Of a stretch of 64,000 nucleotides of DNA, positions 1-64,000 are shown piece after piece. Source of the DNA: Sphingopyxis lindanitolerans. Its GTDB lineage: Bacteria > Pseudomonadota > Alphaproteobacteria > Sphingomonadales > Sphingomonadaceae. Position numbers and translations under genes: made by a program. The number at the start of each line of letters is the position of its first letter. The stretch's first letter is position 1. The DNA lies in assembly GCF_002993885.1 (NCBI RefSeq), contig NZ_CM009578.1, positions 3,925,569 through 3,989,568 on the forward strand, given 5' to 3'. Below the pieces are notes generated by a model. That model was given only the letters and a program-made list of their open reading frames with translations, was not told where the DNA came from and did not search any database.

Positions 1-1
1 T

Positions 2-235
2 TGCGAGGGCACCGACTCCCGGGGCCGCACGACGCCTCCGAACGATCCCGATTGGGACATGTTGATGGCGACAGCGCGCGTGGCGAAGCAGGACCCCGCC
101 AGATGGATCGGAATGCGCGCGATCTACGGAAACCTTGCGGACGACCCCGCGTTCGTCGCCGCGTTCGCGGAGGCGCTGCATCTCGTCTGGGACGAAGGCG
201 TGGGCGCGGCCATCGCGCACTACGTCGAAGGCTGA
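2..235 (+). CDS. Mannitol dehydrogenase family protein, C-terminal part (cut by window edge)
   Basis: The frame is open from base 2 and ends with TGA at 233-235, giving 77 residues. The pattern matches the C-terminal helical domain of the mannitol 2-dehydrogenase/fructuronate reductase family: an acidic DPDW segment, then AIYGNLADDPAFVAAFAEAL and a Trp-Asp-Glu-Gly stretch before the end. These enzymes interconvert a polyol or hexuronate and its keto form with NAD. A fructokinase-like ROK gene lies 1.7 kb downstream on the same strand, which fits mannitol-to-fructose-6-phosphate metabolism, but that link is inference. The NAD-binding domain lies outside the window, so the substrate cannot be assigned. 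Confidence 0.75.
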   Translation, partial: CEGTDSRGRTTPPNDPDWDMLMATARVAKQDPARWIGMRAIYGNLADDPAFVAAFAEALHLVWDEGVGAAIAHYVEG

Positions 236-318
236 CCGATGCTATGCGCGCCCTCGGAGATCGACGATGATTAGACGCCGCCGAACACGTCCACGATGAG
301 CAGAGCGAGCATTGCCTT

Positions 319-1878
319 ATGACGGGATATCCGGCCAGCCGCCGCACCCTTCTTCGCGCCGGTGGACACGCCGTGCTGTTCGCCGCGCTGGCGCGCACGC
401 CCGCGCTCGCCGCGCCGAAATTCCTCGACGATCCGTTCGCTCTCGGCGTCGCCTCGGGCGACCCGGTGCCCGACGGTTTCGTCATCTGGACCCGCCTCGC
501 GCCGAAACCACTCGAACTCCATGGCGGCATGCCCGCCGAGGCGGTGCCGGTAGGCTGGGACGTCGCCGAGGACGAGGCGTTCCACAGGATCGTGCGGACC
601 GGCAAGGCGCTGGCGCGGCCCGAACTCGCGCATTCGGTTCATGTCGAGGTCGAGGGCCTGCGCAGCCAGCGCCGCTACTGGTATCGCTTCTTCGTCGACG
701 GAATTCCGAGCGACACCGGCACCGTCCGCACAGCGCCCGCCGCCGGAGCGGCGCTGGACCAGTTGCGGATAGCGGTCGCCGGCTGTCAGCACTACGAACG
801 CGGGCTCTTCACCGCATGGCGCCATATCAGCCAGGAAGCTGACCTCGATCTCGTCTATCACTACGGCGACTATATCTACGAGGGAAAGCCCGCCGGCCCG
901 GCGGCCGCCGCCAAAGCGCCCCTCGTGCGCCACCACAACAGCGACAGGCTCTACAGTCTCGATGATTATCGGCAGCGTTACGCGCTCTACAAGGTCGATC
1001 CCGATCTCAGGGCCGCACACGCCGCCGCGGCGTTCGTGTCGACGTTCGACGATCATGAAGTGGAGAATAACTGGGCGGGCGATCTCGATGACGGCAGCAC
1101 GCCCCGCGAAGTCTTCCTGCTCCGCCGCGCCGCCGCGATGCAGGCATGGTACGAGCATATGCCCGTCCGGATGAACCAATTCCCTTATGGCGGATCGCCG
1201 CGGACATATCACCGGCTCGATTTCGGCCGCCTCCTGCGCCTTCACGTCCTCGACAAGCGCAGCTACCGCAGCATCCGTCTTTGCGAAAAACCGGGCGACG
1301 GCAACTGCGTCAACACGCGAGACAAGCCCGACACGATGCTGGGCCATGCGCAGGAACGCTGGCTAGGCGAAGGTCTGACGCCCGCTTTCTCCTGGAATAT
1401 GCTGGGACTCGGCGGTCTCGTCATGCCGTTCGACCGGTCGGCGCAGAAAATTCCCTCGAACGGCTACGACAACTGGACGGGCTATCCCGACGCACGCGAG
1501 CGGTTGGTCAGGATGATCGAGAAGCGCGGCAAGAATGTCGTGATCGCCGGGGGCGACAGCCACATGTTCTTCATCGGCAACCTGCCGTCGCGTAGCGGGG
1601 ATCTCGAGAGCCCGCCGATCGCGCCCGAGTTCCACGGAACGTCGGTCAGCTCGATCAGCACCAACGGGCTTCCCATCGGCCCCGATCCGCGCGCGGCGAC
1701 CAACCCGCATATTTCGATGATCCATGATCAGCGCGGCTATCTGTTGTTCGACGTCGAACCCAAGATCTGGCACGCTAATCTGCGCGTTGTCGACCAGGTG
1801 TTCACCCCAGGCGGCCGCGTCAGCACGCTGGCGCGCTACGTCGTGGAGCCCGGCAGGCCGGAAGCGGTCAGGGCTTGA
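319..1878 (+). CDS. phoD: PhoD-type alkaline phosphatase, Tat-exported
   Basis: A 519-residue protein whose N-terminus carries a twin-arginine signal (SRRTLLRAGG) followed by an Ala-rich hydrophobic stretch and an ALAA cleavage site, so export to the periplasm is expected. PhoD features follow: the N-terminal fibronectin-like segment (FALGVASGDPVPDGFVIWTR), HYGDYIYEG near residue 190, FDDHEVENNW near 245 and AGGDSHMFF near 410, which carry the metal ligands of the family. PhoD enzymes hydrolyse phosphodiesters and monoesters with Ca/Fe. Length is normal for the family. The gene sits between the polyol dehydrogenase and the sugar kinase; no Pho box was searched for systematically. Confidence 0.93.
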   Translation: MTGYPASRRTLLRAGGHAVLFAALARTPALAAPKFLDDPFALGVASGDPVPDGFVIWTRLAPKPLELHGGMPAEAVPVGWDVAEDEAFHRIVRTGKALARPELAHSVHVEVEGLRSQRRYWYRFFVDGIPSDTGTVRTAPAAGAALDQLRIAVAGCQHYERGLFTAWRHISQEADLDLVYHYGDYIYEGKPAGPAAAAKAPLVRHHNSDRLYSLDDYRQRYALYKVDPDLRAAHAAAAFVSTFDDHEVENNWAGDLDDGSTPREVFLLRRAAAMQAWYEHMPVRMNQFPYGGSPRTYHRLDFGRLLRLHVLDKRSYRSIRLCEKPGDGNCVNTRDKPDTMLGHAQERWLGEGLTPAFSWNMLGLGGLVMPFDRSAQKIPSNGYDNWTGYPDARERLVRMIEKRGKNVVIAGGDSHMFFIGNLPSRSGDLESPPIAPEFHGTSVSSISTNGLPIGPDPRAATNPHISMIHDQRGYLLFDVEPKIWHANLRVVDQVFTPGGRVSTLARYVVEPGRPEAVRA

Positions 1879-1930
1879 TCGCCGCCCAGGGCGGACCGCA
1901 TTTTTCGTCACCACAGGCTCGGAAGTTCCC

Positions 1931-2830
1931 ATGACATATTCTCCATTGATCGCCGGTCTCGAACTGGGCGGCACCAAATGCGTCGCCATTCTGGGGACCG
2001 GGCCCGACGATGTTCGGGCCTGCGAAACGGTGCCGACCACCGATCCCGCGACGACCTTGGCTGCGCTGGAAAAGATACTCGACGGCTGGCGCTTCGATGC
2101 GCTCGGTATCGCCTCCTTCGGTCCGCTCGATCTCGATCCGCGCAGCCCGGATTATGGCTCCATCAGCGTGACCCCCAAGCCCGGTTGGGCCGGGACCGAT
2201 CTCACGCGCCGGGTCGCCGCGCGCTACGGCAAGCCACTGGCTATCCAGACCGACGTGGTCGGCGCAGCGCTTGCCGAGCAACGCTGGGGCGCTGCGCGGG
2301 AATTATCGAGCCATTGCTATATCACGGTGGGCACCGGCGTTGGCGTCGGACTGATCTCGGGCAGCCGGCCGGTGCAGGGCATGGCGCATGGCGAGGCGGG
2401 GCATATGCGCGTGCGTCGCGCGCCCGGCGACGATTTTGTCGGCTGCTGTCCGTTTCACGGCGATTGCGTCGAGGGACTGATCTCGGGGCCGGCGCTCGCC
2501 AAGCGGTTCGGCCGACCGGCGAGCGAGCTTCCCGACGGGGGCGATGAATGGGATTTGTTTGTCCACGATCTCGCCGGGCTGCTGCATAATCTGGCCGTCA
2601 CCGCGGCGCCCGAGCGGATCGCGATCGGCGGCGGCGTGCTGGCCTCACGCGAACGGCTGTTTCCCAAGCTGCGCGCGGCACTCGCCGCGAGTATCGCCGC
2701 CTACGGATCGCTCGCCCCTTATGCTGAGCAGCTCGACTGCCGCCTCGGCCCGCCTGGACTGGGGACGATGGCTGGTCCCTTAGGCGCGCTCGCGGTGGGG
2801 CTCGGCGCTTTGGACAAAGTGGGCGGATAG
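1931..2830 (+). CDS. ROK family sugar kinase, fructokinase-like
   Basis: 299 residues from ATG 1931. The frame is open upstream to 1724, but that part runs inside phoD and has no ROK similarity, so the ATG before the conserved N-terminus was chosen. LELGGTKC near residues 9-16 is the ATP phosphate-binding loop. The middle holds the ROK zinc site: GEAGHMRV supplies the His, and GCCPFHGDCVEG near 168-180 supplies the Cys residues in the form typical of fructokinases (CPFHGDC) rather than glucokinases. The predicted reaction is ATP-dependent phosphorylation of fructose or a related hexose in the cytoplasm. The partial mannitol dehydrogenase upstream fits this. ScrK/Mak-like specificity is inferred from the zinc motif only. 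Confidence 0.88.
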   Translation: MTYSPLIAGLELGGTKCVAILGTGPDDVRACETVPTTDPATTLAALEKILDGWRFDALGIASFGPLDLDPRSPDYGSISVTPKPGWAGTDLTRRVAARYGKPLAIQTDVVGAALAEQRWGAARELSSHCYITVGTGVGVGLISGSRPVQGMAHGEAGHMRVRRAPGDDFVGCCPFHGDCVEGLISGPALAKRFGRPASELPDGGDEWDLFVHDLAGLLHNLAVTAAPERIAIGGGVLASRERLFPKLRAALAASIAAYGSLAPYAEQLDCRLGPPGLGTMAGPLGALAVGLGALDKVGG

Positions 2831-2858
2831 CACGACCGCAAACCTCCTGTGCCCCTCC

Positions 2859-2897
2859 ACCACCCTTTGGGTGGTCCCCCTCCCCCGGTGGGGGAGG
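2859..2897. terminator. Double hairpin after the ROK kinase
   Basis: Two adjacent palindromes lie just after the kinase stop: ACCACCC-TTT-GGGTGGT at 2859-2875 and CCTCCCCC-GGT-GGGGGAGG at 2879-2897. The second is followed by TCGCTTTTG. They could end transcription of the kinase. They also resemble the C/G-rich dispersed palindromes at 52.0-52.1 kb, so a repeat-family origin is possible. Confidence 0.5.
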
Positions 2898-2979
2898 TCG
2901 CTTTTGTCCGCAATTGATGTCGTGGACGGCTCTCCATCCCCCTGCAGTATGCTTTGCGGGTCGAACTGGAAGGAGAGCC

Positions 2980-3818
2980 ATGATGGAGAAGATTGCGACG
3001 ATCGGGTTGGATATCGCGAAGTCGGTGTTCCAGGTCCACGGTGTTGATGCCTCGGGAGAGGTGGTGGTGCGCAAGCGCTTGAGCCGAGCGCGGGTGATTC
3101 CATTCTTCGCGAAGCTGCCGCGGTGCCTTGTCGGTATCGAGGCGTGCAACACCTCGCATCACTGGGCCCGCGAGCTGATCTCTTTGGGTCACGACGTCGG
3201 CTGATGCCGGCCGAGTATGTGAAGCCCTATGTAAAGCGCGGCAAGAACGACGCTGCCGACGCCGAGGCGATCTGCGAGGCGGTGACGCGGCCGACAATGC
3301 GGTTCGTTGCGGTGAAGACGCCGGAGCAGCAGAGCGTGATGATGCTTCACCGGGTTCGGCTGATGCTCAACCGCCAGCGCACCCAGCTATCGAACGCGAT
3401 GCAGGCGCATATGTCGGAGTTCGGGATCGTGGCGCCGGTCGGACGCATGGGCCTTGAGCGCCTGCTCGCGATCATCGCCGATGCCGATGACGAGAGCATC
3501 CCTGCAGATGCCCGTATCTGCCTGGAGATGCTCGGCGCACAGCTCGCGGTCGTGAAGGAACAGATCCTCGAGAACGATCGCCGCATCCGCGCGAGCGCCC
3601 GCGAGACGGAAGTCGGGCGGCGGCTGATGGAGATACCGGGTGTCGGGCCGCTGCTGGCGAGCGCCTTCGTTGCCAGCGTCGCCGACGCGCGCATGTTCAA
3701 GACGGGCCGCCGCCTCGCTGCGTGGATCGGCCTCGTGCCTCGGCAGAACTCCAGCGGTGGCAAGGAGCGGCTCATCGGCGCATTCCTCTCCCTTATTGGG
3801 GTTGCTATTTGGAAGTAG
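2980..3818 (+). pseudogene. IS110 family transposase, frameshifted and 3'-truncated
   Basis: Starts at ATG 2980 behind an AGGAG at 2971. The first frame (IATIGLDIAKSVFQVHG, the DEDD-type N-terminal domain) runs to a TGA at 3202-3204. The remainder continues one frame over as LMPAEYVKPYVKRGKNDAAD, so a single base is missing near 3198. The second frame holds the transposase_20 core (EIPGVGPLLASAF, AAWIGLVPRQNSSGGKERL) and then stops resembling IS110 near 3772, about 40 codons before the expected conserved C-terminus (GDRYLRxLL). Both a frameshift and a 3' deletion make it inactive. It sits at the left edge of a stretch of broken genes and may have taken part in the rearrangements. Confidence 0.9.
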
Positions 3819-4018
3819 CCCCGCGTCGTGGTGGATGCGGCCGCTTTGCGCCGCATCCAAGTCGTAGCTGGCGGCGAGACGGCCGCCCGAAACCTGTCGT
3901 TTGCACATGTGCACGGCGCCGGCATGGGTACCGACCGCTCAAGCCCGAGCGATAAGGATCGCGCCGATCTGGAAAGTTCTTGCACCCAGGCCCGCGTCGC
4001 TGCGGACCGCAACGACCC
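3819..4018. other. Unassigned 200-bp stretch after the IS110 remnant
   Basis: No protein family can be read in any frame here. It contains one perfect 9-bp stem, GGATGCGGC/GCCGCATCC at 3833-3858, with an 8-nt loop. The sequence that replaces the missing IS110 3' end may be part of another lost element, but I cannot identify it. Confidence 0.3.
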
Positions 4019-4318
4019 TCAATCTGGGCGCGGCGCGGAACGGGCGAGCTGCGCGAGCGGAACGCATTTTTCTCTTTTCACAAATTCGGTGCGGTCCGCC
4101 TCAGATGGCAGCAGGTAGAGGATGTGAAGCGGGAGGTTCGCGCCTGACACGTGAATCTCGCCCTTGAGCTGCGACAGCGCGCCGCCGCCCGGACCCACGA
4201 TCAGGATGTCGATGTCCTCGCCGATCCGGAGCAGGATAGAGCCGAACATATAGGATTCAAATTGTTGGGGCGATCCGCAGCTATCGAGCAGTAGAGCGGC
4301 GATCTCCGGGGCGGTCAT
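4019..4318 (-). CDS. Small nucleotidyltransferase-like protein
   Basis: 99 residues, ATG at 4318 on the minus strand. The core MFGSILLRIGEDIDILIVGP matches the minimal nucleotidyltransferase signature, with a GS loop followed by the D-x-D metal pair (EDIDILI). A segment with LPLHILYLLPSEAD follows, as seen in stand-alone nucleotidyltransferase-domain proteins. The family transfers nucleotides to proteins or small molecules, and some members are MNT antitoxins paired with HEPN toxins; no HEPN gene is visible beside it. Its start lies right at the broken 5' end of the adjacent FAA hydrolase fragment, so its own promoter or N-terminus may have been altered. Its reading is coherent while the overlapping longer minus frame upstream is only an antisense shadow. 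Confidence 0.6.
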   Translation of the reverse strand: MTAPEIAALLLDSCGSPQQFESYMFGSILLRIGEDIDILIVGPGGGALSQLKGEIHVSGANLPLHILYLLPSEADRTEFVKREKCVPLAQLARSAPRPD

Positions 4319-4345
4319 CAGGCTGATTTCAGATACTCCTTCAGG

Positions 4346-5279
4346 TCTTATGCCGACGCGGGCCAGATCGTCCCGACGATGCAGGCTGCGCTCGACAATT
4401 GGGCTTATGCCGCTCCCCGCCTCGCGGCGCTGGCCGAGGATCTCAACCATGACGCGATCCCGAAGGACCGCTTTCACGAACATGATGCCGCGTCGCCGCT
4501 GCCGCGTGCTTATCAGTGGGCCGACGGCAGCGCTTATATGAACCATGTCGCGCCGGTGCGGCAGGCGCGCGGCGCCGACATGCCCGACAGTTTCTGGCAC
4601 GATCCGCTCATGTACCAGGGCGGCAGCGATGCCTTCCTGGCTCCGCGCGACCCGATCCCGCTCGGCGACCCCGCGTGGGGCTGTGACATGGAGGCCGAAG
4701 TGGTCGTCGTGACGGGGGACGTGCCCAAGGGTATCGATGCCGCTGCCGCGCGCGAGACGATCCTGCTCGTCGGGCTGACCAATGACGTGTCGCTGCGCGG
4801 GCTGATCCCTGCGGAACTCGCGAAGGGCTTCGGTTTCTTTCAGTCGAAGCCGTCGAGCGCCATGTCGCCGGTGTTCGTGACGCCCGAGGCGCTTGGTGAT
4901 CGCTGGAAGGACGGCAAGCTGCACGGCCTTGTCGGTAGACCTGAACGGCCAGCCGCTTGGGCGCGCCGACGCGGGCGTCGACATGACGTTCGATTTCGGC
5001 GCGCTGATCGCCCATGCGGCAAAGACACGCGATCTGGGCGCCTGCACGATCATCGGGTTCGGCACGGTCTCGAACCGCGATACCGACGGCGCTCCGGGCA
5101 AGTCGATCGCTGCGGGCGGTTTGGGCTATAGCTGCCCGGCAGAAGTCCGGACGGTCGAAACGATCCAGCGGGGCGAACCCAAGACGCCGTTCATGCAAAA
5201 GGGCGATACGGTTCGCATCTGGATGGACGATGATCGACATCACAACATCTTCGGCGCGATCGAACAGAGCGTAGCCTGA
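4346..5279 (+). pseudogene. Fumarylacetoacetate hydrolase family, 5'-truncated and frameshifted
   Basis: Similarity starts abruptly near 4346 (YADAGQIVPTMQAALDNW), so the first 25 or so residues of a typical 330-residue FAH protein are missing. The first frame runs through the catalytic fold (WGCDMEAEVVVVTGDVPKG, GLTNDVSLRGLIP, SSAMSPVFVTPE) and breaks near 4930. The rest (VDLNGQPLGRADAGVDMTF, RTVETIQRGEPKTPFM, the TPFMQKGDTVRIW tail) is in the next frame and ends at 5277-5279. FAH enzymes hydrolyse C-C bonds of fumarylacetoacetate or acylpyruvates at the end of aromatic degradation. It is unlikely to be functional given both lesions. Confidence 0.88.
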
Positions 5280-5572
5280 CAGGAGGAGAGGGCGGAATTG
5301 CGTCCATCCTCGATCATTTCTGGCGTTGCCGATATTGGGAGCGAATATGCCGCCGGACATTGCGTCGCTCCGCGAACAAGCCGCCGGGCCAGGCTTGGCG
5401 TGAAGAGCATTGTGGATGAACATGATCAACGCTGCGGTCGTCTTGGCGGGCAAGCTGCCGGCCACCACAGTGGTCGTCGCACACGCTGAAGCATCTCACC
5501 ATATAGGCGTTGACATTATGATATTATGGACGAATTGTCACATGCATTGCCGCCCCGTCAGGGCGAGGGAGG
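5280..5572. other. Gap without a recognisable gene
   Basis: No frame gives a recognisable protein. Short open frames exist on both strands, but they overlap each other and lack start signals or family motifs. Local AT content rises around 5510-5540 (TTGACATTATGATATTATGG), which could be a promoter for the broken peptidase gene that follows. Confidence 0.3.
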
Positions 5573-6230
5573 GTGTTTCATGAAGTGGTCGTCAAAACGC
5601 GTAGCCAGCCGGAAGTCTCGTTCAAGGTGCGGCCGCATAAACTCTCGCGCCGTGATGTGTACAATGCCGTGATGTGTACAATATTGGCGGCAAGCGTCCT
5701 CTCGACGACGCCAACGGAGTCTTGGGCGCTGAATCCTGGAACCGCGGACCCCGGTGCGCCCGATCAGTTCACTTGGCTCGCGAAGGCGCGAGATCCAAAG
5801 GCCCTCGAGTGGGCGGCCGAGCAGTCTGAAAAGACGATGGAACGCCTGACTTCCAGCCCTGAATATCCCAAGATCGTGGCCGAAATCCAGGAAGCGCGAT
5901 CGGCGAGTTCGCCTACACCGAGCTTTTATCTGCTCGAAGACAAGATCGTCCGCTTTGTACGCAATAACGAGCATAAGGCTGGTGCCTTCTACGTTGCGCC
6001 GCGCTCCGCGTTTGCCGATAGGGCTCGTGCTGGACGTGGACGCTCTTAACGTCCGCGAGAACAAGCGCTATGAGGTCGTGTTCCTGAACCTCAACGTTCA
6101 ATGTTTGCCGCAGAACGATCGATGCCTCATCCCCTTTGGCGATGGAGGTTCCTCTTTCGTCGAATATCGCGAATTCGATTTTTCGACGGGACAATTCGTT
6201 GAGGGCGGGTTTCACAGTCCACCAATCTGA
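5573..6230 (+). pseudogene. Prolyl oligopeptidase (S9A), N-terminal fragment with frameshift
   Basis: The first frame encodes a possible signal segment (MCTILAASVLSTTPTESWAL) and then the start of the S9A propeller domain: WLAKARDPKALEWAAEQSEK and YLLEDKIVRFVRNNEHKAG. Near 6005 the reading shifts frame and continues with LVLDVDALNVRENKRYEVVF, RCLIPFGDGGSS and EYREFDFSTGQFVEGGF, which is the next part of the same family. It ends abruptly at 6228-6230, where a different gene fragment is joined. The hydrolase domain with the Ser-Asp-His triad (about 450 residues) is absent. A 17-bp tandem duplication lies in its 5' part (5649-5682). Clearly non-functional. Confidence 0.82.
5649..5682. repeat. 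17-bp perfect tandem duplication
   Basis: GCCGTGATGTGTACAAT occurs twice head to tail (5649-5665 and 5666-5682). Since 17 is not a multiple of three, the duplication shifts the frame inside the 5' part of the prolyl oligopeptidase remnant. It looks like replication slippage. Confidence 0.9.
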
Positions 6231-6555
6231 TTGCAGCGGGGCTCGGCCTCGGACCGGGCCGCGGGGTCGTGAGCGATTCGCTCCATTATGACGGTGCGCT
6301 GGTGCTTTACGGCGAGCTCGCAAAACGCGGCATGCCACTCAAGGTGCTCGCTCCGCGCAATCACAAGATAGATTATGATGAGCTCGACAAGGCGATCACA
6401 TCCGACACCAAGCTTGTCGCGGTTTCGCATGTCTCGAGTTGGACAGGGTTCAAGCACGACTTGAAGCGCGTGTGTGAGATCGCGCATGCCAAGGGCGCTC
6501 TCGTTTATGCCGATGTCATCCAGTCGGTGGGCGCAATCCCGTTGGACGTGAAGGA
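6212..6555 (+). pseudogene. Class V aminotransferase / cysteine-desulfurase-like, internal fragment
   Basis: An internal piece of a PLP-dependent class V aminotransferase is readable from about 6218 (STNLIAAGLGLGPG) through VVSDSLHYDGALVLYGEL and DTKLVAVSHVSSWTGFKHDL to VYADVIQSVGAIPLDV. It has neither N-terminus nor the downstream Lys-containing cofactor segment (expected GTYKW). The left end is fused to the prolyl oligopeptidase remnant. The right end joins the Rieske oxygenase remnant near 6555, in another frame. Only deletion can explain a mid-gene piece bounded on both sides by other mid-gene pieces. Confidence 0.82.
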
Positions 6556-7158
6556 GAGGCGCTGTATGACCTGCCCGACCTTGGCTTCCCCGACGAGGAA
6601 CTCGCCTTCCACAGCGATATCCCGCATCTCGATCTGCTGGCCGACCCCTGGGTGTTCATGTGCAACACCACCGACTTCAATCACATCAATATTGTCCACG
6701 GTATCGAGATCGAGGGTGATGCGACAGACGACATAAACTGGCATGAGTTCGGCTATAACTACGATCTGAAAGGCAGCTTCCGCGAGACGGGTGCGGCGAT
6801 CGAGTACAAGGTCGGCATCCACGGCACGAATATCTTCTACCAGATGGGCAGCGTGAACGGGCGCTGGTTCGCATTCCTCTATCCGTGCGGCATTCACCGG
6901 CCCGGTACCCTGCGAAGCTATTTCGTGATCGCGACCCAGAAGTCGGACGGCACGCCGGAGGATGACAAGCGCGTGCAAGAGACGCTGGAGTTCGCACAGG
7001 CGCTCGAAATCGCGGTGGTGGACCAAGACGTCGAGATCTTGAACACGATCCGCTTCACGCGCGGCATGTTCACGCGCAGCGACAAGGCGCTGAGCCGCTT
7101 CGTCGATTATTTGAAGACCTTCCCGCGCGCCCACCCGGGCGCCGACTATATCCGCTGA
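6553..7158 (+). pseudogene. Rieske-type oxygenase alpha subunit, C-terminal half
   Basis: Frame 1 is open from 6550 and reads GEALYDLPDLGFPDEELAF, VFMCNTTDFNHINIVHGIEI, YPCGIHRPGTLRSYFVIATQ and LDYLKTFPRAHPGADYI-like sequence to a TGA at 7156-7158. The HxxH iron ligand region survives (NHINIVHG). The Rieske [2Fe-2S] domain (CxH...CxxH) and the first part of the catalytic domain are missing, replaced by the aminotransferase fragment. The family hydroxylates aromatic or alicyclic substrates using an electron-transfer chain. An internal ATG (6652) could start a short peptide, but it would lack the cluster domain and be inactive. Confidence 0.85.
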
Positions 7159-7168
7159 GGAGAGAGCC

Positions 7169-7603
7169 ATGTTGTGGGTCGAAATCGCACGGCGGATCGA
7201 GGCGCCCGCCGATAAGGTCTGGCAATTCACCGGCGATTTCGCCGGTACCGTCCTGACACGCGGCTATGTCGCGCGGGTCGAGACGACTGGCAAGGGCATC
7301 GGTGCGCTCCGCACCTATCATCTCGATCCGGCAATCGGCGGCGGGGCGGTCGTCGAACGGCTCGTCGAGCTCGACGATGTCGAACGCGTCATCACCTATG
7401 ACATGGTCGACTATGGCCCGCTGCCCTGGGCCGATTATGGCGGGCGGATCCAAGTGACACCAGCGGGCCCCGACGCGTGCATCTTCGTCATCCGTACCCA
7501 TTTCTTCCCGCTCGATTCCGAAAAGGGCGAGGAACTTCGCGGCCTTTCGCGCAGCAATATCGAGATGTACATCGCCAATCTCGAAGCCGCTCTCGGCCTC
7601 TGA
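7169..7603 (+). CDS. SRPBCC-fold protein (polyketide cyclase/START-like)
   Basis: An intact 144-residue protein, ATG 7169 preceded by GAGGAGAG with good spacing and only 10 bp after the Rieske fragment, so the two were once one operon. IEAPADKVWQFTGDFAG at the N-terminus and IDLxPxxxGG-type strands (HLDPAIGGGAVVERLVELDD) are the usual helix-grip signature. The fold binds hydrophobic ligands; family members act as cyclases, ligand carriers or stress proteins. It has survived while its neighbours were broken, so it is either recently orphaned or still useful. No specific reaction can be assigned. Confidence 0.8.
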   Translation: MLWVEIARRIEAPADKVWQFTGDFAGTVLTRGYVARVETTGKGIGALRTYHLDPAIGGGAVVERLVELDDVERVITYDMVDYGPLPWADYGGRIQVTPAGPDACIFVIRTHFFPLDSEKGEELRGLSRSNIEMYIANLEAALGL

Positions 7604-7621
7604 CCCGTCGTTGAGAGATGA

Positions 7622-7852
7622 CGATGTGCTGGTTTCCCGGCCGGTCTGGCCAGGCCCGCAGCGGCGGCGCGCGGCGGGCTTGTCAGCTCGCATGATTGCG
7701 ATCTCGCGATCATCGGCGGCGGAATCGTCGGCCTGACCGCGGCGGAGCTCGCGAGCCGCCTAAGCTTGCGCGTCATTTTGGCCGAGGCGGGTGCCATCGG
7801 CAGCGGCGTATTGGCGCAACGTGCTAGGTGTCCTGCCGATCTTGTGGATTAG
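7622..7852 (+). pseudogene. FAD-dependent oxidoreductase, N-terminal fragment
   Basis: Frame 2 reads CDLAIIGGGIVGLTAAELAS then LRVILAEAGAIGSG, the GxGxxG dinucleotide-binding motif and second strand of the DadA/GlpD-type FAD oxidoreductases, and hits a stop at 7850-7852 right after. More than 300 residues of the expected enzyme are missing. No proper start codon precedes the motif within a plausible distance. Another truncated gene in the same scar region. Confidence 0.75.
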
Positions 7853-8438
7853 CGTCGAAAGTGGGACTCCGACAAATTCGAGAACGATCTAAAAACAAAC
7901 GGCAATATATGCTGCGCCTTTGAATCAATCGGCGCGACTAGGACCTCTCGACCCTCAATATTATGCTTTTTGTTCAAGGCCATATAGCGACTATCCAAGG
8001 GGCCCCGCTTTCGACGCCGGTTCACAAGCCCGCCGGAATTGCACACTATTTGCTGGTAGAATATCGCGAGACCCGGCGCAGCGGACCGCTCGAACGATTG
8101 ACCAGGAGGACGGCTGGAGAGCGCCGTGAGAGGCAGCGGGATTGAACTGCAGATTATCGACAGGAAATGCTGACGGGGCTTAGAATCGGCTTTTGAAATG
8201 CGATTGAAAGATCGGTCCCAGTCGCAGGGCGATGATATTTCCTTCCGCGCGATAGAACGCAGCGAATTTATTTTGTGGGGATGGATGTGGGGTCAATTTG
8301 ATGACCGTCCTAAAAATCATCTAAATTCAACGCTTTAGATGCTATAATTGGCTCCCCGACGACGGTGGTGACGAGTACCTGTGGTCGGAAGACCTTGAAA
8401 AACCACAGAAACATAGGCGTACTCCAGCGAAGGTTGCT
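7853..8438. other. Gap of about 590 bp without a recognisable gene
   Basis: I find no recognisable protein family in any frame. The stretch is visibly more AT-rich than the flanking core genes, especially around 8150-8340, which fits DNA of foreign origin. Short open frames on both strands (for example 7849-8046 minus) overlap with no motif or ribosome-binding site to favour either. Confidence 0.3.
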
Positions 8439-8711
8439 TTGGAGGGCTCCAAGCACTCGAAACCGCAACCCCGATTATCATTGCGGGAGTGTGCAATTGA
8501 TCTGGCCGAACGGAGTGGAATTGTCCGGACCAAAGATTTGGAGGCCATCGGCGTTCCCCGGCAATATCCTCCCATGATGTGCAGGGAAGGGCTTCTTGTC
8601 CGAGTGGGCTATGGTGTCTACAGAGCCGCCGCCAAAGACAGCAGGCCAGAGGAATCAGGCACCTCGCCAATGACAGAACACGACAAACCGTCCGATTTTT
8701 ACTCCGAATGA
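8439..8711 (+). CDS. AbiEi-type antitoxin N-terminal winged-helix protein (orphan)
   Basis: 90 residues from TTG 8439, with GAAGG 6 bp upstream. The body, LAERSGIVRTKDLEAIGVPR followed by MCREGLLVRVGYGVYRAA, is the pattern of the AbiEi/type IV antitoxin N-terminal winged helix: a promoter-binding domain that reads 'locus-specific address, then gene-repression wing'. Full AbiEi proteins carry a C-terminal antitoxin domain and pair with an AbiEii nucleotidyltransferase toxin. Here only about 20 extra residues follow and no AbiEii gene is visible nearby. It may be a truncated antitoxin or a small stand-alone DNA-binding protein. The nucleotidyltransferase-like gene 4 kb upstream is too distant and too short to call a partner. 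Confidence 0.6.
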   Translation: MEGSKHSKPQPRLSLRECAIDLAERSGIVRTKDLEAIGVPRQYPPMMCREGLLVRVGYGVYRAAAKDSRPEESGTSPMTEHDKPSDFYSE

Positions 8712-8822
8712 GGGCTACGCGTTTTCGAACAGGTCGCTTCTCGACGCCCCCATGCTCTTCATCTCTCTCATTGGTCCGAAGCCCTCAGTCGACAATGCCG
8801 TCGCGCTTTCTATCCTGATGCC

Positions 8823-9086
8823 ATGGAGCGGAAATTTCAGATCATTGATGGGCGTGCTGTGTGGAGCGACATCGCCGTGACGGAATATGACCTGCTCGAT
8901 TATTATAGCCCGGCGCGCAGACGGCGGGATGTCAAGGAATGGACGGTTGTTGACGACCTTCCGGACATCATGCCGATCGACGCTCAGCTTCTCGACATTC
9001 TCGAAATATGGTTTGGTGACATATTGGACGACCTCTTGGCCGAAGGCTCGAGCCGTGAGCACGGTGACCATGCTCACGGGGATTAG
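8823..9086 (+). CDS. Hypothetical acidic small protein
   Basis: 87 residues, ATG 8823, no convincing ribosome-binding site. The sequence is acidic and shows plausible secondary structure (SDIAVTEYDLLDYYSP, then MPIDAQLLDILEIWFGDILD). I recognise no family. An equally open frame of 120 codons lies antisense at 8715-9077; I favour the plus strand because it follows the AbiEi-like gene in the same direction and has fewer rare-looking residues, but the choice is weak. Confidence 0.35.
   Translation: MERKFQIIDGRAVWSDIAVTEYDLLDYYSPARRRRDVKEWTVVDDLPDIMPIDAQLLDILEIWFGDILDDLLAEGSSREHGDHAHGD
9053..9079. repeat. 27-bp near-perfect palindrome
   Basis: CCGTGAGCA and TGCTCACGG flank CGGTGACCA, which is itself nearly symmetrical, so the whole 27 bp is close to a perfect dyad. 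It overlaps the end of the hypothetical gene at 8823-9086 and has no T-run after it. It could be a protein-binding site or the end of a lost mobile element. Confidence 0.5.
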
Positions 9087-9089
9087 GAG

Positions 9090-9215
9090 TTATCGGTCAG
9101 ACCCGTGACCGGATGAGCAGGTGCGGATATCCTGATTCGCCCATTCTTGCAGATCCGGGATGGAATACACCACGCGGCCACCAAGCTTTCGATACCGCGG
9201 ACCGGTTCCGTAAAG
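9090..9215 (-). pseudogene. Excisionase/AlpA-like helix-turn-helix remnant
   Basis: On the minus strand the 126-bp frame ends at TAA 9090-9092 and reads GTGPRYRKLGGRVVYSIPDL followed by QEWANQD. This is the second half of the helix-turn-helix_17 (excisionase/MerR-like) domain, in which GPxYxKLGxRVVYxxxDLxxW is characteristic. A stop codon cuts off the N-terminal helix, so it is not expressed as a complete domain. Such proteins accompany prophages and integrative elements; its presence supports a mobile-element history for 8.3-9.2 kb. Confidence 0.6.
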
Positions 9216-9252
9216 TCAGTGCTTTTCCATCGTTCGCGGGGGAGCAGCGTTG

Positions 9253-10428
9253 TCAAAAACTCTTCGGCAGCTTCAGCACATGCGTCGCGACATGGCTCAA
9301 TATCAGGTTCGTGCTGATCGGCGCGACCTGGTAGAGCCGGGTCTCGCGGAACTTGCGTTCGATGTCATATTCCTCGGCGAAGCCGAAGCCGCCGTGGGTC
9401 TGGATGCACATATCGGCGGCATACCAGCTCGCCTCCGACGCGAGCATTTTTGCCATATTGGCTTCGGTGCCGCACGGCTCGCCCGCCTCGAACAGCGCCG
9501 CCGCCTGATCGACCATCGCCGCCGCCGCCGATAGCTGGACATGCGCGCGGGCGATCGGGAACTGAATGCCTTGATTTTCGCCGATCGGCCGCCCGAACAC
9601 TTCGCGTCCCGAAGCATAGGCGCTGGCGCGATCGATGAAGAAGCGTCCGTCGCCGATACATTCGCTCGCGATCAGGATGCGTTCGGCGTTCATGCCGTCG
9701 AGGATATATTTGAAACCCTTGCCTTCCTCGCCGATCAGGTTCGCGGCGGGGACGCGTAAATCGTCGAAGAACAGCTCGGTCGTCGCATGGTTGAGCATCG
9801 TGCGCACCGGCCGGATGGTCAGGCCGTTGCCCGCCGCCTCGCGCATGTCGACGAGCAGGACGCTCATGCCGTCGGATGATTTGGCGACCTGGTCGCGCGG
9901 GGTGGTGCGGACGAGCAGGACCATCAGGTCGCTATGTTCGGCGCGACTGATCCAGATTTTCTGTCCATTGACGACATAATCGTCGCCCCCCGCCTTCGCG
10001 AGGGCAGGCGCGCGGCGCGCGAAGGTCTTGATCCGCGTCGTGTCGGTTCCGCTCGTTGGCTCGGTGACGCCAAAGGCCTGGAGGCGCAGTTCGCCGCTGG
10101 CGATGCCGGGCAGATAGCGCTGCTTCTGCTCGGGCGACCCATGCTTCAGGATCGTGCCCATCGTGTACATCTGTGCGTGGCACGCGCCGCCGTTGCAGCC
10201 CGAGCGGTGAATCTCCTCGAGGATCGCGGTTGCCGCCGACAGGCCGAGCCCGGCCCCGCCATACTCTTCGGGGACGAGGACCGAGAGGAAGCCCGAGCTG
10301 GTCAGCGTGCGGACAAACTCGGTCGGATAGATGCGGTCGCGGTCGAGCGCCTGCCAATAGGAGCCGGGAAAATCGGCGCAGAGACGGCGGACCGATTCAC
10401 GGATTTCGAGGTGCGACGGTTCGAGCAT
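9253..10428 (-). CDS. Acyl-CoA dehydrogenase family protein
   Basis: 391 residues from ATG 10428, 1 bp after the stop of the upstream CoA-transferase gene and behind an AGGA. An in-frame ATG at 10455 would overlap that gene. FAD/substrate motifs are present: VPEEYGGAGLGLS near 70, FGVTEPTSGTDTTR near 140, and the C-terminal GGFGFAEEYDIERKFRETRL. The usual catalytic-Glu segment (Y-E-G-T) reads YQVAPIST, so the medium-chain-type base is not at its normal place. Expected role: alpha,beta-dehydrogenation of an acyl-CoA with electrons passed to ETF. It is the last gene of a five-gene minus-strand operon running from 15497. Confidence 0.88.
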   Translation of the reverse strand: MLEPSHLEIRESVRRLCADFPGSYWQALDRDRIYPTEFVRTLTSSGFLSVLVPEEYGGAGLGLSAATAILEEIHRSGCNGGACHAQMYTMGTILKHGSPEQKQRYLPGIASGELRLQAFGVTEPTSGTDTTRIKTFARRAPALAKAGGDDYVVNGQKIWISRAEHSDLMVLLVRTTPRDQVAKSSDGMSVLLVDMREAAGNGLTIRPVRTMLNHATTELFFDDLRVPAANLIGEEGKGFKYILDGMNAERILIASECIGDGRFFIDRASAYASGREVFGRPIGENQGIQFPIARAHVQLSAAAAMVDQAAALFEAGEPCGTEANMAKMLASEASWYAADMCIQTHGGFGFAEEYDIERKFRETRLYQVAPISTNLILSHVATHVLKLPKSF

Positions 10429-10429
10429 A

Positions 10430-11677
10430 TTATATCCTGACGAGGTGTGACCCATTTATTTGCCGCCACCGATTTTCGAGCATATTGCGGTGTGCAGGCG
10501 CTGCGATCGCAATGAGCGCGGCGGCACGTTCATCGACGGAGCGGCCCAGCAGTTCGGCGACCCCATATTCCGTGACGACCGTGTCAATGTCGCTGCGGGG
10601 GATCGATACGGTCGGGACGTCGAGGCGCGGTACGATGCGCGAAACTGTCCCTTCGCTGGCGGTGGCGCGTAGCGCCGTGATCGAGCGCCCCCCGCGCGAC
10701 TGGATAGCCGCACGCGAGAAGTCGGGCGCACCGCCTACGCCGCTGACCTGCGTCGCTCTCTGCCACTCCAGATTGACCTGTCCGAAGAGATCGACCTCCA
10801 ACGCGGAATTGATCGCGGTGAAAGCGTCGAGCCGGGCGAGGGCGACGCTGTCGTGACTTCGCGTTACCGGTACCATCTCAATCAGGTCAGAGTTCGCCAG
10901 CCAAGCATAAAAGCCCGCATCGCCGACCGCGATCCCCGTTTGATGCGGGCCGTCCGGGCGCAGCGCTCCGGCTTCGGTCAGCGCGCGGACTGCGGGCGTG
11001 ATCATCCCCGACGCGATGGTGAGATCGCGGTGTCCCGACAGAAAGCGCCATGTCGCGCCCGGAATGCCGCCAATTCCGCATTGTATCGCGGCGCAGTCGG
11101 GAATCAGCGCTGCGACCGACGCCGCGATTGCTTGGACAATCGGGTCGCTTATTTGATCATCCCCAGTGACGGGCGGTGCATCGATCTCGACGACAAGATC
11201 CGCATCGGCCAGCGTGAGGTACGGCGCACGTGCGATCGATGGCATGCGGGCGTTGACGACCAGCACGCGGAATTTCGCCCTTGGCCAGACGAGCGGGGCG
11301 AAATCGGCTGAAATACCAAGCGAACAGCGACCATCAGTTTGCGGCAACGCGGCATGTGCGATCGCGATATCGGGCACATAGTCTTCAGCGAGATAGCGCC
11401 CCGTCGCGCTGTAGCAGAGCGGCAGGATGCGCAGCCGTCCCGCCGCAGCCGACGCACTGAGCGCCGGCGACATCATGAAGGCGGTGAGCCGAGCATTGGA
11501 GTGAAGCGCGGCATAGTCGGTCCGATTGATTCCGGGAAGCAGCGCCGACGTGATCTCGACGCCCGCAAGGCTTCCAGGGTCGACCGCGAGCGCCCGCGCC
11601 AACGGCAGAATCTCGCCGGTGCCGCCGGGCAAATAGACGCGTCGACCCGGCGCGAAGCAATCGAGAAGGCGGTCCAT
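10430..11677 (-). CDS. Acetyl-CoA hydrolase / CoA-transferase family (4-hydroxybutyrate CoA-transferase-like)
   Basis: 415 residues from ATG 11677; a TTG two codons upstream directly abuts the previous stop and is the alternative start. The C-terminal domain shows the family's catalytic stretch FTAINSALEVDLFGQVN, in which the Glu forms the glutamyl-CoA thioester, followed by SGVGGAPDFSRAA and VVTEYGVAELLGRS. Such enzymes move CoA between acetate, butyrate or related acids, or hydrolyse the thioester. In this operon it may recycle CoA from a cleavage product of the thiolase pair. The N-terminal domain is more diverged (YLPGGTGE replaces the usual PxxxL-rich start), so the acyl specificity is open. 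Confidence 0.85.
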   Translation of the reverse strand: MDRLLDCFAPGRRVYLPGGTGEILPLARALAVDPGSLAGVEITSALLPGINRTDYAALHSNARLTAFMMSPALSASAAAGRLRILPLCYSATGRYLAEDYVPDIAIAHAALPQTDGRCSLGISADFAPLVWPRAKFRVLVVNARMPSIARAPYLTLADADLVVEIDAPPVTGDDQISDPIVQAIAASVAALIPDCAAIQCGIGGIPGATWRFLSGHRDLTIASGMITPAVRALTEAGALRPDGPHQTGIAVGDAGFYAWLANSDLIEMVPVTRSHDSVALARLDAFTAINSALEVDLFGQVNLEWQRATQVSGVGGAPDFSRAAIQSRGGRSITALRATASEGTVSRIVPRLDVPTVSIPRSDIDTVVTEYGVAELLGRSVDERAAALIAIAAPAHRNMLENRWRQINGSHLVRI

Positions 11678-11683
11678 CGGCAA

Positions 11684-12820
11684 CTAGAGCGTTCGAGCGA
11701 TCAGTTCGCGCATGATCTCGTTCGAACCGCCGGCAATTCGCATATAGCGCGAATCCGAATAGGTGCGCCCGATCAGATATTCGCGCGTGAAGCCGTATCC
11801 GCCGTGCATCTGGACGCAATCGTCGAGCAGCCGCATCAAAAGGTCAGTCGCCTGAAATTTGGCGACCGCGGCGGCATTCGCGTCGAGTTTTCCTTCGACC
11901 ACCAGTTCGATACAGCGGTCGACAAAGACACGCATTACCTGCGTTTGTGCGTGCCAGTCGGCGAGCTTGAAGCGCGTATGCTGCATGTCGAACAGCGCCT
12001 GGCCGAACGCCTGACGGTCACGCGTATAATCGGTCGTCCAGCGGATTGCATGTTCGCACAATGCCGCCGCACGGATCGCGATGCTTGTTCGCTCCCATGC
12101 CAATTCCTGCATCAAACAGATGAAGCCGCGGTCGACTTCGCCAAGCACATTGGTGGCGGGCACGCGGACGTCGTCGAAGAAAAGTTCGGCAGTATCCTGC
12201 GCGTGCAGGCCAATCTTGTCGAGCTTGCGGCCGCGCTTGAAACCTGGCCGGTCGCCCTCGACCAGGAGCAGGGTGACGCCCTTGGCGCCCGCCCCCTGCG
12301 TCGTCCGCGCGGCGACAACGATCAGGTCGGCGAGATGGCCGTTCGAGATGAAGGTCTTTTGCCCGTTGATGATATAGTCGTCACCGTCGCGCACCGCCGA
12401 AGTGCGGAGTGCGGCAAGATCGGATCCGCCGCTCGGTTCGGTCATCGCCACTGCACCAATCACCTCGCCGCGCGCCATGGGCGGCAGCCAGCGGAGTTTC
12501 TGTTCTTCGGTCCCGTAATGGAGCAGATAAGGCGCGACGATTTCGGAATGCAGCGGGAAATTGGGTCCGCTGAGGTTGTTGCGCGCCAGTTCCTCGATCA
12601 GGATCGTCGGATACAGCCGGTCAAGCCCTGCGCCGCCATATTGTTCGGGGATCGTCATGCACAACAGCGACTCCTTGCCTGCGGCAAGCCAGGCGCTGCG
12701 GTCGACGATACCCTGTTCCTCCCAGCGCGCATGGTGCGGCGCAATCTCACGTTCGAGGAAGCGCCGCACCGATTCGCGGAAGATATTATGCTCGTCGCTG
12801 AAAAGCGTCCGCTCGATCAT
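11684..12820 (-). CDS. Acyl-CoA dehydrogenase, long-chain (LCAD)-like
   Basis: 378 residues. MTIPEQYGGAGLDRL, AMTEPSGGSDLAALR and INGQKTFISNG are the conserved FAD-domain motifs. The C-terminus RIAGGSNEIMRELIAR matches the long-chain enzyme pattern in which the MCAD-type Glu is absent, and the base is instead expected in the QELAWER helix, which is present (LMQELAWERTSI). Predicted to oxidise an acyl-CoA to the 2-enoyl-CoA. It ends 6 bp before the CoA-transferase start and begins 11 bp after the thiolase stop, so it is tightly co-transcribed. Confidence 0.92.
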   Translation of the reverse strand: MIERTLFSDEHNIFRESVRRFLEREIAPHHARWEEQGIVDRSAWLAAGKESLLCMTIPEQYGGAGLDRLYPTILIEELARNNLSGPNFPLHSEIVAPYLLHYGTEEQKLRWLPPMARGEVIGAVAMTEPSGGSDLAALRTSAVRDGDDYIINGQKTFISNGHLADLIVVAARTTQGAGAKGVTLLLVEGDRPGFKRGRKLDKIGLHAQDTAELFFDDVRVPATNVLGEVDRGFICLMQELAWERTSIAIRAAALCEHAIRWTTDYTRDRQAFGQALFDMQHTRFKLADWHAQTQVMRVFVDRCIELVVEGKLDANAAAVAKFQATDLLMRLLDDCVQMHGGYGFTREYLIGRTYSDSRYMRIAGGSNEIMRELIARTL

Positions 12821-12831
12821 CTCCTCGCCCG

Positions 12832-14031
12832 TCAGTTCATGCCGACGATGGCGACGGCGCAGACATTCAGGTTCGGGAAGCCGCCAAGATTGTGCGACAG
12901 CGCATTGACGGGCGGGGTCGCCCGCTGACGTTCGCCCGCGCGTCCCAGCAACTGGAGGTAGTTTTCATAGATCATCCGGATGCCTGACGCGCCGATCGGG
13001 TGGCCAAAGCATTTCAGCCCGCCGTCGATCTGGCAGGGAATGGCACCATCGGCGTCAAACTTGCCGTCCATGACATCATAGACTGCGCGGCCCTCGTCGC
13101 TGAGGCCGAGGTCTTCCATCGTCACCAGTTCGGTAATCGAGAAGCAATCGTGGACCTCGGTCAGACTGATGTCCTTGCGCGGGTCGGTGATGCCTGCTTC
13201 CTTATAGGCGCGCGCCGCGGCGATACGCGTGGTGTGAAAGTAGCTTCCATCCCATCCCGATCCTTCGGCTTCCCAGCCGTTCGATGCCGCAACCTGCAGC
13301 GCCTTGACGGTGACAAGGTCGGTCTTGCCCAGTCGCCGGGCGATTTCGGGTGTGGTCACGATTACGCATGCCGCGCCATCGGAGACACCGCAACAATCGA
13401 ACAGCCCGAGCGGTTCGGCGATCATCGGCGCATTCATCGCCTGTTCCTCGGTGATCGGCTTGCGCAAGTGCGCCTTGGGATTTTTCGCGCCGTTCGCGTG
13501 GCTCTTGACCGAAACATGGGCGATAGCGCGTTTCAGATCGTCACGCTTCACACCGTGCTTGGCGCCATAGGCCGAGGCGATCTGGGCGAATTGCCCAGGT
13601 GCAGTGCTGTTCGCCAGCGTGGCGTCGGGGAATGCGCCCCGAGGCCGCGCTGGCAGACCTCCATAGCCCGTGTCCTTGAGCTTCTCGACCCCCATCGCCA
13701 GCGCGATGTCGCAGGCGCCGCTTGCCACGGCGTAGACCGCGCCGCGGAAGGATTCGGTCCCCGATGCACAATAATTCTCGACCTTGGTGCACGGAATATT
13801 CGGTAGCCGCAGCGCCACCGACAGCGGTACTCCTGACGGTCCGATACTGGCCGTGTCGAGGCCAACACCCAGCCAGGCGGCGTCGATCTGCGTCACGTCG
13901 ATACCCGCATCCTCGATGGCTTCCAGAAACGCTTCGACCATCAGGCCACTTGCGTCCATGTCCCACCGCTCGCCGAAGCGCGAGCAACCCATGCCCAGAA
14001 TAGCAACCCTGTCCTTGATGCCGCTTGCCAT
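12832..14031 (-). CDS. Thiolase family protein (SCP-x/acetyl-CoA acetyltransferase type)
   Basis: 399 residues. The nucleophile Cys is in ENYCASGTESFRGAVYA near residue 90, the acid/base His in CFGHPIGASGIRM near 345, and a further His in LSHNLGGFPNLNV near 380, where biosynthetic thiolases would have a Cys-Gly-Gly loop. The EVHDCFSITELVTMEDLG segment is typical of SCP2/archaeal-type thiolases. These act on branched or bulky beta-ketoacyl-CoAs. The neighbour upstream fuses an HMG-CoA-synthase-like fold to a DUF35/OB domain, the kind of partner known from archaeal thiolase/HMGCS complexes and from the Ltp2/ChsH2 steroid aldolases. A physical complex is therefore likely, but inferred. Confidence 0.9.
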   Translation of the reverse strand: MASGIKDRVAILGMGCSRFGERWDMDASGLMVEAFLEAIEDAGIDVTQIDAAWLGVGLDTASIGPSGVPLSVALRLPNIPCTKVENYCASGTESFRGAVYAVASGACDIALAMGVEKLKDTGYGGLPARPRGAFPDATLANSTAPGQFAQIASAYGAKHGVKRDDLKRAIAHVSVKSHANGAKNPKAHLRKPITEEQAMNAPMIAEPLGLFDCCGVSDGAACVIVTTPEIARRLGKTDLVTVKALQVAASNGWEAEGSGWDGSYFHTTRIAAARAYKEAGITDPRKDISLTEVHDCFSITELVTMEDLGLSDEGRAVYDVMDGKFDADGAIPCQIDGGLKCFGHPIGASGIRMIYENYLQLLGRAGERQRATPPVNALSHNLGGFPNLNVCAVAIVGMN

Positions 14032-14042
14032 GATCTTTCGCC

Positions 14043-15497
14043 TTATGTTGCGGCCCGGTAATCGGGCACCGCTTTCCAGAAATAATGTTTGAAACCGCGC
14101 TCGACGTCGTGGCGCTTGAGGCGGAACATCATCCGCATCGGCTGTCCGATCTCGAGCGTGTCGGGATCGACATCGGTGAAATCGACCGTCATCCGCCCGC
14201 CACCCTCGAATTCGATGAGGCCGTAACAGCCAGGTGGATCGGGTGTGTAGACGAGGCTGTCGGCGGTGAAGCTTGCGATGCGGGCGCGGCGCTCGGCGAG
14301 CGGATATTCTTCCTGCGTGCCGATGGCGCGTTCATTTTGTGCCACCGAAATGTCCGACTTCGGAAATTGTATGGTGCCGGTTTTCGTGCAGCGCCCACCG
14401 ACGAGTGAAAGCAGACTTCGCCGGTGACGATAAAGCATTGAAGGCGGCGTGCGCTGATCTGCTTCGGCTCGCATGCCGCCATCAAGGGTCAACGCGCCCG
14501 TAAAGTGCAAATGGCGGATATAGCTGTCTTCGGCCTTTCGGCGGTCGAGCCAGCCCGACACGCCCATGTTCGCGGCGCGCGCGCCGATCGCGTCGGTCAC
14601 GCGGAACAGCAGGACATCGCATCCCTGTCCGAACGACGCCACGAGCAGGAGTTCGCTAGGCGCCGCTTTTTCAAGCGCGTGTGCGAGCAGGATCAGCGGC
14701 TGCGCGCAGCCCGCCGTTCCGAGCCGATCCTGCAGATTGTCGCCGACTGCATCTGCCCCGATACCGGCGGCCTTGGCGACGCTTTTGTCGATTCCGCGGA
14801 TCGGCGCCGCCATGATGAAGCGATCGATGGCGTCGGCGGAGACGTTAAATTTCGCCAGCGCCTCGGCAATCGCTGTCGGCATGATCTTCGCATAACCTTC
14901 GTCGCGAACCCAACGGCCTTCCCATTCATAATCCAAGCAACGGTCCGATGCGCGAAAATGATCGGCGAAATCGACGGTATGGCTATGATGTCCCACCAAT
15001 TCGGCAAGACCAGCGCCTGGGCCGACGAGGATCGCCGCCGCGGCGTCCCCATAGGTCAGTTCGGCTTCCGACGCGACCTTCGCCTTGCGCCGTTCGGAGG
15101 CGAGGCAAAGCACTTCGCTTCCGCCTGCGGCACTTTCCAGCGCGGCAATCAATGCCGATGTTCCCGCCCGCTGCGATCCGGTGACGTCGAGCGCGCCGAC
15201 ATCATCGGACAGGTTCAGCGCTTCCTTGACGATACCCGCATTCTGCCGGTCGGCATAGGGAAGGCTGGTCGATGCAAGGATCAGTTTGCGAATCACCGAC
15301 CGCCGGTCTTCGGGCAGGCAATCGCGCGCCGCCTCCACCGCCATCGTGACAGTATCTTCATCCCAGCCGGCGATTGCGCGTTCGCCGCGGGCGTGTGCGC
15401 TCAGCCCGGCATTGAACCACGATAGAGCCGCAACTGCTGCTTCGCGCTGCAAGCGCCGACGCGGCACATAGCCCCCGAAAGCGATAATCGATGCCAT
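14043..15497 (-). CDS. HMG-CoA synthase/KAS III-like domain fused to a DUF35 OB-fold domain
   Basis: 484 residues from ATG 15497, with GAGGAGTG at the right distance; the frame's earlier start at 15518 lacks a ribosome-binding site. Residues 1-300 follow the HMGCS/KAS III fold (IIAFGGYVPRRRL, ILASTSLPYADRQNAGIV, AELTYGDAAAAILVG, and a Gly-rich LLLVASFGQGCDVLLFR end). Where the catalytic Cys is expected (A-C-x-A-G-T) it reads GSQRAGTSAL, so Gln replaces Cys. Residues about 340-484 resemble the DUF35 rubredoxin-like/OB-fold protein (GGRCTKTGTIQFPKSDI, DPPGCYGLIEFEGGGRM), but the zinc ribbon keeps only one Cys. First gene of the minus-strand operon, divergent from the IclR gene. Confidence 0.82.
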   Translation of the reverse strand: MASIIAFGGYVPRRRLQREAAVAALSWFNAGLSAHARGERAIAGWDEDTVTMAVEAARDCLPEDRRSVIRKLILASTSLPYADRQNAGIVKEALNLSDDVGALDVTGSQRAGTSALIAALESAAGGSEVLCLASERRKAKVASEAELTYGDAAAAILVGPGAGLAELVGHHSHTVDFADHFRASDRCLDYEWEGRWVRDEGYAKIMPTAIAEALAKFNVSADAIDRFIMAAPIRGIDKSVAKAAGIGADAVGDNLQDRLGTAGCAQPLILLAHALEKAAPSELLLVASFGQGCDVLLFRVTDAIGARAANMGVSGWLDRRKAEDSYIRHLHFTGALTLDGGMRAEADQRTPPSMLYRHRRSLLSLVGGRCTKTGTIQFPKSDISVAQNERAIGTQEEYPLAERRARIASFTADSLVYTPDPPGCYGLIEFEGGGRMTVDFTDVDPDTLEIGQPMRMMFRLKRHDVERGFKHYFWKAVPDYRAAT

Positions 15498-15559
15498 ATT
15501 CACTCCTCTTCGCAGCAATCCATATCGCGATCGACATTAATATTCAATATGTTGTATCA

Positions 15560-15579
15560 TGATTCTTATATATGAATAT
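15560..15579. promoter_or_regulatory. Palindromic operator candidate (site I1) in the iclR divergent promoter
   Basis: TGATTCTTATATATGAATAT lies 63 bp upstream of the HMGCS-like gene. It contains ATTC-N8-GAAT and matches the sites at 16646-16665, 23423-23442 and, more weakly, 27209-27228. The stretch 15519-15786 holds no gene and is strongly AT-rich around this site. The IclR protein encoded at 15787 is the obvious candidate ligand-responsive binder (inference). Confidence 0.5.
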
Positions 15580-15786
15580 ATCGGCGATGGGCTTCTTGCT
15601 GCTTTGCATCGCCGCTCGCTTCGTGAAATGCGCTTGCGCTCGCGCCCATCGCTGCATATTCACAATTTTGAATGCGTATTCGCAGGGGCGGTTTACGATG
15701 AGTGATAGGGGAATTGGCATTTCGCATGATATGGTCCTGACGCCGCGAAGTGCCGTGCCGTCCGCCCGTCGGACGAGCTAGGCGGC

Positions 15787-16572
15787 ATGGCACGGAGCAG
15801 CGGCGCCGCCGAAGGCCTTGCCGGGCCGAAACAACTGGTCGGTTCGATCGTACACGCAATCGCGGTTTTGCGTTATTTCAGCGAAGCCGACGAGCCGCTG
15901 GGCGTCACGGCGATTGCCAAGGCGCTCGGGATCAGTCCAAGTTCCTGCTACAATATCGTGCGGACCCTGGTGTCCGAGGGGCTGCTCGAATTCGACAGCC
16001 TCCGCAAGACCTACAGCATCGGCCTCGGGACGGTCGAACTTGCGTCGCGGGCGCTCAATCGCAACGATATTTTTCCCTTCGTCCGCCAACGGCTCGAACG
16101 CATCGCCAACGAACATGAACTGACCGCCATTCTGTGGCGCGTAAGCCACGGGCGCCGGCTTGTCGTCGTCGGTGTCGTGGAATGCAACGCGGACATGCAG
16201 ATCGCTGTGAAGGTTGGCTACCGCGTACCGTTGCTATCGGGCGGGGTGGGGCGCTGCATTGCGGCTTTCAGCGCGATGCCCGAGGCGGAGATGCGGGTGG
16301 AGTTCGACCGTGTCCGTAACCAGAATGAGGTTGAGTTCGACGACTATGTTCAAGAACTGCAGACGGTGCGCGAAAAGGGCTGGGCCATCGACCGCGGAAC
16401 CTTCAAGAATGGAGCCATATCGGTCGCCACCCCTATCTTTGATGATCGTGGGGCCATTTCGCTTTGCATTTCCGGCGTGATGCTTGCCGCAAACCAGAGT
16501 GATGCAGCGCTCGACCGGATCGGCGCGAACCTGCGCGATCTGGCTGATTCGGTCGCCAAACGTAGCTTCTGA
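15787..16572 (+). CDS. IclR family transcriptional regulator
   Basis: 261 residues from ATG 15787. The N-terminal winged helix spans about residues 18-80 (IVHAIAVLRYFSEADEPLGV, AKALGISPSSCYNIVRTLVS, wing LRKTYSIGLG). The C-terminal effector domain follows, with the usual GYRVPLLSGGVGRCIAAF and GAISVATPIFDDRG elements. IclR proteins bind palindromic operators as tetramers and respond to small organic acids or CoA esters. It is divergent from the thiolase operon and directly upstream of the SDR/MaoC pair. Shared palindromes in both flanking promoters and at 23.4 and 27.2 kb suggest that it controls the beta-oxidation part of the cluster. Confidence 0.92.
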   Translation: MARSSGAAEGLAGPKQLVGSIVHAIAVLRYFSEADEPLGVTAIAKALGISPSSCYNIVRTLVSEGLLEFDSLRKTYSIGLGTVELASRALNRNDIFPFVRQRLERIANEHELTAILWRVSHGRRLVVVGVVECNADMQIAVKVGYRVPLLSGGVGRCIAAFSAMPEAEMRVEFDRVRNQNEVEFDDYVQELQTVREKGWAIDRGTFKNGAISVATPIFDDRGAISLCISGVMLAANQSDAALDRIGANLRDLADSVAKRSF

Positions 16573-16637
16573 TATTCGTTGCAATCAAGGCCTGCTTTGT
16601 GGGCGGCATCGCGCGCCTTTCATTCTTATCCTTGATA

Positions 16638-16673
16638 TTGAATTTTTATTCCTATACGTGAATAATAATTCAA
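16638..16673. promoter_or_regulatory. 36-bp palindromic operator (site I2) upstream of the SDR gene
   Basis: Arms TTGAATTTTTATTC (16638-16651) and GAATAATAATTCAA (16660-16673) are inverted copies with one mismatch around an 8-bp centre CTATACGT. It is located 29-64 bp before the SDR start and is the most symmetrical of the four related sites. The core TTATTCCTATACGTGAATAA was used to find the others. Confidence 0.6.
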
Positions 16674-16701
16674 TTGAGATAATGGATAGGGGAGATGGGT
16701 G

Positions 16702-17613
16702 ATGGGAATGCTCGAAGGCAAGGTGGTCGCCGTCACGGGCGCCGGGCGCGCGGTAGGGCGGGCGATTGCCATTTGCTGCGCGGCCGAAGGTGCCTCCGTC
16801 CTGGTCAATGACCTCGGCAGCGGGGCCGCCGGCGAGGGCGCCGATCAGGGCCTTGCCCTCGACGTCGTCGCCGAAATCGAGGCCGCGGGTGGCCGCGCCA
16901 TCGCCAATACCGCCAGTATCACCGATCCGCAGGGGGCGGTCTCGATCATCGACGACGCTGTTCAGGCCTTCGGCCGGATCGATGGTGTCATCAACAATGC
17001 CGGCTTCTTGCGCGATTCGATCTTTCACCGGATGAACCAAGTCGACTGGAACGACATCATTGACGTCCATCTCAACGCCTATTTCGCCGTGTCGAAGGCG
17101 GCGGCTCCCCATTTCAAGGAGCAGGGGTCGGGAGCCTTTGTCCACATGACATCGACATCTGGCCTGATCGGAAATTTCGGTCAGGCGAATTATGCCGCGG
17201 CTAAGGCTGGTGTTATCGGTCTGTCGACCTCGATCGCGCTCGATATGCAACGTTTCGGGATCACGTCGAACTGTATCGCGCCCTTTGCGTGGAGCCGCCT
17301 GACCCAGACCATTCCGACCGATACGGAGGAACAAAAGCAGCGCGTCGCCCGGCTGATGGAAATGAAGCCCGAAAAGATCGCGCCACTCGCGGCATTTCTT
17401 TGTTCGGACCAGGCAAAGTCGGTGTCCGGCCAGATTTTTGGCGTGCGAAGAAATGAAATCTTCCTGTTCAGTCGTCCTCAGCCGATCCGGTCGGTGCATC
17501 ATGCCGCAGGCTGGACACCCGAAACCATTTCGGAGGTCATGCTTCCCTCGCTCCGCTCCAGCTTTCAGCCCCTGCAGCGTTCGGGCGAAGTTTTCAGCTG
17601 GGATCCTATTTGA
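16702..17613 (+). CDS. SDR family oxidoreductase, 3-hydroxyacyl-CoA dehydrogenase (MFE-2)-like
   Basis: 303 residues from ATG 16702, 8 bp after AGGGGAGA. TGAGRAVGRAIAICCAAEGA is the Rossmann Gly motif, NNAGFLRD the NNAG motif, and MTSTSGLIGNFGQANYAAAK carries the Ser and YxxxK catalytic residues. The C-terminal extension (about 60 residues after the usual SDR end, with GWTPETISEVMLP) is typical of the dehydrogenase part of peroxisomal-type multifunctional enzyme 2, which oxidises (3R)-hydroxyacyl-CoA. The next gene, 2 bp downstream, is a MaoC-type hydratase, so the two together equal the two halves of MFE-2 (established for that family; specificity here inferred). Confidence 0.87.
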   Translation: MGMLEGKVVAVTGAGRAVGRAIAICCAAEGASVLVNDLGSGAAGEGADQGLALDVVAEIEAAGGRAIANTASITDPQGAVSIIDDAVQAFGRIDGVINNAGFLRDSIFHRMNQVDWNDIIDVHLNAYFAVSKAAAPHFKEQGSGAFVHMTSTSGLIGNFGQANYAAAKAGVIGLSTSIALDMQRFGITSNCIAPFAWSRLTQTIPTDTEEQKQRVARLMEMKPEKIAPLAAFLCSDQAKSVSGQIFGVRRNEIFLFSRPQPIRSVHHAAGWTPETISEVMLPSLRSSFQPLQRSGEVFSWDPI

Positions 17614-17615
17614 TC

Positions 17616-18482
17616 ATGGCGATCGATGAGACCTTTCTGCTCGCCTATCCCCCGGTCGAGTGTCGGCGATCCTACAATGCGCGCGACACCATGTTGTACG
17701 CGCTGGGCTTGGGCGTCGGTGCGGACGACCCGCTTGATCCGCGCGCGCTTCGCTTTGTCTATGAAAAGGACTTGATGGCCCTGCCAACGATGGCGGTGGT
17801 GCTCGCGAGCCCGAGCGGTTGGCTCGCCGATCCCAGGCTCGGGATTGACTATATGCAGCTGCTACATGGCGAAGAGTCGCTGACTATCCACCGTCCGATC
17901 CCAGCCGAAGGCGACCTCAGCTCGGTAACGCGCATCGAAGCGGTTTTCGACAAGGGGCCGGGCCGCGGTGCGTTATTATATACCCGGCGCGAAATCCGCG
18001 ATTTCGAAAGCAGCGAGCCGTTGGCGACGATCGGGAGCAGCTATTTTCTAAGGGGTGACGGAGGTTTCGGCGGCCGGTCCGACGGTGCGCCGACTCCCTA
18101 CCCGACGCCAACAAGGCGGCCCGACGCGACGATCGATTTCAGGACGCGCACCGACCAGGCTCTTCTCTATCGTCTCTCGGGCGACCATAATCCGCTGCAT
18201 ATCGACCCATCGGTGGCTAAAAAGGCGGGGTTTGACCGCCCCATACTTCACGGTCTCTGCTCCTATGGGTTAGCCGGCCGCGCGATGGTCCATCTGCTCT
18301 GCGATGGAGATTCCGCACGGTTACGCCGTCTCGACGTGCGGTTCGCCAAGCCGGTCTTTCCCGGCGAGACGCTTCGGATCGCACTATGGCGGGAGGCGGA
18401 TGGCCGCGCGGCATTTGAAGTCATGTCGGTCGAGCGCGAGCTTGTCGTGCTTCGCAACGGTCTTGCCGAGTATCAAGGCTGA
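17616..18482 (+). CDS. MaoC-family 2-enoyl-CoA hydratase (double hotdog)
   Basis: 288 residues from ATG 17616, 2 bp after the SDR stop (TGATCATGG). The C-terminal hotdog carries the hydratase-2 motif YRLSGDHNPLHIDPSVAKKA, with catalytic Asp and His, followed by GFDRPILHGLCSYG. The N-terminal half (YNARDTMLYALGLGVG, LHGEESLTIHRPIP) is the second, degenerate hotdog. The length equals the hydratase region of MFE-2. It should hydrate a trans-2-enoyl-CoA to the (3R)-hydroxyacyl-CoA for the SDR upstream. Confidence 0.93.
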   Translation: MAIDETFLLAYPPVECRRSYNARDTMLYALGLGVGADDPLDPRALRFVYEKDLMALPTMAVVLASPSGWLADPRLGIDYMQLLHGEESLTIHRPIPAEGDLSSVTRIEAVFDKGPGRGALLYTRREIRDFESSEPLATIGSSYFLRGDGGFGGRSDGAPTPYPTPTRRPDATIDFRTRTDQALLYRLSGDHNPLHIDPSVAKKAGFDRPILHGLCSYGLAGRAMVHLLCDGDSARLRRLDVRFAKPVFPGETLRIALWREADGRAAFEVMSVERELVVLRNGLAEYQG

Positions 18483-18509
18483 AACCCGAACCGCGCGCGA
18501 TTGTCACAA

Positions 18510-18527
18510 GTTGACCAAATGGGACCC
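18510..18527. promoter_or_regulatory. CCAAATGG operator candidate (site T1) upstream of tetR
   Basis: GTTGACCAAATGGGACCC has the core CCAAATGGNAC found exactly at 30931 and, as CCATTTGGNAC, at 19436. It sits about 90 bp before the TetR start, where autoregulation would be expected. The match outside the core is partial. Confidence 0.4.
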
Positions 18528-18617
18528 GTCACCTAGCGTGAGCGCGCAAATATCCGCCGGTTTGACAGAAGCATTCCGGGATGATGCACGCAAAAACATC
18601 ATGGCAAGGTTTAGTCA

Positions 18618-19238
18618 GTGAAGCGGTCGGCTTTGACAAGGACATCCAACAGCGCAGGCAGCAAGACAAAGCGAGCGCTGGTTTTGAAAGCGATCGATTA
18701 TCTCTTCGCCAACGGCCTGCGTGACCAATCGCTGCGTTCGCTCTCCGCCGAACTCGGCACGAGTCACCGAGTTCTTTCCTATCATTTTGGTTCGAAGGAA
18801 GGATTTCTCGACGAGGTCATCAAGTCCTTTTTTCTTTCCTGGGTAGAGATTATTTCGGCGACCGATATCGAGAGCTGTCGCACCTCGTCAGAGGCACTGC
18901 TCCTCCTCTGGGACCGGATATCGCATCCCGACACCTTCATCTACTCGCGTATCGGTTTTGAACTGCTCGCCTGGCAGGAAGGGCAGCGCAGGATGAAGCA
19001 GCTATTGCCTCAAATCGTCTGGGCCGAGCCGTTCGAACGGATCAGTCTTCTTTCGAAGCTTAATCCCATCCGGACAGCGTCGGATGTCCGGGTGATGCAG
19101 ATTGTTATGCGCGGCTTGATCTATCAACTCGCCGCGACGGACGCGCCGGAGGAATGCCGTCGCGCCCTTATGGATTTTCTGGATTTGCGCGACCGGGCGC
19201 TATCGACGATTGCCGATGAAGGAAGCGGCGCTCCATAG
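18618..19238 (+). CDS. TetR family transcriptional regulator
   Basis: 206 residues from GTG 18618. The HTH region spans residues 18-65: KRALVLKAIDYLFANGLRDQ, SLSAELGTSHRVLSYHFGSK and EGFLDEVI, in the exact TetR arrangement. The C-terminal ligand domain (residues 70-200) is helical and unique in sequence, as usual. It is placed between the SDR/MaoC pair and the amidohydrolase gene on the same strand. The palindrome TTGTTCCAWWTGGTACA in front of the amidohydrolase and of the flavoprotein operon, with variants before this gene and the TonB receptor, is its likely binding site (inference). Confidence 0.9.
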   Translation: MKRSALTRTSNSAGSKTKRALVLKAIDYLFANGLRDQSLRSLSAELGTSHRVLSYHFGSKEGFLDEVIKSFFLSWVEIISATDIESCRTSSEALLLLWDRISHPDTFIYSRIGFELLAWQEGQRRMKQLLPQIVWAEPFERISLLSKLNPIRTASDVRVMQIVMRGLIYQLAATDAPEECRRALMDFLDLRDRALSTIADEGSGAP

Positions 19239-19430
19239 GTGAGCTAGCGGGCCCCGGCGATCGACGAGTCGGTTGACCCCAATCACAATTCGACGGGCGA
19301 AGACCTCGTCCCGTCAAGAACGGTCGCAACGACCAGCCCGCGCGCGCACCCGCTCAATTTCCATTTTCACGCCTCCGGTAGCCGTTGCGCGCGTCTCCAC
19401 GGCGCCTCGTGCCATCACCTGCGACAGGTC

Positions 19431-19448
19431 TTGTTCCATTTGGTACAA
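19431..19448. promoter_or_regulatory. Palindromic operator candidate (site T2) before the amidohydrolase gene
   Basis: TTGTTCCATTTGGTACAA is a near-perfect dyad (one mismatched pair) ending 59 bp before ATG 19508. It is 15/18 identical to 30926-30943 upstream of the flavoprotein operon. The rest of 19239-19507 holds no gene; a short C-rich open frame there has no ribosome-binding site. Confidence 0.6.
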
Positions 19449-19507
19449 AATGCTAGCTAGGCTTCCACAGGGTGCTAGCCCGAATGACCAATTGGAGGGA
19501 GAGTAAG

Positions 19508-20593
19508 ATGATCGATGATATGTTCGTGTTTAATGCGGTCGCGCACGCCTATAATATGGGCGACGACAATATCCCCAACTCGCACTATGCGAATCGCCTG
19601 CGCGACGGGCTTGTTCACCTTCATATGCGGCAGGGCGACTTCGCGATGGATGCGGCGGGGCAGTGCACCGACTGGCCGATCGAAGTGCTTGCGCGCTCAC
19701 TCTTCCTTGAAAGCGATTGCGACATGGCCGCGACGCATACGTTGCGTCTCGATTCCTGGTTCCACGATGGCCTTTGCCGCCGCGAAAAGACGATCGAGGC
19801 GGTCAATCGCTGGCCGCAGCGTTTCGTCGGCTATGTCGGGGTCGACCCGACGCTCGGTCTTGAAGTGTGCCTCGACGATCTCGACCAGCAACTCGACGAA
19901 ATGCCGACGGCGGTGGGCCTGAAGCTCTATCCGTCACAGGTCAATCCGCACCGCTCTTGGCGGATGGACGACGAAAGTCTGGCCTTCCCGTTGTTCGAAC
20001 GTGCCCGCAAGCGCGGCATCCGGACGGTGGCGGTCCACAAGGCCGCACCCTTCGGGCCGGTGCCGATCGCGCCGTTCCGCGTCGACGACATCGACCTTGC
20101 CGCCGACGCCTTTCCCGACATGGCGTTCGAAATCATCCACGCCGGTCTGGCCTTTACCGAAGAGACGGCGATGCTCCTCGCGCTCTTCCCGAACGTTTAC
20201 GCGAATTTCGAAGTGACGTCGGCGCTGATCAACACCAATCCGGCGCAGTTCGAAACGGTGATGGCGACCTTCCTGCGCCAGGGCGGCAGCGAAAAGATCA
20301 TCTACTCGGACGGTACGATGGTGCTGCATTCGCAGCCCATCCTCGAGAAGTTCCGCAATTACCGGCTGAAGGATGAAACGCTGGAGAAATTCAACATCCC
20401 GCAGATTACCAACCAGGATATCGCAAACATCCTCGGGCTCAACTATGCGAAGATACTTGGTGTCGATGTTGACCAAGCGAAGGCCGCGATTGCCGACGAT
20501 GAATTCGCGCGCGAGCGGGCGCGCACGGGCATTCAGGAGCCCTTCTCGAACTGGCGCGCGCATCTTGCCGACACGAAAATGGAGATTGCGTGA
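19508..20593 (+). CDS. Amidohydrolase 2 family protein (COG2159-type)
   Basis: 361 residues from ATG 19508, behind GGAGGGAGAG. The fold markers of metal-dependent amidohydrolase/decarboxylases are recognisable: FVGYVGVDPTLG, AVGLKLYPSQVNPHRSWRMD, AVHKAAPFGPVPI with a metal-ligand His, FEIIHAGLAF with another His, and the late Asp in IIYSDGTMVL. The N-terminal H-x-H pair is altered (NAVAHAYN keeps one His). Relatives decarboxylate or hydrolyse cyclic or dicarboxylic intermediates of ring degradation. Its stop overlaps the start of a DUF59 gene (TGATG), so the two are translationally coupled. Confidence 0.82.
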   Translation: MIDDMFVFNAVAHAYNMGDDNIPNSHYANRLRDGLVHLHMRQGDFAMDAAGQCTDWPIEVLARSLFLESDCDMAATHTLRLDSWFHDGLCRREKTIEAVNRWPQRFVGYVGVDPTLGLEVCLDDLDQQLDEMPTAVGLKLYPSQVNPHRSWRMDDESLAFPLFERARKRGIRTVAVHKAAPFGPVPIAPFRVDDIDLAADAFPDMAFEIIHAGLAFTEETAMLLALFPNVYANFEVTSALINTNPAQFETVMATFLRQGGSEKIIYSDGTMVLHSQPILEKFRNYRLKDETLEKFNIPQITNQDIANILGLNYAKILGVDVDQAKAAIADDEFARERARTGIQEPFSNWRAHLADTKMEIA

Positions 20594-21015
20594 TGTCGCT
20601 TATTCGCGCCGAGGTCGAGAAGGCGCTGCACACGGTCTATGACCCGTGCAGCATCGCTTCGCAGTCGCCGGTTTCGGTGATCGACATGGGAATGGTGAGC
20701 GGCCTCGACCTGGATGGCGATGCGGTTCATTTAAGGTTGCTGCCCACAAATCTGGGATGCACGCTGGTCCCCAGCATCATGATCGCTATCGAGGAGGCGC
20801 TGGCCGCCATGCCAAGCGTGGGTTCGGTATCGATTTCGATTGACAAGGAAACGCATTGGTCGCCCGATCAGATGAGCGAGCGCGGTCGTGAGATGCTTGG
20901 CCGGCGCCGCGCGCAAGCGCAGGCGCGGTTCCCGGTCCAGTCGAAGCAGTGGATGCTTCCCGGCCAGGAGGAAGCGCGCCGTCAAAGGCTGGAAATGAAA
21001 CGCAAGGCCGTTTGA
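20593..21015 (+). CDS. DUF59/MIP18-type metal-sulfur cluster assembly protein
   Basis: 140 residues from ATG 20593. VEKALHTVYDPCSIASQSPV then VIDMGMVSGLDLDGDAVHLR and PTNLGCTLVPSIMIAIEEAL follow the DUF59 pattern, including the conserved Cys after the third strand (LGC). PaaD of phenylacetyl-CoA epoxidase and SufT are known members; they help insert Fe or Fe-S centres into client enzymes. The C-terminal 45 residues (SERGREMLGRRRAQAQARF, then a Gln/Glu-rich tail) are an extension beyond the domain. Coupling to the amidohydrolase suggests that this enzyme is the client, or that both serve the same oxygenase; this is inference. Confidence 0.83.
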   Translation: MSLIRAEVEKALHTVYDPCSIASQSPVSVIDMGMVSGLDLDGDAVHLRLLPTNLGCTLVPSIMIAIEEALAAMPSVGSVSISIDKETHWSPDQMSERGREMLGRRRAQAQARFPVQSKQWMLPGQEEARRQRLEMKRKAV

Positions 21016-21020
21016 AGTCC

Positions 21021-21055
21021 GCTCATCCGGCGCGGTAGGTGGGCGCCGGATGAGC
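21021..21055. terminator. Strong hairpin between convergent genes
   Basis: GCTCATCCGGCGC (21021-21033) and GCGCCGGATGAGC (21043-21055) form a perfect 13-bp stem with a 9-nt loop, 5 bp after the DUF59 stop and before the end of the minus-strand acyl-CoA dehydrogenase. There is no T-run, but it is the obvious bidirectional terminator. Confidence 0.7.
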
Positions 21056-21113
21056 GTGAGGGGTCGGCGGCCCCCGTTCGGGCCGAGGTGCGTACCGTCG
21101 TTGCCCTGGCCAT

Positions 21114-22210
21114 TTATCTTACACCAAGACCGCGCGCGATGATCCCGCGCAATATCTTACGCGTACCTCCACGCAGCGTGAAGGATGGCGCCGCGAGCAG
21201 GGTCGAACCGACCAATGCTGCCAGCGCGTCGGGTGATGAGGGCGATGGCTCCAGCGCAAAAATCTGACGGGCGATTTCTGGAACTTCCTGTTCCAGTGCG
21301 GTGCCGACGTCCTTGACCAACGCACCCTGAACCGTTGGATCCTTGCCCTGCCGGATCATTTCGGCGATCGAGGCCGACAGGTGGCGCAGCACTGCAACAT
21401 GCGACACGATCCGGCCGATCGCGCGCCGCCGCTCCTCGGTCGGTTCATCGCGGACGCGCCGCACCAGTTCGTCGATGATCGCGAAGGACGACAGGAAGCG
21501 GCCGGGTCCGCTGCGCTCGTTCCCCATTTCGCCCGAAACTTGGGTCCAGCCATTCCCGCGCGTACCAACAAGCATCGCCTCGGGCACGAAAACATCGTCG
21601 AAATGGACTTCATTGAAGCTGTGCGATCCCGTCATGTCGACGATCGGTCGGAACTCCACACCGGGCCATGCGAAATCGACGAGCAACTGGCTGAGTCCGG
21701 CGTGCCTGTGGCCGGCTCGCCGTCGGTCCGACAAAGGACCATGATATAATGGCTGAGATGCGCGTTGGTGGTCCAGATTTTCGTCCCGCTTAGGCGATAA
21801 CCGCCATCGACTGGCTTCGCGCGCGCCTTGATCGATGCGAGATCGGATCCAACGCCGGGCTCGCTGAGACCGATCGCGACATAGCATTCGCCCGCCGCGA
21901 TTCCCGGGAGCACCATTTCGCGCTGATATTCGCTGCCATGACTCAGAAGCAGCGGCCCGATCTGGCGGTCAGCAATCCAATGCGCGCCGACCGGCGCTCC
22001 GGCCGCCAGCATTTCTTCGACTACGACATAGCGTTCAGTCGCCGTCCGCTCGCCGCCGCCATAGGCTTTGGGCCACGTCATACCGATCCAGCCGCGCGCG
22101 CCGATCTTGCGGCTGAAGGCGGGATCGGCATGGGTCCAGCTGATATATTCGCCGGTCGCCCGCGCCGCACTCAACTCCTGCCGGAGGAAGGCGCGAACCT
22201 CGTCGCGCAA
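21114..22210 (-). pseudogene. Acyl-CoA dehydrogenase with internal frameshift
   Basis: The N-terminal part is read from about 22210 (ALRDEVRAFLRQELSAARAT, GMTWPKAYGGGERTATER, LSEPGVGSDLASIKARA, GTKIWTTNAHLSHYIMVLCR). Near 21710 the coherent reading moves to another frame (AGLSQLLVDFAWPGVEFRP, GNERSGPGRFLSSF) and runs to the stop at 21114-21116. Joined, it gives about 365 residues, a normal length with C-terminal GGTRKILRGIIARGLG. The start is also unclear: a TTG at 22210 is the first usable codon and no ATG lies in frame after the upstream stop. It is either a real lesion or a sequencing error; the partner gene upstream is intact. Confidence 0.85.
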
Positions 22211-22249
22211 GGCTTCGGCTTCGGGTGTCAGTACAGGACGCGGCCGCCA

Positions 22250-23305
22250 TCACGCGACACCTCCGTGGCAGGTGATGAGGGTCCATGGCCCTTCGGGCTC
22301 GTCGAGGCAGGCTTGCCCGACGATATCGTGCCATTGGGCCTCACTGCCGCACTCTTCCCGCCACGCGAGAATACGCCTACTATAGAGGTGCAGATCATAT
22401 TCGCCAGTAAAGCCGATGGCGCCATGCACCTGATGCGCGACATGTGCCGCCAGTGCTGCGGCCTCTCCGACACGCGCCTTGGCCATCGCCACAGTGACCT
22501 GTCCCCCAGGCACGAACAACGCGTGCGCCGCCATGTCAGCGGCGGCGCGACACAGCGCGGCTTGCCCGGCAAGGACGGCCAGATTTTGCTGGATTGCCTG
22601 GAATTTTGCGATCGGGCCATCAAACTGCTGGTGTTCGCTGGCAAAGATGAGCGTCATATCGAGCAGGCGCTGTGCTGCGCCGGCAATCATCACGGTGCGG
22701 AGCACCGCGGCGGCGGTGTGCACCGCGGAGCGACCCTGGTCCATATCGCCCACGGAACTCGCCGGTAGAATAGTTGCGAAGCTGATGTGATCGCGCGGCT
22801 CGCCAGCCAGATTGCAGCCTCCGACAATCGAACAGCTGCCGACGGGAAGGGCGATAATTTTCGGCTGGGCATCGATCTCCGCCGTCAGGATAATTGTCGT
22901 GGCGCTGCGCGCCCATGGAATGCGCGCGGCGTTGCCTTCGACGAGCCAGCCGTCCCTTTTTTGTTCCTTCCGGAGATGGGTAAGGTCGGACGGTGCAAGG
23001 ATGGCCGGACCACTCGGAGCCGAAAGCCCTGCTCGGGACAGCAGCGCCGCGCCGAGCATGGCTTCGGCGAGTGGTAGCGGCACCGCCCAGTAGCCGGCGA
23101 GCCACAGCGTGTCCGCAGCGTCGGGATATGCGATCCCGAGTCCGCCCTGTTCCTCCGCGATCAGCGCCTGGAACAGGCCGAGTTGATCGATGGCCCCCCA
23201 GCCGTCGGCAAGCCATTCGCCACGTGAACCGCGTCGCACCGTATCGCTGTCAAAAGCCTCGCGCACGACCCGCTCTGCGGCTTCGAAGAAGGGCGATGCG
23301 GACAT
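22250..23305 (-). CDS. Acyl-CoA dehydrogenase-like protein (probable small/beta partner subunit)
   Basis: 351 residues from ATG 23305. It is shorter and more diverged than typical acyl-CoA dehydrogenases. It keeps the N-terminal helix bundle (EEQGGLGIAYPDAADTLWLA) and the C-terminal HQVHGAIGFTGEYDLHLYSR, but the middle beta domain lacks the T-E-P-x-x-G-S-D motif. Paired acyl-CoA dehydrogenases with one FAD-binding and one reduced subunit are well known from steroid side-chain degradation (ChsE1/ChsE2-type heteromers), and this gene directly precedes a full-type dehydrogenase (frameshifted) on the same strand. A heteromeric dehydrogenase for a bulky acyl-CoA is the best reading. Confidence 0.85.
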   Translation of the reverse strand: MSASPFFEAAERVVREAFDSDTVRRGSRGEWLADGWGAIDQLGLFQALIAEEQGGLGIAYPDAADTLWLAGYWAVPLPLAEAMLGAALLSRAGLSAPSGPAILAPSDLTHLRKEQKRDGWLVEGNAARIPWARSATTIILTAEIDAQPKIIALPVGSCSIVGGCNLAGEPRDHISFATILPASSVGDMDQGRSAVHTAAAVLRTVMIAGAAQRLLDMTLIFASEHQQFDGPIAKFQAIQQNLAVLAGQAALCRAAADMAAHALFVPGGQVTVAMAKARVGEAAALAAHVAHQVHGAIGFTGEYDLHLYSRRILAWREECGSEAQWHDIVGQACLDEPEGPWTLITCHGGVA

Positions 23306-23422
23306 CAGCGACGCTCGCCTGCGCCGAAACGGCGTCTATCTTGCGTCATCTTTCCTCCAAAGCATTGGGGCCGCTTTGGGCGCTTAGAACAGGGTGGGCA
23401 CGTTGTACAACATAGAGAATCA

Positions 23423-23442
23423 TTATCTCCTATTGTGAATTA
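23423..23442. promoter_or_regulatory. Operator candidate (site I3) between divergent ACAD and CaiB operons
   Basis: TTATCTCCTATTGTGAATTA shares TTAT, the central C and GTGAAT-A with site I2. It lies in the 273-bp non-coding divergent region 23306-23578, 118 bp from the dehydrogenase start and 137 bp from the CaiB start. The surrounding 23400-23460 is AT-rich, as expected of a promoter. Confidence 0.45.
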
Positions 23443-23578
23443 TGAGAAAATTGATACATCGACTTCGGAGGCTCCGGCTAACGGCAGATTCAAGGGGCCG
23501 GCAATTCGCTGATCGAGCGTCCTCGTCGGTGCCGACAAAAGGGAGCGGGCACGACAAAGGTCGAGATAGGAGCCGCGC

Positions 23579-24706
<1,128 letters not shown>

Positions 24707-24754
24707 TCGCGACCGGCAAAGGTTGAACGAAAACAAAATGCGGGAGATGCGGTA

Positions 24755-26314
24755 ATGAGCAACGCTGGTCCTTTTCACGAATTTACGGGGCGCGATCTGC
24801 CGTGGCTTGTTGACTGGCAAGCCAGTCTGCGACCCGACAAGATCTTCCTGGTTTGGGAACCGGTCGATGGAGCACCGCAAAGCTGGACATATGCCGCGTT
24901 CGCCGAAGAGACGCGCGCCTATGCGGCCGGATTGGCGGCGCAAGGCATCACGGCCGAGGACACGGTCGTCATCCACATGGGCAATTGCCCCGAATTCCTG
25001 TTCGCCTGGCATGCCTGCGCGCGCATCGGCGCGTTGGTCGTGACCACCAACACCGGGTCGTCGGTCGATGAGCTCGGCTTTTTTCTGGAACACAGCCGCG
25101 CCGTCGCGGTCCTGACCGAGCCTCGCTTTCTTCCGGTGGTGCGCGATGCGGGCGCCGTGTTGCGTTGGATTGCCTGCATGGAGGGAGCCGATGAGCAAGA
25201 TGCCGGTGATTACCGCTTGCTGCCCTTCTCGGCATTGCGCGGCGATGATGCCGTGGCACCGCGACGCGACGCCGAGCCGCTCCGCCTCGGTAGCGTCCAA
25301 TATACATCGGGGACGACGTCTCGACCAAAGGGTGTCGTCTGGACGCATGCCAATGCGCTGTGGAGTGGCCGGACAACTGCTGCGCACCTCGGCCTCACTG
25401 CCGAGGACATCACCCTCATTCACCTCCCGCTGTTCCACACCAACGGGCTCGGCTATTCGCATATGTCGACGCTTTGGTCGGGCGGGACGATCGTTCTGAC
25501 GCCGGGATTTTCGGCGAGCCGCTTCTGGGACATCGCCATACGAAACTGTTGCACCTGGGTGTCGCAGATCGGCTTTACGCTGAACGCGCTGATCTCCCAG
25601 CCTTGTCCGGCCGAACACAGCGTCCGTTTCTTTTCCAGCGGGTCGGGCGGTACCATCTGCCAGGATAATTGGGGCATATCCCAGATTTCCTGGTACGGTT
25701 CGACCGAGACGGTTTCCCAGAATTGCCACAGCGACTGGCGCTTGCCCGAGGCGCCAGGCAGCATGGGCCGGGCGGCGCACGAATATGAACTGTCTATCCG
25801 CGACGAGGCCGACCGCGAAGTTTCCTTTGGCGAACGCGGCCGGCTGTGGGTCCGCGGGCTTCGCGGTCTTTCGCTATTCGCCGGCTATCTACACGACCCG
25901 GCGGCGACCGATGCCGCCTTCGACGCCGACGGCTTTTATGACACGGGTGACGAAGTTACGCCGCGCGCCGACGGCGAGATATTCTACGCTTCGCGCGCGA
26001 AGGATATGTTGAAAGTCGGTGGCGAAAATGTCGCCGCGCTTGAAATCGAGACGGTCATCATGGGCGTGGCCGGCGTGCGCGAAGTCGCCGTCGTCGGTAA
26101 GCCGCATCCTCTCTATCAGGAAGTGCCGGTGGCTTTCGTCGTCGCGCACAGCAACGATGCCGGACTCGCCGCGGCGATCGAGGCGCATTGCGCGGATAAG
26201 CTGTCGAAGTTCAAGCGGCCATGGGAAGTCCGGGTGATCGATGAATTACCCAAGGGCTTGCTCAGCAAGGTGTTGAAGAAGAAATTGCGCGTGATGGCGG
26301 CGTCTGAAAGCTGA
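24755..26314 (+). CDS. AMP-dependent acyl-CoA synthetase/ligase
   Basis: 519 residues from ATG 24755, GGGAGATGCGG upstream. The P-loop YTSGTTSRPKGVVWTH is at about 183-198, followed by HLPLFHTNGLGYS, the A5-like segment SWYGSTETVSQN, DTGDEVTPRADGEIFYASR (A7/A8 hinge) and the C-terminal catalytic Lys in LPKGLLSKVLKKKLR. It activates a carboxylic acid to its CoA thioester via an acyl-adenylate. In this cluster it is the entry point into CoA chemistry. The length is that of fatty-acid or crotonobetaine/carnitine-type ligases; substrate unknown. Confidence 0.93.
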   Translation: MSNAGPFHEFTGRDLPWLVDWQASLRPDKIFLVWEPVDGAPQSWTYAAFAEETRAYAAGLAAQGITAEDTVVIHMGNCPEFLFAWHACARIGALVVTTNTGSSVDELGFFLEHSRAVAVLTEPRFLPVVRDAGAVLRWIACMEGADEQDAGDYRLLPFSALRGDDAVAPRRDAEPLRLGSVQYTSGTTSRPKGVVWTHANALWSGRTTAAHLGLTAEDITLIHLPLFHTNGLGYSHMSTLWSGGTIVLTPGFSASRFWDIAIRNCCTWVSQIGFTLNALISQPCPAEHSVRFFSSGSGGTICQDNWGISQISWYGSTETVSQNCHSDWRLPEAPGSMGRAAHEYELSIRDEADREVSFGERGRLWVRGLRGLSLFAGYLHDPAATDAAFDADGFYDTGDEVTPRADGEIFYASRAKDMLKVGGENVAALEIETVIMGVAGVREVAVVGKPHPLYQEVPVAFVVAHSNDAGLAAAIEAHCADKLSKFKRPWEVRVIDELPKGLLSKVLKKKLRVMAASES

Positions 26315-26333
26315 CTCGCGGCGGTCGGGAAGC

Positions 26334-27125
26334 TCAGCGACGCTCGAACCGCCCGGGACGACGCTCGTGAACCGCGCGCCTGCCTTCGGCAAAATCATCG
26401 GTGCCATCCAGTTCGGCCTGCCGTACCGCTTCGAGCGCCGTCGCGGCGCGGACATCCTCGACCAGTTTGCGGCGTAGCGTTGCACGGGTCGCCTCGACCC
26501 CGAGCGGCCCATTTTCGGCGATCTCGCCGGCAAGCGCCAGCGCCGCATCGAGCAAATCGTCGAGCGATGCAATCTCGTCGGCCAAGCCCCACGCACATGC
26601 ATCTTCGCCTGATAGGCGTTTCCCCGTCAGCATCATCATCGCGGCGCGCTGCTCGCCAATCGCGCGCGGCAACGTGTGGCTGATAGCGAAACCGGGATGA
26701 AAGCCGAGCTTCACGAAGTTCGCGGCGAAGCGGGCTTCAGGCGCTGCGATGCGAAAATCGGCGGCGAGCGCCAGGCCAAGGCCCGCACCGATGGCGGCGC
26801 CTTGCACAACGGCAATCATGGGTTTGCGGATTGCGAACAGTCGGACTGCCTGTCGATAGAATTTGATCGTCGATGCGCCGAAGCTTTCGCCCTCTTCTTC
26901 GCCCAAGGCGTTGGGGATGGTCAAGTCAGCGCCGGCGCAAAAAATTTTTCCTTCCGATCGCAGGATCGTGGCGCGGCAGTTCGAATCCGCGTCGAGCCTA
27001 TCGAGCACATCGGCAAGCGCACGCAGAAGCGGTAGGTTGATATGGTTGTTCGTCGCATTGGCAAATGTCACGGCGGCCACATGGCCATATCGTTCGGTCG
27101 TCACGCGGATTGGATGGTCATGCAT
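26334..27125 (-). CDS. Enoyl-CoA hydratase/isomerase (crotonase) family, atypical active site
   Basis: 263 residues from ATG 27125, behind AGGAA; 20 further in-frame codons upstream (to 27185) lack a ribosome-binding site. The crotonase core is clear: SEGKIFCAGADLTIPNAL, the oxyanion segment IAVVQGAAIGAGLGLALAAD, and ARFAANFVKLGFHPG. At the two positions of the classical hydratase Glu pair (GGGCE and FGQPE) it has Gly and Phe, so simple water addition is unlikely. Isomerase, hydrolase or C-C cleaving activities occur in such relatives. It is the only minus-strand gene between the ligase and the TonB receptor, and is divergent from the latter. Confidence 0.86.
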   Translation of the reverse strand: MHDHPIRVTTERYGHVAAVTFANATNNHINLPLLRALADVLDRLDADSNCRATILRSEGKIFCAGADLTIPNALGEEEGESFGASTIKFYRQAVRLFAIRKPMIAVVQGAAIGAGLGLALAADFRIAAPEARFAANFVKLGFHPGFAISHTLPRAIGEQRAAMMMLTGKRLSGEDACAWGLADEIASLDDLLDAALALAGEIAENGPLGVEATRATLRRKLVEDVRAATALEAVRQAELDGTDDFAEGRRAVHERRPGRFERR

Positions 27126-27208
27126 CGATAATTCCTGTCGAAAATGAAGGGGCTGACGGAGCGGGAAATCCGCTTCTGACGCCATTCACCTGCCATCTAT
27201 GAGAATAG

Positions 27209-27228
27209 TTGTCCATATATATGAAGGA
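27209..27228. promoter_or_regulatory. Weak operator candidate (site I4) upstream of the crotonase gene
   Basis: TTGTCCATATATATGAAGGA matches 13 of 20 positions of site I2 and lies 84 bp before the crotonase start. CATATATATG inside it is symmetrical. This is the least certain of the four IclR-type sites. Confidence 0.3.
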
Positions 27229-27310
27229 TATGGATGAGTCACCACGTTGGCGTGACGACAAGGTTTTCTAGAAAACTACGTTAGTTCTGGTCGTTATGGC
27301 GGGTCACCGC

Positions 27311-27379
27311 TTGACAATTGACCGCCATGAGCTAATTGTTATCCAACTGGTCTAAAAGTTATCGCCCAACTGGCCAAAA
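27311..27379 (+). promoter_or_regulatory. Promoter of the TonB receptor with two CCAACTGG elements
   Basis: TTGACA at 27311-27316 is followed, after 16 bp, by TAATTG (27333-27338), a plausible -35/-10 pair. Just downstream come two copies of GTTATC...CCAACTGG, with cores at 27343-27350 and 27366-27373, 23 bp apart (about two helical turns). The core resembles the CCAWWTGG sites T1, T2 and T4, so repression by the same regulator by overlapping the start of transcription is a reasonable hypothesis. Confidence 0.5.
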
Positions 27380-27410
27380 AAAGAAATCAAAGGGCGAGGG
27401 GAGAGAGGCT

Positions 27411-29540
27411 ATGTGCTACCATCGTTCGTTGATGCTTGCCCTCGCGCTATCTGCGAGCCCGCAAGCGATGGCGCAAAGCGCCGGCGCCGCTACCGAGCCG
27501 GTCGACACCGCAAGCCAGTCCAGCGGGGTACTGGGCGATATCGTGGTGACCGCGCAGCGGCGCAGCGAGCGCCTGCAGGACGTGCCGATCGCGGTCAGCG
27601 TTATCAGCGGTAATGATGCGCTGGATAAGGGCGTCACCAGCACGGTCGACCTGACCTCCGCCGTGCCGGGACTGGTCGTCAACTACAACGCGAACGTCGG
27701 CAATCTTTATCTGCGCGGTGTGGGGTCGAACCTGCCCAATCCGACCGACGAGCAGCCCACCGCGACATATGTCGACGGCGTCTATATTCCCTTCCCGCAA
27801 TCGAACTTCTTCACCTTCTATGATGTCGAACGGATCGAAGTGCTAAAAGGGCCGCAAGGCACGCTGTTCGGTCGCAATGCGACAGGCGGCGTCGTGCAGA
27901 TCATTACAAAGGACCCGTCGCAGGAAACCGAACTCGATGCCTCGCTCACCTATGGCAATTACAACACAGTCAGCTTGCAGGCATACGGAACCACCGGTCT
28001 CGGCGACAAGGCCGCAATCGGTGTATCGGCGCAATATGACAACCAGGGAAAGGGCTTTGGCCGTAACCTCACTCTCAACGAACCGGCTTTCCAGCGCGCA
28101 ATCGACAGCTATACGGTGCGCGCAAAGCTGCTCGTCACGCCGACCGACACCACGAAAATCCTGGTAACCGCCGACTATTCAAACCTCCTGAACTCGTCGG
28201 GATACCAGCTGATGCCTGGGGTCATAGGCGGCGATGGCGTGTCGACCTATCCAGGCAAGTTCAATACGCTCAACGACCTCCCGACGGGCAACCCGCTCGA
28301 AATGTATGGCGTATCATTCAAGCTGAACCAGGAAATCGGCAATCTCGATTTCACGGCGATCAGCGGCTATCGCGAGTTGACGGGAACTTTCTTCAGCGAT
28401 TCCGATTCAACGCCGCAGCCGCTGAGCCAGCTTGAGCTGCGCGAAAAGGGGCGTGCCTTTTCTCAGGAGCTCCAACTCGCGGGATCGTCGGATCGGTTCA
28501 ACTGGATCGTGGGCCTTTATTATTTCGACATTTTCGGACGCGGCCAGCTCTTCAATCGCGCGACGCCAATCATCGCCCCCCTACCCCTCATCGGGTCGCA
28601 ACAGGAAGGGCGTTCGATCGCCGGTTTTGCGCAGGGAACGCTCGAACTGGGCGGTGGTACGAGCGTTACCGCCGGCGCGCGCTACACCAAGGAATGGCAG
28701 GATTTCTATTATCCGGCAGGCAATCTCCGGTCGAGCCAGAGCTTTGCCAAACCCTCGTGGCGGGTAGCGATCGACCACAAGTTCAGCGACGATCTGATGG
28801 TCTACGTTTCGTATAACAACAGTTTCAAGGGCGGCGGTTACAACCTGATATCGCCGACCTTGCTGTCGGGAACCGTCAACAATTTCCAGCCCGAAGTTTT
28901 GCAGTCTTTTGAAGGCGGATTGAAGGCGCAGTTGTTCGATGGTCGGATGCGGCTCAATATCGCTGCCTTCCACTATCTCTATGACGATATCCAGACCGCG
29001 CTGGTCATCCCGGGGGGTGTCGTAACGCTGAATGCCGCCAAGGCGCATACGACGGGTCTCGAAATCGACTTCTCGGCGAAGCCCACCGACTTCCTTGAAT
29101 TGTCGGGTGCCTTTTCCGCGATGCGTGGAAAATATGACCGCTATCCGAACGCGCCCTCGATTGGCGCCGACGCGGTGCAACGGACGGTCGATGCGTCGGG
29201 GAACGACCTGCTTGTTCTTCCCGACTATACTGCGACGGGGACGGCAACATTCAATATACCGCTGTCCAGCGGGACCCTTCGGCCGTCCGCAACCATATCT
29301 TATAATGACGGCTTTTTCTGGTTTGCCGACAACCGGTTGCGGAGCCCGGCCTATACGCTGATCAACGCTCAACTGGGGTGGACGTCCGATAATGAGCAGT
29401 TTGGCATCCGGTTATGGGCCAGGAATCTGACGAACAAATATTATTACGTCGCGCGGCTGTCGCGCGTGCGCTTTGGCGACTCCCAGGTTCCAGCGGCACC
29501 GCGGACCTATGGTATCACGCTGACCGCCAAGTTCAGATAG
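27411..29540 (+). CDS. TonB-dependent outer-membrane receptor
   Basis: 709 residues from ATG 27411 (GGGGAGAGAGGCT upstream), which gives a signal peptide ending ASPQAMAQ; the frame's upstream extension is not needed. The plug domain is clear (IVVTAQRRSERLQDVPIAVS, NLYLRGVGSNLPNPTDEQPT, VERIEVLKGPQGTLFGRNAT, GGVVQIITKDP), as is the beta-barrel ending in the typical aromatic C-terminal residue (GITLTAKFR with Phe). IVVTAQRR is the sphingomonad/Caulobacter-type receptor box. It should import the cluster's hydrophobic substrate across the outer membrane. It is followed by an MFS permease for the inner membrane. Confidence 0.95.
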   Translation: MCYHRSLMLALALSASPQAMAQSAGAATEPVDTASQSSGVLGDIVVTAQRRSERLQDVPIAVSVISGNDALDKGVTSTVDLTSAVPGLVVNYNANVGNLYLRGVGSNLPNPTDEQPTATYVDGVYIPFPQSNFFTFYDVERIEVLKGPQGTLFGRNATGGVVQIITKDPSQETELDASLTYGNYNTVSLQAYGTTGLGDKAAIGVSAQYDNQGKGFGRNLTLNEPAFQRAIDSYTVRAKLLVTPTDTTKILVTADYSNLLNSSGYQLMPGVIGGDGVSTYPGKFNTLNDLPTGNPLEMYGVSFKLNQEIGNLDFTAISGYRELTGTFFSDSDSTPQPLSQLELREKGRAFSQELQLAGSSDRFNWIVGLYYFDIFGRGQLFNRATPIIAPLPLIGSQQEGRSIAGFAQGTLELGGGTSVTAGARYTKEWQDFYYPAGNLRSSQSFAKPSWRVAIDHKFSDDLMVYVSYNNSFKGGGYNLISPTLLSGTVNNFQPEVLQSFEGGLKAQLFDGRMRLNIAAFHYLYDDIQTALVIPGGVVTLNAAKAHTTGLEIDFSAKPTDFLELSGAFSAMRGKYDRYPNAPSIGADAVQRTVDASGNDLLVLPDYTATGTATFNIPLSSGTLRPSATISYNDGFFWFADNRLRSPAYTLINAQLGWTSDNEQFGIRLWARNLTNKYYYVARLSRVRFGDSQVPAAPRTYGITLTAKFR

Positions 29541-29643
29541 TGTCGGTGCGGCGTGCGGACCGAATAGACGGGTTGGTGCGGATGGTGGCGGCGTGCGCTC
29601 CCATTCCGCGCCGGCCAACCATTTCCGAGTAGGGTGGTGGTCA

Positions 29644-30891
29644 ATGCTGAAGAGCGACGATCCAGGCGCGGTTCGGCGTGAATGGAAACAGAATTGGGGG
29701 ACGCTACTCGCCTGCTTTGCCGGAACTGCTGCCTCGATCACCCATATTCCCACCTTTGGCATCCTTCTCCCTTCCATTCACCGGGAATATGGATGGTCGG
29801 TTTCGGAGATCACCGCGGGAATGGTGATTCTGGCCACTGTCAGCCTCATAGCTTCCGGCTTTGTTGGCGCCGCCGTGGATCGTTTTGGTTCACGGCGGAT
29901 CGGACTGGCCGGGCTGTTTCTCTATTATGGGGCATTCGCGCTACTGGCTACCACTGGCCCTTCGATTATCAACTGGTGGTTATTGTGGCTGCTGCTCGGC
30001 GTCGGCTTCAGTTGCACCACGACAACGGTATGGGCTCCTGCGGTTGCGAGCCGGTTCCACGCCAGCCGTGGGTTGGCGATTGCCGTGATGCTGTGCGGGA
30101 CCGGCGTGTCGATGGCGGTCATGCCTCTTGTTGCGACCGTCCTACTCGAAAATTATGGCTGGCGCGGCGCGCTGGTGGGCTGCTCGGCGATCGTCGCAGC
30201 CTCTTCGATACCGCTTGTTGCTCTTTTCCTTCGCGACCGTCCGGATAACAGGTCAGCAGCCTGCGCCGATCAATCGCTAGATCGTGTCGCGCATAGGGGG
30301 CTTACTGTACGTGAGGCGGTGCGATCGTGGATTTATATCCGGATCGCGATCAGTGCCCTGGCCTTTACCATCGCCTCGCTGGCACTCGTCGTTCATTTCG
30401 TTCCCATCCTCCGCGAAGGCGGCATGGCGCCGGAGGCCGCCGCGGCTGCGGCTGGGGCGATCGGCCTGGCCGCGATCGTCGGTCGGCTCACTGCGGGATC
30501 GTTGCTCGACCATATACGCGTCCGCTATATTGCGGTGGTCTGTTTCGGCCTCCCGTCGGTGGCTTGCGGCCTGTTGCTGGCCGATCCCGGACCCGTTGCG
30601 GCGATCGGGATCGGCATATTGATCGGTTTCTCCAGCGGATCGGAACTGGATATCGTCGCCTATGCCGCGACCCGTTATTTCGGACTGCGCAATATCAGTA
30701 CCATCTACGGGATTCTCGTCGGCATGATCACATTTGCCGCCGGCGTGGGACCATTTCTATCCAGCGTCATGTTCGACATTTTTGGCGGCTATGACCATTT
30801 GATTCTGTTCGTGATCCCTTTCTTCCTCTTGGGCTCGGTGCTGATGGGGTCATTGCCACCCTATCCGCGCTGGGATGGCGTGCGCGCATGA
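29644..30891 (+). CDS. MFS transporter
   Basis: 415 residues from ATG 29644. Twelve hydrophobic segments are visible. The MFS loop 2-3 signature is present as GAAVDRFGSRRIGLAGLFLY and the loop 8-9 counterpart as GSLLDHIRVRYI. The family is closest in pattern to monocarboxylate/oxalate-formate-type permeases (LLGVGFSCTTTTVWAPAVAS). It lies 103 bp after the TonB receptor and before the flavoprotein operon, so uptake of the same organic acid or its precursor is likely. Direction and substrate are not visible in the sequence. Confidence 0.92.
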   Translation: MLKSDDPGAVRREWKQNWGTLLACFAGTAASITHIPTFGILLPSIHREYGWSVSEITAGMVILATVSLIASGFVGAAVDRFGSRRIGLAGLFLYYGAFALLATTGPSIINWWLLWLLLGVGFSCTTTTVWAPAVASRFHASRGLAIAVMLCGTGVSMAVMPLVATVLLENYGWRGALVGCSAIVAASSIPLVALFLRDRPDNRSAACADQSLDRVAHRGLTVREAVRSWIYIRIAISALAFTIASLALVVHFVPILREGGMAPEAAAAAAGAIGLAAIVGRLTAGSLLDHIRVRYIAVVCFGLPSVACGLLLADPGPVAAIGIGILIGFSSGSELDIVAYAATRYFGLRNISTIYGILVGMITFAAGVGPFLSSVMFDIFGGYDHLILFVIPFFLLGSVLMGSLPPYPRWDGVRA

Positions 30892-30925
30892 GACGCCACG
30901 GCGGCAACATATTCGCCTTGAAGAA

Positions 30926-30943
30926 TTGTTCCAAATGGTACAT
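30926..30943. promoter_or_regulatory. Operator candidate (site T4) upstream of the flavoprotein operon
   Basis: TTGTTCCAAATGGTACAT differs from the amidohydrolase site (19431) at only three of 18 positions and is nearly symmetrical. It ends 97 bp before ATG 31041, in the 149-bp gap after the MFS gene. Confidence 0.6.
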
Positions 30944-31040
30944 AAATCTTGCGGACAAGCTGCAAGAGGCGCCCGCAGCCGGGCCTTTTCCAGCGACTGG
31001 CTTATTGCCCGGAACATGAGCCGGGACGCGGAGAGACGAC

Positions 31041-32273
31041 ATGTCGCTTTCAAATAGCATAAGGGAATCGCGGGCCGGCGCAGCCGCTGGAGTCGCGCCG
31101 GTATTCCGGGGCCCGGAAGCGTTGCTCGATGCACTCCGCCCGATAACAAAGCAGATCGCCGAGCGTGCCGAAGAGATCGAAACCGCGCGTACGTTTCCAG
31201 CGGATTTATATCGGCAGATCGATGCGACCGGCTTTTTCCGGATGGCGCTTCATCCGAAATATGGTGGTGCGGGATATCGCTTGCAGGATGCGGTCGCGAT
31301 CATCGAGGAGATCGGCCGCGCCGATGGATCGACGGCATGGAGCATGATGCTGGGAAGCGAGGTCCACATCGCCTGGACACGCTTTCCCGACGAGTTTTTG
31401 CAGGAGGTATATTCCGGTCTGACACCGCCAATGTCACGCGCCGCGCTGACTCCGCGCGGCAAGATGACGAAGGTCGATGGCGGCTATCTTCTCGATGGCC
31501 AATGGCCACTAGCGAGCGGGTCATACCCGACCCAGTGGTTTCTCGTGAACAGCCTTGTCACCGACGCCGAGGGCCGTCCGGTTGCGAACGCAGATGGCAT
31601 TATCGAACCCAAGATCGCGGCGGTTCCTACATCCGAAATTGAAATTCTCGATACATGGCATTCGATGGGCCTCCGCTCGACCGAAAGCCACGATATCCGG
31701 CTCAACAATTATTTCGTCTCCGAAAGCCGCACGGCTTATGCCAGTATCACCCGTCCTGAAGCGGGGCCGCTTGGCCGGATTGCTTTGAACGCGGCGCTCG
31801 GCACCTTCCACCTCGGCGTCGTCTTGGGGATTGCCCGCGGCATGCTCGACGAGTTGGCGGATTCGGCCAAGTTGCGCAAGCCAATCTATACCCCCACGCG
31901 TTTCCTCGCCGAAAGCCCGCTGTTCCAGAAACGATATGCCGCGATGGAAATTCGGCTGGCGGCCGCACGGGCCTTCGTCCTCAGTGAGGCGGAGGGATTA
32001 TGGGACCGCGCGAACAGGGGCGAGGCGATAACAACGCCGATGAACGTTCGTCATCGTTCAATGGTCGCATACGTCCACCAGGAATGCCTGGCGATCGCCA
32101 ACGAGGTTTTCTCCGACGCCGGGACGGCGTCACTTTATGCCGGCTCGTCGATGCAGCGGCGCTTTCGCGACATGCGCTCCGCCTGCCAGCATATCATCGC
32201 CGGGACCGACGTTTTTCAGCCGTACGGCGCCATTTTGCTCGATCAGGAGATCGAGTCGCACATCCGAGTTTAG
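31041..32273 (+). CDS. Acyl-CoA dehydrogenase-fold flavoprotein, possible monooxygenase (HsaA/HpaB-like group)
   Basis: 410 residues from ATG 31041, GGAGAGACGAC upstream. The N-terminal LDALRPITKQIAERAEEIET, YRQIDATGFFRMALHPKYGG, and EEIGRADGSTAWSMMLGSEV are typical of the two-component flavin-dependent hydroxylases that share the acyl-CoA dehydrogenase fold (HsaA, XiaF/C2-type). TWHSMGLRSTESHDIRLNNY is their G-(L/M)-R-x-T-x-S segment. A separate flavin reductase would be needed; none is visible in the window. The alternative is an ordinary acyl-CoA dehydrogenase, but the catalytic YEGT segment is absent (DVFQPYGAILL). Followed by SRPBCC and esterase genes in one operon. Confidence 0.8.
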   Translation: MSLSNSIRESRAGAAAGVAPVFRGPEALLDALRPITKQIAERAEEIETARTFPADLYRQIDATGFFRMALHPKYGGAGYRLQDAVAIIEEIGRADGSTAWSMMLGSEVHIAWTRFPDEFLQEVYSGLTPPMSRAALTPRGKMTKVDGGYLLDGQWPLASGSYPTQWFLVNSLVTDAEGRPVANADGIIEPKIAAVPTSEIEILDTWHSMGLRSTESHDIRLNNYFVSESRTAYASITRPEAGPLGRIALNAALGTFHLGVVLGIARGMLDELADSAKLRKPIYTPTRFLAESPLFQKRYAAMEIRLAAARAFVLSEAEGLWDRANRGEAITTPMNVRHRSMVAYVHQECLAIANEVFSDAGTASLYAGSSMQRRFRDMRSACQHIIAGTDVFQPYGAILLDQEIESHIRV

Positions 32274-32295
32274 TTTTTATTTTCAGGAGGATAAA

Positions 32296-32838
32296 TTGAG
32301 CGACAACAGCACTTCGGTCACCGCGGCGTGGATTTCCTCGGCGCCGCTCGACACACTTTTCGAACTTGTCCGCGATCAGTCGACATGGGTCAGTTGGACC
32401 GACATCCAGTCGCTGGAAATAGAAAGCGTCGGCGATGCAGGGCCGAATAGCGTCGGCGCGGTTCGCAAAATCATCGGGGCCAGCGGCACGGAAATCCGCG
32501 AGCGCATTGCCGAGGTCGCGGAGGGCAAGCGCGTCCGTTATGAATTGCTGAGCGGGCTTCCGGTCGTCAAATATGAGGGCCTGACCGAATTCCAGGCCGT
32601 ACCCGACGGCCGAACGCTCGTCCGCTGGACCTCGACCTTTGCGGCTGAAACGCCTGAACTCACCGCAGAACTTTCGGTGTTTCTCGGACGCCTCGTTCGC
32701 AAGATGGTGCGCCAGGTCGCGCTGGCAGCGCAAATTCCTGCCCTGCTCAATCGTCCGGTGCGCAAGCCGCACAGTCCGCTCTCCAGCGGCAAGCATGTCA
32801 TCATGCATGACCTGCCACGATATCAGCGGCTCTATTGA
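32296..32838 (+). CDS. SRPBCC-fold protein (START-like)
   Basis: 180 residues. No ATG is available in frame; TTG 32296 is the start because a perfect AGGAGG lies 7 bp upstream, 22 bp after the flavoprotein stop. SSAPLDTLFELVRDQSTWVS then NSVGAVRKIIGASGTEIRER and YELLSGLPVVKYEGLTEFQA give the helix-grip pattern with a long C-terminal helix (LGRLVRKMVRQVALAAQI). Such proteins bind hydrophobic ligands, and some are cyclases. A role in presenting or processing the hydroxylated intermediate is possible but unproven. Unrelated in detail to the SRPBCC protein at 7169. Confidence 0.82.
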   Translation: MSDNSTSVTAAWISSAPLDTLFELVRDQSTWVSWTDIQSLEIESVGDAGPNSVGAVRKIIGASGTEIRERIAEVAEGKRVRYELLSGLPVVKYEGLTEFQAVPDGRTLVRWTSTFAAETPELTAELSVFLGRLVRKMVRQVALAAQIPALLNRPVRKPHSPLSSGKHVIMHDLPRYQRLY

Positions 32839-32879
32839 GCCGCGCGGCCAGATCCATTCCTTATCCCTAGGAGCCCAAT

Positions 32880-33806
32880 ATGCCCCTCCACCCCGAAGCG
32901 GTCGCGTTTCTTGAAAAGATGGCCGACGTGCCCGATCCGACCGACGAAAATCTGGAATTATTCCGCGGCGGCGCCGCGACGCTGATCGCCACGGGTGAAC
33001 GGGCTGATCTTTGTGACGTCATCGACCGGACGATTGCTGGGGGCGATAGGCAGGACATGGGGGTCCGCATCTATGTCCCGCGCGAGGAAGGACCCTTGCC
33101 GGTTATCCTTTGGGTGCATGGCGGGTCGTTCGTTCGCGGCACGCTCGACATGTTCGACGCCGGACGCCGCGATTTCGCCCATCAGAGCAAATGCGTGATT
33201 GTGGCCGTCGACCAGCGCCTGTCGCCCGAAGCGCAGTTCCCCGCGCCGCTGGAGGATGCCTACGCCGCGCTTATATGGACAGCGGGGCATATGAAGGAAT
33301 TCAAGGGCGATCCCGCATTGCTCGGCGTCGGTGGCGAAAGTAGCGGCGGTAGCCCGGCGGCCGCATTGCCATTCCTCGCGCACGAACGCGGTGGACCAAA
33401 GATCGCGTTCCAGGTTTTGGCGAACCCGCTGCTTGATGCGACGCTGTCGAGCCCGTCCGTCGATGAACTCGCCACTGGATATTTCCTCACCAAGGCGCAG
33501 CTCGACTGGTGCTATGAAAAATATGCACCGGGCGAAAAACGAAAATCGCCGCTCGTCTCACCCGCCCTGCAGGCCGATTTCTCGACTACCGTGCCGGCGG
33601 CGATCGTTACGACGGAATATGACCCCGTGCGCGACGATGGCGAGCGCTTCGCCGAAAGTCTGCGTCGAGCGAATGTTCCCGTCTACCTCGAACGGATCCT
33701 AGGCCATGTGCACCATTTCGGGGGCGCTGACCGCACGCCGGCACTCTTGCGGCTTCTCAATGCGCTGCTGAGCGATCTGCGCGCCGTGCAAGCGAAAGGA
33801 GCCTAG
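32880..33806 (+). CDS. Alpha/beta hydrolase fold-3 esterase/lipase (HSL/Aes family)
   Basis: 308 residues from ATG 32880. WVHGGSFVRGTL is the HGG oxyanion motif, and GVGGESSGGSPAAAL the nucleophile elbow (Ser in G-E-S-S-G, where most members have G-D-S-A-G). EYDPVRDDGERFAESLRR supplies the acid Asp and GHVHHFGGADR the His. Hormone-sensitive-lipase-type esterases hydrolyse short acyl esters and lactones. In this operon it could open an ester or lactone formed by oxygenation. It starts 41 bp after the SRPBCC gene and ends 1 bp before the next start. Confidence 0.92.
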   Translation: MPLHPEAVAFLEKMADVPDPTDENLELFRGGAATLIATGERADLCDVIDRTIAGGDRQDMGVRIYVPREEGPLPVILWVHGGSFVRGTLDMFDAGRRDFAHQSKCVIVAVDQRLSPEAQFPAPLEDAYAALIWTAGHMKEFKGDPALLGVGGESSGGSPAAALPFLAHERGGPKIAFQVLANPLLDATLSSPSVDELATGYFLTKAQLDWCYEKYAPGEKRKSPLVSPALQADFSTTVPAAIVTTEYDPVRDDGERFAESLRRANVPVYLERILGHVHHFGGADRTPALLRLLNALLSDLRAVQAKGA

Positions 33807-33807
33807 A

Positions 33808-34419
33808 ATGCTGCTCGTCGCGATCTGTGCCGATAGCGCCGCAGCAGAGGCGCTTCGCCCCGTACTTCTCGCCGCGCATGGTCAATATCTGCTATCGCTG
33901 GAGTCTCTGCGTTTCTCGGCCCCGCTCGCTCGTCGCGACGACGCGCTCTTTTCGGGTGAGGGGATCGAAAGCAGCGTCATCATCCTTGAAGGAAGCGCCT
34001 GGCCACAGCTGGTCGAAACGCTGTTGGCCGACCCCTATGCAGTGGGCGGCGTATGGGCAAAGATCGGCCTTTATGAAATGCCGCACCCTCCTGTGCTGTC
34101 GCCCGGAGAGTTTCTCGTCGATTTGACGCGCGACGGTCGGTGGTACTTGAAGCTGTTTTCTGGGTCCTCCGTCGATACCGGAGCGCTGAAGCTGGTTTAT
34201 CGGGATGGCTGGGCTGGAACGACCACCTCTGCTTCGTCCACTAAAGTTGTGGGTCCGCTGGAGGTTGGTGGATGGAGCGGGATGAGTATTGCCGCTGCGG
34301 CGGACATGTCGACCGCTTTAAATTCGGTATCCGCCGCCGACGTGGCCTGTGTGACAGGCGGCGTATCATCGACGCTTGCCGTGCCCGTCGCTGCCGGCAG
34401 TTGGACAAAGCGTCCTTAA
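33808..34419 (+). CDS. YciI-like domain protein with unusual C-terminal tail
   Basis: 203 residues from ATG 33808, directly behind the esterase stop. Residues 1-95 follow the YciI/YCII fold pattern (dimeric alpha-beta barrel): a leading beta strand, a His in LAAHGQYLLSLESLRFSAPL, a Gly-rich turn, and LADPYAVGGVWAKIGLYEM with the conserved D-P-Y. Residues 96-203 (starting PVLSPGEFLVDLTRDGRWYL) do not belong to that fold and include Ala/Ser-rich low-complexity sequence; they may result from the nearby rearrangement or be a true extension. Last gene of the cluster before a MITE-like element and an IS91 remnant. Confidence 0.6.
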   Translation: MLLVAICADSAAAEALRPVLLAAHGQYLLSLESLRFSAPLARRDDALFSGEGIESSVIILEGSAWPQLVETLLADPYAVGGVWAKIGLYEMPHPPVLSPGEFLVDLTRDGRWYLKLFSGSSVDTGALKLVYRDGWAGTTTSASSTKVVGPLEVGGWSGMSIAAAADMSTALNSVSAADVACVTGGVSSTLAVPVAAGSWTKRP

Positions 34420-34437
34420 CGCGCGTCATCTGCCAAA

Positions 34438-34464
34438 TCTCGGATGCCGTCGCAGCATCCGAGA
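34438..34464. terminator. Hairpin at the end of the catabolic cluster
   Basis: TCTCGGATGC (34438-34447) and GCATCCGAGA (34455-34464) form a perfect 10-bp stem with a 7-nt loop, 18 bp after the last cluster gene. There is no T-run. It plausibly terminates the 31-34 kb operon. Between here and 34741 I see no gene. Confidence 0.5.
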
Positions 34465-34741
34465 CACAGCGCTTCGAACCGTTGAATAACGTCCGTGTCC
34501 TCCAGGCCATGATTTTGTCCGTGCCACCTATCACCCCGCCGCCAATGCACTTGGGGAATGTCAGCGGGACGAGCCAACGCGCAATGACCGCTTTCGCCAT
34601 TTTCGAACCAAATCCGGACTGGCTGTAAGCGTTTAGAGTTTCGGACGCCGACAGGCGTCGGAAAGTCGGCGATGCCCGATCCGCGGGGGTCATGGGCTGA
34701 GCTATGGGGAAAGCGATTTTGCGAAGATCGTGAGGTAGCCA

Positions 34742-34861
34742 GGTGCTGCCCAAAAGCAGACATGCGCGATAGCGGACTGTCTGGATTTAGGTCGCGAAAG
34801 CGGGCGCCGAAAAGCGGACGGGCCGATTTTTTTATAGCGCCGTCTGCTTTTGGGCAGCACC
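34742..34861. mobile_element. MITE-like element with 20-bp perfect terminal inverted repeats
   Basis: The left end G + GTGCTGCCCAAAAGCAGAC (34742-34761) and the right end GTCTGCTTTTGGGCAGCAC + C (34842-34861) are exact inverted copies, 80 bp apart. Pairing continues imperfectly inward (GCGCgATA against its complement). There is no coding capacity. The size (120 bp) and perfect ends fit a non-autonomous miniature element or a structured intergenic repeat. No clear target-site duplication could be confirmed by eye. Confidence 0.6.
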
Positions 34862-34927
34862 GGCGCGAGCAGGTCCGCTTCCAGGGACGGGTGTGCCCTA
34901 GGCGTGTCTGCGTCAAGCCGTGCCGGG

Positions 34928-35650
34928 TCACGGCGCCTGTATCCCGGATGGGAGCGCTGTCCGGCGCGGCGCGCGGGGTTGATAGCGGCGCTCGAAGACC
35001 TCGATGATGATCATGGTGCCGCCGCAACACGGACAGGTTGGGTGGGCCTCGAGCTCATCGGGCGGATCCTCGGCTGGTGGGGGTGCGACGCAAAGCAGGC
35101 GGCGCGTGCGTTCGAGATGGTCCTTGCGCCTGGCGCTGGCGAGCAGACCATAGTGGCGCATCCTGTGGAATCCGCGCGGCAGGGCGTGAAGGAGGAAGCG
35201 GCGGATGAACTCGTCGGCGGCGATGGTCATGACCTGCTGCCGTCCGGCACCGGACTTGCGGTAGTCCTTGTACCGGAAGGTGACCCCGGCCTCGTCGAAG
35301 CGGAGAAGCCGGCTGTTCGATATGGCGACCCGGTGGGTGTAGCACGCGAGATAGGCGAGCACGGCCTCGGACCCGGCGAACGGCGGCTTGGCATAGACGA
35401 CCAGCGCTTCTTGCGAACGGGCGAGAGGTGCCGCAGGAATGCACGCCGGTCGGCGAACTGCGTCATGCCGCCGAAAAAGCTGAGCCTGCCGGCATCGTGG
35501 AGGGCGAGCAGGCGAGTGATGAACAGGCGGCGGAAGAGGGCGCCGAGCACGCGGACCGGAAGGAGGAATGCGGGGCGCGCCGATATCCAGCGTGTCCCAT
35601 CGCGCAATATGCCGCCGCCGGGCACGATCATGTGGATGTGGGGATGCCCG
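34928..35650 (-). pseudogene. IS91 family transposase, N-terminally truncated and frameshifted
   Basis: Minus strand. HPHIHMIVPGGGILRDGTRW then PAFLLPVRVLGALFRRLFIT and FFGGMTQFADRRAFLRHL form the catalytic Y2/HUH-type region; near 35400 the reading shifts frame and continues with LAYLACYTHRVAISNSRLLR, FDEAGVTFRYKDYRKSGA and RRFLLHALPRGFHRMRHYGL, ending with a CPCCGGTMIIIE zinc motif. The N-terminal zinc-finger third of the roughly 400-residue protein is missing, so similarity begins near 35650. IS91-type elements transpose by rolling circle and often carry neighbouring genes, which is relevant as it borders the catabolic cluster. Confidence 0.88.
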
Positions 35651-36004
35651 AAATCTGCCGTTCGCGCATGTCGGAACAGGGTGTAAGCGAAGCGCCTCAG
35701 ATCCGTCGAAGGCGCCAGCTCAGATTGAGCTCGAAAGCCGCCTTTCGCCGCGCTGGGTAGTACGGGGATCAGCCAGGATTCTGCCGGTTGATTACCTGAT
35801 CCAACATCGACGCTTGTCGCCAAGCCGTTGCGGCGCGTAAGATTGGTCAGCTAATAAAAGGTCGTGAATCGCGGCTCGAACTGGGCAGATATCTGAACCA
35901 CGCAAGGGGACCCTGGAGGTGATAGATACCGGCATGATATCGCGCTGCACAGCCGGACGATTTTCTATATTTCATTACGTTAAGAACGTACCGGGACATC
36001 CGGT

Positions 36005-37483
36005 TTGACCTCGCTTCGCAGCCAGTCGGTCGATCTTGATCGCCTTCGCCAAATCGTGGCCAGCCTCTCGGAAGGTGTCATCCTGATCGGAGAGAAGGGC
36101 GACATAGTTTGGGCGAATGACACGGCGCTGCGCATTCATGGCATTGAGAATGTCGGGGCGCTCGGCGGCGACGCCGCAGGATATCGCAAGCGCTTCCAGC
36201 TCCGCTATCGCAACAATCATCTTCTCGCCAAGGGCGACTATCCGCTTGCGCGCGTTGTCGCGGGCGAGGAATTTTCGGAAGTCGTCGTCGAGGTTACGCC
36301 GGCCGCGGAGGAGGAGCCGCGCTGGATTCATCAGGTCCGCAGCCTGGTACTGGCCGACAAGAATGGCAAACCCGACCTGTTAGTGCTGGTCGTGCAGGAC
36401 GTGTCGCTGCGTTACGAGGCCGAGCAGCGCTTCGAGCAGACATTCAACGTCAATCCCGCTCCCGCGGTCATCTGCCGCCTGTCGGACCATCGCTATGTGA
36501 AGGTCAATCCGGGGTTTCTTGACCTGACCGGCTACACCCGCGACGAAGTGCTCGGCCAATCGCTCTACGATATCGACGTGCTCCAGGACGCGTCCGATCT
36601 CGAGACGGCCAAGGAACGGCTGCGCGAGGGGAAGACGATCCCACAGATGCAGGCCGACCTTTCGTTACCCGACGGCGGCCGCAAGCTCGTCATCGTCGCG
36701 GGCCAGCCGATCGACCTCGACGAGCAGCCCTGCATGCTCTTTTCCTTCGCCGATCTGGAGCCGCGGCGGCAGGCGGAGAACGAGCTTCGCCACAGCGAGG
36801 AACGGTTCGTGAAGACCTTCCGCCTCGCGCCCATCGGGATGGCGATCACCATCCAGGAAAGCCATTGCCTGTGCGACGTCAACGATGCCTTCCACCAGCT
36901 CACCGGCTATTCGGGCGACGAGGTCATGGGGAAAAACATGGCCGAACTCAAGCTGTGGGAGCCGGCGTCGTTCCTCAAGGATGCCGAGGGTATGCTGGCC
37001 GGGCGCAGCGGCTTTCGCGGACGCGATGCGCGCATCCGCACCGAGGACGGCGGGTTCGTCGATTGCCTGATCTCCGCCGAAGTCATTCCGCTTCATAACG
37101 ACATGTGCGTGCTGTGGGTGATCCAGGATATCCATGAGCGCCGGCACAGCGAACTCGAACTGATCACCGCGATCGAAGCGGTGATGAAGGACACCAACTG
37201 GTTCAGCCGCACGGTAGTTGAAAAGCTCGCCAATCTGCGCGCCCCGCACGCGCATGCCGCACCGGTGGAGGTCAGCGAACTCACCCGCCGCGAGAAGGAG
37301 GTGCTGAGCCTGCTCTGCGAAGGCCGCGACGATGCGGCGATCGCGAAGGGTATGGGCGTGTCGCGCAACACGCTGCGCAACCATATCGCGCGCGTCTATC
37401 AAAAGATCGGCGTCAATCGCCGGGCGGCCGCGATCCTGTGGGCCCGCGAGCGCGGTTTCCCGCTCACCCGGCCTATCCGCTAA
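36005..37483 (+). CDS. Multi-PAS sensor regulator with LuxR-type HTH
   Basis: 492 residues from TTG 36005; no ATG exists in frame before the first PAS motif, and 35830-36004 is non-coding. The first PAS spans about 15-95, the second about 145-260 (VICRLSDHRYVKVNPGFLDL, TGYTRDEVLGQSLYDIDV), and the third about 268-380 (FRLAPIGMAITIQESHCLCD, TGYSGDEVMGKNMAELKL). The C-terminus has the GerE/LuxR helix-turn-helix (ELTRREKEVLSLLCEGRDDA, AKGMGVSRNTLRNHIARVYQ). PAS domains sense ligands, redox or light; no HWE kinase or phospho-acceptor is visible, so it appears to be a one-component regulator. Target genes may include the stress-type genes directly downstream. Confidence 0.88.
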   Translation: MTSLRSQSVDLDRLRQIVASLSEGVILIGEKGDIVWANDTALRIHGIENVGALGGDAAGYRKRFQLRYRNNHLLAKGDYPLARVVAGEEFSEVVVEVTPAAEEEPRWIHQVRSLVLADKNGKPDLLVLVVQDVSLRYEAEQRFEQTFNVNPAPAVICRLSDHRYVKVNPGFLDLTGYTRDEVLGQSLYDIDVLQDASDLETAKERLREGKTIPQMQADLSLPDGGRKLVIVAGQPIDLDEQPCMLFSFADLEPRRQAENELRHSEERFVKTFRLAPIGMAITIQESHCLCDVNDAFHQLTGYSGDEVMGKNMAELKLWEPASFLKDAEGMLAGRSGFRGRDARIRTEDGGFVDCLISAEVIPLHNDMCVLWVIQDIHERRHSELELITAIEAVMKDTNWFSRTVVEKLANLRAPHAHAAPVEVSELTRREKEVLSLLCEGRDDAAIAKGMGVSRNTLRNHIARVYQKIGVNRRAAAILWARERGFPLTRPIR

Positions 37484-37607
37484 GACGCAACTAGTCCCGC
37501 ACTACCAGACGATTTGGTGCTTCTGCATCTTTGCCGATTGCCCAGCGCCGCTCAAATGGAGCCCGTGCCGCCGCTTGTGGTGAGCGGCGCCTGTAAAGGA
37601 GGTGGTC

Positions 37608-37790
37608 ATGGACAATAATCGCATCAAGGGCGGGGCCAAGAAGGTCAAGGGCTCGATCAAGGAAGCCGCGGGCAAGATCACCGGCGACCATTCGCTCGAA
37701 GCCGAAGGCATCGCGGAAAAGGCCGCCGGCACGGTGCAGTCCGCCGCCGGAAAGGCAGTCGACAAGGTGCGTGACGCTACCCGCAAATGA
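37608..37790 (+). CDS. CsbD family stress protein
   Basis: 60 residues from ATG 37608, with AAGGAGGTGG upstream. NRIKGGAKKVKGSIKEAAGK and AEGIAEKAAGTVQSAAGKAV are the CsbD repeats: Lys/Ala/Gly-rich, presumably unfolded or helical on demand. CsbD-family proteins are general-stress induced (sigma-B in Bacillus, EcfG-type regulons in alphaproteobacteria). Biochemical function unknown. First of five small genes in one direction. Confidence 0.93.
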   Translation: MDNNRIKGGAKKVKGSIKEAAGKITGDHSLEAEGIAEKAAGTVQSAAGKAVDKVRDATRK

Positions 37791-37857
37791 TCCGATGACC
37801 GGCGCTGCCTGTTCGGTAGCGCCGGCCGATCCTCCCGATCACCCAAGAGGTTTTCAT

Positions 37858-38106
37858 ATGCCCACCGCAGAAGAGGATATCGCCTATTACAGGCGTCGGA
37901 TCGACGCTTGCTCTGAGCAAGCGAGGCGAGCCGAATATGTGTCGGCGCGCCGCGCTCACGAGGGCCTGGCTCGACTCTACCGGGAAAAACTCGTCGCTCT
38001 CGGCGTCGATTTGGCGGCGAGCGACGAACAGGATGCCGTGGAGTTGGGAGCGGTCCGGGAGGCTGCCGATAAGGCGTCGTCACGGAGCACGCCCGGTGAG
38101 CTTTAA
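37858..38106 (+). CDS. Hypothetical small helical protein
   Basis: 82 residues from ATG 37858 (AAGAGG 8 bp upstream). MPTAEEDIAYYRRRIDACSE then ARRAEYVSARRAHEGLARLY suggests a two-helix coiled hairpin. Similar short proteins occur near stress genes in sphingomonads, but I know no function. The 3' end overlaps the next start by 11 bp. Confidence 0.7.
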   Translation: MPTAEEDIAYYRRRIDACSEQARRAEYVSARRAHEGLARLYREKLVALGVDLAASDEQDAVELGAVREAADKASSRSTPGEL

Positions 38107-38356
38107 CCAGCTCGATCCGGCGATCCCCGTCCATGTCCTGGGCAAGGGCGATGGCTATGCCTTTGCGATGATCGATTATGGTCAGGAACATAATCTGATC
38201 TGGGTCACCGCCATCGACGAGACCGGCGAAATCTGGTGCGCACCGAACCCGAAAGTGCGCCTGCAGCCCAATTGGTCGATGGAGCGCACGTCATGGCGGA
38301 ATGACGAAGATGGCCCCGACCGCAGCACGACGAACGGTGATGCGCTGCCGTCATGA
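38096..38356 (+). CDS. Conserved hypothetical protein
   Basis: 86 residues from GTG 38096, overlapping the previous gene. The core HVLGKGDGYAFAMIDYGQEH followed by NLIWVTAIDETGEIWCAPNP KVRLQPNW-type sequence is compact and coherent, with several aromatic residues, and looks like a small beta-rich domain of the kind seen in phage- or stress-associated hypothetical proteins. I cannot assign a function. The spacing argues for translational coupling with the upstream gene. Confidence 0.65.
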   Translation: MSFNQLDPAIPVHVLGKGDGYAFAMIDYGQEHNLIWVTAIDETGEIWCAPNPKVRLQPNWSMERTSWRNDEDGPDRSTTNGDALPS

Positions 38357-38367
38357 AGGAGGTTGCT

Positions 38368-38724
38368 ATGATGAAAAATGCCTGTTTTGGAGCAATGGCG
38401 CTGTTGCTGATCCTCAGTGGCTGTGAAGGCCCGCAGGCGAAGGTCGGCGCCGAAAAGGACAAGATCGCTGCGGAGGCGGCAGGCCAGACCTATTCGGGCG
38501 ACGGACCCAGCGAGCGCATCGGCGCCGCGCGGGACCGTGCTGCCGACGCGGCAAGAGAGGCGCGCGAGGCGGCGGCCGTCGGTCTCGAGCGACAGGGGGA
38601 CAGCCTTCGCCGCCAGGCCGATGTCCAGGCCGAACAGCTCGAGCAAAAGGCCAAGGCTATCCGCAAGGATGCCGATGAACGCGCCGACGCCTTCCACATG
38701 CAGGCGGAAGCGCAGCGCAAATAA
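38368..38724 (+). CDS. Small alanine-rich lipoprotein
   Basis: 118 residues from ATG 38368 (GAAGGAGG 7 bp upstream; an earlier in-frame ATG at 38353 would overlap that site). The N-terminus ends in the lipobox LILSGC at about residue 20, so it is a lipoprotein. The mature part is a long charged helix (AARDRAADAAREAREAAAVG, then LRRQADVQAEQLEQKAKAIR), reminiscent of Lpp/YgdI-like helical periplasmic lipoproteins. Part of the small-protein cluster. Confidence 0.8.
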   Translation: MMKNACFGAMALLLILSGCEGPQAKVGAEKDKIAAEAAGQTYSGDGPSERIGAARDRAADAAREAREAAAVGLERQGDSLRRQADVQAEQLEQKAKAIRKDADERADAFHMQAEAQRK

Positions 38725-38789
38725 GGCATGGCGCCGCATCCGGCCAAATTCAACTCACCCGCATAATCATTGAAGCAAGGAATCACATC

Positions 38790-39059
38790 ATGGGTATCAT
38801 CATTCTTCTAGTCGTCGGCGGTATCATCGGTTGGCTGGCGAGCATCGTCATGCACACCGATGGCCAGCAGGGCATTTTCCTGAATATCGTCGTCGGCATC
38901 GTTGGTTCGGTGCTGTCAGGGTGGATCGTCACGCCGCTCATCGGCGGTCTTCCCATCACGTCGGGTGCCTTTGACGCCCGCTCGCTGCTTGTGTCCTTCG
39001 TCGGCGCGTTGATTCTGCTGGCGATCGTCAACCTGATCCGAAGAAACTCGGTTCGGTGA
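38790..39059 (+). CDS. GlsB/YeaQ/YmgE family membrane protein
   Basis: 89 residues from ATG 38790. Three hydrophobic helices, with the family's Gly-rich pattern GGIIGWLASIVMHTDGQQGI, FLNIVVGIVGSVLSGWIV and the closing VSFVGALILLAIVNLIRR. It is an inner-membrane stress protein family (transglycosylase-associated by annotation only). Fits the CsbD neighbourhood. The 131 bp after it contain no further gene. Confidence 0.93.
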   Translation: MGIIILLVVGGIIGWLASIVMHTDGQQGIFLNIVVGIVGSVLSGWIVTPLIGGLPITSGAFDARSLLVSFVGALILLAIVNLIRRNSVR

Positions 39060-39190
39060 AGAGGGAGGTCGGCCCGGCCGGGCGGAAATCCTGGCTGCGC
39101 CGCCCGCGGCCGGAGTGAGTCAACTGTGCGCTCGCCCGGGAATTATAAGACCATCGCAATCATAAATAGAGGAGAGGCTTCGCGACCAAA

Positions 39191-39619
39191 GTGTCCCCAT
39201 CATCCCCCGCCGTGGACAATGCCCTGCAGGATCACCCACCGGGTGCCGGCGTGACCGATATCGAGAATGTCAACGGCAACGGCGGCGAGCTTCATCAGAA
39301 TGTGGCACCTGACGGCGAGGACGCCGGAACGTCCTTTCTGACCGACAATTTCGGCCACCGCATCGCCGACAATCAGAACAGCCTCAAGGCAGGCGAACGC
39401 GGCCCGACCTTGCTGGAAGATTTCGTTCTCCGCGAGAAAATCTTTCATTTCGACCATGAGCGTATTCCCGAACGCATCGTCCATGCGCGCGGATCGGGCG
39501 CGCATGGCGTGTTCGAATGCACCAAGGCTATTCCCGGTCTGACCAAGGCGTCGATCTTTCAGAAGGCGGGCGGCACCTGCCCGGTCTTTACAGAAGAGAA
39601 GGCTGCGGCGAAGGCTTGA
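39191..39619 (+). pseudogene. Heme catalase (KatE/HPII-like), N-terminal fragment
   Basis: Starts at GTG 39191 and reads [40 protein letters not shown] and [20 protein letters not shown], which is the catalase core up to the P-V-F before the catalytic R-F-S-T-V segment. The catalytic His ([10 protein letters not shown]) is kept. The expected R-F-S-T-V-x-G continuation is replaced by TEEKAAAKA and a stop, so about 80% of the protein including the heme-binding Asn and Tyr is missing. It cannot be an active catalase; a deletion near 39590 is the likely cause. The sequence after it to 39795 shows no catalase similarity. Confidence 0.82.
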
Positions 39620-39795
39620 AGAAAATCAAGCTGAAGGGTTGAGCTTGAAGGCGTAACGGCACATCGGAGGAAGCTCGCGATTGTCGGCGGCGGTCCGGTC
39701 AGACTCTGTCCGTTCTTCTCGCCGCCGCGTTAGCGAGCGGTGCCCAATCAAGTGGAGCCGGACGTCCGAACCATGATCTTGTCTCATTCCGACTT

Positions 39796-39900
39796 TCAGC
39801 GCGGTAGGATAGAAAGCTCAACCCGGCTCCGACCTTTCGTCTTCGTTAGGTAAAGGAGTCGGTCCGCTTCGGATAATAGAGGCGATGCTGGCATTGCCTT
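39796..39900 (-). pseudogene. GGDEF (diguanylate cyclase) C-terminal fragment
   Basis: A minus-strand frame ending with TGA at 39796-39798 reads LLSEADRLLYLTKTKGRSRV followed by EL, the invariant closing motif of GGDEF domains (A-D-x-x-L-Y-x-A-K-x-x-G-R-N). Nothing upstream in that frame gives the GG(D/E)EF active site, so only the last 30-35 residues persist. Together with the transmembrane N-terminal piece at 40610-40970 it looks like the remains of one gene. Confidence 0.6.
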
Positions 39901-40034
39901 GGCCGCTTGCGAATGCGATCTCGGAGGCCCGTACGATCGCGGGTCACCTTGCCGGCTGCATCGAAATCGATGCATTGATCGGCGTCTGGTGCCAAACCGT
40001 CGAGCGTCACCCGGAAACGTGCAGGCTTTACCCG

Positions 40035-40613
40035 TTAGCGCCGACTATCTACCGCGATCCAGTTTGTTTCCCAGGTCGCCCCGGCATCGGCCGAAAACGC
40101 TTGTTCAAAGCGCACGGAGTTCGGCCTGATTTCCGAGATCAAGAAGCGAACAAGGACGGTACGATCATTGACGCTATCCACGCAGTAGAAAACGCCGCGA
40201 CCTTTTTCGTCGAATGTGCCGGTAACCGGCGACGTAAGGAGCCCGCTACGGACATTCGCGAAGTTGAGCGTCCATTGCCGTGCCTTGGGATTGTAGAGCC
40301 GAAGCGAGAGCCCCTCGATCTTACCGGATGGCCCTTCGACCGAAAGTTCGACAAGATTGGCGCGGCCGCCCAGCAATGCCCGAACCTCGCTGGCGCCGCG
40401 ATATTCAACCCACCGCGTCGACCCGGTCAGGGGTTCGGGAAGATATCGCAACTGCGTCGTCCAGCTTCCGACTTCCCAATCCAAATCATGGCTTCCGTCA
40501 CGCAACTCTGACGCGGTTGGTGGCGCTGTCTGTCCGAACCCCGGTGCGGGACAACCGAACGACGAACCGGTTATGGCAAGCACGCCTGCTATGTGTGTCA
40601 GCCATGGCTTCAT
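40035..40613 (-). CDS. Secreted hypothetical protein (DUF1579-like beta-barrel)
   Basis: 192 residues from ATG 40613. N-terminal signal peptide ITGSSFGCPAPGFGQ with a Cys that could be a lipobox. The mature part (DGSHDLDWEVGSWTTQLRYL, PLTGSTRWVEYRGASEVRAL, LRLYNPKARQWTLNFANVRS, VFYCVDSVNDRTVLVRFLIS, QAFSADAGATWETNWIAVDS) has the regular strand pattern of the lipocalin-like DUF1579 family. Its start overlaps by 4 bp the stop of a broken diguanylate cyclase gene. Function unknown. Confidence 0.8.
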   Translation of the reverse strand: MKPWLTHIAGVLAITGSSFGCPAPGFGQTAPPTASELRDGSHDLDWEVGSWTTQLRYLPEPLTGSTRWVEYRGASEVRALLGGRANLVELSVEGPSGKIEGLSLRLYNPKARQWTLNFANVRSGLLTSPVTGTFDEKGRGVFYCVDSVNDRTVLVRFLISEIRPNSVRFEQAFSADAGATWETNWIAVDSRR

Positions 40614-40970
40614 CGGACGATCTCCTTGTCGGATACGGGCACAACGATGATTGAACAGGCCGACCGCCCGAATTCGAAGACGATGAGCCCCCAGATGGCG
40701 AAAGCCGGGCTCAACATGGCTGCAATGAACGGCATGGGCCGGACCTTCGCCAATATTGCTTCCGGTGAGAGATCGCGAGGCTCTCGCTTCATTCAATACA
40801 AAAGCCGTGCAAGCATGAAGGCGATCAGCAAACCGCCCGGCCAAAGCGATGATTGCCACTCTCGCGACGTTGCGAAATGGAATCCCGAAAAATTGGCGAG
40901 CGATGGCGAGCGATATCGCATAAATGAAAGGAATCTGACGCTTCAGTGCGCCATAGCGGGTCCGCAACAT
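40610..40970 (-). pseudogene. Membrane diguanylate cyclase, N-terminal transmembrane fragment
   Basis: Starting at ATG 40970: MLRTRYGALKRQIPFIYAIS, then a 10-bp tandem duplication shifts the frame; in the next frame LANFSGFHFATSRE, LWPGGLLIAFMLARLLY, a TGA where Trp is expected, and KREPRDLSPEAILAKVRPMP, FIAAMLSPAFAIWGLIVFEF follow. This is the five-helix sensor part of sphingomonad GGDEF proteins. A frameshift and a nonsense codon make it dead, and the GGDEF catalytic domain is separated (fragment at 39796). Confidence 0.7.
40895..40914. repeat. 10-bp tandem duplication causing a frameshift
   Basis: GGCGAGCGAT occurs twice head to tail. On the minus strand this is ATCGCTCGCC twice, inside the first transmembrane helix of the diguanylate cyclase remnant. 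Removing one copy restores the frame into LANFSGFHF. Confidence 0.85.
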
Positions 40971-41198
40971 CGCCCTGCCATCATCGGTCGCCGCTTCCCC
41001 AGCGGTGGTAAATCGATTCCACCAGATGCGCGAGGCCGGCCACATGCAATGTTCTTCGTTCGCAAAGATTAAGGAAAACTTGCCCGCATTCTTGCCAGAA
41101 GCGTTGCGACCCTGAAAGGTGACACCGTTGCCGAAGGGGATATCGCGCACGGCGGCACCGTTCGCTGTTCGACCTTGTGGCGTCGGACGGCGTCGCTA

Positions 41199-41735
41199 TC
41201 AAAATGCCATCACCATCGCGATGGTCCCCGCCCCAATGACCAGCAACAAGGCGGCGCGCGCGCCATATCGACGGGTTGTCGCGAATAGCCGCGCGCCGAT
41301 CGGCGAACCGTCGTCGATATGGAGGTTGTCGATATCAATCGAGTGATGATCCCGCTGCCGCAAAAATGATGGCGGCGAGGCAATGTCCGGTCCGCCGATT
41401 CCGCTTGCAAGAGCGAGTTTTTCGAAAGCGATCGCCATCTTCTCATCCCGGAGAGTTTTGGCGATTGTCCGGTGCCGCGGATCATCCGTACCGCCGGGCA
41501 GGTCCATCAACACCCGCTCAGCTTCGGCATCGAGCGCATGAAGGCGGTCGATCGTTTCCATGGCGCCCATCCGGTCCCCGCGCTCGAACGCCAGTTGCAG
41601 CCGCATCAGCGACATGATGCCAGCCCGGAAAAACTGGAGGCTCAAGGCGACATCGCCGGGCGGGGTCGCGGGCAGGTCCGGCGGGAAGTCGCGAGCGCCA
41701 GGAGGGGCACCATGCGGTGTCGAAACGGCGTTCAC
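41199..41735 (-). CDS. Hypothetical protein with C-terminal membrane anchor
   Basis: 178 residues from ATG 41735. Residues 25-110 are helical with a repeated Leu/Met pattern (VALSLQFFRAGIMSLMRLQL, ERGDRMGAMETIDRLHALDA), and the end ARAALLLVIGAGTIAMVMAF is a clear transmembrane helix, which leaves most of the protein cytoplasmic. No family recognised. Lies between the dead diguanylate cyclase gene and the SciP-like gene, same strand. Confidence 0.65.
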   Translation of the reverse strand: MNAVSTPHGAPPGARDFPPDLPATPPGDVALSLQFFRAGIMSLMRLQLAFERGDRMGAMETIDRLHALDAEAERVLMDLPGGTDDPRHRTIAKTLRDEKMAIAFEKLALASGIGGPDIASPPSFLRQRDHHSIDIDNLHIDDGSPIGARLFATTRRYGARAALLLVIGAGTIAMVMAF

Positions 41736-41884
41736 ATTTGCACTCCTGCATTTTCAACCACCCCCATCTTGGACTAGCTGCAATGTGGCGGTGCAAGGAG
41801 TCCCGATCGGACCACCCGTGACGAGGATGCGCCGGACGCTGTAAATCGAGCGAGGCGACGCCCGAAGCGTAGCGCCGAACGCTT

Positions 41885-42172
41885 CTAATCCATAAATCGC
41901 TCGCGGTAGTGCTGAACCCGCGTCGCGCGCAATCCCGGCACGCCGACCCGTTCGAACATTCGTTGCCAGGTCGCGAGTTCCTCATGACTCATGCGATAGC
42001 GCCAACAGGCATCATCGGCGGTCAGCAGGCCGCCTTCGACCGCCGCGACAACCTGCGCCTTGCGGCGACTTACCCAGCGCGTCGTGTTGGGTGGTGGCAG
42101 ATCATCCAGCGTCAATTGCTCGCCTATCGGGTCTTGCACAGACGCCGGACGAAATCTCTGATTTTCAAGCAC
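41885..42172 (-). CDS. sciP: SciP-like CtrA inhibitor (DUF1153)
   Basis: 95 residues from GTG 42172, chosen because the family begins with (M/V)xENQxFRP and GGAG lies 9 bp upstream; the frame is open further to 42271. LTLDDLPPPNTTRWVSRRKA and VVAAVEGGLLTADDACWRYR match the DUF1153 helix-turn-helix, followed by GVPGLRATRVQHYR. In Caulobacter SciP binds CtrA or its promoters and limits CtrA-activated transcription late in the cell cycle. The symbol rests on family resemblance; sphingomonads can have more than one DUF1153 paralogue. Confidence 0.82.
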   Translation of the reverse strand: MLENQRFRPASVQDPIGEQLTLDDLPPPNTTRWVSRRKAQVVAAVEGGLLTADDACWRYRMSHEELATWQRMFERVGVPGLRATRVQHYRERFMD

Positions 42173-42702
42173 TCGACTCTCCGGTCGCGCGGCAGATGCC
42201 GCTATTGTGCCCCCTCGCTTTTCGCAACGATACAACCGTGATCGAGCCCGGTTAACAAATGCTTCGTGCAAGGCTCGCGATGCGGCGAGCCGTTTGCCAC
42301 ATGGTGTTGGACTGAGTTCGAGAGTTGCCGGGATCAGCAGACTCTCATCTTTCGATCACGCCGCCTTCTTGGACGGCGCTCCCGTTTCGAGTGCATCGGG
42401 CAGCAGATCGTCGTTCATCGGCTTTGCTAGCTCAGAAAGCTAAGCTAGTGTAGCCTGAAAGGGCACAGGGTTGCGCTACTGCACCCATAAGTGCGCTTGG
42501 AAACGCTGTGGCTTGTATTTCTACGCCAGCCTACGCGAAAGCGTTTTTCCCGTTGCAGTGTCGAGGCGACATCCGATATTTTGCTCTGCGATAAGAGTTT
42601 TGGCTCTTCTCATCGCTGCCCCGAAATAGGGGCGCAAAGGCTGGCGAATGTCGCGCAAAGCTAGAGTGCTTTGGCGTAGCCCTTCGTACGTCTGAAAAGA
42701 AA
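42173..42702. other. 530-bp stretch without a recognised gene
   Basis: No known family is seen. A 20-codon minus-strand frame (ATG 42419, MNDDLLPDALETGAPSKKAA then stop) is peptide-like but too short to support. The sequence around 42440-42700 is promoter-like and mixed in composition. Confidence 0.3.
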
Positions 42703-42777
42703 TGGCTCCCCGGGTAGGATTCGAACCTACGACCGGTCGATTAACAGTCGACTGCTCTACCGCTGAGCTACCGAGGA
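42703..42777 (-). tRNA. tRNA-Asn (GTT)
   Basis: Minus strand, 75 nt including an encoded CCA. The acceptor starts TCCTCGG and pairs with the 3' CCGGGGA; the D arm is GCTCAGCGGTAGAGC, the anticodon stem-loop contains CTGTTAA with anticodon GTT, and the T arm reads GTAGGTTCGAATCCTAC. All canonical positions are satisfied. Confidence 0.97.
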
Positions 42778-42838
42778 ACACGCCGCCGAAGCGGGCAAGG
42801 CGGTCCCTTTGCCGTCGGTCGCAGGATTAATCAAGCCC

Positions 42839-43609
42839 TCAAACGATAAATTGTTCCATCGCGATGCGTTCGTCGAGGCCCTGGTCGGGATCGAACAGCA
42901 AAGTCAGCGGGCGGCTGCGGTCGGTGGTGACGAGAACCGTCTTCACATCGCGGATTTCGCGCTGGTCGGCGACCGCGCTGACCGGGCGTTTCGCGGCTTC
43001 GCGGACGTTGAAACGGATGCTCGTCGATTCGGGGACCAGCGCGCCGCGCCAGCGTCGCGGGCGGAACGGGCTGATTGGAGTCAGCGCGAGCATCGCCGAA
43101 TCGAGCGGCAGGATCGGACCGTTGGCGGACAGGTTATAGGCGGTCGATCCGGCGGGGGTCGACACGAGCACGCCGTCGCACGCCAATTCCTCGAGCATCG
43201 TCTTTTCGTTGATCATCACCTCGAGCTTTGCGGCCTGGCGCGTTTCGCGCAGCAGCGAGATTTCGTTGATCGCGGGGAGGATGTGACGCTCGCCGCTGAT
43301 CGTCGTGATGTCGCCCGACAGCGGGTGGATCAGGAAAGGCCGCGCCGCGGTGACGCGGTCGAGCAGTCCCTCGACGCGGAATTCGTTCATCAGGAAACCG
43401 ATGGTGCCGCGGTTCATCCCGAACACCGGCAGGCTGCGCCGCTGGTCGAGCAGCTGGTGCAGCATGTGGAGCAGGAAACCGTCGCCGCCGAGCGCGATCA
43501 GCATGTCGGCCTCGGCAAGATCGACGAAGTCGTAGAGCGGGCGCAGTTCGGCCTCGGCCTCCAGCCCCGCGGGCGCATTCGATGCGACAAGCGCGATCTT
43601 GCGATGCAT
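42839..43609 (-). CDS. nadK: NAD kinase
   Basis: 256 residues from ATG 43609, which precedes the conserved RKIALVASNAP start; in-frame codons up to 43669 have no support. IALGGDGFLLHMLHQ is the GGDG nucleotide motif, GMNRGTIGFLMN the NxGxxGF motif, and CDGVLVSTPAGSTAYNLSANG the S-T-P-x-G-S-T-A-Y-x-x-S-x-x-G stretch unique to NAD kinases. It phosphorylates NAD to NADP and is essential in bacteria. Length typical of alphaproteobacterial forms. Confidence 0.97.
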   Translation of the reverse strand: MHRKIALVASNAPAGLEAEAELRPLYDFVDLAEADMLIALGGDGFLLHMLHQLLDQRRSLPVFGMNRGTIGFLMNEFRVEGLLDRVTAARPFLIHPLSGDITTISGERHILPAINEISLLRETRQAAKLEVMINEKTMLEELACDGVLVSTPAGSTAYNLSANGPILPLDSAMLALTPISPFRPRRWRGALVPESTSIRFNVREAAKRPVSAVADQREIRDVKTVLVTTDRSRPLTLLFDPDQGLDERIAMEQFIV

Positions 43610-43652
43610 ATTGGTCCGGCTCCCCCGTGCCTTCAAATCATGGGGCGGCGTG

Positions 43653-44675
43653 TCAGCCGCCCGTTGCACTCATATGACGCGCGACCGATGGTCTGGACTT
43701 TCGTTCGATATGAAAGTCGTGCGCGCGGGGTTTGCCAGCCAATGCCGCATCAATCAAGCCATCGACGTCGCCGCCTTCGCGCAAGCGCGTGCGCAGGTCG
43801 ACATGATCATCCTGGCCGAGGCACATATAGATGCGCCCCTCGACGGTCAGGCGGATGCGGTTGCATGTCGCGCAGAAATTGTCGCTGAGCGGCGTGATGA
43901 GGCCGAGGGCGACAGAGCTGCCTTCGACCGCGAAATAGCGCGCCGGGCCTCCGGTGCGCTTGTCGATAGGAAAGATCGCGCGCTCGGCGCGGAGCGGCGC
44001 GATGAACTGGTGGAGCGGAATATAATGGTCGCTGCGATCGTCGGCGATCTCGCCGAGCGGCATCGTCTCGATCAGCGTCAGGTCGAAGCCACGGGTGCCG
44101 CAATAATCGAGCATCGGCAGCAGCTGATCCTCGTTGAGCCCGGCGAGCGCGACCATGTTGATCTTGACCGCCAGTCCGGCCTCGCGCGCCGCCTCGACCC
44201 CGCGCAGCGCGACGGCGAGGTCGCCGACGCGGGTGATGTGGCGAAAGGCCTCGCTGTCGAGCGTGTCGAGGCTGACGTTGATCCGCCGCACCCCCGCCGC
44301 CGCGAGCATCGGTGCATGTTCGGCGAGCCGCATCGCATTGGTGGTCAGCGTCAGCTCGTCGAGCCCGTGCCCGATCAAGGCACCGAGCCGCATCGCCAGC
44401 ACGTCGATCCCGCGCCGCACCAGCGGTTCACCGCCGGTCAGGCGGATGCGCCGTATGCCGCGCGCGACGAAGCGGGTCGCAAGCTCGCTCATCTCCTCGA
44501 TACTCAGAACCGCCGATCTGGGCAGGAAATTCATGTCCTCCGCCATGCAATAGCGGCATCTGAGGTCGCAGCGGTCGGTGACCGACAGGCGCAGATAGTC
44601 GATCCGGCGACCGAGGCCATCGATCATGCGCGCATCCGAAGACGTGGTGGCGGGCGCAGGTGAAAATGGAACCAT
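43653..44675 (-). CDS. moaA: GTP 3',8-cyclase (molybdenum cofactor biosynthesis protein A)
   Basis: 340 residues from ATG 44675 (GGGGG upstream; another ATG at 44627 is possible, since the conserved part starts at MIDGLGRRIDYLRLSVTDRC). The radical-SAM cluster motif is CDLRCRYC, the second [4Fe-4S] site is in LSDNFCATCNRIRLTVEGRI followed by YMC, and the C-terminal double Gly (ATGG) needed for activation is present. It converts GTP to 3',8-cyclo-GTP in the first step of Moco synthesis. Divergent from the EAL gene. Confidence 0.97.
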   Translation of the reverse strand: MVPFSPAPATTSSDARMIDGLGRRIDYLRLSVTDRCDLRCRYCMAEDMNFLPRSAVLSIEEMSELATRFVARGIRRIRLTGGEPLVRRGIDVLAMRLGALIGHGLDELTLTTNAMRLAEHAPMLAAAGVRRINVSLDTLDSEAFRHITRVGDLAVALRGVEAAREAGLAVKINMVALAGLNEDQLLPMLDYCGTRGFDLTLIETMPLGEIADDRSDHYIPLHQFIAPLRAERAIFPIDKRTGGPARYFAVEGSSVALGLITPLSDNFCATCNRIRLTVEGRIYMCLGQDDHVDLRTRLREGGDVDGLIDAALAGKPRAHDFHIERKSRPSVARHMSATGG

Positions 44676-44734
44676 CCCCCGATACTGGTGCAAAAGGGAA
44701 GGGCTTGGCAAGAAAAGCCTGATAAGGGGGCGCG

Positions 44735-45931
44735 ATGAATCGCGTTCCCGACTCCCTTTCCGGCAGTGTCCGGACGCTTGAAAGCCTGCATGACCGGCAC
44801 GATGCCGATGCGGGCGTCATGCTGGTCCAGGTCGACCAGATGGCGCGGATCAACAACAGCGCCGGCACCGCTGCTGGCGATGCCGTGCTCGACGAGATCG
44901 GGCGACGGCTCGAGAGTTTCGCTGGCGACGAGTTTGGCCATGGGAGCTGCGTCGAGCGCCTCGACGGACCGCGCTTTCTGATCGTTCCCGCGGTGCCGCT
45001 GTCGCTCGGCGCGTTGCGGGCCCAGGAACGCGCGCTGCATGTCGCGCTCGCCGAACCGATGGTCGGCGATCCCAATGGACGCTTGTCGATCCGCATCGCG
45101 GCGGCACTGGTTACGCGCGACGAGCCGATCGCCGAGCAACTGCGTGCCGCGAGCGATCAATTGTCGCGCCCCGCGTCGGCGCGCGACGGCGCGATGGTGA
45201 TGTCGGCGCTGTCGCGCGGCGAAGTCGTGCTCCATTATCAGCCTCAATATGATGTCGCCACCGGCACGATGACCGGGGTCGAGGCGCTGCTGCGCTGGCA
45301 GCATCCCGAACTCGGGCTGCTCGGTGCCGGGCCGCTGGTGACCGCGGCGCGCGCGGCGCGGCTCGAACGCGAGCTCACCGAACATGCGCACCGTGTCGCG
45401 CTCGCCGAGATCGCGGCCTGGCCGAAGGCGCTCGCCGGGCTGCGCGTGTCGCTGAACATCACCGCCGCCGACCTTGGTGATCCCGAATTTGCCGATCGCT
45501 TCGCGATGATGGCGAAGCAGGCGGGGGTCGATCCCGACCGGCTGACGCTCGAACTCACCGAACAGGCGATGCTCAGCGAGCCGGCGAATGCGGCGGCGCA
45601 GCTGGCCCAGATCCGCGCGCTGGGGTCGGCGATCGCGATCGACGATTTCGGCACCGGCTATTCCAGCCTGTCGCTGCTCGCGCGGCTGCCGATCGACTAT
45701 CTCAAGATCGACAGCGGCTTCACCCGCAGCCTTGACGGCAGCGACCGCGACCGCATCGTCGTGCGCGCGATCGTCGACCTGGCGCGCGCGCTGGGGCTGC
45801 TGGTGGTGGCGGAGGGGATCGAGAAGGAGGCCCAGCTTGCGCGGCTGAAGGAGCTGGGGGTCGCGACCTGGCAGGGGTTTTTGAAGTCGGGGCCGGTGCC
45901 GGGGGATGAGCTGCCGGAGTTGATGGAGTAA
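44735..45931 (+). CDS. Degenerate-GGDEF/EAL phosphodiesterase
   Basis: 398 residues. Residues 20-140 have the GGDEF fold (DADAGVMLVQVDQMARINNS, AGDAVLDEIGRRLESFAGDE) but the active site is not GGDEF (LDGPRFLIV), so no cyclase activity. Residues 150-395 form an intact EAL domain: EALLRWQHPELG, TLELTEQAML, AIAIDDFGTGYSSLSLLARL, YLKIDSGF, AEGIEKEAQ and GFLKSGP, with the metal-binding residues and catalytic Glu/Lys. It should hydrolyse c-di-GMP to pGpG in the cytoplasm. There is no transmembrane segment or sensor. The GGDEF remnant may bind GTP as a regulator. Confidence 0.93.
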   Translation: MNRVPDSLSGSVRTLESLHDRHDADAGVMLVQVDQMARINNSAGTAAGDAVLDEIGRRLESFAGDEFGHGSCVERLDGPRFLIVPAVPLSLGALRAQERALHVALAEPMVGDPNGRLSIRIAAALVTRDEPIAEQLRAASDQLSRPASARDGAMVMSALSRGEVVLHYQPQYDVATGTMTGVEALLRWQHPELGLLGAGPLVTAARAARLERELTEHAHRVALAEIAAWPKALAGLRVSLNITAADLGDPEFADRFAMMAKQAGVDPDRLTLELTEQAMLSEPANAAAQLAQIRALGSAIAIDDFGTGYSSLSLLARLPIDYLKIDSGFTRSLDGSDRDRIVVRAIVDLARALGLLVVAEGIEKEAQLARLKELGVATWQGFLKSGPVPGDELPELME

Positions 45932-45932
45932 G

Positions 45933-46010
45933 CGTCGCCCCCGCGAAGGCGGAGGCCGCCAGCGACATCGCGCTATGCCGATTGCGGCCCCCGCCTTCGC
46001 GGGGGCGACG
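45933..46010. terminator. Long inverted repeat between convergent EAL and mfd genes
   Basis: CGTCGCCCCCGCGAAGGCGG (45933-45952) and CCGCCTTCGCGGGGGCGACG (45991-46010) are exact 20-bp inverted copies. It sits between the two stops and can end both transcripts. The motif TCGCCCCCGCGAAGGCGG is a common dispersed repeat in sphingomonads (family knowledge, not counted here). Confidence 0.75.
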
Positions 46011-46012
46011 AG

Positions 46013-49000
46013 TTACCCGGCCTGCTTCGCCAGCTTCCCAAGCCCCTTCGACAATTGCAGCGCGCCGTTCAGCCGCGCGCCGGTGCTGGCCCAGTCGCCG
46101 CTGATCGACAGCTTGTTGTCGGGGCGGAGGCGGGCGCGGCCTTTCAATCGTTCGACATAGGCGATCAGGCCGGGGACATTAGCGAACTGGTCGCCGTGGA
46201 ACGATACTAGTGCGCCCTTGGTGCCGACGTCGAGCTTGGCAATTCCCGCCATTTTGGCATTCGCCTTGATTTCCATGAGCTGGATCAGGTTCGCGGTCTC
46301 GGGCGGCAGCGGGCCGAAGCGGTCGATCATCTCGGCGGCGAAGGCGTCGAGACCGGCGCGGTCCCCGGCGTCGTTGAGGCGGCGATAGAGCGCCATGCGC
46401 AGCGGCAGGTCGGGGACATAATCCTCCGGGATCAGGATCGGCGCGTCGACGGTGATGACGGGCGACAAGGCTTCGCGCGGCGGCGCGGCGCCCATGCCTT
46501 CGGCCTTGGCGACGAGGATGGCCTCTTCGAGCATCGACTGGTAAAGTTCGAAGCCGACCTCGCGGATATGCCCCGACTGCTCGTCGCCGACGAGATTGCC
46601 CGCGCCGCGAATGTTGAGATCGTGGCTCGCGAGCTGGAACCCAGCGCCCAATGTGTCGAGGTCGCCGAGCAGCTTGAGCCGTTTTTCGGCGGTGTCGGTG
46701 ATCGCGCCATGCTCGGGGGTCGAGAGATAGGCATAGGCGCGCGTCTTCGCGCGCCCGACGCGGCCGCGCAGTTGATAGAGCTGCGCGAGGCCGAAGCGGT
46801 CGGCGCGGTGGATGATCAGCGTGTTGGCGCTCGGAATGTCCAGCCCGCTTTCGACGATCGTCGTCGACAGCAGCACGTCATATTTGCGGTCATAGAATGC
46901 GCTCATCCGATCCTCGACCTCGGTCGGGGTCATCTGGCCATGGGCGACGACATATTTGATTTCGGGCACGCGCGCGCGCAGATATTCCTCGATGTCGGGG
47001 AGGTCTTTGATCCGCGGCACGACGAAGAAGCTTTGTCCGCCGCGATCATGCTCGCGCAGCAGCGCCTCGCGGATGACGACGGGGTCCCACGGCGCGACAT
47101 AGGTGCGCACGGCAAGGCGATCGACCGGCGGGGTCTGGATCACGCTGAGTTCGCGCAGCCCCGACATCGCCATCTGGAGCGTGCGCGGGATCGGGGTCGC
47201 GGTCAGCGTCAGCACATGGACGTCGGTCTTGAGCTGCTTCAACCGTTCCTTGTGGACGACGCCGAAGCGCTGTTCCTCGTCGACGATGACGAGGCCGAGG
47301 GCCTTGAACTCGACCGATTTGGCGATCACGGCATGGGTGCCGACGACGATGTCGATCTGGCCGCTGGCGAGGCCATCGCGCGTTCGCTGGGCTTCAGCGG
47401 CGGGGACGAGGCGCGACAGGCGGCCGATATTGACCGGGAAGCCTTTGAAGCGCTCGACGAAATTGGTGAAATGCTGGCGCGCGAGCAGGGTAGTCGGACA
47501 GACGAGTGCGACCTGCACCCCCGCCATCGCCGCGACGAAAGCAGCGCGCAAGGCGACCTCGGTCTTGCCGAAACCGACGTCGCCGCAGACGAGCCGGTCC
47601 ATGGGCTTACCCGACGCCATGTCGGCGAGCACGTCGCCGATCGCGCGGTCCTGGTCGTCGGTTTCCTGATAGGGGAAGCGGTCGGCAAAGGCGGGGTAGG
47701 CGGCGTCGGCGGCGAGCAGTTCGCCCGAACGCAGGGCGCGCTGCGCCGCGGTGCTGAGCAGTTCGCCCGCGATTTCGCGGATGCGCTCCTTCATCCGCGC
47801 CTTGCGCCGCTGCCACGCTTCGCCGCCGAGCTTGTCGAGCCCGACACCCTCGCTCTCGCCGCCGTAGCGTGAAAGGACGTCGAGGTTTTCGACCGGCACA
47901 TAGAGCTTGTCACCGCCCGAATAGGTGAGCGCGACGCAATCATGCGGGCTGTCGCCGACCGGGATCGAGGTCAGCCCCTCGTAGCGGCCGATGCCATGGT
48001 CGAGGTGGACGACAAGGTCGCCGACGCTGAGCGTCGCCAGCTCGGCGAGAAAGGCATCGGCGCTCTTGCGGCGCTTCTGGCGGCGCACGAGACGTTCGCC
48101 GAGAATATCCTGTTCGGTGAGCAGGCTGATCGCGTCGGAAGCAAAGCCGTGATCGAGGGGGAGGACGACCATTGCGGTCGCGCCGCCGCTTTCGGTCGAC
48201 GCGGTACCGAGCGCGTCCTGCCAGCTTGCCGTCGGCGCGAGCGAGGTGACGCCATGATCGCGCAGCAGCCCCGACAAGCGGTCACGCGCGCCGCCCGAAT
48301 AGCTGGCGATGATCGTCCGGCGCCCCTTGCGGCGTTCGTCCGACAGATGGTCGGCGACCTTGTCATAAACGTTCAGGTCGGCGGTGCGTTCGGGCGTGAA
48401 ATCGCGCGCGGCGAATGTTTCGAGGTCGATGACCGACGCGGCGGGTGGAACGTCGAACGGGGTGACGACATGCACCGGACGCGCCTGCGCCGCGGCCCAT
48501 TCCTCCTCGGTCAGATAGAGGGCTTCGGGCTTCAGCGGGCGATAGCTGCCTGCCTGCTCCTGCGCCGCGGCGACACGGTTGGCATGATAGTCGGTAATCG
48601 CGGCAAAGCGCGTTTCGGCGGTGGCGTCGCTGCGGTGGCCGCGCAGCACCGGCGTCGCGGGATCGATATGGTCGAACAGGGTCGCCAATCGCTCCTCGAA
48701 CAACGGCAGCCAATGGTCCATGCCGGCCTGACGACGGCCCTCGCTGACCGCCTGATAGAGCGGATCGCCGGTCGCCTGCGCGCCGAAGATTTCACGGTAG
48801 CTCGACCGGAAACGTTTGATCGTCGCTTCGTCGAGCAAAGTCTCGGCGGCGGGCAACAGTTGCAGGGCCTTGGCGGGACCAAGGCTGCGCTGGTCGGCGG
48901 GATCGAAGCGGCGGATACTCTCGATCTCGTCGCCGAAGAAATCGACGCGCAGGCCGTTGTCCTCACCGGCGGGAAACAGGTCGAGGATGCCGCCGCGTAC

Positions 49001-49504
49001 CGCGAACTCGCCCTGGTCGGCGACGGTATCGACGCGGCTGAAGCCGTTCGAAACGAGCAGCTCGGCGAGCGCATCGCGGTCGATCCGCTGCCCCGCGGCG
49101 AGTGTCGTCGCGAGCTGGCGAATGCGAAACGGGGTCAGCGTGCGCTGGGTGATCGCGGCGACGGTGGTGAGGATCAGCTCGCCGCGCCTTGCGGGCGCCT
49201 GCAAGGCCGACAGCGCCGCGAGCCGGTCGGCACTGACCCGCATCGACGGCCCGGCGCGATCGTAGGGCAGGCAGTCCCACGCGGGAAAGCGGTGGACGAT
49301 CAGGTCGGGCGCAAAGAAGGGGGCGGCGTCGGCGATCGCCTGCATCGCCGTATCGTCGGTCGCGACATAGACAAGCCTCTTGTCGCTCGCGCGCGCCAGG
49401 TCGGCGAGCAGCAGCGGCAGAAAGCCGTCGGCGGTGCGTGCCAGCGTCAGCGGCGCCGAGGCCAACGCGATGGCGGCGAAAATGTCGGCGGCGGGGCGGG
49501 TCAT
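46013..49504 (-). CDS. mfd: Transcription-repair coupling factor
   Basis: 1163 residues. N-terminal UvrB-homology (HRFPAWDCLPYDRAGPSMRV), the RNA-polymerase-interacting domain (VGDLVVHLDHGIGRYEGLTS and GDKLYVPVENLDVLSRYGGE), the translocase with Walker A LVCGDVGFGKTEVALRAAF, DEEQRFGVVHKERLK, SATPIPRTLQMAMSG-type motifs and RVGRAKTRAYAYL, and the C-terminal domain. Mfd pushes stalled RNA polymerase off damaged DNA and recruits UvrA. Its start overlaps the sdhE stop by 4 bp (ATGA), so sdhE-mfd is an operon. Confidence 0.98.
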   Translation of the reverse strand: MTRPAADIFAAIALASAPLTLARTADGFLPLLLADLARASDKRLVYVATDDTAMQAIADAAPFFAPDLIVHRFPAWDCLPYDRAGPSMRVSADRLAALSALQAPARRGELILTTVAAITQRTLTPFRIRQLATTLAAGQRIDRDALAELLVSNGFSRVDTVADQGEFAVRGGILDLFPAGEDNGLRVDFFGDEIESIRRFDPADQRSLGPAKALQLLPAAETLLDEATIKRFRSSYREIFGAQATGDPLYQAVSEGRRQAGMDHWLPLFEERLATLFDHIDPATPVLRGHRSDATAETRFAAITDYHANRVAAAQEQAGSYRPLKPEALYLTEEEWAAAQARPVHVVTPFDVPPAASVIDLETFAARDFTPERTADLNVYDKVADHLSDERRKGRRTIIASYSGGARDRLSGLLRDHGVTSLAPTASWQDALGTASTESGGATAMVVLPLDHGFASDAISLLTEQDILGERLVRRQKRRKSADAFLAELATLSVGDLVVHLDHGIGRYEGLTSIPVGDSPHDCVALTYSGGDKLYVPVENLDVLSRYGGESEGVGLDKLGGEAWQRRKARMKERIREIAGELLSTAAQRALRSGELLAADAAYPAFADRFPYQETDDQDRAIGDVLADMASGKPMDRLVCGDVGFGKTEVALRAAFVAAMAGVQVALVCPTTLLARQHFTNFVERFKGFPVNIGRLSRLVPAAEAQRTRDGLASGQIDIVVGTHAVIAKSVEFKALGLVIVDEEQRFGVVHKERLKQLKTDVHVLTLTATPIPRTLQMAMSGLRELSVIQTPPVDRLAVRTYVAPWDPVVIREALLREHDRGGQSFFVVPRIKDLPDIEEYLRARVPEIKYVVAHGQMTPTEVEDRMSAFYDRKYDVLLSTTIVESGLDIPSANTLIIHRADRFGLAQLYQLRGRVGRAKTRAYAYLSTPEHGAITDTAEKRLKLLGDLDTLGAGFQLASHDLNIRGAGNLVGDEQSGHIREVGFELYQSMLEEAILVAKAEGMGAAPPREALSPVITVDAPILIPEDYVPDLPLRMALYRRLNDAGDRAGLDAFAAEMIDRFGPLPPETANLIQLMEIKANAKMAGIAKLDVGTKGALVSFHGDQFANVPGLIAYVERLKGRARLRPDNKLSISGDWASTGARLNGALQLSKGLGKLAKQAG

Positions 49505-49761
49505 GGCAGCGGGATATAGTCCAGCCGGCGCATCGCGGCGATCAATTCGGGCTTGTCGAGATGCGCGGGCGGATAGCCGGTGCCAAGCGCCCAGGCCATG
49601 ATATCGACGTCATCCTCCTCGACCACCAATTCGTACCACGCGACATCTTCCTCGCCCCATTCGCCCGCATAACGGTCGAAGAAACCGCCGATCATATAAT
49701 CGGCCTCGCGCGTGCCGCGGTGCCAGGCGCGGAATTTCAGGCGTTTCAGGCGGTCTTGCAT
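49501..49761 (-). CDS. sdhE: Succinate dehydrogenase assembly factor SdhE (FAD assembly factor 2)
   Basis: 86 residues from ATG 49761. LKRLKFRAWHRGTREADYMI followed by GGF is the SdhE signature (the R-G-x-x-E motif that flavinylates SdhA), then YELVVEEDDVDIMAWALG. It inserts FAD covalently into succinate dehydrogenase. Coupled to mfd by a 4-bp overlap, a gene order often seen in alphaproteobacteria. Confidence 0.93.
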   Translation of the reverse strand: MQDRLKRLKFRAWHRGTREADYMIGGFFDRYAGEWGEEDVAWYELVVEEDDVDIMAWALGTGYPPAHLDKPELIAAMRRLDYIPLP

Positions 49762-49800
49762 GGCGGTTCTTCTTGAGCAGTCATGAACATCGTCCCGTTC

Positions 49801-49880
49801 CGTTCGTGTCGAGCGAAGTCGAGACACCCATCGGCCTCGCGCTACACAGATGGGCATCTCGACTTCGCTCGACGCGAACG
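49801..49880. repeat. REP-like inverted repeat in the sdhE/recG divergent region
   Basis: CGTTCGTGTCGAGCGAAGTC plus GAGA (49801-49824) and its inverted copy at 49857-49880 differ at one position; pairing extends with CCCATC/GATGGG inside. The GTCGAGCGAAGTCGAGA motif is a well-known sphingomonad dispersed repeat. It separates the two promoters and may act as a terminator or a nucleoid-associated site. Confidence 0.8.
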
Positions 49881-49932
49881 GAGATGAGGGGCTGGGCAAA
49901 ACGAGGGGTTCGAGGCTAGACACGCCCTAGCC

Positions 49933-51999
49933 ATGCGACCCGAAATCCTCAACCCGCTCTTTGCCGCGCTGACCGACCTCAAGGGCGTCGGACCGCAGCT
50001 TGCCAAGCCGCTGACGCGGCTGGGGCTCGAGCGCGTCGTCGATGTGCTGTTCCATCTGCCGACCGGGCTGATCTCGCGCATTCCAGTCGAGCGGCTCGAC
50101 GAGGCGCAGGCGGGGCAGACGATCATCGTCGAACTGACGGCGCAGGATTATCGCTCCGGCCGCAGCCCGCGTGCGCCCTTCGGGGTCGAGGCGTTCGACC
50201 GAGCGGGCGATCATGTCCGGCTCGTCTATTTCGGGCGGACGTCGGGGCTGGCGCGTAAGCTGTTTCCGCTCGGCGAGACGCGGCGCGTGTCGGGGCGGCT
50301 CGACCTTTATGGCGACATGCGCCAGATCGTCCATCCCGACCATGTTGCCGAACCGGGAGACGAGGCGGGGATCGCCGAGCATGAGCCCGTCTATCCGCTG
50401 ACCGAGGGCCTGACCAACGCGCGGTTGTCGCAACTTGGCGCGATCGCGCTCGAACGACGGCCCGAGCTTGACGAATGGATCGACGCGCCCTTGCTCGCGA
50501 GTCGCGGCTGGCCGTCGTGGCGCGAGGCGATCGAGCGCGCGCATGCCAGCCCGCGCGACGAGGCGGCGCGCGACCGGCTCGCCTATGACGAGATTTTCGC
50601 CAGCCAGGTCGCGCTGATGCTGATCCGCGAAGGGCTGCGCGCGCGCAAGGGCAGGGCGATCGTCGGCGATGGGCGGCTCACCGGCGCGCTGCAACTGCCG
50701 TTCGGGCTGACCGGCGCGCAGGAACGCGTCGGGCGCGAGATCGCCGGCGACATGGCGCAGGACCGACCGATGCTGCGCATGTTGCAAGGCGATGTCGGTT
50801 CGGGAAAGACGCTCGTCGCGCTGCGCGCCATGCTGGCGGCGGTCGAGGCGGGAACGCAGGCGGCGCTGCTCGCGCCGACTGAAATATTGGCGCGCCAGCA
50901 TTTCGCGACCCTGCAGCGCATGCTCGGCGGCTTGCCGGTGAATCTCGCGATCCTGACCGGGCGCGACAAGGGGAAGGCCCGCGAATCGACGCTAATGGGC
51001 CTTGCCGACGGCAGCATCGACATATTGGTCGGGACGCACGCGATCTTTCAGCAAGCGGTGGCGTATCGCGATCTGTCGCTCGTCGTCGTCGATGAGCAGC
51101 ACCGCTTCGGCGTCGCGCAGCGGCTGATGCTGACCGCGAAGGCCAACCGGCCCCCGCACCTGCTGGTGATGACCGCGACCCCGATCCCGCGCACGCTCCA
51201 GCTTGCCAATCATGGCGAGATGGACGTGTCGCAGATCGACGAGATGCCGCCGGGGCGGACCCCGGTCGATACGCGCGTCGTCTCGATCGAACGGCTCGAT
51301 GAAGTGGTGGGCTCGCTGGACCGTCATCTTTCGGCGGGCGCGCAAGCCTATTGGGTGTGTCCGCTCGTCGCCGAGAGCGAGGGGAGCGAACTCGCCGCGG
51401 CGGAGGAGCGCGCGGCGCTGCTTCGCGCGCGGCTCGGCGAGCATCGCGTCGGGCTGGTCCACGGGCGGATGAAGGGGGCCGAGAAGGATGACGTCATGGC
51501 GCGCTTCCAGGCGGGCGAGATCGGCGTTCTGGTCGCGACGACGGTGATCGAGGTCGGGGTCGACGTTCCCGCCGCGAGCCTGATGATCGTCGAACATGCG
51601 GAGAATTTCGGGCTGGCGCAGCTCCACCAATTGCGCGGCCGCGTCGGGCGCGGCGCGGCGAAGTCGGTATGCCTGCTGCTCCGCTCGCAGTCTCTCTCCC
51701 AAACCGCGCGCGAACGGCTGGCGCTGATGCGCGAGACGAACGATGGCTTCGTGATCGCCGAAAAGGATTTGGAATTGCGCGGCGGCGGCGAATTGCTGGG
51801 GCTCAAGCAATCGGGCGACGCCGACTATCGCGTAGCGACGCCTGAACAATTGGTGCGCCTGTTACCGGTGGCGCACGACGACGCGCGGCTGTTCGTCGAA
51901 CGCGACGGCGGCATGGAGGGGGTGCGCGGCGAGGCGGTGCGCCTCTGTCTCTATCTGTTCGAACGCGATGCGGCGGTGCCGTTGCTGCGGAGTGGATAA
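49933..51999 (+). CDS. recG: ATP-dependent DNA helicase RecG
   Basis: 688 residues. N-terminal wedge domain (LTDLKGVGPQLAKPLTRLGL, LFHLPTGLISRI), helicase motif I GDVGSGKTLVALRAML, DEQHRFGVAQRLML (motif II), MTATPIPRTLQLANHGEMDV, VSQIDEMPPGRTPV, the motif V/VI segment ATTVIEVGVDVPAASLMIVE and QLHQLRGRVGRG, and the C-terminal ELRGGGELLGLKQSG. RecG remodels stalled replication forks and branched DNA. Normal length; the ATG is the first in frame. Confidence 0.98.
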   Translation: MRPEILNPLFAALTDLKGVGPQLAKPLTRLGLERVVDVLFHLPTGLISRIPVERLDEAQAGQTIIVELTAQDYRSGRSPRAPFGVEAFDRAGDHVRLVYFGRTSGLARKLFPLGETRRVSGRLDLYGDMRQIVHPDHVAEPGDEAGIAEHEPVYPLTEGLTNARLSQLGAIALERRPELDEWIDAPLLASRGWPSWREAIERAHASPRDEAARDRLAYDEIFASQVALMLIREGLRARKGRAIVGDGRLTGALQLPFGLTGAQERVGREIAGDMAQDRPMLRMLQGDVGSGKTLVALRAMLAAVEAGTQAALLAPTEILARQHFATLQRMLGGLPVNLAILTGRDKGKARESTLMGLADGSIDILVGTHAIFQQAVAYRDLSLVVVDEQHRFGVAQRLMLTAKANRPPHLLVMTATPIPRTLQLANHGEMDVSQIDEMPPGRTPVDTRVVSIERLDEVVGSLDRHLSAGAQAYWVCPLVAESEGSELAAAEERAALLRARLGEHRVGLVHGRMKGAEKDDVMARFQAGEIGVLVATTVIEVGVDVPAASLMIVEHAENFGLAQLHQLRGRVGRGAAKSVCLLLRSQSLSQTARERLALMRETNDGFVIAEKDLELRGGGELLGLKQSGDADYRVATPEQLVRLLPVAHDDARLFVERDGGMEGVRGEAVRLCLYLFERDAAVPLLRSG

Positions 52000-52005
52000 A
52001 GGACT

Positions 52006-52121
52006 CCCCTCCCGCAGGCGGGAGGGGTTGGGGGTGGGCCAGCACCGTTTCAGGTGCCCACCCCGCTGCGACTAACGAGCGAGCTCGCAAGTCCCGCTGC
52101 CCCTCCCGCAAGCGGGAGGGG
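52006..52121. repeat. Pair of CCCCTCCCGC palindromes downstream of recG
   Basis: CCCCTCCCGC-AG-GCGGGAGGGG (52006-52027) and CCCCTCCCGC-AA-GCGGGAGGGG (52100-52121) are nearly identical hairpins flanking a 72-bp spacer that also contains GGGTGGGCC/GTGCCCACCCC. The first likely terminates recG. The same C/G-rich style appears after the ROK gene at 2879-2897. Confidence 0.8.
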
Positions 52122-52149
52122 GGGTCGGCTTATGCGTTCAACCCGGGTT

Positions 52150-52491
52150 TCAGTTCACATCCGCGCGCGCGCCCATCGCGCGGATCATCGGCAGATAATC
52201 CTCGGCGGCGATCGATTTTTCGAATTGCACGCCGGTTTTGCCGCCGAGCGACCAGATCACCTTTGCCGCTGTGCGTCCGATGATCGGCATGCGGAAGACG
52301 ACGAGGTCGCCGATCTCCAGCCCGCGTTCATAGCGCATCAGCAGGCCGTCGGCGCTGATATTGACGCAGGTGCACATTTCCTGCCGCCCGTCGGGCAGCA
52401 CGAACGGCAGCCGACAATAGACGTCGCTACGCGGGGCAATTCGCTGGTCGAGCCCGACATAATGGGCCTTGCTGGTGTCAATCTTACGCAT
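52150..52491 (-). CDS. PilZ domain protein
   Basis: 113 residues from ATG 52491. APRSDVYCRLPFVLPDG at the N-terminus gives a degenerate R-x-x-x-R region (RIAPR), then CVNISADGLLMRYERGLEIG (the D/N-x-S-x-x-G motif) and VIWSLGGKTGVQFEKSI. PilZ proteins bind c-di-GMP; the binding arginines here are only partly conserved, so binding is uncertain. It is close to the EAL gene in function but not in the same operon. Confidence 0.85.
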   Translation of the reverse strand: MRKIDTSKAHYVGLDQRIAPRSDVYCRLPFVLPDGRQEMCTCVNISADGLLMRYERGLEIGDLVVFRMPIIGRTAAKVIWSLGGKTGVQFEKSIAAEDYLPMIRAMGARADVN

Positions 52492-52567
52492 ACGTCCCGG
52501 ACCTTTGTGGTTTGCGACAGATCGTTCTACGCGATTGCTGAAGAATCGGTAAATGCTCTTTGCCGCA

Positions 52568-53794
52568 TCAGCGGGTCACGAGGCCGTGTTTCTTCGATCC
52601 CAGGCTGACCGGAACATCGGTGTCGACGGGCTGAATCCGATATTGCGGATCGCGGATCACGGCCCCGTCGATCCTGACCGCGCCCTCGTCGAGCTTGCGC
52701 CGCGCTTCCTTGTTCGACGCCGCGAAGCCGAGTTCGCGCAGCGCATCGACGATCGTGATGCCATCGGCGCCCGCGTTCGCCTGCGGCAGATCTCCACCAA
52801 TCTGCCCCTTTTCAAAGGTTTGCGTCGCAGTCTCGGCGGCAGTCTTTGCGGCGTCGGCGCCGCGGCACAGCGCGGTCGCCTCGTTCGCGAGGATCTTCTT
52901 CGCCTCGTTGATCTCGGCGCCTTCGAGCGCTTCGAGGCGCGCGATCTCGTCGAGCGGCAGGTCGGTGAACAGCTTCAGGAACTTGCCGACGTCGCGGTCG
53001 TCGCAGTTGCGCCAATATTGCCAGTAATCGAAATGAGGCAGCTGTCCCGAATTGAGCCACACGGCGCCCGCCGCGGTCTTGCCCATTTTGGCACCCGCCG
53101 CCGTCGTCAGCAGCGGAGTCGTCAAACCATAGAGGTCCGCGCCGTCCATCCGGCGGCCAAGCTCCATTCCGTTGACGATGTTGCCCCACTGGTCCGACCC
53201 GCCCATCTGAAGCCGCACGCCGCGCTCCTTCGACAGGTGGCGGAAGTCGTATCCCTGGAGGATCATATAGTTGAATTCGAGGAAGGTCATCGGCTGTTCG
53301 CGATCGAGCCGCAGCTTGACCGAATCGAAGGTCATCATGCGGTTGATCGTGAAATGGGTGCCGACTTCCTGGAGCAATTCGATATAGCCCAGCTTGCCGA
53401 GCCAGTCCTGGTTGTCGACCATCACCGCATCGGTCGGACCGTCGCCAAAGGTCAGGAAATGCTGGAAGATGCTGAAGATCGACGCGATGTTCGCGGCGAT
53501 CGTCTCGTCCGACAGCATCTTGCGGCTTTCGTCGCGCCCCGTGGGGTCGCCGATCCTCGTCGTGCCGCCGCCCATCAGCACGACGGGCTTGTGCCCCGTC
53601 TGTTGCAGGCGGCGCAGCATCATGATCTGGACGAGGCTGCCGACGTGCAGGCTCGGCGCGGTCGCGTCGAAACCGATATATCCCGGGACGACCTGCTTCG
53701 CGGCGAGCGCATCGAGCCCTTCCGCATCGGTCATCTGATGGATATAGCCTCGCTCGTCGAGCAGGCGCAGCAGGTCGGATTTATGGTTGGTCAT
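52568..53794 (-). CDS. tyrS: Tyrosyl-tRNA synthetase
   Basis: 408 residues from ATG 53794 ([20 protein letters not shown]); an extended frame to 53875 has no start support. [20 protein letters not shown] is the HIGH-type motif (H-V-G), [20 protein letters not shown] the tyrosine/ATP site, and [15 protein letters not shown] the KMSKS variant (KMGKT; E. coli TyrRS has KFGKT). The C-terminal S4 domain ([20 protein letters not shown]) binds the tRNA. It charges tRNA-Tyr. A divergent DOMON-like gene starts 42 bp away. Confidence 0.97.
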
Positions 53795-53835
53795 GGCGGC
53801 CGGGCGCTTAGCATGAGGTTTGCGATTTGGATAGC

Positions 53836-54384
53836 ATGTGCAGGGAACTGATCTGCCACCCCGACACGCCTGCAAGGGCCGTGCGGTCGATCGTGGTCCA
53901 AGTGGAGTTGTCGTTCGATGATGGCTTCGCCTTGAACTTCGTCGTCGATGGAGAGATTGGCGCGATCGTGCTGCCGCGAGGTGAGGGCGAACTGGTCATC
54001 GCCGACAGCGGGGCCGACGGGCTTTGGCAGAGTACCTGCTTCGAGGCTTTCCTGACCGAAGAAGGCCAGCCCGACTATACCGAGTTCAACTATGCCCCCG
54101 ACGGCCGCTGGGCCTGTTACCAGTTCGACGATTATCGCTCGCTGCTGCGCGCCGACCAGCTTGCCCCTTGGCGGATGGAGGCCGAGCGGAGCGCTGATAG
54201 CTATGCGCTGCGCATCGAGCCGGGGATTTTCCCCGACAAGGGCTCGAAGCTCGCGCTGTCGGCGGTGATCGAGGAGGTCGACGGCGCCAAAAGCTATTGG
54301 GCACTATGCCATCCGCCCGGAAAGCCCGACTTCCATCATCCCGATTGCTTTAGGGTGACACTTGGGGCACCCGACGCGGCATGA
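53836..54384 (+). CDS. DOMON-like domain-containing protein
   Basis: 182 residues from ATG 53836. [39 protein letters not shown] and [32 protein letters not shown] are the conserved stretches of a beta-sandwich family annotated as DOMON-like in proteobacteria; function not established. No signal peptide. Its last bases overlap the start of the NamZ-like gene (ATGA), so they are co-translated. Confidence 0.8.
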
Positions 54385-55589
54385 CGATCCTGTTCGGCAT
54401 CGACCGCCTGCTCGCCGATCCCGCGCTTCGCGCTCCGCTGGAGGGAAAGCGCGTCGCGTTGCTCGCGCATCCGGCCTCGGTCACTGCCGACCTGACGCAC
54501 AGCCTCGACGCGCTCGTCGCGGCGGGGGTGAATCTCAGCGCGGTGTTCGGCCCGCAGCACGGCGTGCGCGGCGACCTTCAGGACAATATGATGGAGTCGC
54601 CCGACTTCACCGATCCGACCTATGGCATGCCGGTGTTCAGCCTCTATGGAGAGGTGCGGCGGCCGAGCGGCCAGTCGATGCACAGTTTCGACGTGATGCT
54701 CGTCGACCTTCAGGATCTTGGCTGCCGCATCTACACCTATGTCACGACCCTGCTCTACATCCTCGAAGCCGCGGCGGCGCATGGCAAGGCGGTGTGGGTG
54801 CTCGACCGGCCGAACCCGGCGGGGCGTCCGGTCGAAGGGACGCGGCTGCGCGCCGGTTGGGAAAGCTTCGTCGGCGCGGGGCCGATGGCGATGCGTCACG
54901 GGCTGACGATGGGCGAGATGGGGCATTGGTTCCTCCGCCATTTCGGCCTCGACGTCGACTATCGCGTGATCGGGATGGAAGGGTGGCAGCCCGATGGCCC
55001 CGGCTTCGGCTGGCCCACCGACCGCGTCTGGATCAACCCCAGCCCCAATGCCGCGAACGTCAATATGGCGCGCGCCTATGCGGGGACCGTGATGGTCGAG
55101 GGCGCGACCTTGAGCGAGGGCAGGGGAACGACGCGCCCGCTCGAACTGTTTGGCGCGCCCGACATCGACGCCAAGGCGGTGATCGCCGAAATGCACCGGA
55201 TCGCGCCCGAATGGCTCGCGGGGTGCAAGCTCCGCGATATCTGGTTCCAGCCGACCTTTCACAAGCATGCCGGGCAGCTCAACAACGGTGTCCATATCCA
55301 TGCCGAGGGGGCGTGGTACGATCACGCGGCGTTCCGCCCGTGGCGGGTGCAGGCGCTGGGGTTCAAGGCGATCCGCAGCCTCTATCCCGATTATCCGATC
55401 TGGCGCGGCACGGATTTCCAATATGAATATACCGACGATGTGCTCGCGATCGACGTGATCAACGGCGGGCCGGATTTGCGCCTATGGGTCGACGATGCGG
55501 GCGCGGCGCCGGGCGACCTCGACGCCCTGGCGCTGCCCGACGAGGCGGGATGGCGCGATGAGATTGGGGATTTGCTGATTTATCGATAA
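54381..55589 (+). CDS. DUF1343 exo-beta-N-acetylmuramidase (NamZ-like)
   Basis: 402 residues. VFGPQHGVRGDLQDNMMESP, FDVMLVDLQDLGCRIYTYVT, WVLDRPNPAGRPVEGTRLR, WIDL-like and TFHKHAGQLNNGVHIHAEGA segments are those conserved in the DUF1343 family, whose Bacillus member NamZ cleaves terminal MurNAc from peptidoglycan fragments. No signal peptide is evident here, so action on imported muropeptide fragments in the cytoplasm is possible. The assignment is by family; gene context gives no further peptidoglycan-recycling genes. Confidence 0.87.
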   Translation: MTILFGIDRLLADPALRAPLEGKRVALLAHPASVTADLTHSLDALVAAGVNLSAVFGPQHGVRGDLQDNMMESPDFTDPTYGMPVFSLYGEVRRPSGQSMHSFDVMLVDLQDLGCRIYTYVTTLLYILEAAAAHGKAVWVLDRPNPAGRPVEGTRLRAGWESFVGAGPMAMRHGLTMGEMGHWFLRHFGLDVDYRVIGMEGWQPDGPGFGWPTDRVWINPSPNAANVNMARAYAGTVMVEGATLSEGRGTTRPLELFGAPDIDAKAVIAEMHRIAPEWLAGCKLRDIWFQPTFHKHAGQLNNGVHIHAEGAWYDHAAFRPWRVQALGFKAIRSLYPDYPIWRGTDFQYEYTDDVLAIDVINGGPDLRLWVDDAGAAPGDLDALALPDEAGWRDEIGDLLIYR

Positions 55590-55594
55590 GGGGG

Positions 55595-56611
55595 ATGGCG
55601 ATGCTGAGGGGGAGACGATGTCTTGCGGTGGTCGCTGGTGCGACCCTCGCGTTTCCGATTGCGGGTTGCGCGGCCAAGGAGCCCGCTGCCTATGTGGAGC
55701 GTGAGGTCATCACGCTGCCTATTCCAGGCGGGACCGATTACGAAAGTCTGAAGCAATCCGATCGCTATATCGTCGACTTGCTTCGGAAAAGAGCGACGGA
55801 AGAGGCACGCGACGCCAAATATCAGCCGCAGGTTGGCAGTTATAGCATGTTTCCTGCCGACTCTTCGCGCCCGTGGGTCGTTATTGGCGCGGTAACACCC
55901 AGCAAGGGCGTGTTCTACGCGAGGCCCTACGGCCATTATGCAACGCTCGACGATTATAATCATGGCCGGATCGAGCAGCGCAACGGCAAGATCGACGTGT
56001 GCCGAATGGAAATCCAATGGGACCGGCTTCCGGGCGGGCCGGTAGCGCCGGGGATGATCTGGGTGGGCATGTCCATGTCGGGCGTCGATTGTCAGCCGCC
56101 GACGACTGAACAACTGGCCATGCTGGACGAATGGAAGACCCGCAAGGCGAAACCGGATTATACCGTTGAAGGCAGGACTTCGGATGGCAAGATAAACGTC
56201 TCGCTGTTCCGGGAAATTCGGCCGAAACGGTGGGTCTACAGGCCCTTCGATGCCGTTGCGGCTTCGACCAAAATCATGGAAGCCGGTGACGGTGTGAAAT
56301 GGGCAATACCCTTGATCGACGATAGCCGAACCGCATCGGTCGTCGCGACGCGGCGTGGGCGATTGTTAGTCTATTTTGCTGACCCGTCTTACGCGAGCGC
56401 GCGCGACTTCGAGAAGCTGATGTGCGTTGCCGATGGGCTGTCATGGGCGGAGGTTGCGACAGAGCCCCGTACGCCCGGTATGCGGACCGCCCGCCGCCTT
56501 TGCGGCGATCTTTTCAACCAATATGAGAAACGTTACTTCGAAGAGTTGGAGCGCGAATTTAAGGATGCGCCGCCTGACATCCAATCGATCCCGATGACGC
56601 CCCGAAACTGA
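55595..56611 (+). CDS. Hypothetical lipoprotein
   Basis: 338 residues (ATG 55595; ATG 55601 is equally placed to the AAGGGGG site). Signal peptide with lipobox FPIAGC near residue 24. The mature protein shows no known domain; it has repeated Trp/Tyr-rich strands (WVVIGAVTPSKGVFYARPYG, ICRMEIQWDRLPGG-type) and a C-terminal charged helix. It lies 5 bp after the NamZ-like gene and 13 bp before the M24 peptidase, so an operon of cell-envelope functions is plausible. Confidence 0.65.
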   Translation: MAMLRGRRCLAVVAGATLAFPIAGCAAKEPAAYVEREVITLPIPGGTDYESLKQSDRYIVDLLRKRATEEARDAKYQPQVGSYSMFPADSSRPWVVIGAVTPSKGVFYARPYGHYATLDDYNHGRIEQRNGKIDVCRMEIQWDRLPGGPVAPGMIWVGMSMSGVDCQPPTTEQLAMLDEWKTRKAKPDYTVEGRTSDGKINVSLFREIRPKRWVYRPFDAVAASTKIMEAGDGVKWAIPLIDDSRTASVVATRRGRLLVYFADPSYASARDFEKLMCVADGLSWAEVATEPRTPGMRTARRLCGDLFNQYEKRYFEELEREFKDAPPDIQSIPMTPRN

Positions 56612-56624
56612 CGGACGATTGACG

Positions 56625-57853
56625 ATGCAGCGTAGGCATTTCCTCGGTACGGCAGCGCTCAGCGGGATCGCTGCGACCTTGCCTGCCTCCGTGTTCGCAG
56701 CGGACACCGCGAACCTCCCCAACCTCGCCGCCAAGGCGGTGCCGATCGGGACGGACGAGCGTAGAACGCGGATCGCCAAGGCGAAGGAGTTGATGCGCGC
56801 AAACGATATCGGGGCGCTGCTGATCGAGCCGGGGTCGAGCCTGATCTATTTCACCGGGGTCGAATGGTGGCGGAGCGAGCGGCTGACCGCCGCGGTGCTG
56901 ACCCGCGAGGGTGAGATTGCGATCGTCACGCCTTTCTTTGAGGAACCGTCGGTGCGCGAAACGCTGGGCGTTTCGGCCGAGGTGTTGACCTGGAACGAGG
57001 ATGAAAATCCGCTCGCGGCGGTCGCGGCCTGGCTCGGCAAGCGCGGGCTCGCCAAGGGACGGATCGGGGTCGAGGAGACGGTGCGTTATTTCGCTGTCGA
57101 CGGCTTGCAAAAGGGGATGCCGAGCGCGACGGTGGTCAACGGCGCGCCAGTCGTGCGCGGCTGCCGGATGCACAAGTCGGCGGCCGAAATCGCGCTGATG
57201 CAGATCGCCAACGACATCACCGTCGCCGCCTATCGCCACACCGCGCCGCGCATCGAGGCGGGGATGACGCCCGCCGACATCGGCGCGATCATGCGCGCCG
57301 CGACCGTCGCGCTCGGCGGCAACAGCGAGTTCGAGCTGATCCTGCTCGGCGAGGCGAGCGCCTATCCGCATGGGTCAGGCAAGCCGCAGACGGTGCGGAA
57401 TGGCGAGGTCGTGCTGATGGATTGCGGCGCGACGGTGCACGGCTATCAGTCCGACATTTCGCGGACCTTCGTCTATGGCAAGGCGTCCCCGCGCCAGCGG
57501 CAGGTGTGGGACGAGATGCGCAAGGGGCAGGATGTCGCCTTCGCCGCGGCGAAGCTCGGCACACCGGCGGGGCAGGTCGACGACGCGGTGCGCGCCTTTT
57601 ACCAGAATCTCGGCTGGGGGCCGGGCTATCGGCTTCCGGGCACCTCGCATCGCACCGGCCATGGCATCGGCCTTGACGGGCACGAGCCGGTGAACCTGGT
57701 GCATGGCGAAACGACGAAGCTGGCGCCCGGCATGTGCTTTTCGAACGAACCCGGCCTCTATATTCCCGGCGCGTTCGGCATCCGCATCGAGGATTGCTTT
57801 CATATGACCGAGACGGGACCAAAGTGGTTCAGCGAGCCGCCGCCGTCGATCGA

Positions 57854-57869
<16 letters not shown>
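56625..57869 (+). CDS. M24 family metallopeptidase (Xaa-Pro aminopeptidase type)
   Basis: 414 residues from ATG 56625. The N-terminus [20 protein letters not shown] is a Tat signal (RRHFLG) so the enzyme is exported. The pita-bread metal ligands are [10 protein letters not shown] (Asp), [10 protein letters not shown] (Asp), [12 protein letters not shown] (His), [10 protein letters not shown] (Glu) and [11 protein letters not shown] (Glu). It removes N-terminal residues preceding proline or is a dipeptidase of that clan. The stop overlaps the convergent uvrA stop by 16 bp. Confidence 0.93.
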
Positions 57870-60781
<2,912 letters not shown>

Positions 60782-60833
60782 TGGCAACATCCATGCGGAC
60801 GGGAAATATGGCTGCGATTCATGGGAGGGCTAT

Positions 60834-60848
60834 GTTCCAGATTTGTTC
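60834..60848. promoter_or_regulatory. Alphaproteobacterial SOS box (LexA site) for uvrA
   Basis: GTTC-CAGATTT-GTTC is an exact GTTCN7GTTC direct repeat, the LexA operator of alphaproteobacteria. It is centred about 60 bp before the uvrA ATG, overlapping where its promoter should be, so uvrA is likely SOS-induced. Confidence 0.85.
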
Positions 60849-61011
60849 TAAACGCGCAAGGGGCCGTTTCGCGCTGCTTCGCCGCTTAGATAGGGTGACG
60901 GGCGGCGCGTCGCAATGCGGAGGCTTTCCACCAACATCCCAAAGGCTTCGACCAATGCCCGGCGGTTCGCTTGACCCCGCGGTGCGGTAGGCGGACAAGT
61001 TGGGCCATGTC

Positions 61012-61032
61012 CGCCGTCCCGAGGGGACGGCG
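61012..61032 (+). other. Hairpin in the 5' leader of the M13 peptidase gene
   Basis: CGCCGTCCC (61012-61020) pairs with GGGACGGCG (61024-61032) around a GAG loop, 21 bp before the start codon and its ribosome-binding site. It could affect mRNA stability or translation. The flanking 60849-61011 has no gene. Confidence 0.5.
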
Positions 61033-61053
61033 CGAGCGTGAGGAGACTGGGGA

Positions 61054-63138
61054 ATGAAGAATTTTTTTGCAGGGGCCGCCGGCCTCGCGCTGGCGGCCGC
61101 GTTGGCCGCGGCGCCGGCTTTGGCGAAGGGTGACGGCGTCGCGAAGACGCTGCTCGCCGAGGCGGACGGCAGCGGCGCCGCGCCCGCGGCGGATGACGGG
61201 TCGCTCAAGGCGCTCACCTTCGGTACTTGGGGCGTCGATCTGGGCGCCCGCGACACATCGGTCAATCCGGGCGACGATTTCGACAAATATGCCAACGGCG
61301 GCTGGTTCGCGCGCACCGAGATTCCGGCCGACCAGGCGTCGGCGGGGGTCGATTACGACGTCTATAATCTGACCCAGCGGCAGCTTCGCCAGCTCGTCAC
61401 CGGCGCCGCGGCGACCAGCCAGGTTGGCGGCCTCTATCACAGCTTCATGGACGAAGCGCGCATCGACGCGCTTGGCGCGAAGCCGCTGATGGCCGACATC
61501 GCGACGGTAGAGGCGATCAAGGACAGGGGCGAGATGGCGCGCTTCATGGGCGCGTCGCAAGGCACGTTCGGCGCCTCGATCGTTGGCGGCGGACCCTATG
61601 CCGACAGCGCCGATCCGACGATGAACATACTCTGGCTCGGGCAAGGTGGCCTCGGGCTTCCCGATCGCGACTATTATCTGAACGATGCCTTCAAGGCGCA
61701 ACGCGACGCCTATCGCGCCTATGTCGCTCGCACGATGAAGATGATCGGCAATCCGGCGCCCGAAAAGGCAGCCGACACGATCCTGGCGTTCGAGACCGAG
61801 GTTGCAAAGGCGAGCTGGGCGATCGCCGACCGCCGCGACATCGGCAAGATCAACAATCCGATGTCGTCGATCGAACTTGCCGCCTATGCGCCCGGACTCG
61901 ACTGGAACGCCTGGTTCGCGGGCGCGAGCATCGGGCCGCAGAAGCGAATCATCGTCAACGAAAATACCGCGATCCGCGACATCGCGGCGCTCTATGCCAA
62001 GACCCCGCTCGACACGCTCAAGCTGTGGCAGGAATTTCACGTCGCCGACAATGCGGCGAATTATCTGTCGAAGGATTGGGTCGACAGCCGCTTTGAATAT
62101 ACGAAGGCGCTGAGCGGCGTGTCCGAACTACGCCCGCGCTGGAAGCGCGGCCTGCAACTCGTCGACGGCAGCCTCGGCGAACTGGTTGGCGAGGAATATG
62201 CGAAGCGATATTTCCCGGCGAGTGCCAAGGCGAAGATGGAAACGCTCGTCGCGAACCTGAAACTGTCGATGGGCGACCGCATCCGCAACAATGACTGGAT
62301 GGCGCCCGAAACCAAAACCGCGGCGCTTGCGAAGCTCGACAAGATGGACGTCATGGTCGGTTATCCCGACAAATGGCGCGACTATTCGGGCCTCAAGGTC
62401 GATCCGACCGATCTCTATGGCAATGTGAAGCGCAGCGCGGCGTTCGAATATGCCTATGCGCTGTCCGATCTCGACAAGCCGGTCGACCGCAAGAAATGGG
62501 CGATGAACCCGCAGGAGGTCAACGCCTATAACGGGTTCCTCGAAAACAAGATCGTGTTCCCGGCTGGCATATTGCAGGCGCCCTATTTTAGCGAGAGTGT
62601 CGACGACGCCGTCAACTATGGGGCGATCGGGGCGGTCATTGGGCACGAGATCAGCCATGGCTTCGATGACCAGGGGCGCAAGGTTGATGCCAATGGCGCG
62701 GTGCGTGATTGGTGGACAACGGCCGACGCCAAGCGCTTCGACGATCAAGCGAAGGGGTTCGGCGCACAATATGCGACCTATGAGGCGGCGCCGGGCGCGT
62801 TCATCAATCCCGACCTGACGATGGGGGAAAATATCGCCGATCTTGCGGGGCTGGAGGTCGCCTATGACGCCTATCACCGCGCGCTGGGCGGCAAGGACGC
62901 GCCGGTGATCGACGGGCTGACCGGCGACCAGCGCTTTTTCCTCGCCTTTGCGCAGGCCTGGCGCGACAAGGCGCGCGAAGATGCGATCAAGACGCAGGTG
63001 GCGAGCAACGAGCATAGCCCGGCCCGCTGGCGGATCATCGGGCCGCTGCGCAACGTCGATGCCTGGTACAAGGCGTTCAACGTCACGCCCGCCGCCAAAT
63101 ATTATCTGAAGCCCGCGGATCGCACCCGGATCTGGTAA
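61054..63138 (+). CDS. M13 family metallopeptidase (PepO/neprilysin-like)
   Basis: 694 residues from ATG 61054 (GAGGAGACTGGGGA upstream). The signal peptide ends ALAAAPALAKG, so it is exported. The catalytic zinc motif is AVIGHEISHGFDDQGRKVDA (H-E-x-x-H), the third ligand Glu is in MGENIADLAGLEVAYDA, and the substrate-binding N-A-Y/F segment is EVNAYNGFLENKIVFPAGIL. The C-terminal GPLRNVDAWYKAFNVTP and the R-x-W end are typical. It degrades short peptides in the periplasm or at the membrane. Confidence 0.96.
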   Translation: MKNFFAGAAGLALAAALAAAPALAKGDGVAKTLLAEADGSGAAPAADDGSLKALTFGTWGVDLGARDTSVNPGDDFDKYANGGWFARTEIPADQASAGVDYDVYNLTQRQLRQLVTGAAATSQVGGLYHSFMDEARIDALGAKPLMADIATVEAIKDRGEMARFMGASQGTFGASIVGGGPYADSADPTMNILWLGQGGLGLPDRDYYLNDAFKAQRDAYRAYVARTMKMIGNPAPEKAADTILAFETEVAKASWAIADRRDIGKINNPMSSIELAAYAPGLDWNAWFAGASIGPQKRIIVNENTAIRDIAALYAKTPLDTLKLWQEFHVADNAANYLSKDWVDSRFEYTKALSGVSELRPRWKRGLQLVDGSLGELVGEEYAKRYFPASAKAKMETLVANLKLSMGDRIRNNDWMAPETKTAALAKLDKMDVMVGYPDKWRDYSGLKVDPTDLYGNVKRSAAFEYAYALSDLDKPVDRKKWAMNPQEVNAYNGFLENKIVFPAGILQAPYFSESVDDAVNYGAIGAVIGHEISHGFDDQGRKVDANGAVRDWWTTADAKRFDDQAKGFGAQYATYEAAPGAFINPDLTMGENIADLAGLEVAYDAYHRALGGKDAPVIDGLTGDQRFFLAFAQAWRDKAREDAIKTQVASNEHSPARWRIIGPLRNVDAWYKAFNVTPAAKYYLKPADRTRIW

Positions 63139-63284
63139 CGTCTGTTCAGCGATGGCGGGCGCGGCCGATGGTCGCCCCGCCATCGCCGCCAGCGCAGCGC
63201 CGCTGCGTCAAACCCGTGCGGTCGGGAACGACGAGCCGGGCAAAACGTTGGACTGCGTGTGTCTGGATGGACAGGAGAGCTTCG

Positions 63285-63650
63285 ATGATCAGGATGATTT
63301 TGACGGCCAGTGCGGCCATGGCGCTGTTCGCCGCGGGCCAAGCGGCCGCGATGCAGAACAATCCCGACGGGACGACGGCGGAGGAGCGCTCGAACACGGC
63401 TCGGCTCAACGCCGACCAGCTGGCGAAGGCCAAGGCCGAAACCCAGACCTATGAAGCCGAAGTCGCGGCGCGCGACCAGCAGGAAGCTGCCACGCACTCC
63501 GAGTTCGCCAAGGAAACCGAGGCGTATGAGGCCGAAAAGGCGCGCGTGGCCGCGCTGTCGGCCGAAGAGCGGATCCAGTGGGAGGCCGATGTCGCGGCCT
63601 GCAAGGGCGGCGATACGACGCGCTGCGCGAAGCCGCAGCCCCAGAATTGA
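63285..63650 (+). CDS. Hypothetical secreted helical protein
   Basis: 121 residues from ATG 63285, behind CAGGAGAG; the frame is open 117 bp further upstream without support. Signal peptide ending AGQAAA (MIRMILTASAAMALFAAGQA). The mature part is a long charged coiled-coil (SNTARLNADQLAKAKAETQT, YEAEVAARDQQEAATHSEFA, VAALSAEERIQWEADVAACK) ending with two Cys separated by seven residues. Found in sphingomonads beside diverse genes; no known function. Confidence 0.78.
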   Translation: MIRMILTASAAMALFAAGQAAAMQNNPDGTTAEERSNTARLNADQLAKAKAETQTYEAEVAARDQQEAATHSEFAKETEAYEAEKARVAALSAEERIQWEADVAACKGGDTTRCAKPQPQN

Positions 63651-63664
63651 TGCGTTAACGGTCG

Positions 63665-64000
63665 CTATTGCGCGACGGCAGGAGGCTCCGGCGGTTCGCC
63701 GGGGCCTTTTTGCCGTGGCTCGGGCGACGGTTTTGGCGATGTGGACGGCTCGCGCGTCGCGGGAGGGGGAAGCGCGACGGGCATGACCATCGCCGGCAGG
63801 GTGCGCGGCTCGGGGGCAGGGCGGGGCTGGGGATCGGGAAGGCGGCCGCCATATTGATAATCGTCCGTCGGTTCGGGCGCCGGTTCGGGCGTCGGCCCGA
63901 CATCGTCATCGACGTGGCCCAATTCACGAAAAGCGTCGCTCATCCGGTGATCGTGCCGGGCCTTCAGCCGCGCGGCGACGCCATAGCTGTCGGCGCAGTC
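63665..64000 (-). CDS. Proline-rich hypothetical protein (5' end beyond the window)
   Basis: The minus frame is open from base 64000 to the stop at 63665 (111 residues visible). The first visible part, DCADSYGVAARLKARHDHRM, is followed by a long Pro/Glu-rich tail (PTPEPAPEPTDDYQYGGRLP). The internal ATG at 63943 is not a likely start because the frame continues upstream. Proline-rich tails often span the periplasm or mediate interactions; the fold of the missing part is unknown. Confidence 0.55.
   Translation of the reverse strand, partial: DCADSYGVAARLKARHDHRMSDAFRELGHVDDDVGPTPEPAPEPTDDYQYGGRLPDPQPRPAPEPRTLPAMVMPVALPPPATREPSTSPKPSPEPRQKGPGEPPEPPAVAQ
63684..63711 (+). terminator. Rho-independent-type terminator
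   Basis: GGCTCCGGCG-GTT-CGCCGGGGCC (63684-63706; one G-T mismatch pair) followed by TTTTT (63707-63711), 34 bp after the stop of the gene at 63285. It lies inside the 3' end of the opposing minus-strand gene. Confidence 0.8.

What the first reader, a model, noticed from the sequence alone, without database searches (positions are those of the whole stretch)
9253..34419. Large self-contained catabolic cluster for an unidentified hydrophobic or branched acid
Entry (TonB receptor, MFS), activation (acyl-CoA ligase), epimerisation (racemase-like CaiB), several acyl-CoA dehydrogenases including a likely heteromeric pair, MFE-2-like SDR/MaoC, thiolase with HMGCS/DUF35 partner, CoA-transferase, atypical crotonase, amidohydrolase/DUF59, flavoprotein hydroxylase, SRPBCC and esterase all lie together with two local regulators. 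The combination recalls steroid side-chain, isoprenoid or terpenoid degradation but lacks the Rieske (KshA), extradiol dioxygenase and meta-cleavage genes of the known steroid cluster. The substrate is not evident and the pathway may be undescribed.
Basis: inference. Interest (0 to 1): 0.75.

Follow-up and report, generated by a model that had tools for sequence, protein, structure and literature searches.

The report
Branched-acid degradation island in Sphingopyxis
A Sphingopyxis bacterium carries an uncommon block of 22 genes that looks built to take up and break down a bulky acid with a methyl branch next to its acid group; the exact compound is unknown, and one key gene looks broken in this genome.

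Summary
The gene list is real: a ~25 kb catabolic island in a Sphingopyxis genome. The amidohydrolase orthologue is in 3 of 80 Sphingopyxis genomes; synteny from ~10.5 to ~34.1 kb exists in PET50 and MAG-119. New points: (1) the CaiB protein is an α-methylacyl-CoA racemase by sequence, catalytic triad kept, so the substrate or an intermediate is probably α-methyl-branched; (2) the thiolase has the Cys/HDCF/GHP set of SCP2 thiolases, not the Sal/Ltp2 aldolase motifs, and its fused HMGCS-like/DUF35 partner lacks the HMGCS cysteine (0 of 79 relatives); (3) two conserved palindromes suggest co-regulation: ATTC-N8-GAAT, linked to the IclR gene, at β-oxidation promoters, and TTGTnCCAnnTGGTACAA, probably TetR's, before the amidohydrolase/DUF59 and monooxygenase operons; (4) the large subunit of the heteromeric acyl-CoA dehydrogenase is frameshifted here, open in both relatives. 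Best reading: branched-chain β-oxidation of a bulky, perhaps terpenoid, acid plus a separately regulated module for its cyclic or oxygenated part. Substrate, reactions and regulator-operator pairing are inferred. Ten paper searches found no described cluster of this make-up. New variant of a known kind.

The parts
9253..10455 (-). ACAD1, acyl-CoA dehydrogenase; overlaps the CoA-transferase gene, so probably co-transcribed here; no orthologue in the PET50 or MAG-119 cluster; about 70% identical relatives in 9 of 80 loci, for example the IclR-SDR-MaoC-HMGCS/DUF35-thiolase-ACAD operon of S. panaciterrae
   Evidence: Pfam; relatives
10430..11683 (-). CoAT1, CoA-transferase of the 4-hydroxybutyrate/butyryl-CoA:acetate type
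   Evidence: Pfam PF13336; PDB 3d3u E 3e-48
11684..12820 (-). ACAD2, acyl-CoA dehydrogenase
   Evidence: Pfam; 92-93% in PET50/MAG-119
12832..14031 (-). SCP2-type thiolase with Cys (NYCASGT), HDCF and GHPxG motifs
   Evidence: NF004810 over its cut-off; motifs kept in 77 of 77 (Cys) and 75 of 75 covered (HDCF, GHPxG) relatives
14043..15497 (-). HMGCS-like domain fused to a DUF35 (OB_ChsH2_C) domain; Gln at the HMGCS cysteine column; probable non-catalytic partner of the thiolase (start taken at the Met of MASIIAFGG in the ORF 14043-15518)
   Evidence: Pfam; PhlA, HMGCS and DUF35 chains of thiolase complexes; 0 Cys of 79
15542..15577 (.). two ATTC-N8-GAAT-type operator sites, 20 bp apart (matrix scores 19.2 and 14.6)
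15658..15673 (.). operator site ATTC-N8-GAAT (matrix score 23.8), conserved in PET50 and MAG-119
15787..16572 (+). IclR-family regulator
   Evidence: Pfam; 86% in PET50/MAG-119
16628..16683 (.). three ATTC-N8-GAAT-type sites, 20 bp apart (matrix scores 19.0, 18.3, 12.5), before the SDR gene
16702..17613 (+). SDR, MFE-2-like 3-hydroxyacyl-CoA dehydrogenase (function inferred)
   Evidence: Pfam; start
17610..18482 (+). MaoC protein with MFE-2 hydratase-2 N-terminal domain; no match in the MAG-119 cluster
   Evidence: Pfam
18618..19238 (+). TetR-family regulator
   Evidence: Pfam; 69-71% in relatives
19431..19448 (.). operator TTGTTCCATTTGGTACAA upstream of the amidohydrolase gene
19508..20593 (+). 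AMH, non-canonical Amidohydro_2 protein (first His of the HxH motif absent; beta-8 Asp kept here but not in 6 of the 8 aligned members)
   Evidence: Pfam (on ORF 19472-20593); alignment of 8 members
20590..21015 (+). DUF59 (PaaD/SufT-like) protein, overlapping AMH
   Evidence: Pfam PF01883; pair kept in related loci
21114..22210 (-). ACAD-L, large subunit of a heteromeric acyl-CoA dehydrogenase, frameshifted: N-half 21632-22210, C-half 21114-21887; open in PET50 and MAG-119
22250..23305 (-). ACAD-S, small subunit of the heteromeric acyl-CoA dehydrogenase
   Evidence: Pfam; PDB hits weak: ordinary ACADs first (1e-8), heteromeric chains 4x28_D and 6wy8_A lower (about 1e-5)
23405..23440 (.). two weak IclR-type sites, 20 bp apart (matrix scores 8.1 and 9.8, within chance level); the PET50 and MAG-119 counterparts score 23.2 and 8.8, 22.8 and 13.0
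23579..24706 (+). α-methylacyl-CoA racemase (CaiB/family III fold)
   Evidence: MCR 8rmw/1x74 E about 1e-114, H126/D156/E241 kept
24755..26314 (+). acyl-CoA ligase; next best match in the genome by E-value 32% identical
   Evidence: Pfam
26334..27185 (-). crotonase lacking both hydratase glutamates
   Evidence: Pfam; alignment with six other crotonases, two of which have both
27336..29540 (+). TonB-dependent receptor
   Evidence: Pfam; 87% in relatives
29593..30891 (+). MFS transporter
   Evidence: Pfam; 77-80% in relatives
30926..30943 (.). operator TTGTTCCAAATGGTACAT upstream of the monooxygenase gene
31041..32273 (+). HsaA/HPAH-C2-like flavin-dependent monooxygenase (oxygenase component)
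   Evidence: NF045629 138 bits, below its cut-off of 450; Rv3094c, XiaF, C2-HPAH, HsaA structures
32296..32838 (+). SRPBCC (Polyketide_cyc2) protein
   Evidence: Pfam (on ORF 32137-32838); 55-79% in relatives
32880..33806 (+). Abhydrolase_3 esterase
   Evidence: Pfam; 87-88% in relatives
33808..34419 (+). uncharacterised protein, weakly similar (23%, E 0.005) to a YCII protein of the duplicate PET50 module

Best explanation
A probably acquired, inducible catabolic island for a bulky, hydrophobic, α-methyl-branched carboxylic acid (most likely terpenoid or isoprenoid in type). Proposed flow: the TonB receptor and MFS carrier import it; the acyl-CoA ligase activates it; the α-methylacyl-CoA racemase sets the configuration needed; the heteromeric ACAD (L/S) dehydrogenates; MaoC hydrates and the SDR oxidises (MFE-2-type, probably R-specific); the SCP2-type thiolase, held by a non-catalytic HMGCS-like/DUF35 partner, cleaves off propionyl-CoA; CoAT1 moves CoA between a product and another acid. 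This core answers to the local IclR regulator through ATTC-N8-GAAT operators. A second unit (amidohydrolase+DUF59; HsaA-like monooxygenase+SRPBCC+esterase+YCII-like) probably answers to the local TetR regulator through TTGTnCCAnnTGGTACAA and processes the cyclic or oxygenated part of the molecule. In this genome the pathway may be impaired, because the large ACAD subunit is frameshifted. Shown by sequence: families, racemase and thiolase residues, synteny, motif conservation, frameshift. Inferred: every reaction, which regulator binds which motif, the order of steps, and the substrate.
For: Racemase identity with catalytic triad kept (residue roles recalled). Racemase of this type beside thiolase/HMGCS-DUF35 genes in 10 of 80 loci (two of them the close relatives) and in Variovorax L129; full triad in 10 of these 11, E to D in one. 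Thiolase Cys in 77 of 77 relatives, contrasted with Sal/Ltp2 motifs. Partner resembles PhlA and the archaeal HMGCS/DUF35 chains; PhlA also lacks the HMGCS Cys (passages of PMC6392133). Two adjacent, complementary ACAD genes; the large one's second to fourth PDB hits are heteromeric steroid ACADs. Synteny in two further Sphingopyxis assemblies; much of the core in Variovorax VAI-C and partly in S. paeninsulae. TetR-type operator: two sites in the window (4 strand matches against 0.03 expected); exactly two perfect sites per whole genome, both in the cluster, in 3 of 3 genomes. IclR-type operator: 30 of 38 sites in 80 loci fall in 2.6% of the bases (24 of 32 without the two close relatives); 14 of 16 loci with an IclR gene have it against 3 of 64 without; a matrix made without the window and its two close relatives ranks the IclR intergenic sites first.
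Against: No enzyme was assayed, and I know of no substrate for any syntenic relative. The heteromeric ACAD large subunit is broken here; its best PDB hit is an ACAD of unstated kind and the small subunit's best hits are ordinary ACADs. MAG-119 lacks a MaoC match and PET50 has frame breaks in CoAT1, ligase, crotonase and the last ORF, possibly sequencing error in a Nanopore-only assembly (PMC9872611, whole text). The HsaA-like protein is far below the HsaA equivalog cut-off, and no flavin reductase family was hit in the cluster. In the window itself the IclR-type sites at the ACAD-S/racemase promoter are at chance level (8.1 and 9.8). ATTC-N8-GAAT alone is only mildly enriched in the window (4 against 1.14; 4 of 100 shuffles reach it). 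With 2 mismatches the TetR-type pattern gives 6, 8 and 8 strand matches per genome, against 3, 3 and 3 for the reversed control. Related loci are not independent events.
Confidence: 0.5

Rival explanations
1. Steroid or bile-acid side-chain degradation: the island handles the C5-C8 side chain of a sterol-like compound and the ring is degraded elsewhere.
For: Heteromeric steroid ACADs (Tcur3483, ChsE4-ChsE5) among the top PDB hits of the large ACAD, racemase of the kind used on the C25-methyl in cholesterol breakdown (recalled), MFE-2-like SDR/MaoC and thiolase, HsaA-like oxygenase.
Against: No Rieske or extradiol family among the cluster ORFs scanned; no Ltp2/Sal-type aldolase motif; HsaA equivalog cut-off missed, 138 of 450 bits; the bile-acid review passages report no Sal1, FadA5, Sad or Sal2/Ltp2 homologues in Sphingobium Chol11 and related strains (PMC8399759). 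Apart from the Rieske family, whole-genome steroid markers were not searched.
Confidence: 0.1
2. Breakdown of an α-methyl polyketide acid such as Adda from microcystins, known in other Sphingopyxis (recalled).
For: α-Methyl toolkit fits; the genome has an MlrC-family gene beside a beta-lactamase-like hydrolase, an S9 peptidase, TonB and MFS genes.
Against: The MlrC family is absent from both other cluster-bearing genomes (one of them only 87% complete) and present in 10 of 80 Sphingopyxis, so it does not track the cluster; no mlrA was recognised beside it (by eye; not searched by profile).
Confidence: 0.05
3. Xenobiotic branched or 2-arylpropionic acids (ibuprofen- or naphthenic-like).
For: The PDB title of MCR names 2-arylpropionyl-CoA; sphingomonads degrade such drugs (recalled).
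Against: A 2-arylpropionate has no β-methylene for the SDR/thiolase steps (chemistry, own knowledge); no ring-hydroxylating dioxygenase family among the cluster ORFs scanned.
Confidence: 0.1
4. A decaying remnant: the island no longer works as a pathway in this strain.
For: Frameshift in ACAD-L, an FAA hydrolase at 4379-5279 that looks split over two frames, a short IS110-family transposase ORF at the left edge, low codon-model scores of the island genes.
Against: The other cluster genes are open reading frames; operators are conserved; a single frameshift can be a sequencing error.
Confidence: 0.25

Closest known systems
Peroxisomal-type branched-chain β-oxidation (AMACR, MFE-2, SCPx; recalled)
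   Same: Same enzyme set: α-methylacyl-CoA racemase, MFE-2-like dehydrogenase and hydratase, SCP2-type thiolase
   Different: Separate bacterial genes; ACAD instead of acyl-CoA oxidase; DUF35/HMGCS-like partner; an additional oxygenase/amidohydrolase module
Bacterial steroid side-chain degradation (ChsE heteromeric ACADs, Shy/Sal, ChsH/Ltp2; PMC8399759 and PMC12329534, passages)
   Same: Paired ACAD genes; MaoC hydratase; thiolase-fold enzyme associated with DUF35
   Different: Thiolase motifs, no aldolase motif; no steroid ring genes among the cluster ORFs scanned
Thiolase/HMGCS/DUF35 complexes (archaeal 6ESQ; PhlABC; BbsAB thiolase)
   Same: Homologous thiolase; HMGCS-like domain without its Cys as in PhlA; DUF35 domain
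   Different: HMGCS-like and DUF35 are fused in one chain; catabolic setting; substrate unknown
IclR-SDR-MaoC-HMGCS/DUF35-thiolase-ACAD operon of Sphingopyxis panaciterrae (L044) and the own-genome copy at C1:869787-874215
   Same: Six homologous genes in L044 (IclR 32%, the others 52-75% identical) and four in the own-genome copy (51-76%)
   Different: No racemase, ligase, transporter or amidohydrolase/oxygenase relative of the cluster found beside it by BLAST of called genes within about 20 kb; the own-genome copy shows no IclR gene and no strong IclR-type site
Cluster of Sphingopyxis sp. PET50 (compost isolate) and MAG-119
   Same: Syntenic from CoAT1 to the last ORF
   Different: No ACAD1; a second amidohydrolase/DUF59/esterase/SRPBCC/HsaA/ligase module about 22 kb to the left

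Membership tests
α-Methylacyl-CoA racemase (AMACR/MCR) | Closer to racemases than to family III CoA-transferases | tested here: met
   MCR E 1.4e-114 against 9e-36 for the best annotated CoA-transferase
α-Methylacyl-CoA racemase (AMACR/MCR) | Catalytic H126, D156, E241 (roles recalled) | tested here: met
   All three at the aligned positions; of 11 relatives at or above 50% identity 10 keep the full triad and 1 has E to D; of 14 weaker CaiB hits none shows it, 5 of these alignments not covering all three positions
α-Methylacyl-CoA racemase (AMACR/MCR) | Racemase activity | not testable with these tools
   -
SCP2-type thiolase | Nucleophilic Cys, HDCF and GHPxG motifs | tested here: met
Steroid aldolase (Sal/Ltp2) | YDCY/YDHF motif; no thiolase nucleophile (Gly in Sal) | tested here: not met
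   HDCF and Cys present
HMG-CoA synthase | Catalytic Cys | tested here: not met
   Gln in the window; 0 Cys of 79 relatives
Multicomponent acyltransferase PhlABC | PhlC substrate residues and C-acyltransfer activity | not tested
   Only homology and the missing HMGCS Cys were compared
Heteromeric (ChsE-type) acyl-CoA dehydrogenase | Two adjacent ACAD genes with complementary conserved parts | tested here: met
   Adjacent genes; the large one lacks the C-terminal H-G-G/A region that the small one has (by eye)
Heteromeric (ChsE-type) acyl-CoA dehydrogenase | Closest solved structures are heteromeric ACADs | tested here: inconclusive
   Large: 8hk0 first (1.2e-39, kind not stated), then Tcur3483 and 4x28. 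Small: ordinary ACADs first, 4x28_D and 6wy8_A lower
Heteromeric (ChsE-type) acyl-CoA dehydrogenase | Both subunits intact in this genome | tested here: not met
   Large subunit frameshifted
HsaA (3-HSA hydroxylase) | Equivalog cut-off 450 bits of NF045629 | tested here: not met
   138.4 bits
Steroid catabolic cluster | KshA Rieske oxygenase and extradiol dioxygenase in the cluster | tested here: not met
   No Rieske or extradiol family among the cluster ORFs scanned; eight Rieske matches elsewhere in the genome, the nearest about 25 kb left of the cluster
Canonical Amidohydro_2 metal enzyme | HxH motif and beta-8 Asp (motif recalled, placed by eye) | tested here: not met
   First His absent in 8 of 8 aligned members; Asp kept in 2 of 8, the window and its PET50 orthologue
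Microcystin/Adda (mlr) pathway | Co-occurrence with the MlrC family | tested here: not met
   1 of 3 cluster genomes has it; 10 of 80 in the genus

The most novel reading that the evidence does not exclude
The island encodes an undescribed aerobic pathway for a cyclic terpenoid-type α-methyl acid, in which a rare amidohydrolase with a remodelled metal site works as an obligate pair with its DUF59 partner on a product of an HsaA-like oxygenase, and in which the TetR and IclR regulons separate head-group processing from branched-chain β-oxidation.
Probability: 0.25. Interest if true: 0.6.

Novelty: new variant of a known kind. Interest (0 to 1): 0.42.

Why it matters
It turns a vague list of acyl-CoA genes into a testable proposal: the racemase names the likely substrate class (α-methyl-branched), the thiolase motifs argue against the steroid-aldolase route, and two candidate operators give direct handles for finding the inducer. 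The amidohydrolase/DUF59 pair occurs from sphingomonads to rhizobia, Rhodococcus and haloarchaea; two narrow paper searches on the word pair found no function. The ATTC-N8-GAAT motif and the fused HMGCS-like/DUF35 partner recur in many proteobacterial clusters, so solving one may help annotate others.

Tried and rejected
Steroid reading: the thiolase motifs argue against the aldolase route. Adda/microcystin reading: MlrC family checked in the own genome and in 80 genus genomes; it does not track the cluster. Friedel-Crafts acyltransferase reading: only homology and the missing HMGCS Cys are shared with PhlA; not pursued. PET degradation: the PET50 paper (PMC9872611, whole text) reports MHETase-like genes and nothing on this cluster. 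Geosmin reading: one paper search, nothing useful. Paper searches with no directly relevant hit. One plasmid stretch (RAC02) carried no annotation and was read by ORF calling. Shared 14-mers across three or more window promoters: none; palindromes and footprints gave the operators. The four plasmid searches gave distant relatives only (below 60% identity). My gene caller is a simple script and missed or split some genes (for example the SRPBCC gene of PET50, found), so absences from it are weak. A structure of the amidohydrolase was wanted but not obtained.

Full report
Where it is. The window lies at C1:3925569-3989568 of a 4.37 Mb, 3-contig genome. Its closest named relatives for the HMGCS/DUF35 gene are Sphingopyxis sp. 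PET50 and Sphingopyxis MAG-119 (86 and 85%), and G122, a same-genus genome, matches the plasmid record of Sphingopyxis sp. FD7, so the host is taken to be a Sphingopyxis. The region from about 4 to 44 kb has lower G+C (0.58-0.64 per 2 kb) than most of the rest of the window (0.63-0.69), and its genes score low in my codon model. An IS110-family transposase ORF lies at 3204-3818. The picture is that of an acquired island.

Observation. Against NCBIfam (20 ORFs given; the esterase, the last ORF and the N-half of the large ACAD were not), the thiolase is the only protein over a curated cut-off among the rows shown (NF004810, 677 bits against 403; for long hit lists only the best 25 rows are shown). 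This fits enzymes without a described function. The large ACAD of the pair is in two frames: an N-part (177 residues) and a C-part (199 residues) of the PET50 orthologue align in different frames of the window, whereas the MAG-119 orthologue aligns over residues 1-381 in one frame.

Conservation. Nucleotide synteny runs from 10474 to about 34070 in PET50 and MAG-119, main blocks at about 77-79%. In the genus the amidohydrolase orthologue (94% or more) is in 3 of 80 genomes; 14 of 80 have any hit at E 0.001, most of them remote. In 199 family genomes 31 have any hit, but only 6, the own genome included, have hits below 1e-40. Across 398 genomes of the phylum 5, the own genome included, have a hit at 1e-20. 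PET50 and MAG-119 carry a second module of ligase, esterase, DUF59, amidohydrolase, SRPBCC and HsaA-like genes about 22 kb to the left of the cluster, which suggests that these six genes form a unit. The core (SDR, MaoC, HMGCS/DUF35, thiolase) is widespread: of 80 loci 78 have the thiolase at 60% or more, 47 the SDR at 40% or more, 43 the MaoC at 40% or more, 10 the racemase at 50% or more (contig ends cut many loci). Variovorax paradoxus VAI-C has ACAD-L, ACAD-S, racemase, a crotonase, SDR, MaoC, HMGCS/DUF35, thiolase and ACAD2 relatives within about 13 kb; its further CoA transferase is CaiB-like (28%) and not CoAT1. Sphingomonas paeninsulae has ACAD-L/S, IclR, SDR, MaoC, HMGCS/DUF35 and thiolase relatives together.

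Racemase. The CaiB-family protein aligns with M. tuberculosis MCR at 386 bits, against 127 bits for the best annotated CoA-transferase. Positions H126, D156 and E241 of MCR are all kept (counted on the alignment; their catalytic role is recalled). Of eleven relatives of at least 50% identity ten keep the full triad and one has E to D; none of 14 weaker CaiB hits shows it, though 5 of those alignments do not cover all three positions. This is the best evidence on substrate: an α-methyl-branched acyl-CoA.

Thiolase complex. The thiolase matches an acetyl-CoA acetyltransferase (7yvy), the archaeal acetoacetyl-CoA thiolase, the BbsB thiolase and SCP2 thiolases, in this order. The nucleophile Cys is kept in 77 of 77 relatives and HDCF and GHPxG in 75 of 75 covered (3 of 80 loci gave no thiolase hit). 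Passages of PMC12329534 state that Sal and Ltp2 aldolases have YDCY and YDHF and that Sal has Gly in place of the thiolase Cys. By motif the window protein is thus a thiolase. Its partner is one chain with an HMGCS-like and a DUF35 domain. The HMGCS Cys column holds Gln in 58, Leu in 11, Arg in 5, Met in 3, Gly in 1 and Ala in 1 of 79 relatives, never Cys (1 of 80 gave no residue). Passages of PMC6392133 report that PhlA also lacks it. I infer a scaffold or CoA-binding role. The same genome holds a second copy of these four genes at C1:869787-874215, next to a P450, an SDR and a 600-residue FAD oxidoreductase.

Dehydrogenase pair. The PET50 large subunit matches 8hk0 (an acyl-CoA dehydrogenase of unstated kind, 1.2e-39), then Tcur3483 (two chains) and 4x28 (ChsE4-ChsE5; names recalled and from PMC8399759 passages), then ordinary ACADs from 1e-25. 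The window's small subunit gives weak hits, ordinary ACADs first (1e-8), 4x28_D and 6wy8_A lower (about 1e-5). The two genes are complementary in conserved parts (by eye). A heteromeric enzyme is likely, not proven.

Regulation. (a) TTGTnCCAnnTGGTACAA lies upstream of the amidohydrolase (19431) and the monooxygenase (30926). In the window the pattern TTGTNCCATATGGTACAA with up to 3 mismatches gives 2 sites (4 strand matches) against 0.03 expected. In the three whole genomes the degenerate pattern TTGTNCCANNTGGTACAW has exactly two perfect sites each, always these two. With up to 2 mismatches there are 6, 8 and 8 strand matches, against 3, 3 and 3 for the reversed control; among them are one site before the duplicate HsaA module of PET50 and of MAG-119 and a CACGTG group that resembles parS (recalled). 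The pattern was drawn from PET50/MAG-119 sites and loosened to fit the window, so the whole-genome uniqueness is the test, not the fit. The TetR gene is the neighbour, and I assign the motif to it by position. (b) ATTC-N8-GAAT occurs at 15562, 15658, 16648 and 30911 of the window (4 against 1.14 expected, 4 of 100 shuffles reach it). In 80 related loci 30 of 38 sites lie in the 300 bp upstream of the SDR or HMGCS gene, which is 37,048 of 1,413,179 bases; 14 of 16 loci with an IclR homologue have such a site against 3 of 64 without. Six of the 30 are in the two close relatives L016 and L017; without them the counts are 24 of 32 sites and 12 of 14 loci. A matrix from 24 sites that leaves out the window, L016 and L017 ranks 15658, 15542, 16628 and 16648 highest in the window; 7 window sites score over 12 against 0.875 in Markov sequence, and several are spaced 20 bp. 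It also finds strong sites at the ACAD-S/racemase promoter in PET50 (23.2) and MAG-119 (22.8), but the window's own (9.8 and 8.1) are at chance level. The window site at 30911 is not conserved, and the second copy of the core in this genome has no strong site. No binding was measured.

Second module. The HsaA-like protein resembles Rv3094c, XiaF, C2-HPAH and HsaA and keeps the RD...H end motif seen in the four distinct proteins aligned there; it fails the HsaA cut-off. The amidohydrolase lacks the first His of HxH in 8 of 8 aligned members, and the beta-8 Asp is kept in 2 of 8, the window and its PET50 orthologue (motif recalled and placed by eye). A DUF59 gene lies next to it in each closer relative that I examined: window, two each in PET50 and MAG-119, FD7, RAC02, Rhodococcus, Bradyrhizobium, Natrinema, and five further genome loci (L006-L009, L146), 15 of 15; four remote relatives (L147-L150, 26-29%) show none. 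Of the 37 plasmid records with a match I looked at five. In FD7, Rhodococcus and TomMM15 plasmids the amidohydrolase pair or the HsaA-like gene sits near flavin oxidoreductases (FAD- or LLM-type, a cyclohexanone monooxygenase in TomMM15), ligases and SDRs, which hints at alicyclic ketones. The crotonase lacks both hydratase glutamates; of six other crotonases aligned with it two have both (positions recalled).

Reading. I read the island as branched-chain β-oxidation plus a head-group module. The α-methyl step is well supported; a bulky substrate rests on the likely heteromeric ACAD and the TonB receptor; a terpenoid source is a guess. The frameshift means the strain may not use it. Paper searches found no described cluster of this make-up, but the library is partial and the searches few (passages used come from PMC6392133, PMC12329534 and PMC8399759, the whole text from PMC9872611, the rest are listings only).

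Noticed in passing
window -31375 to -14973 (L001/L002; C1:3894193-3910595): Another catabolic gene group with 2-oxoacid dehydrogenase-like subunits, P450, TonB receptor, ligase, two acyl-CoA dehydrogenases and a Rieske oxygenase; apart from the Rieske match these names come from reading the translated ORFs by eye.
   Followed up: no
C1:146041-155259 (L123): MlrC-family gene beside a beta-lactamase-like hydrolase, an S9 peptidase, MFS and TonB receptor genes: a possible peptide-degradation locus.
   Followed up: partly
window 4379-5279: FAA hydrolase gene that looks split over two frames, a possible second sign of decay in the island.
   Followed up: partly
C1:865545-874215 (L141): Second copy of SDR-MaoC-HMGCS/DUF35-thiolase next to a P450, an SDR and a 600-residue FAD oxidoreductase.
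   Followed up: partly
C1:1606327-1652326 (L124-L126): Dense group of ring-hydroxylating dioxygenase and meta-cleavage-like genes (names by eye); four of the genome's eight Rieske alpha matches lie here.
   Followed up: no
L016-L095 and window 15542-16683: ATTC-N8-GAAT motif, often as pairs 20-22 bp apart, shared by IclR-linked SDR/MaoC/HMGCS-DUF35/thiolase operons across Proteobacteria.
   Followed up: yes
L102, L103, L104, L108, L109: Amidohydrolase/DUF59 pair in Sphingopyxis, rhizobia, Rhodococcus and haloarchaea with conserved but non-canonical motifs; function unknown.
   Followed up: partly
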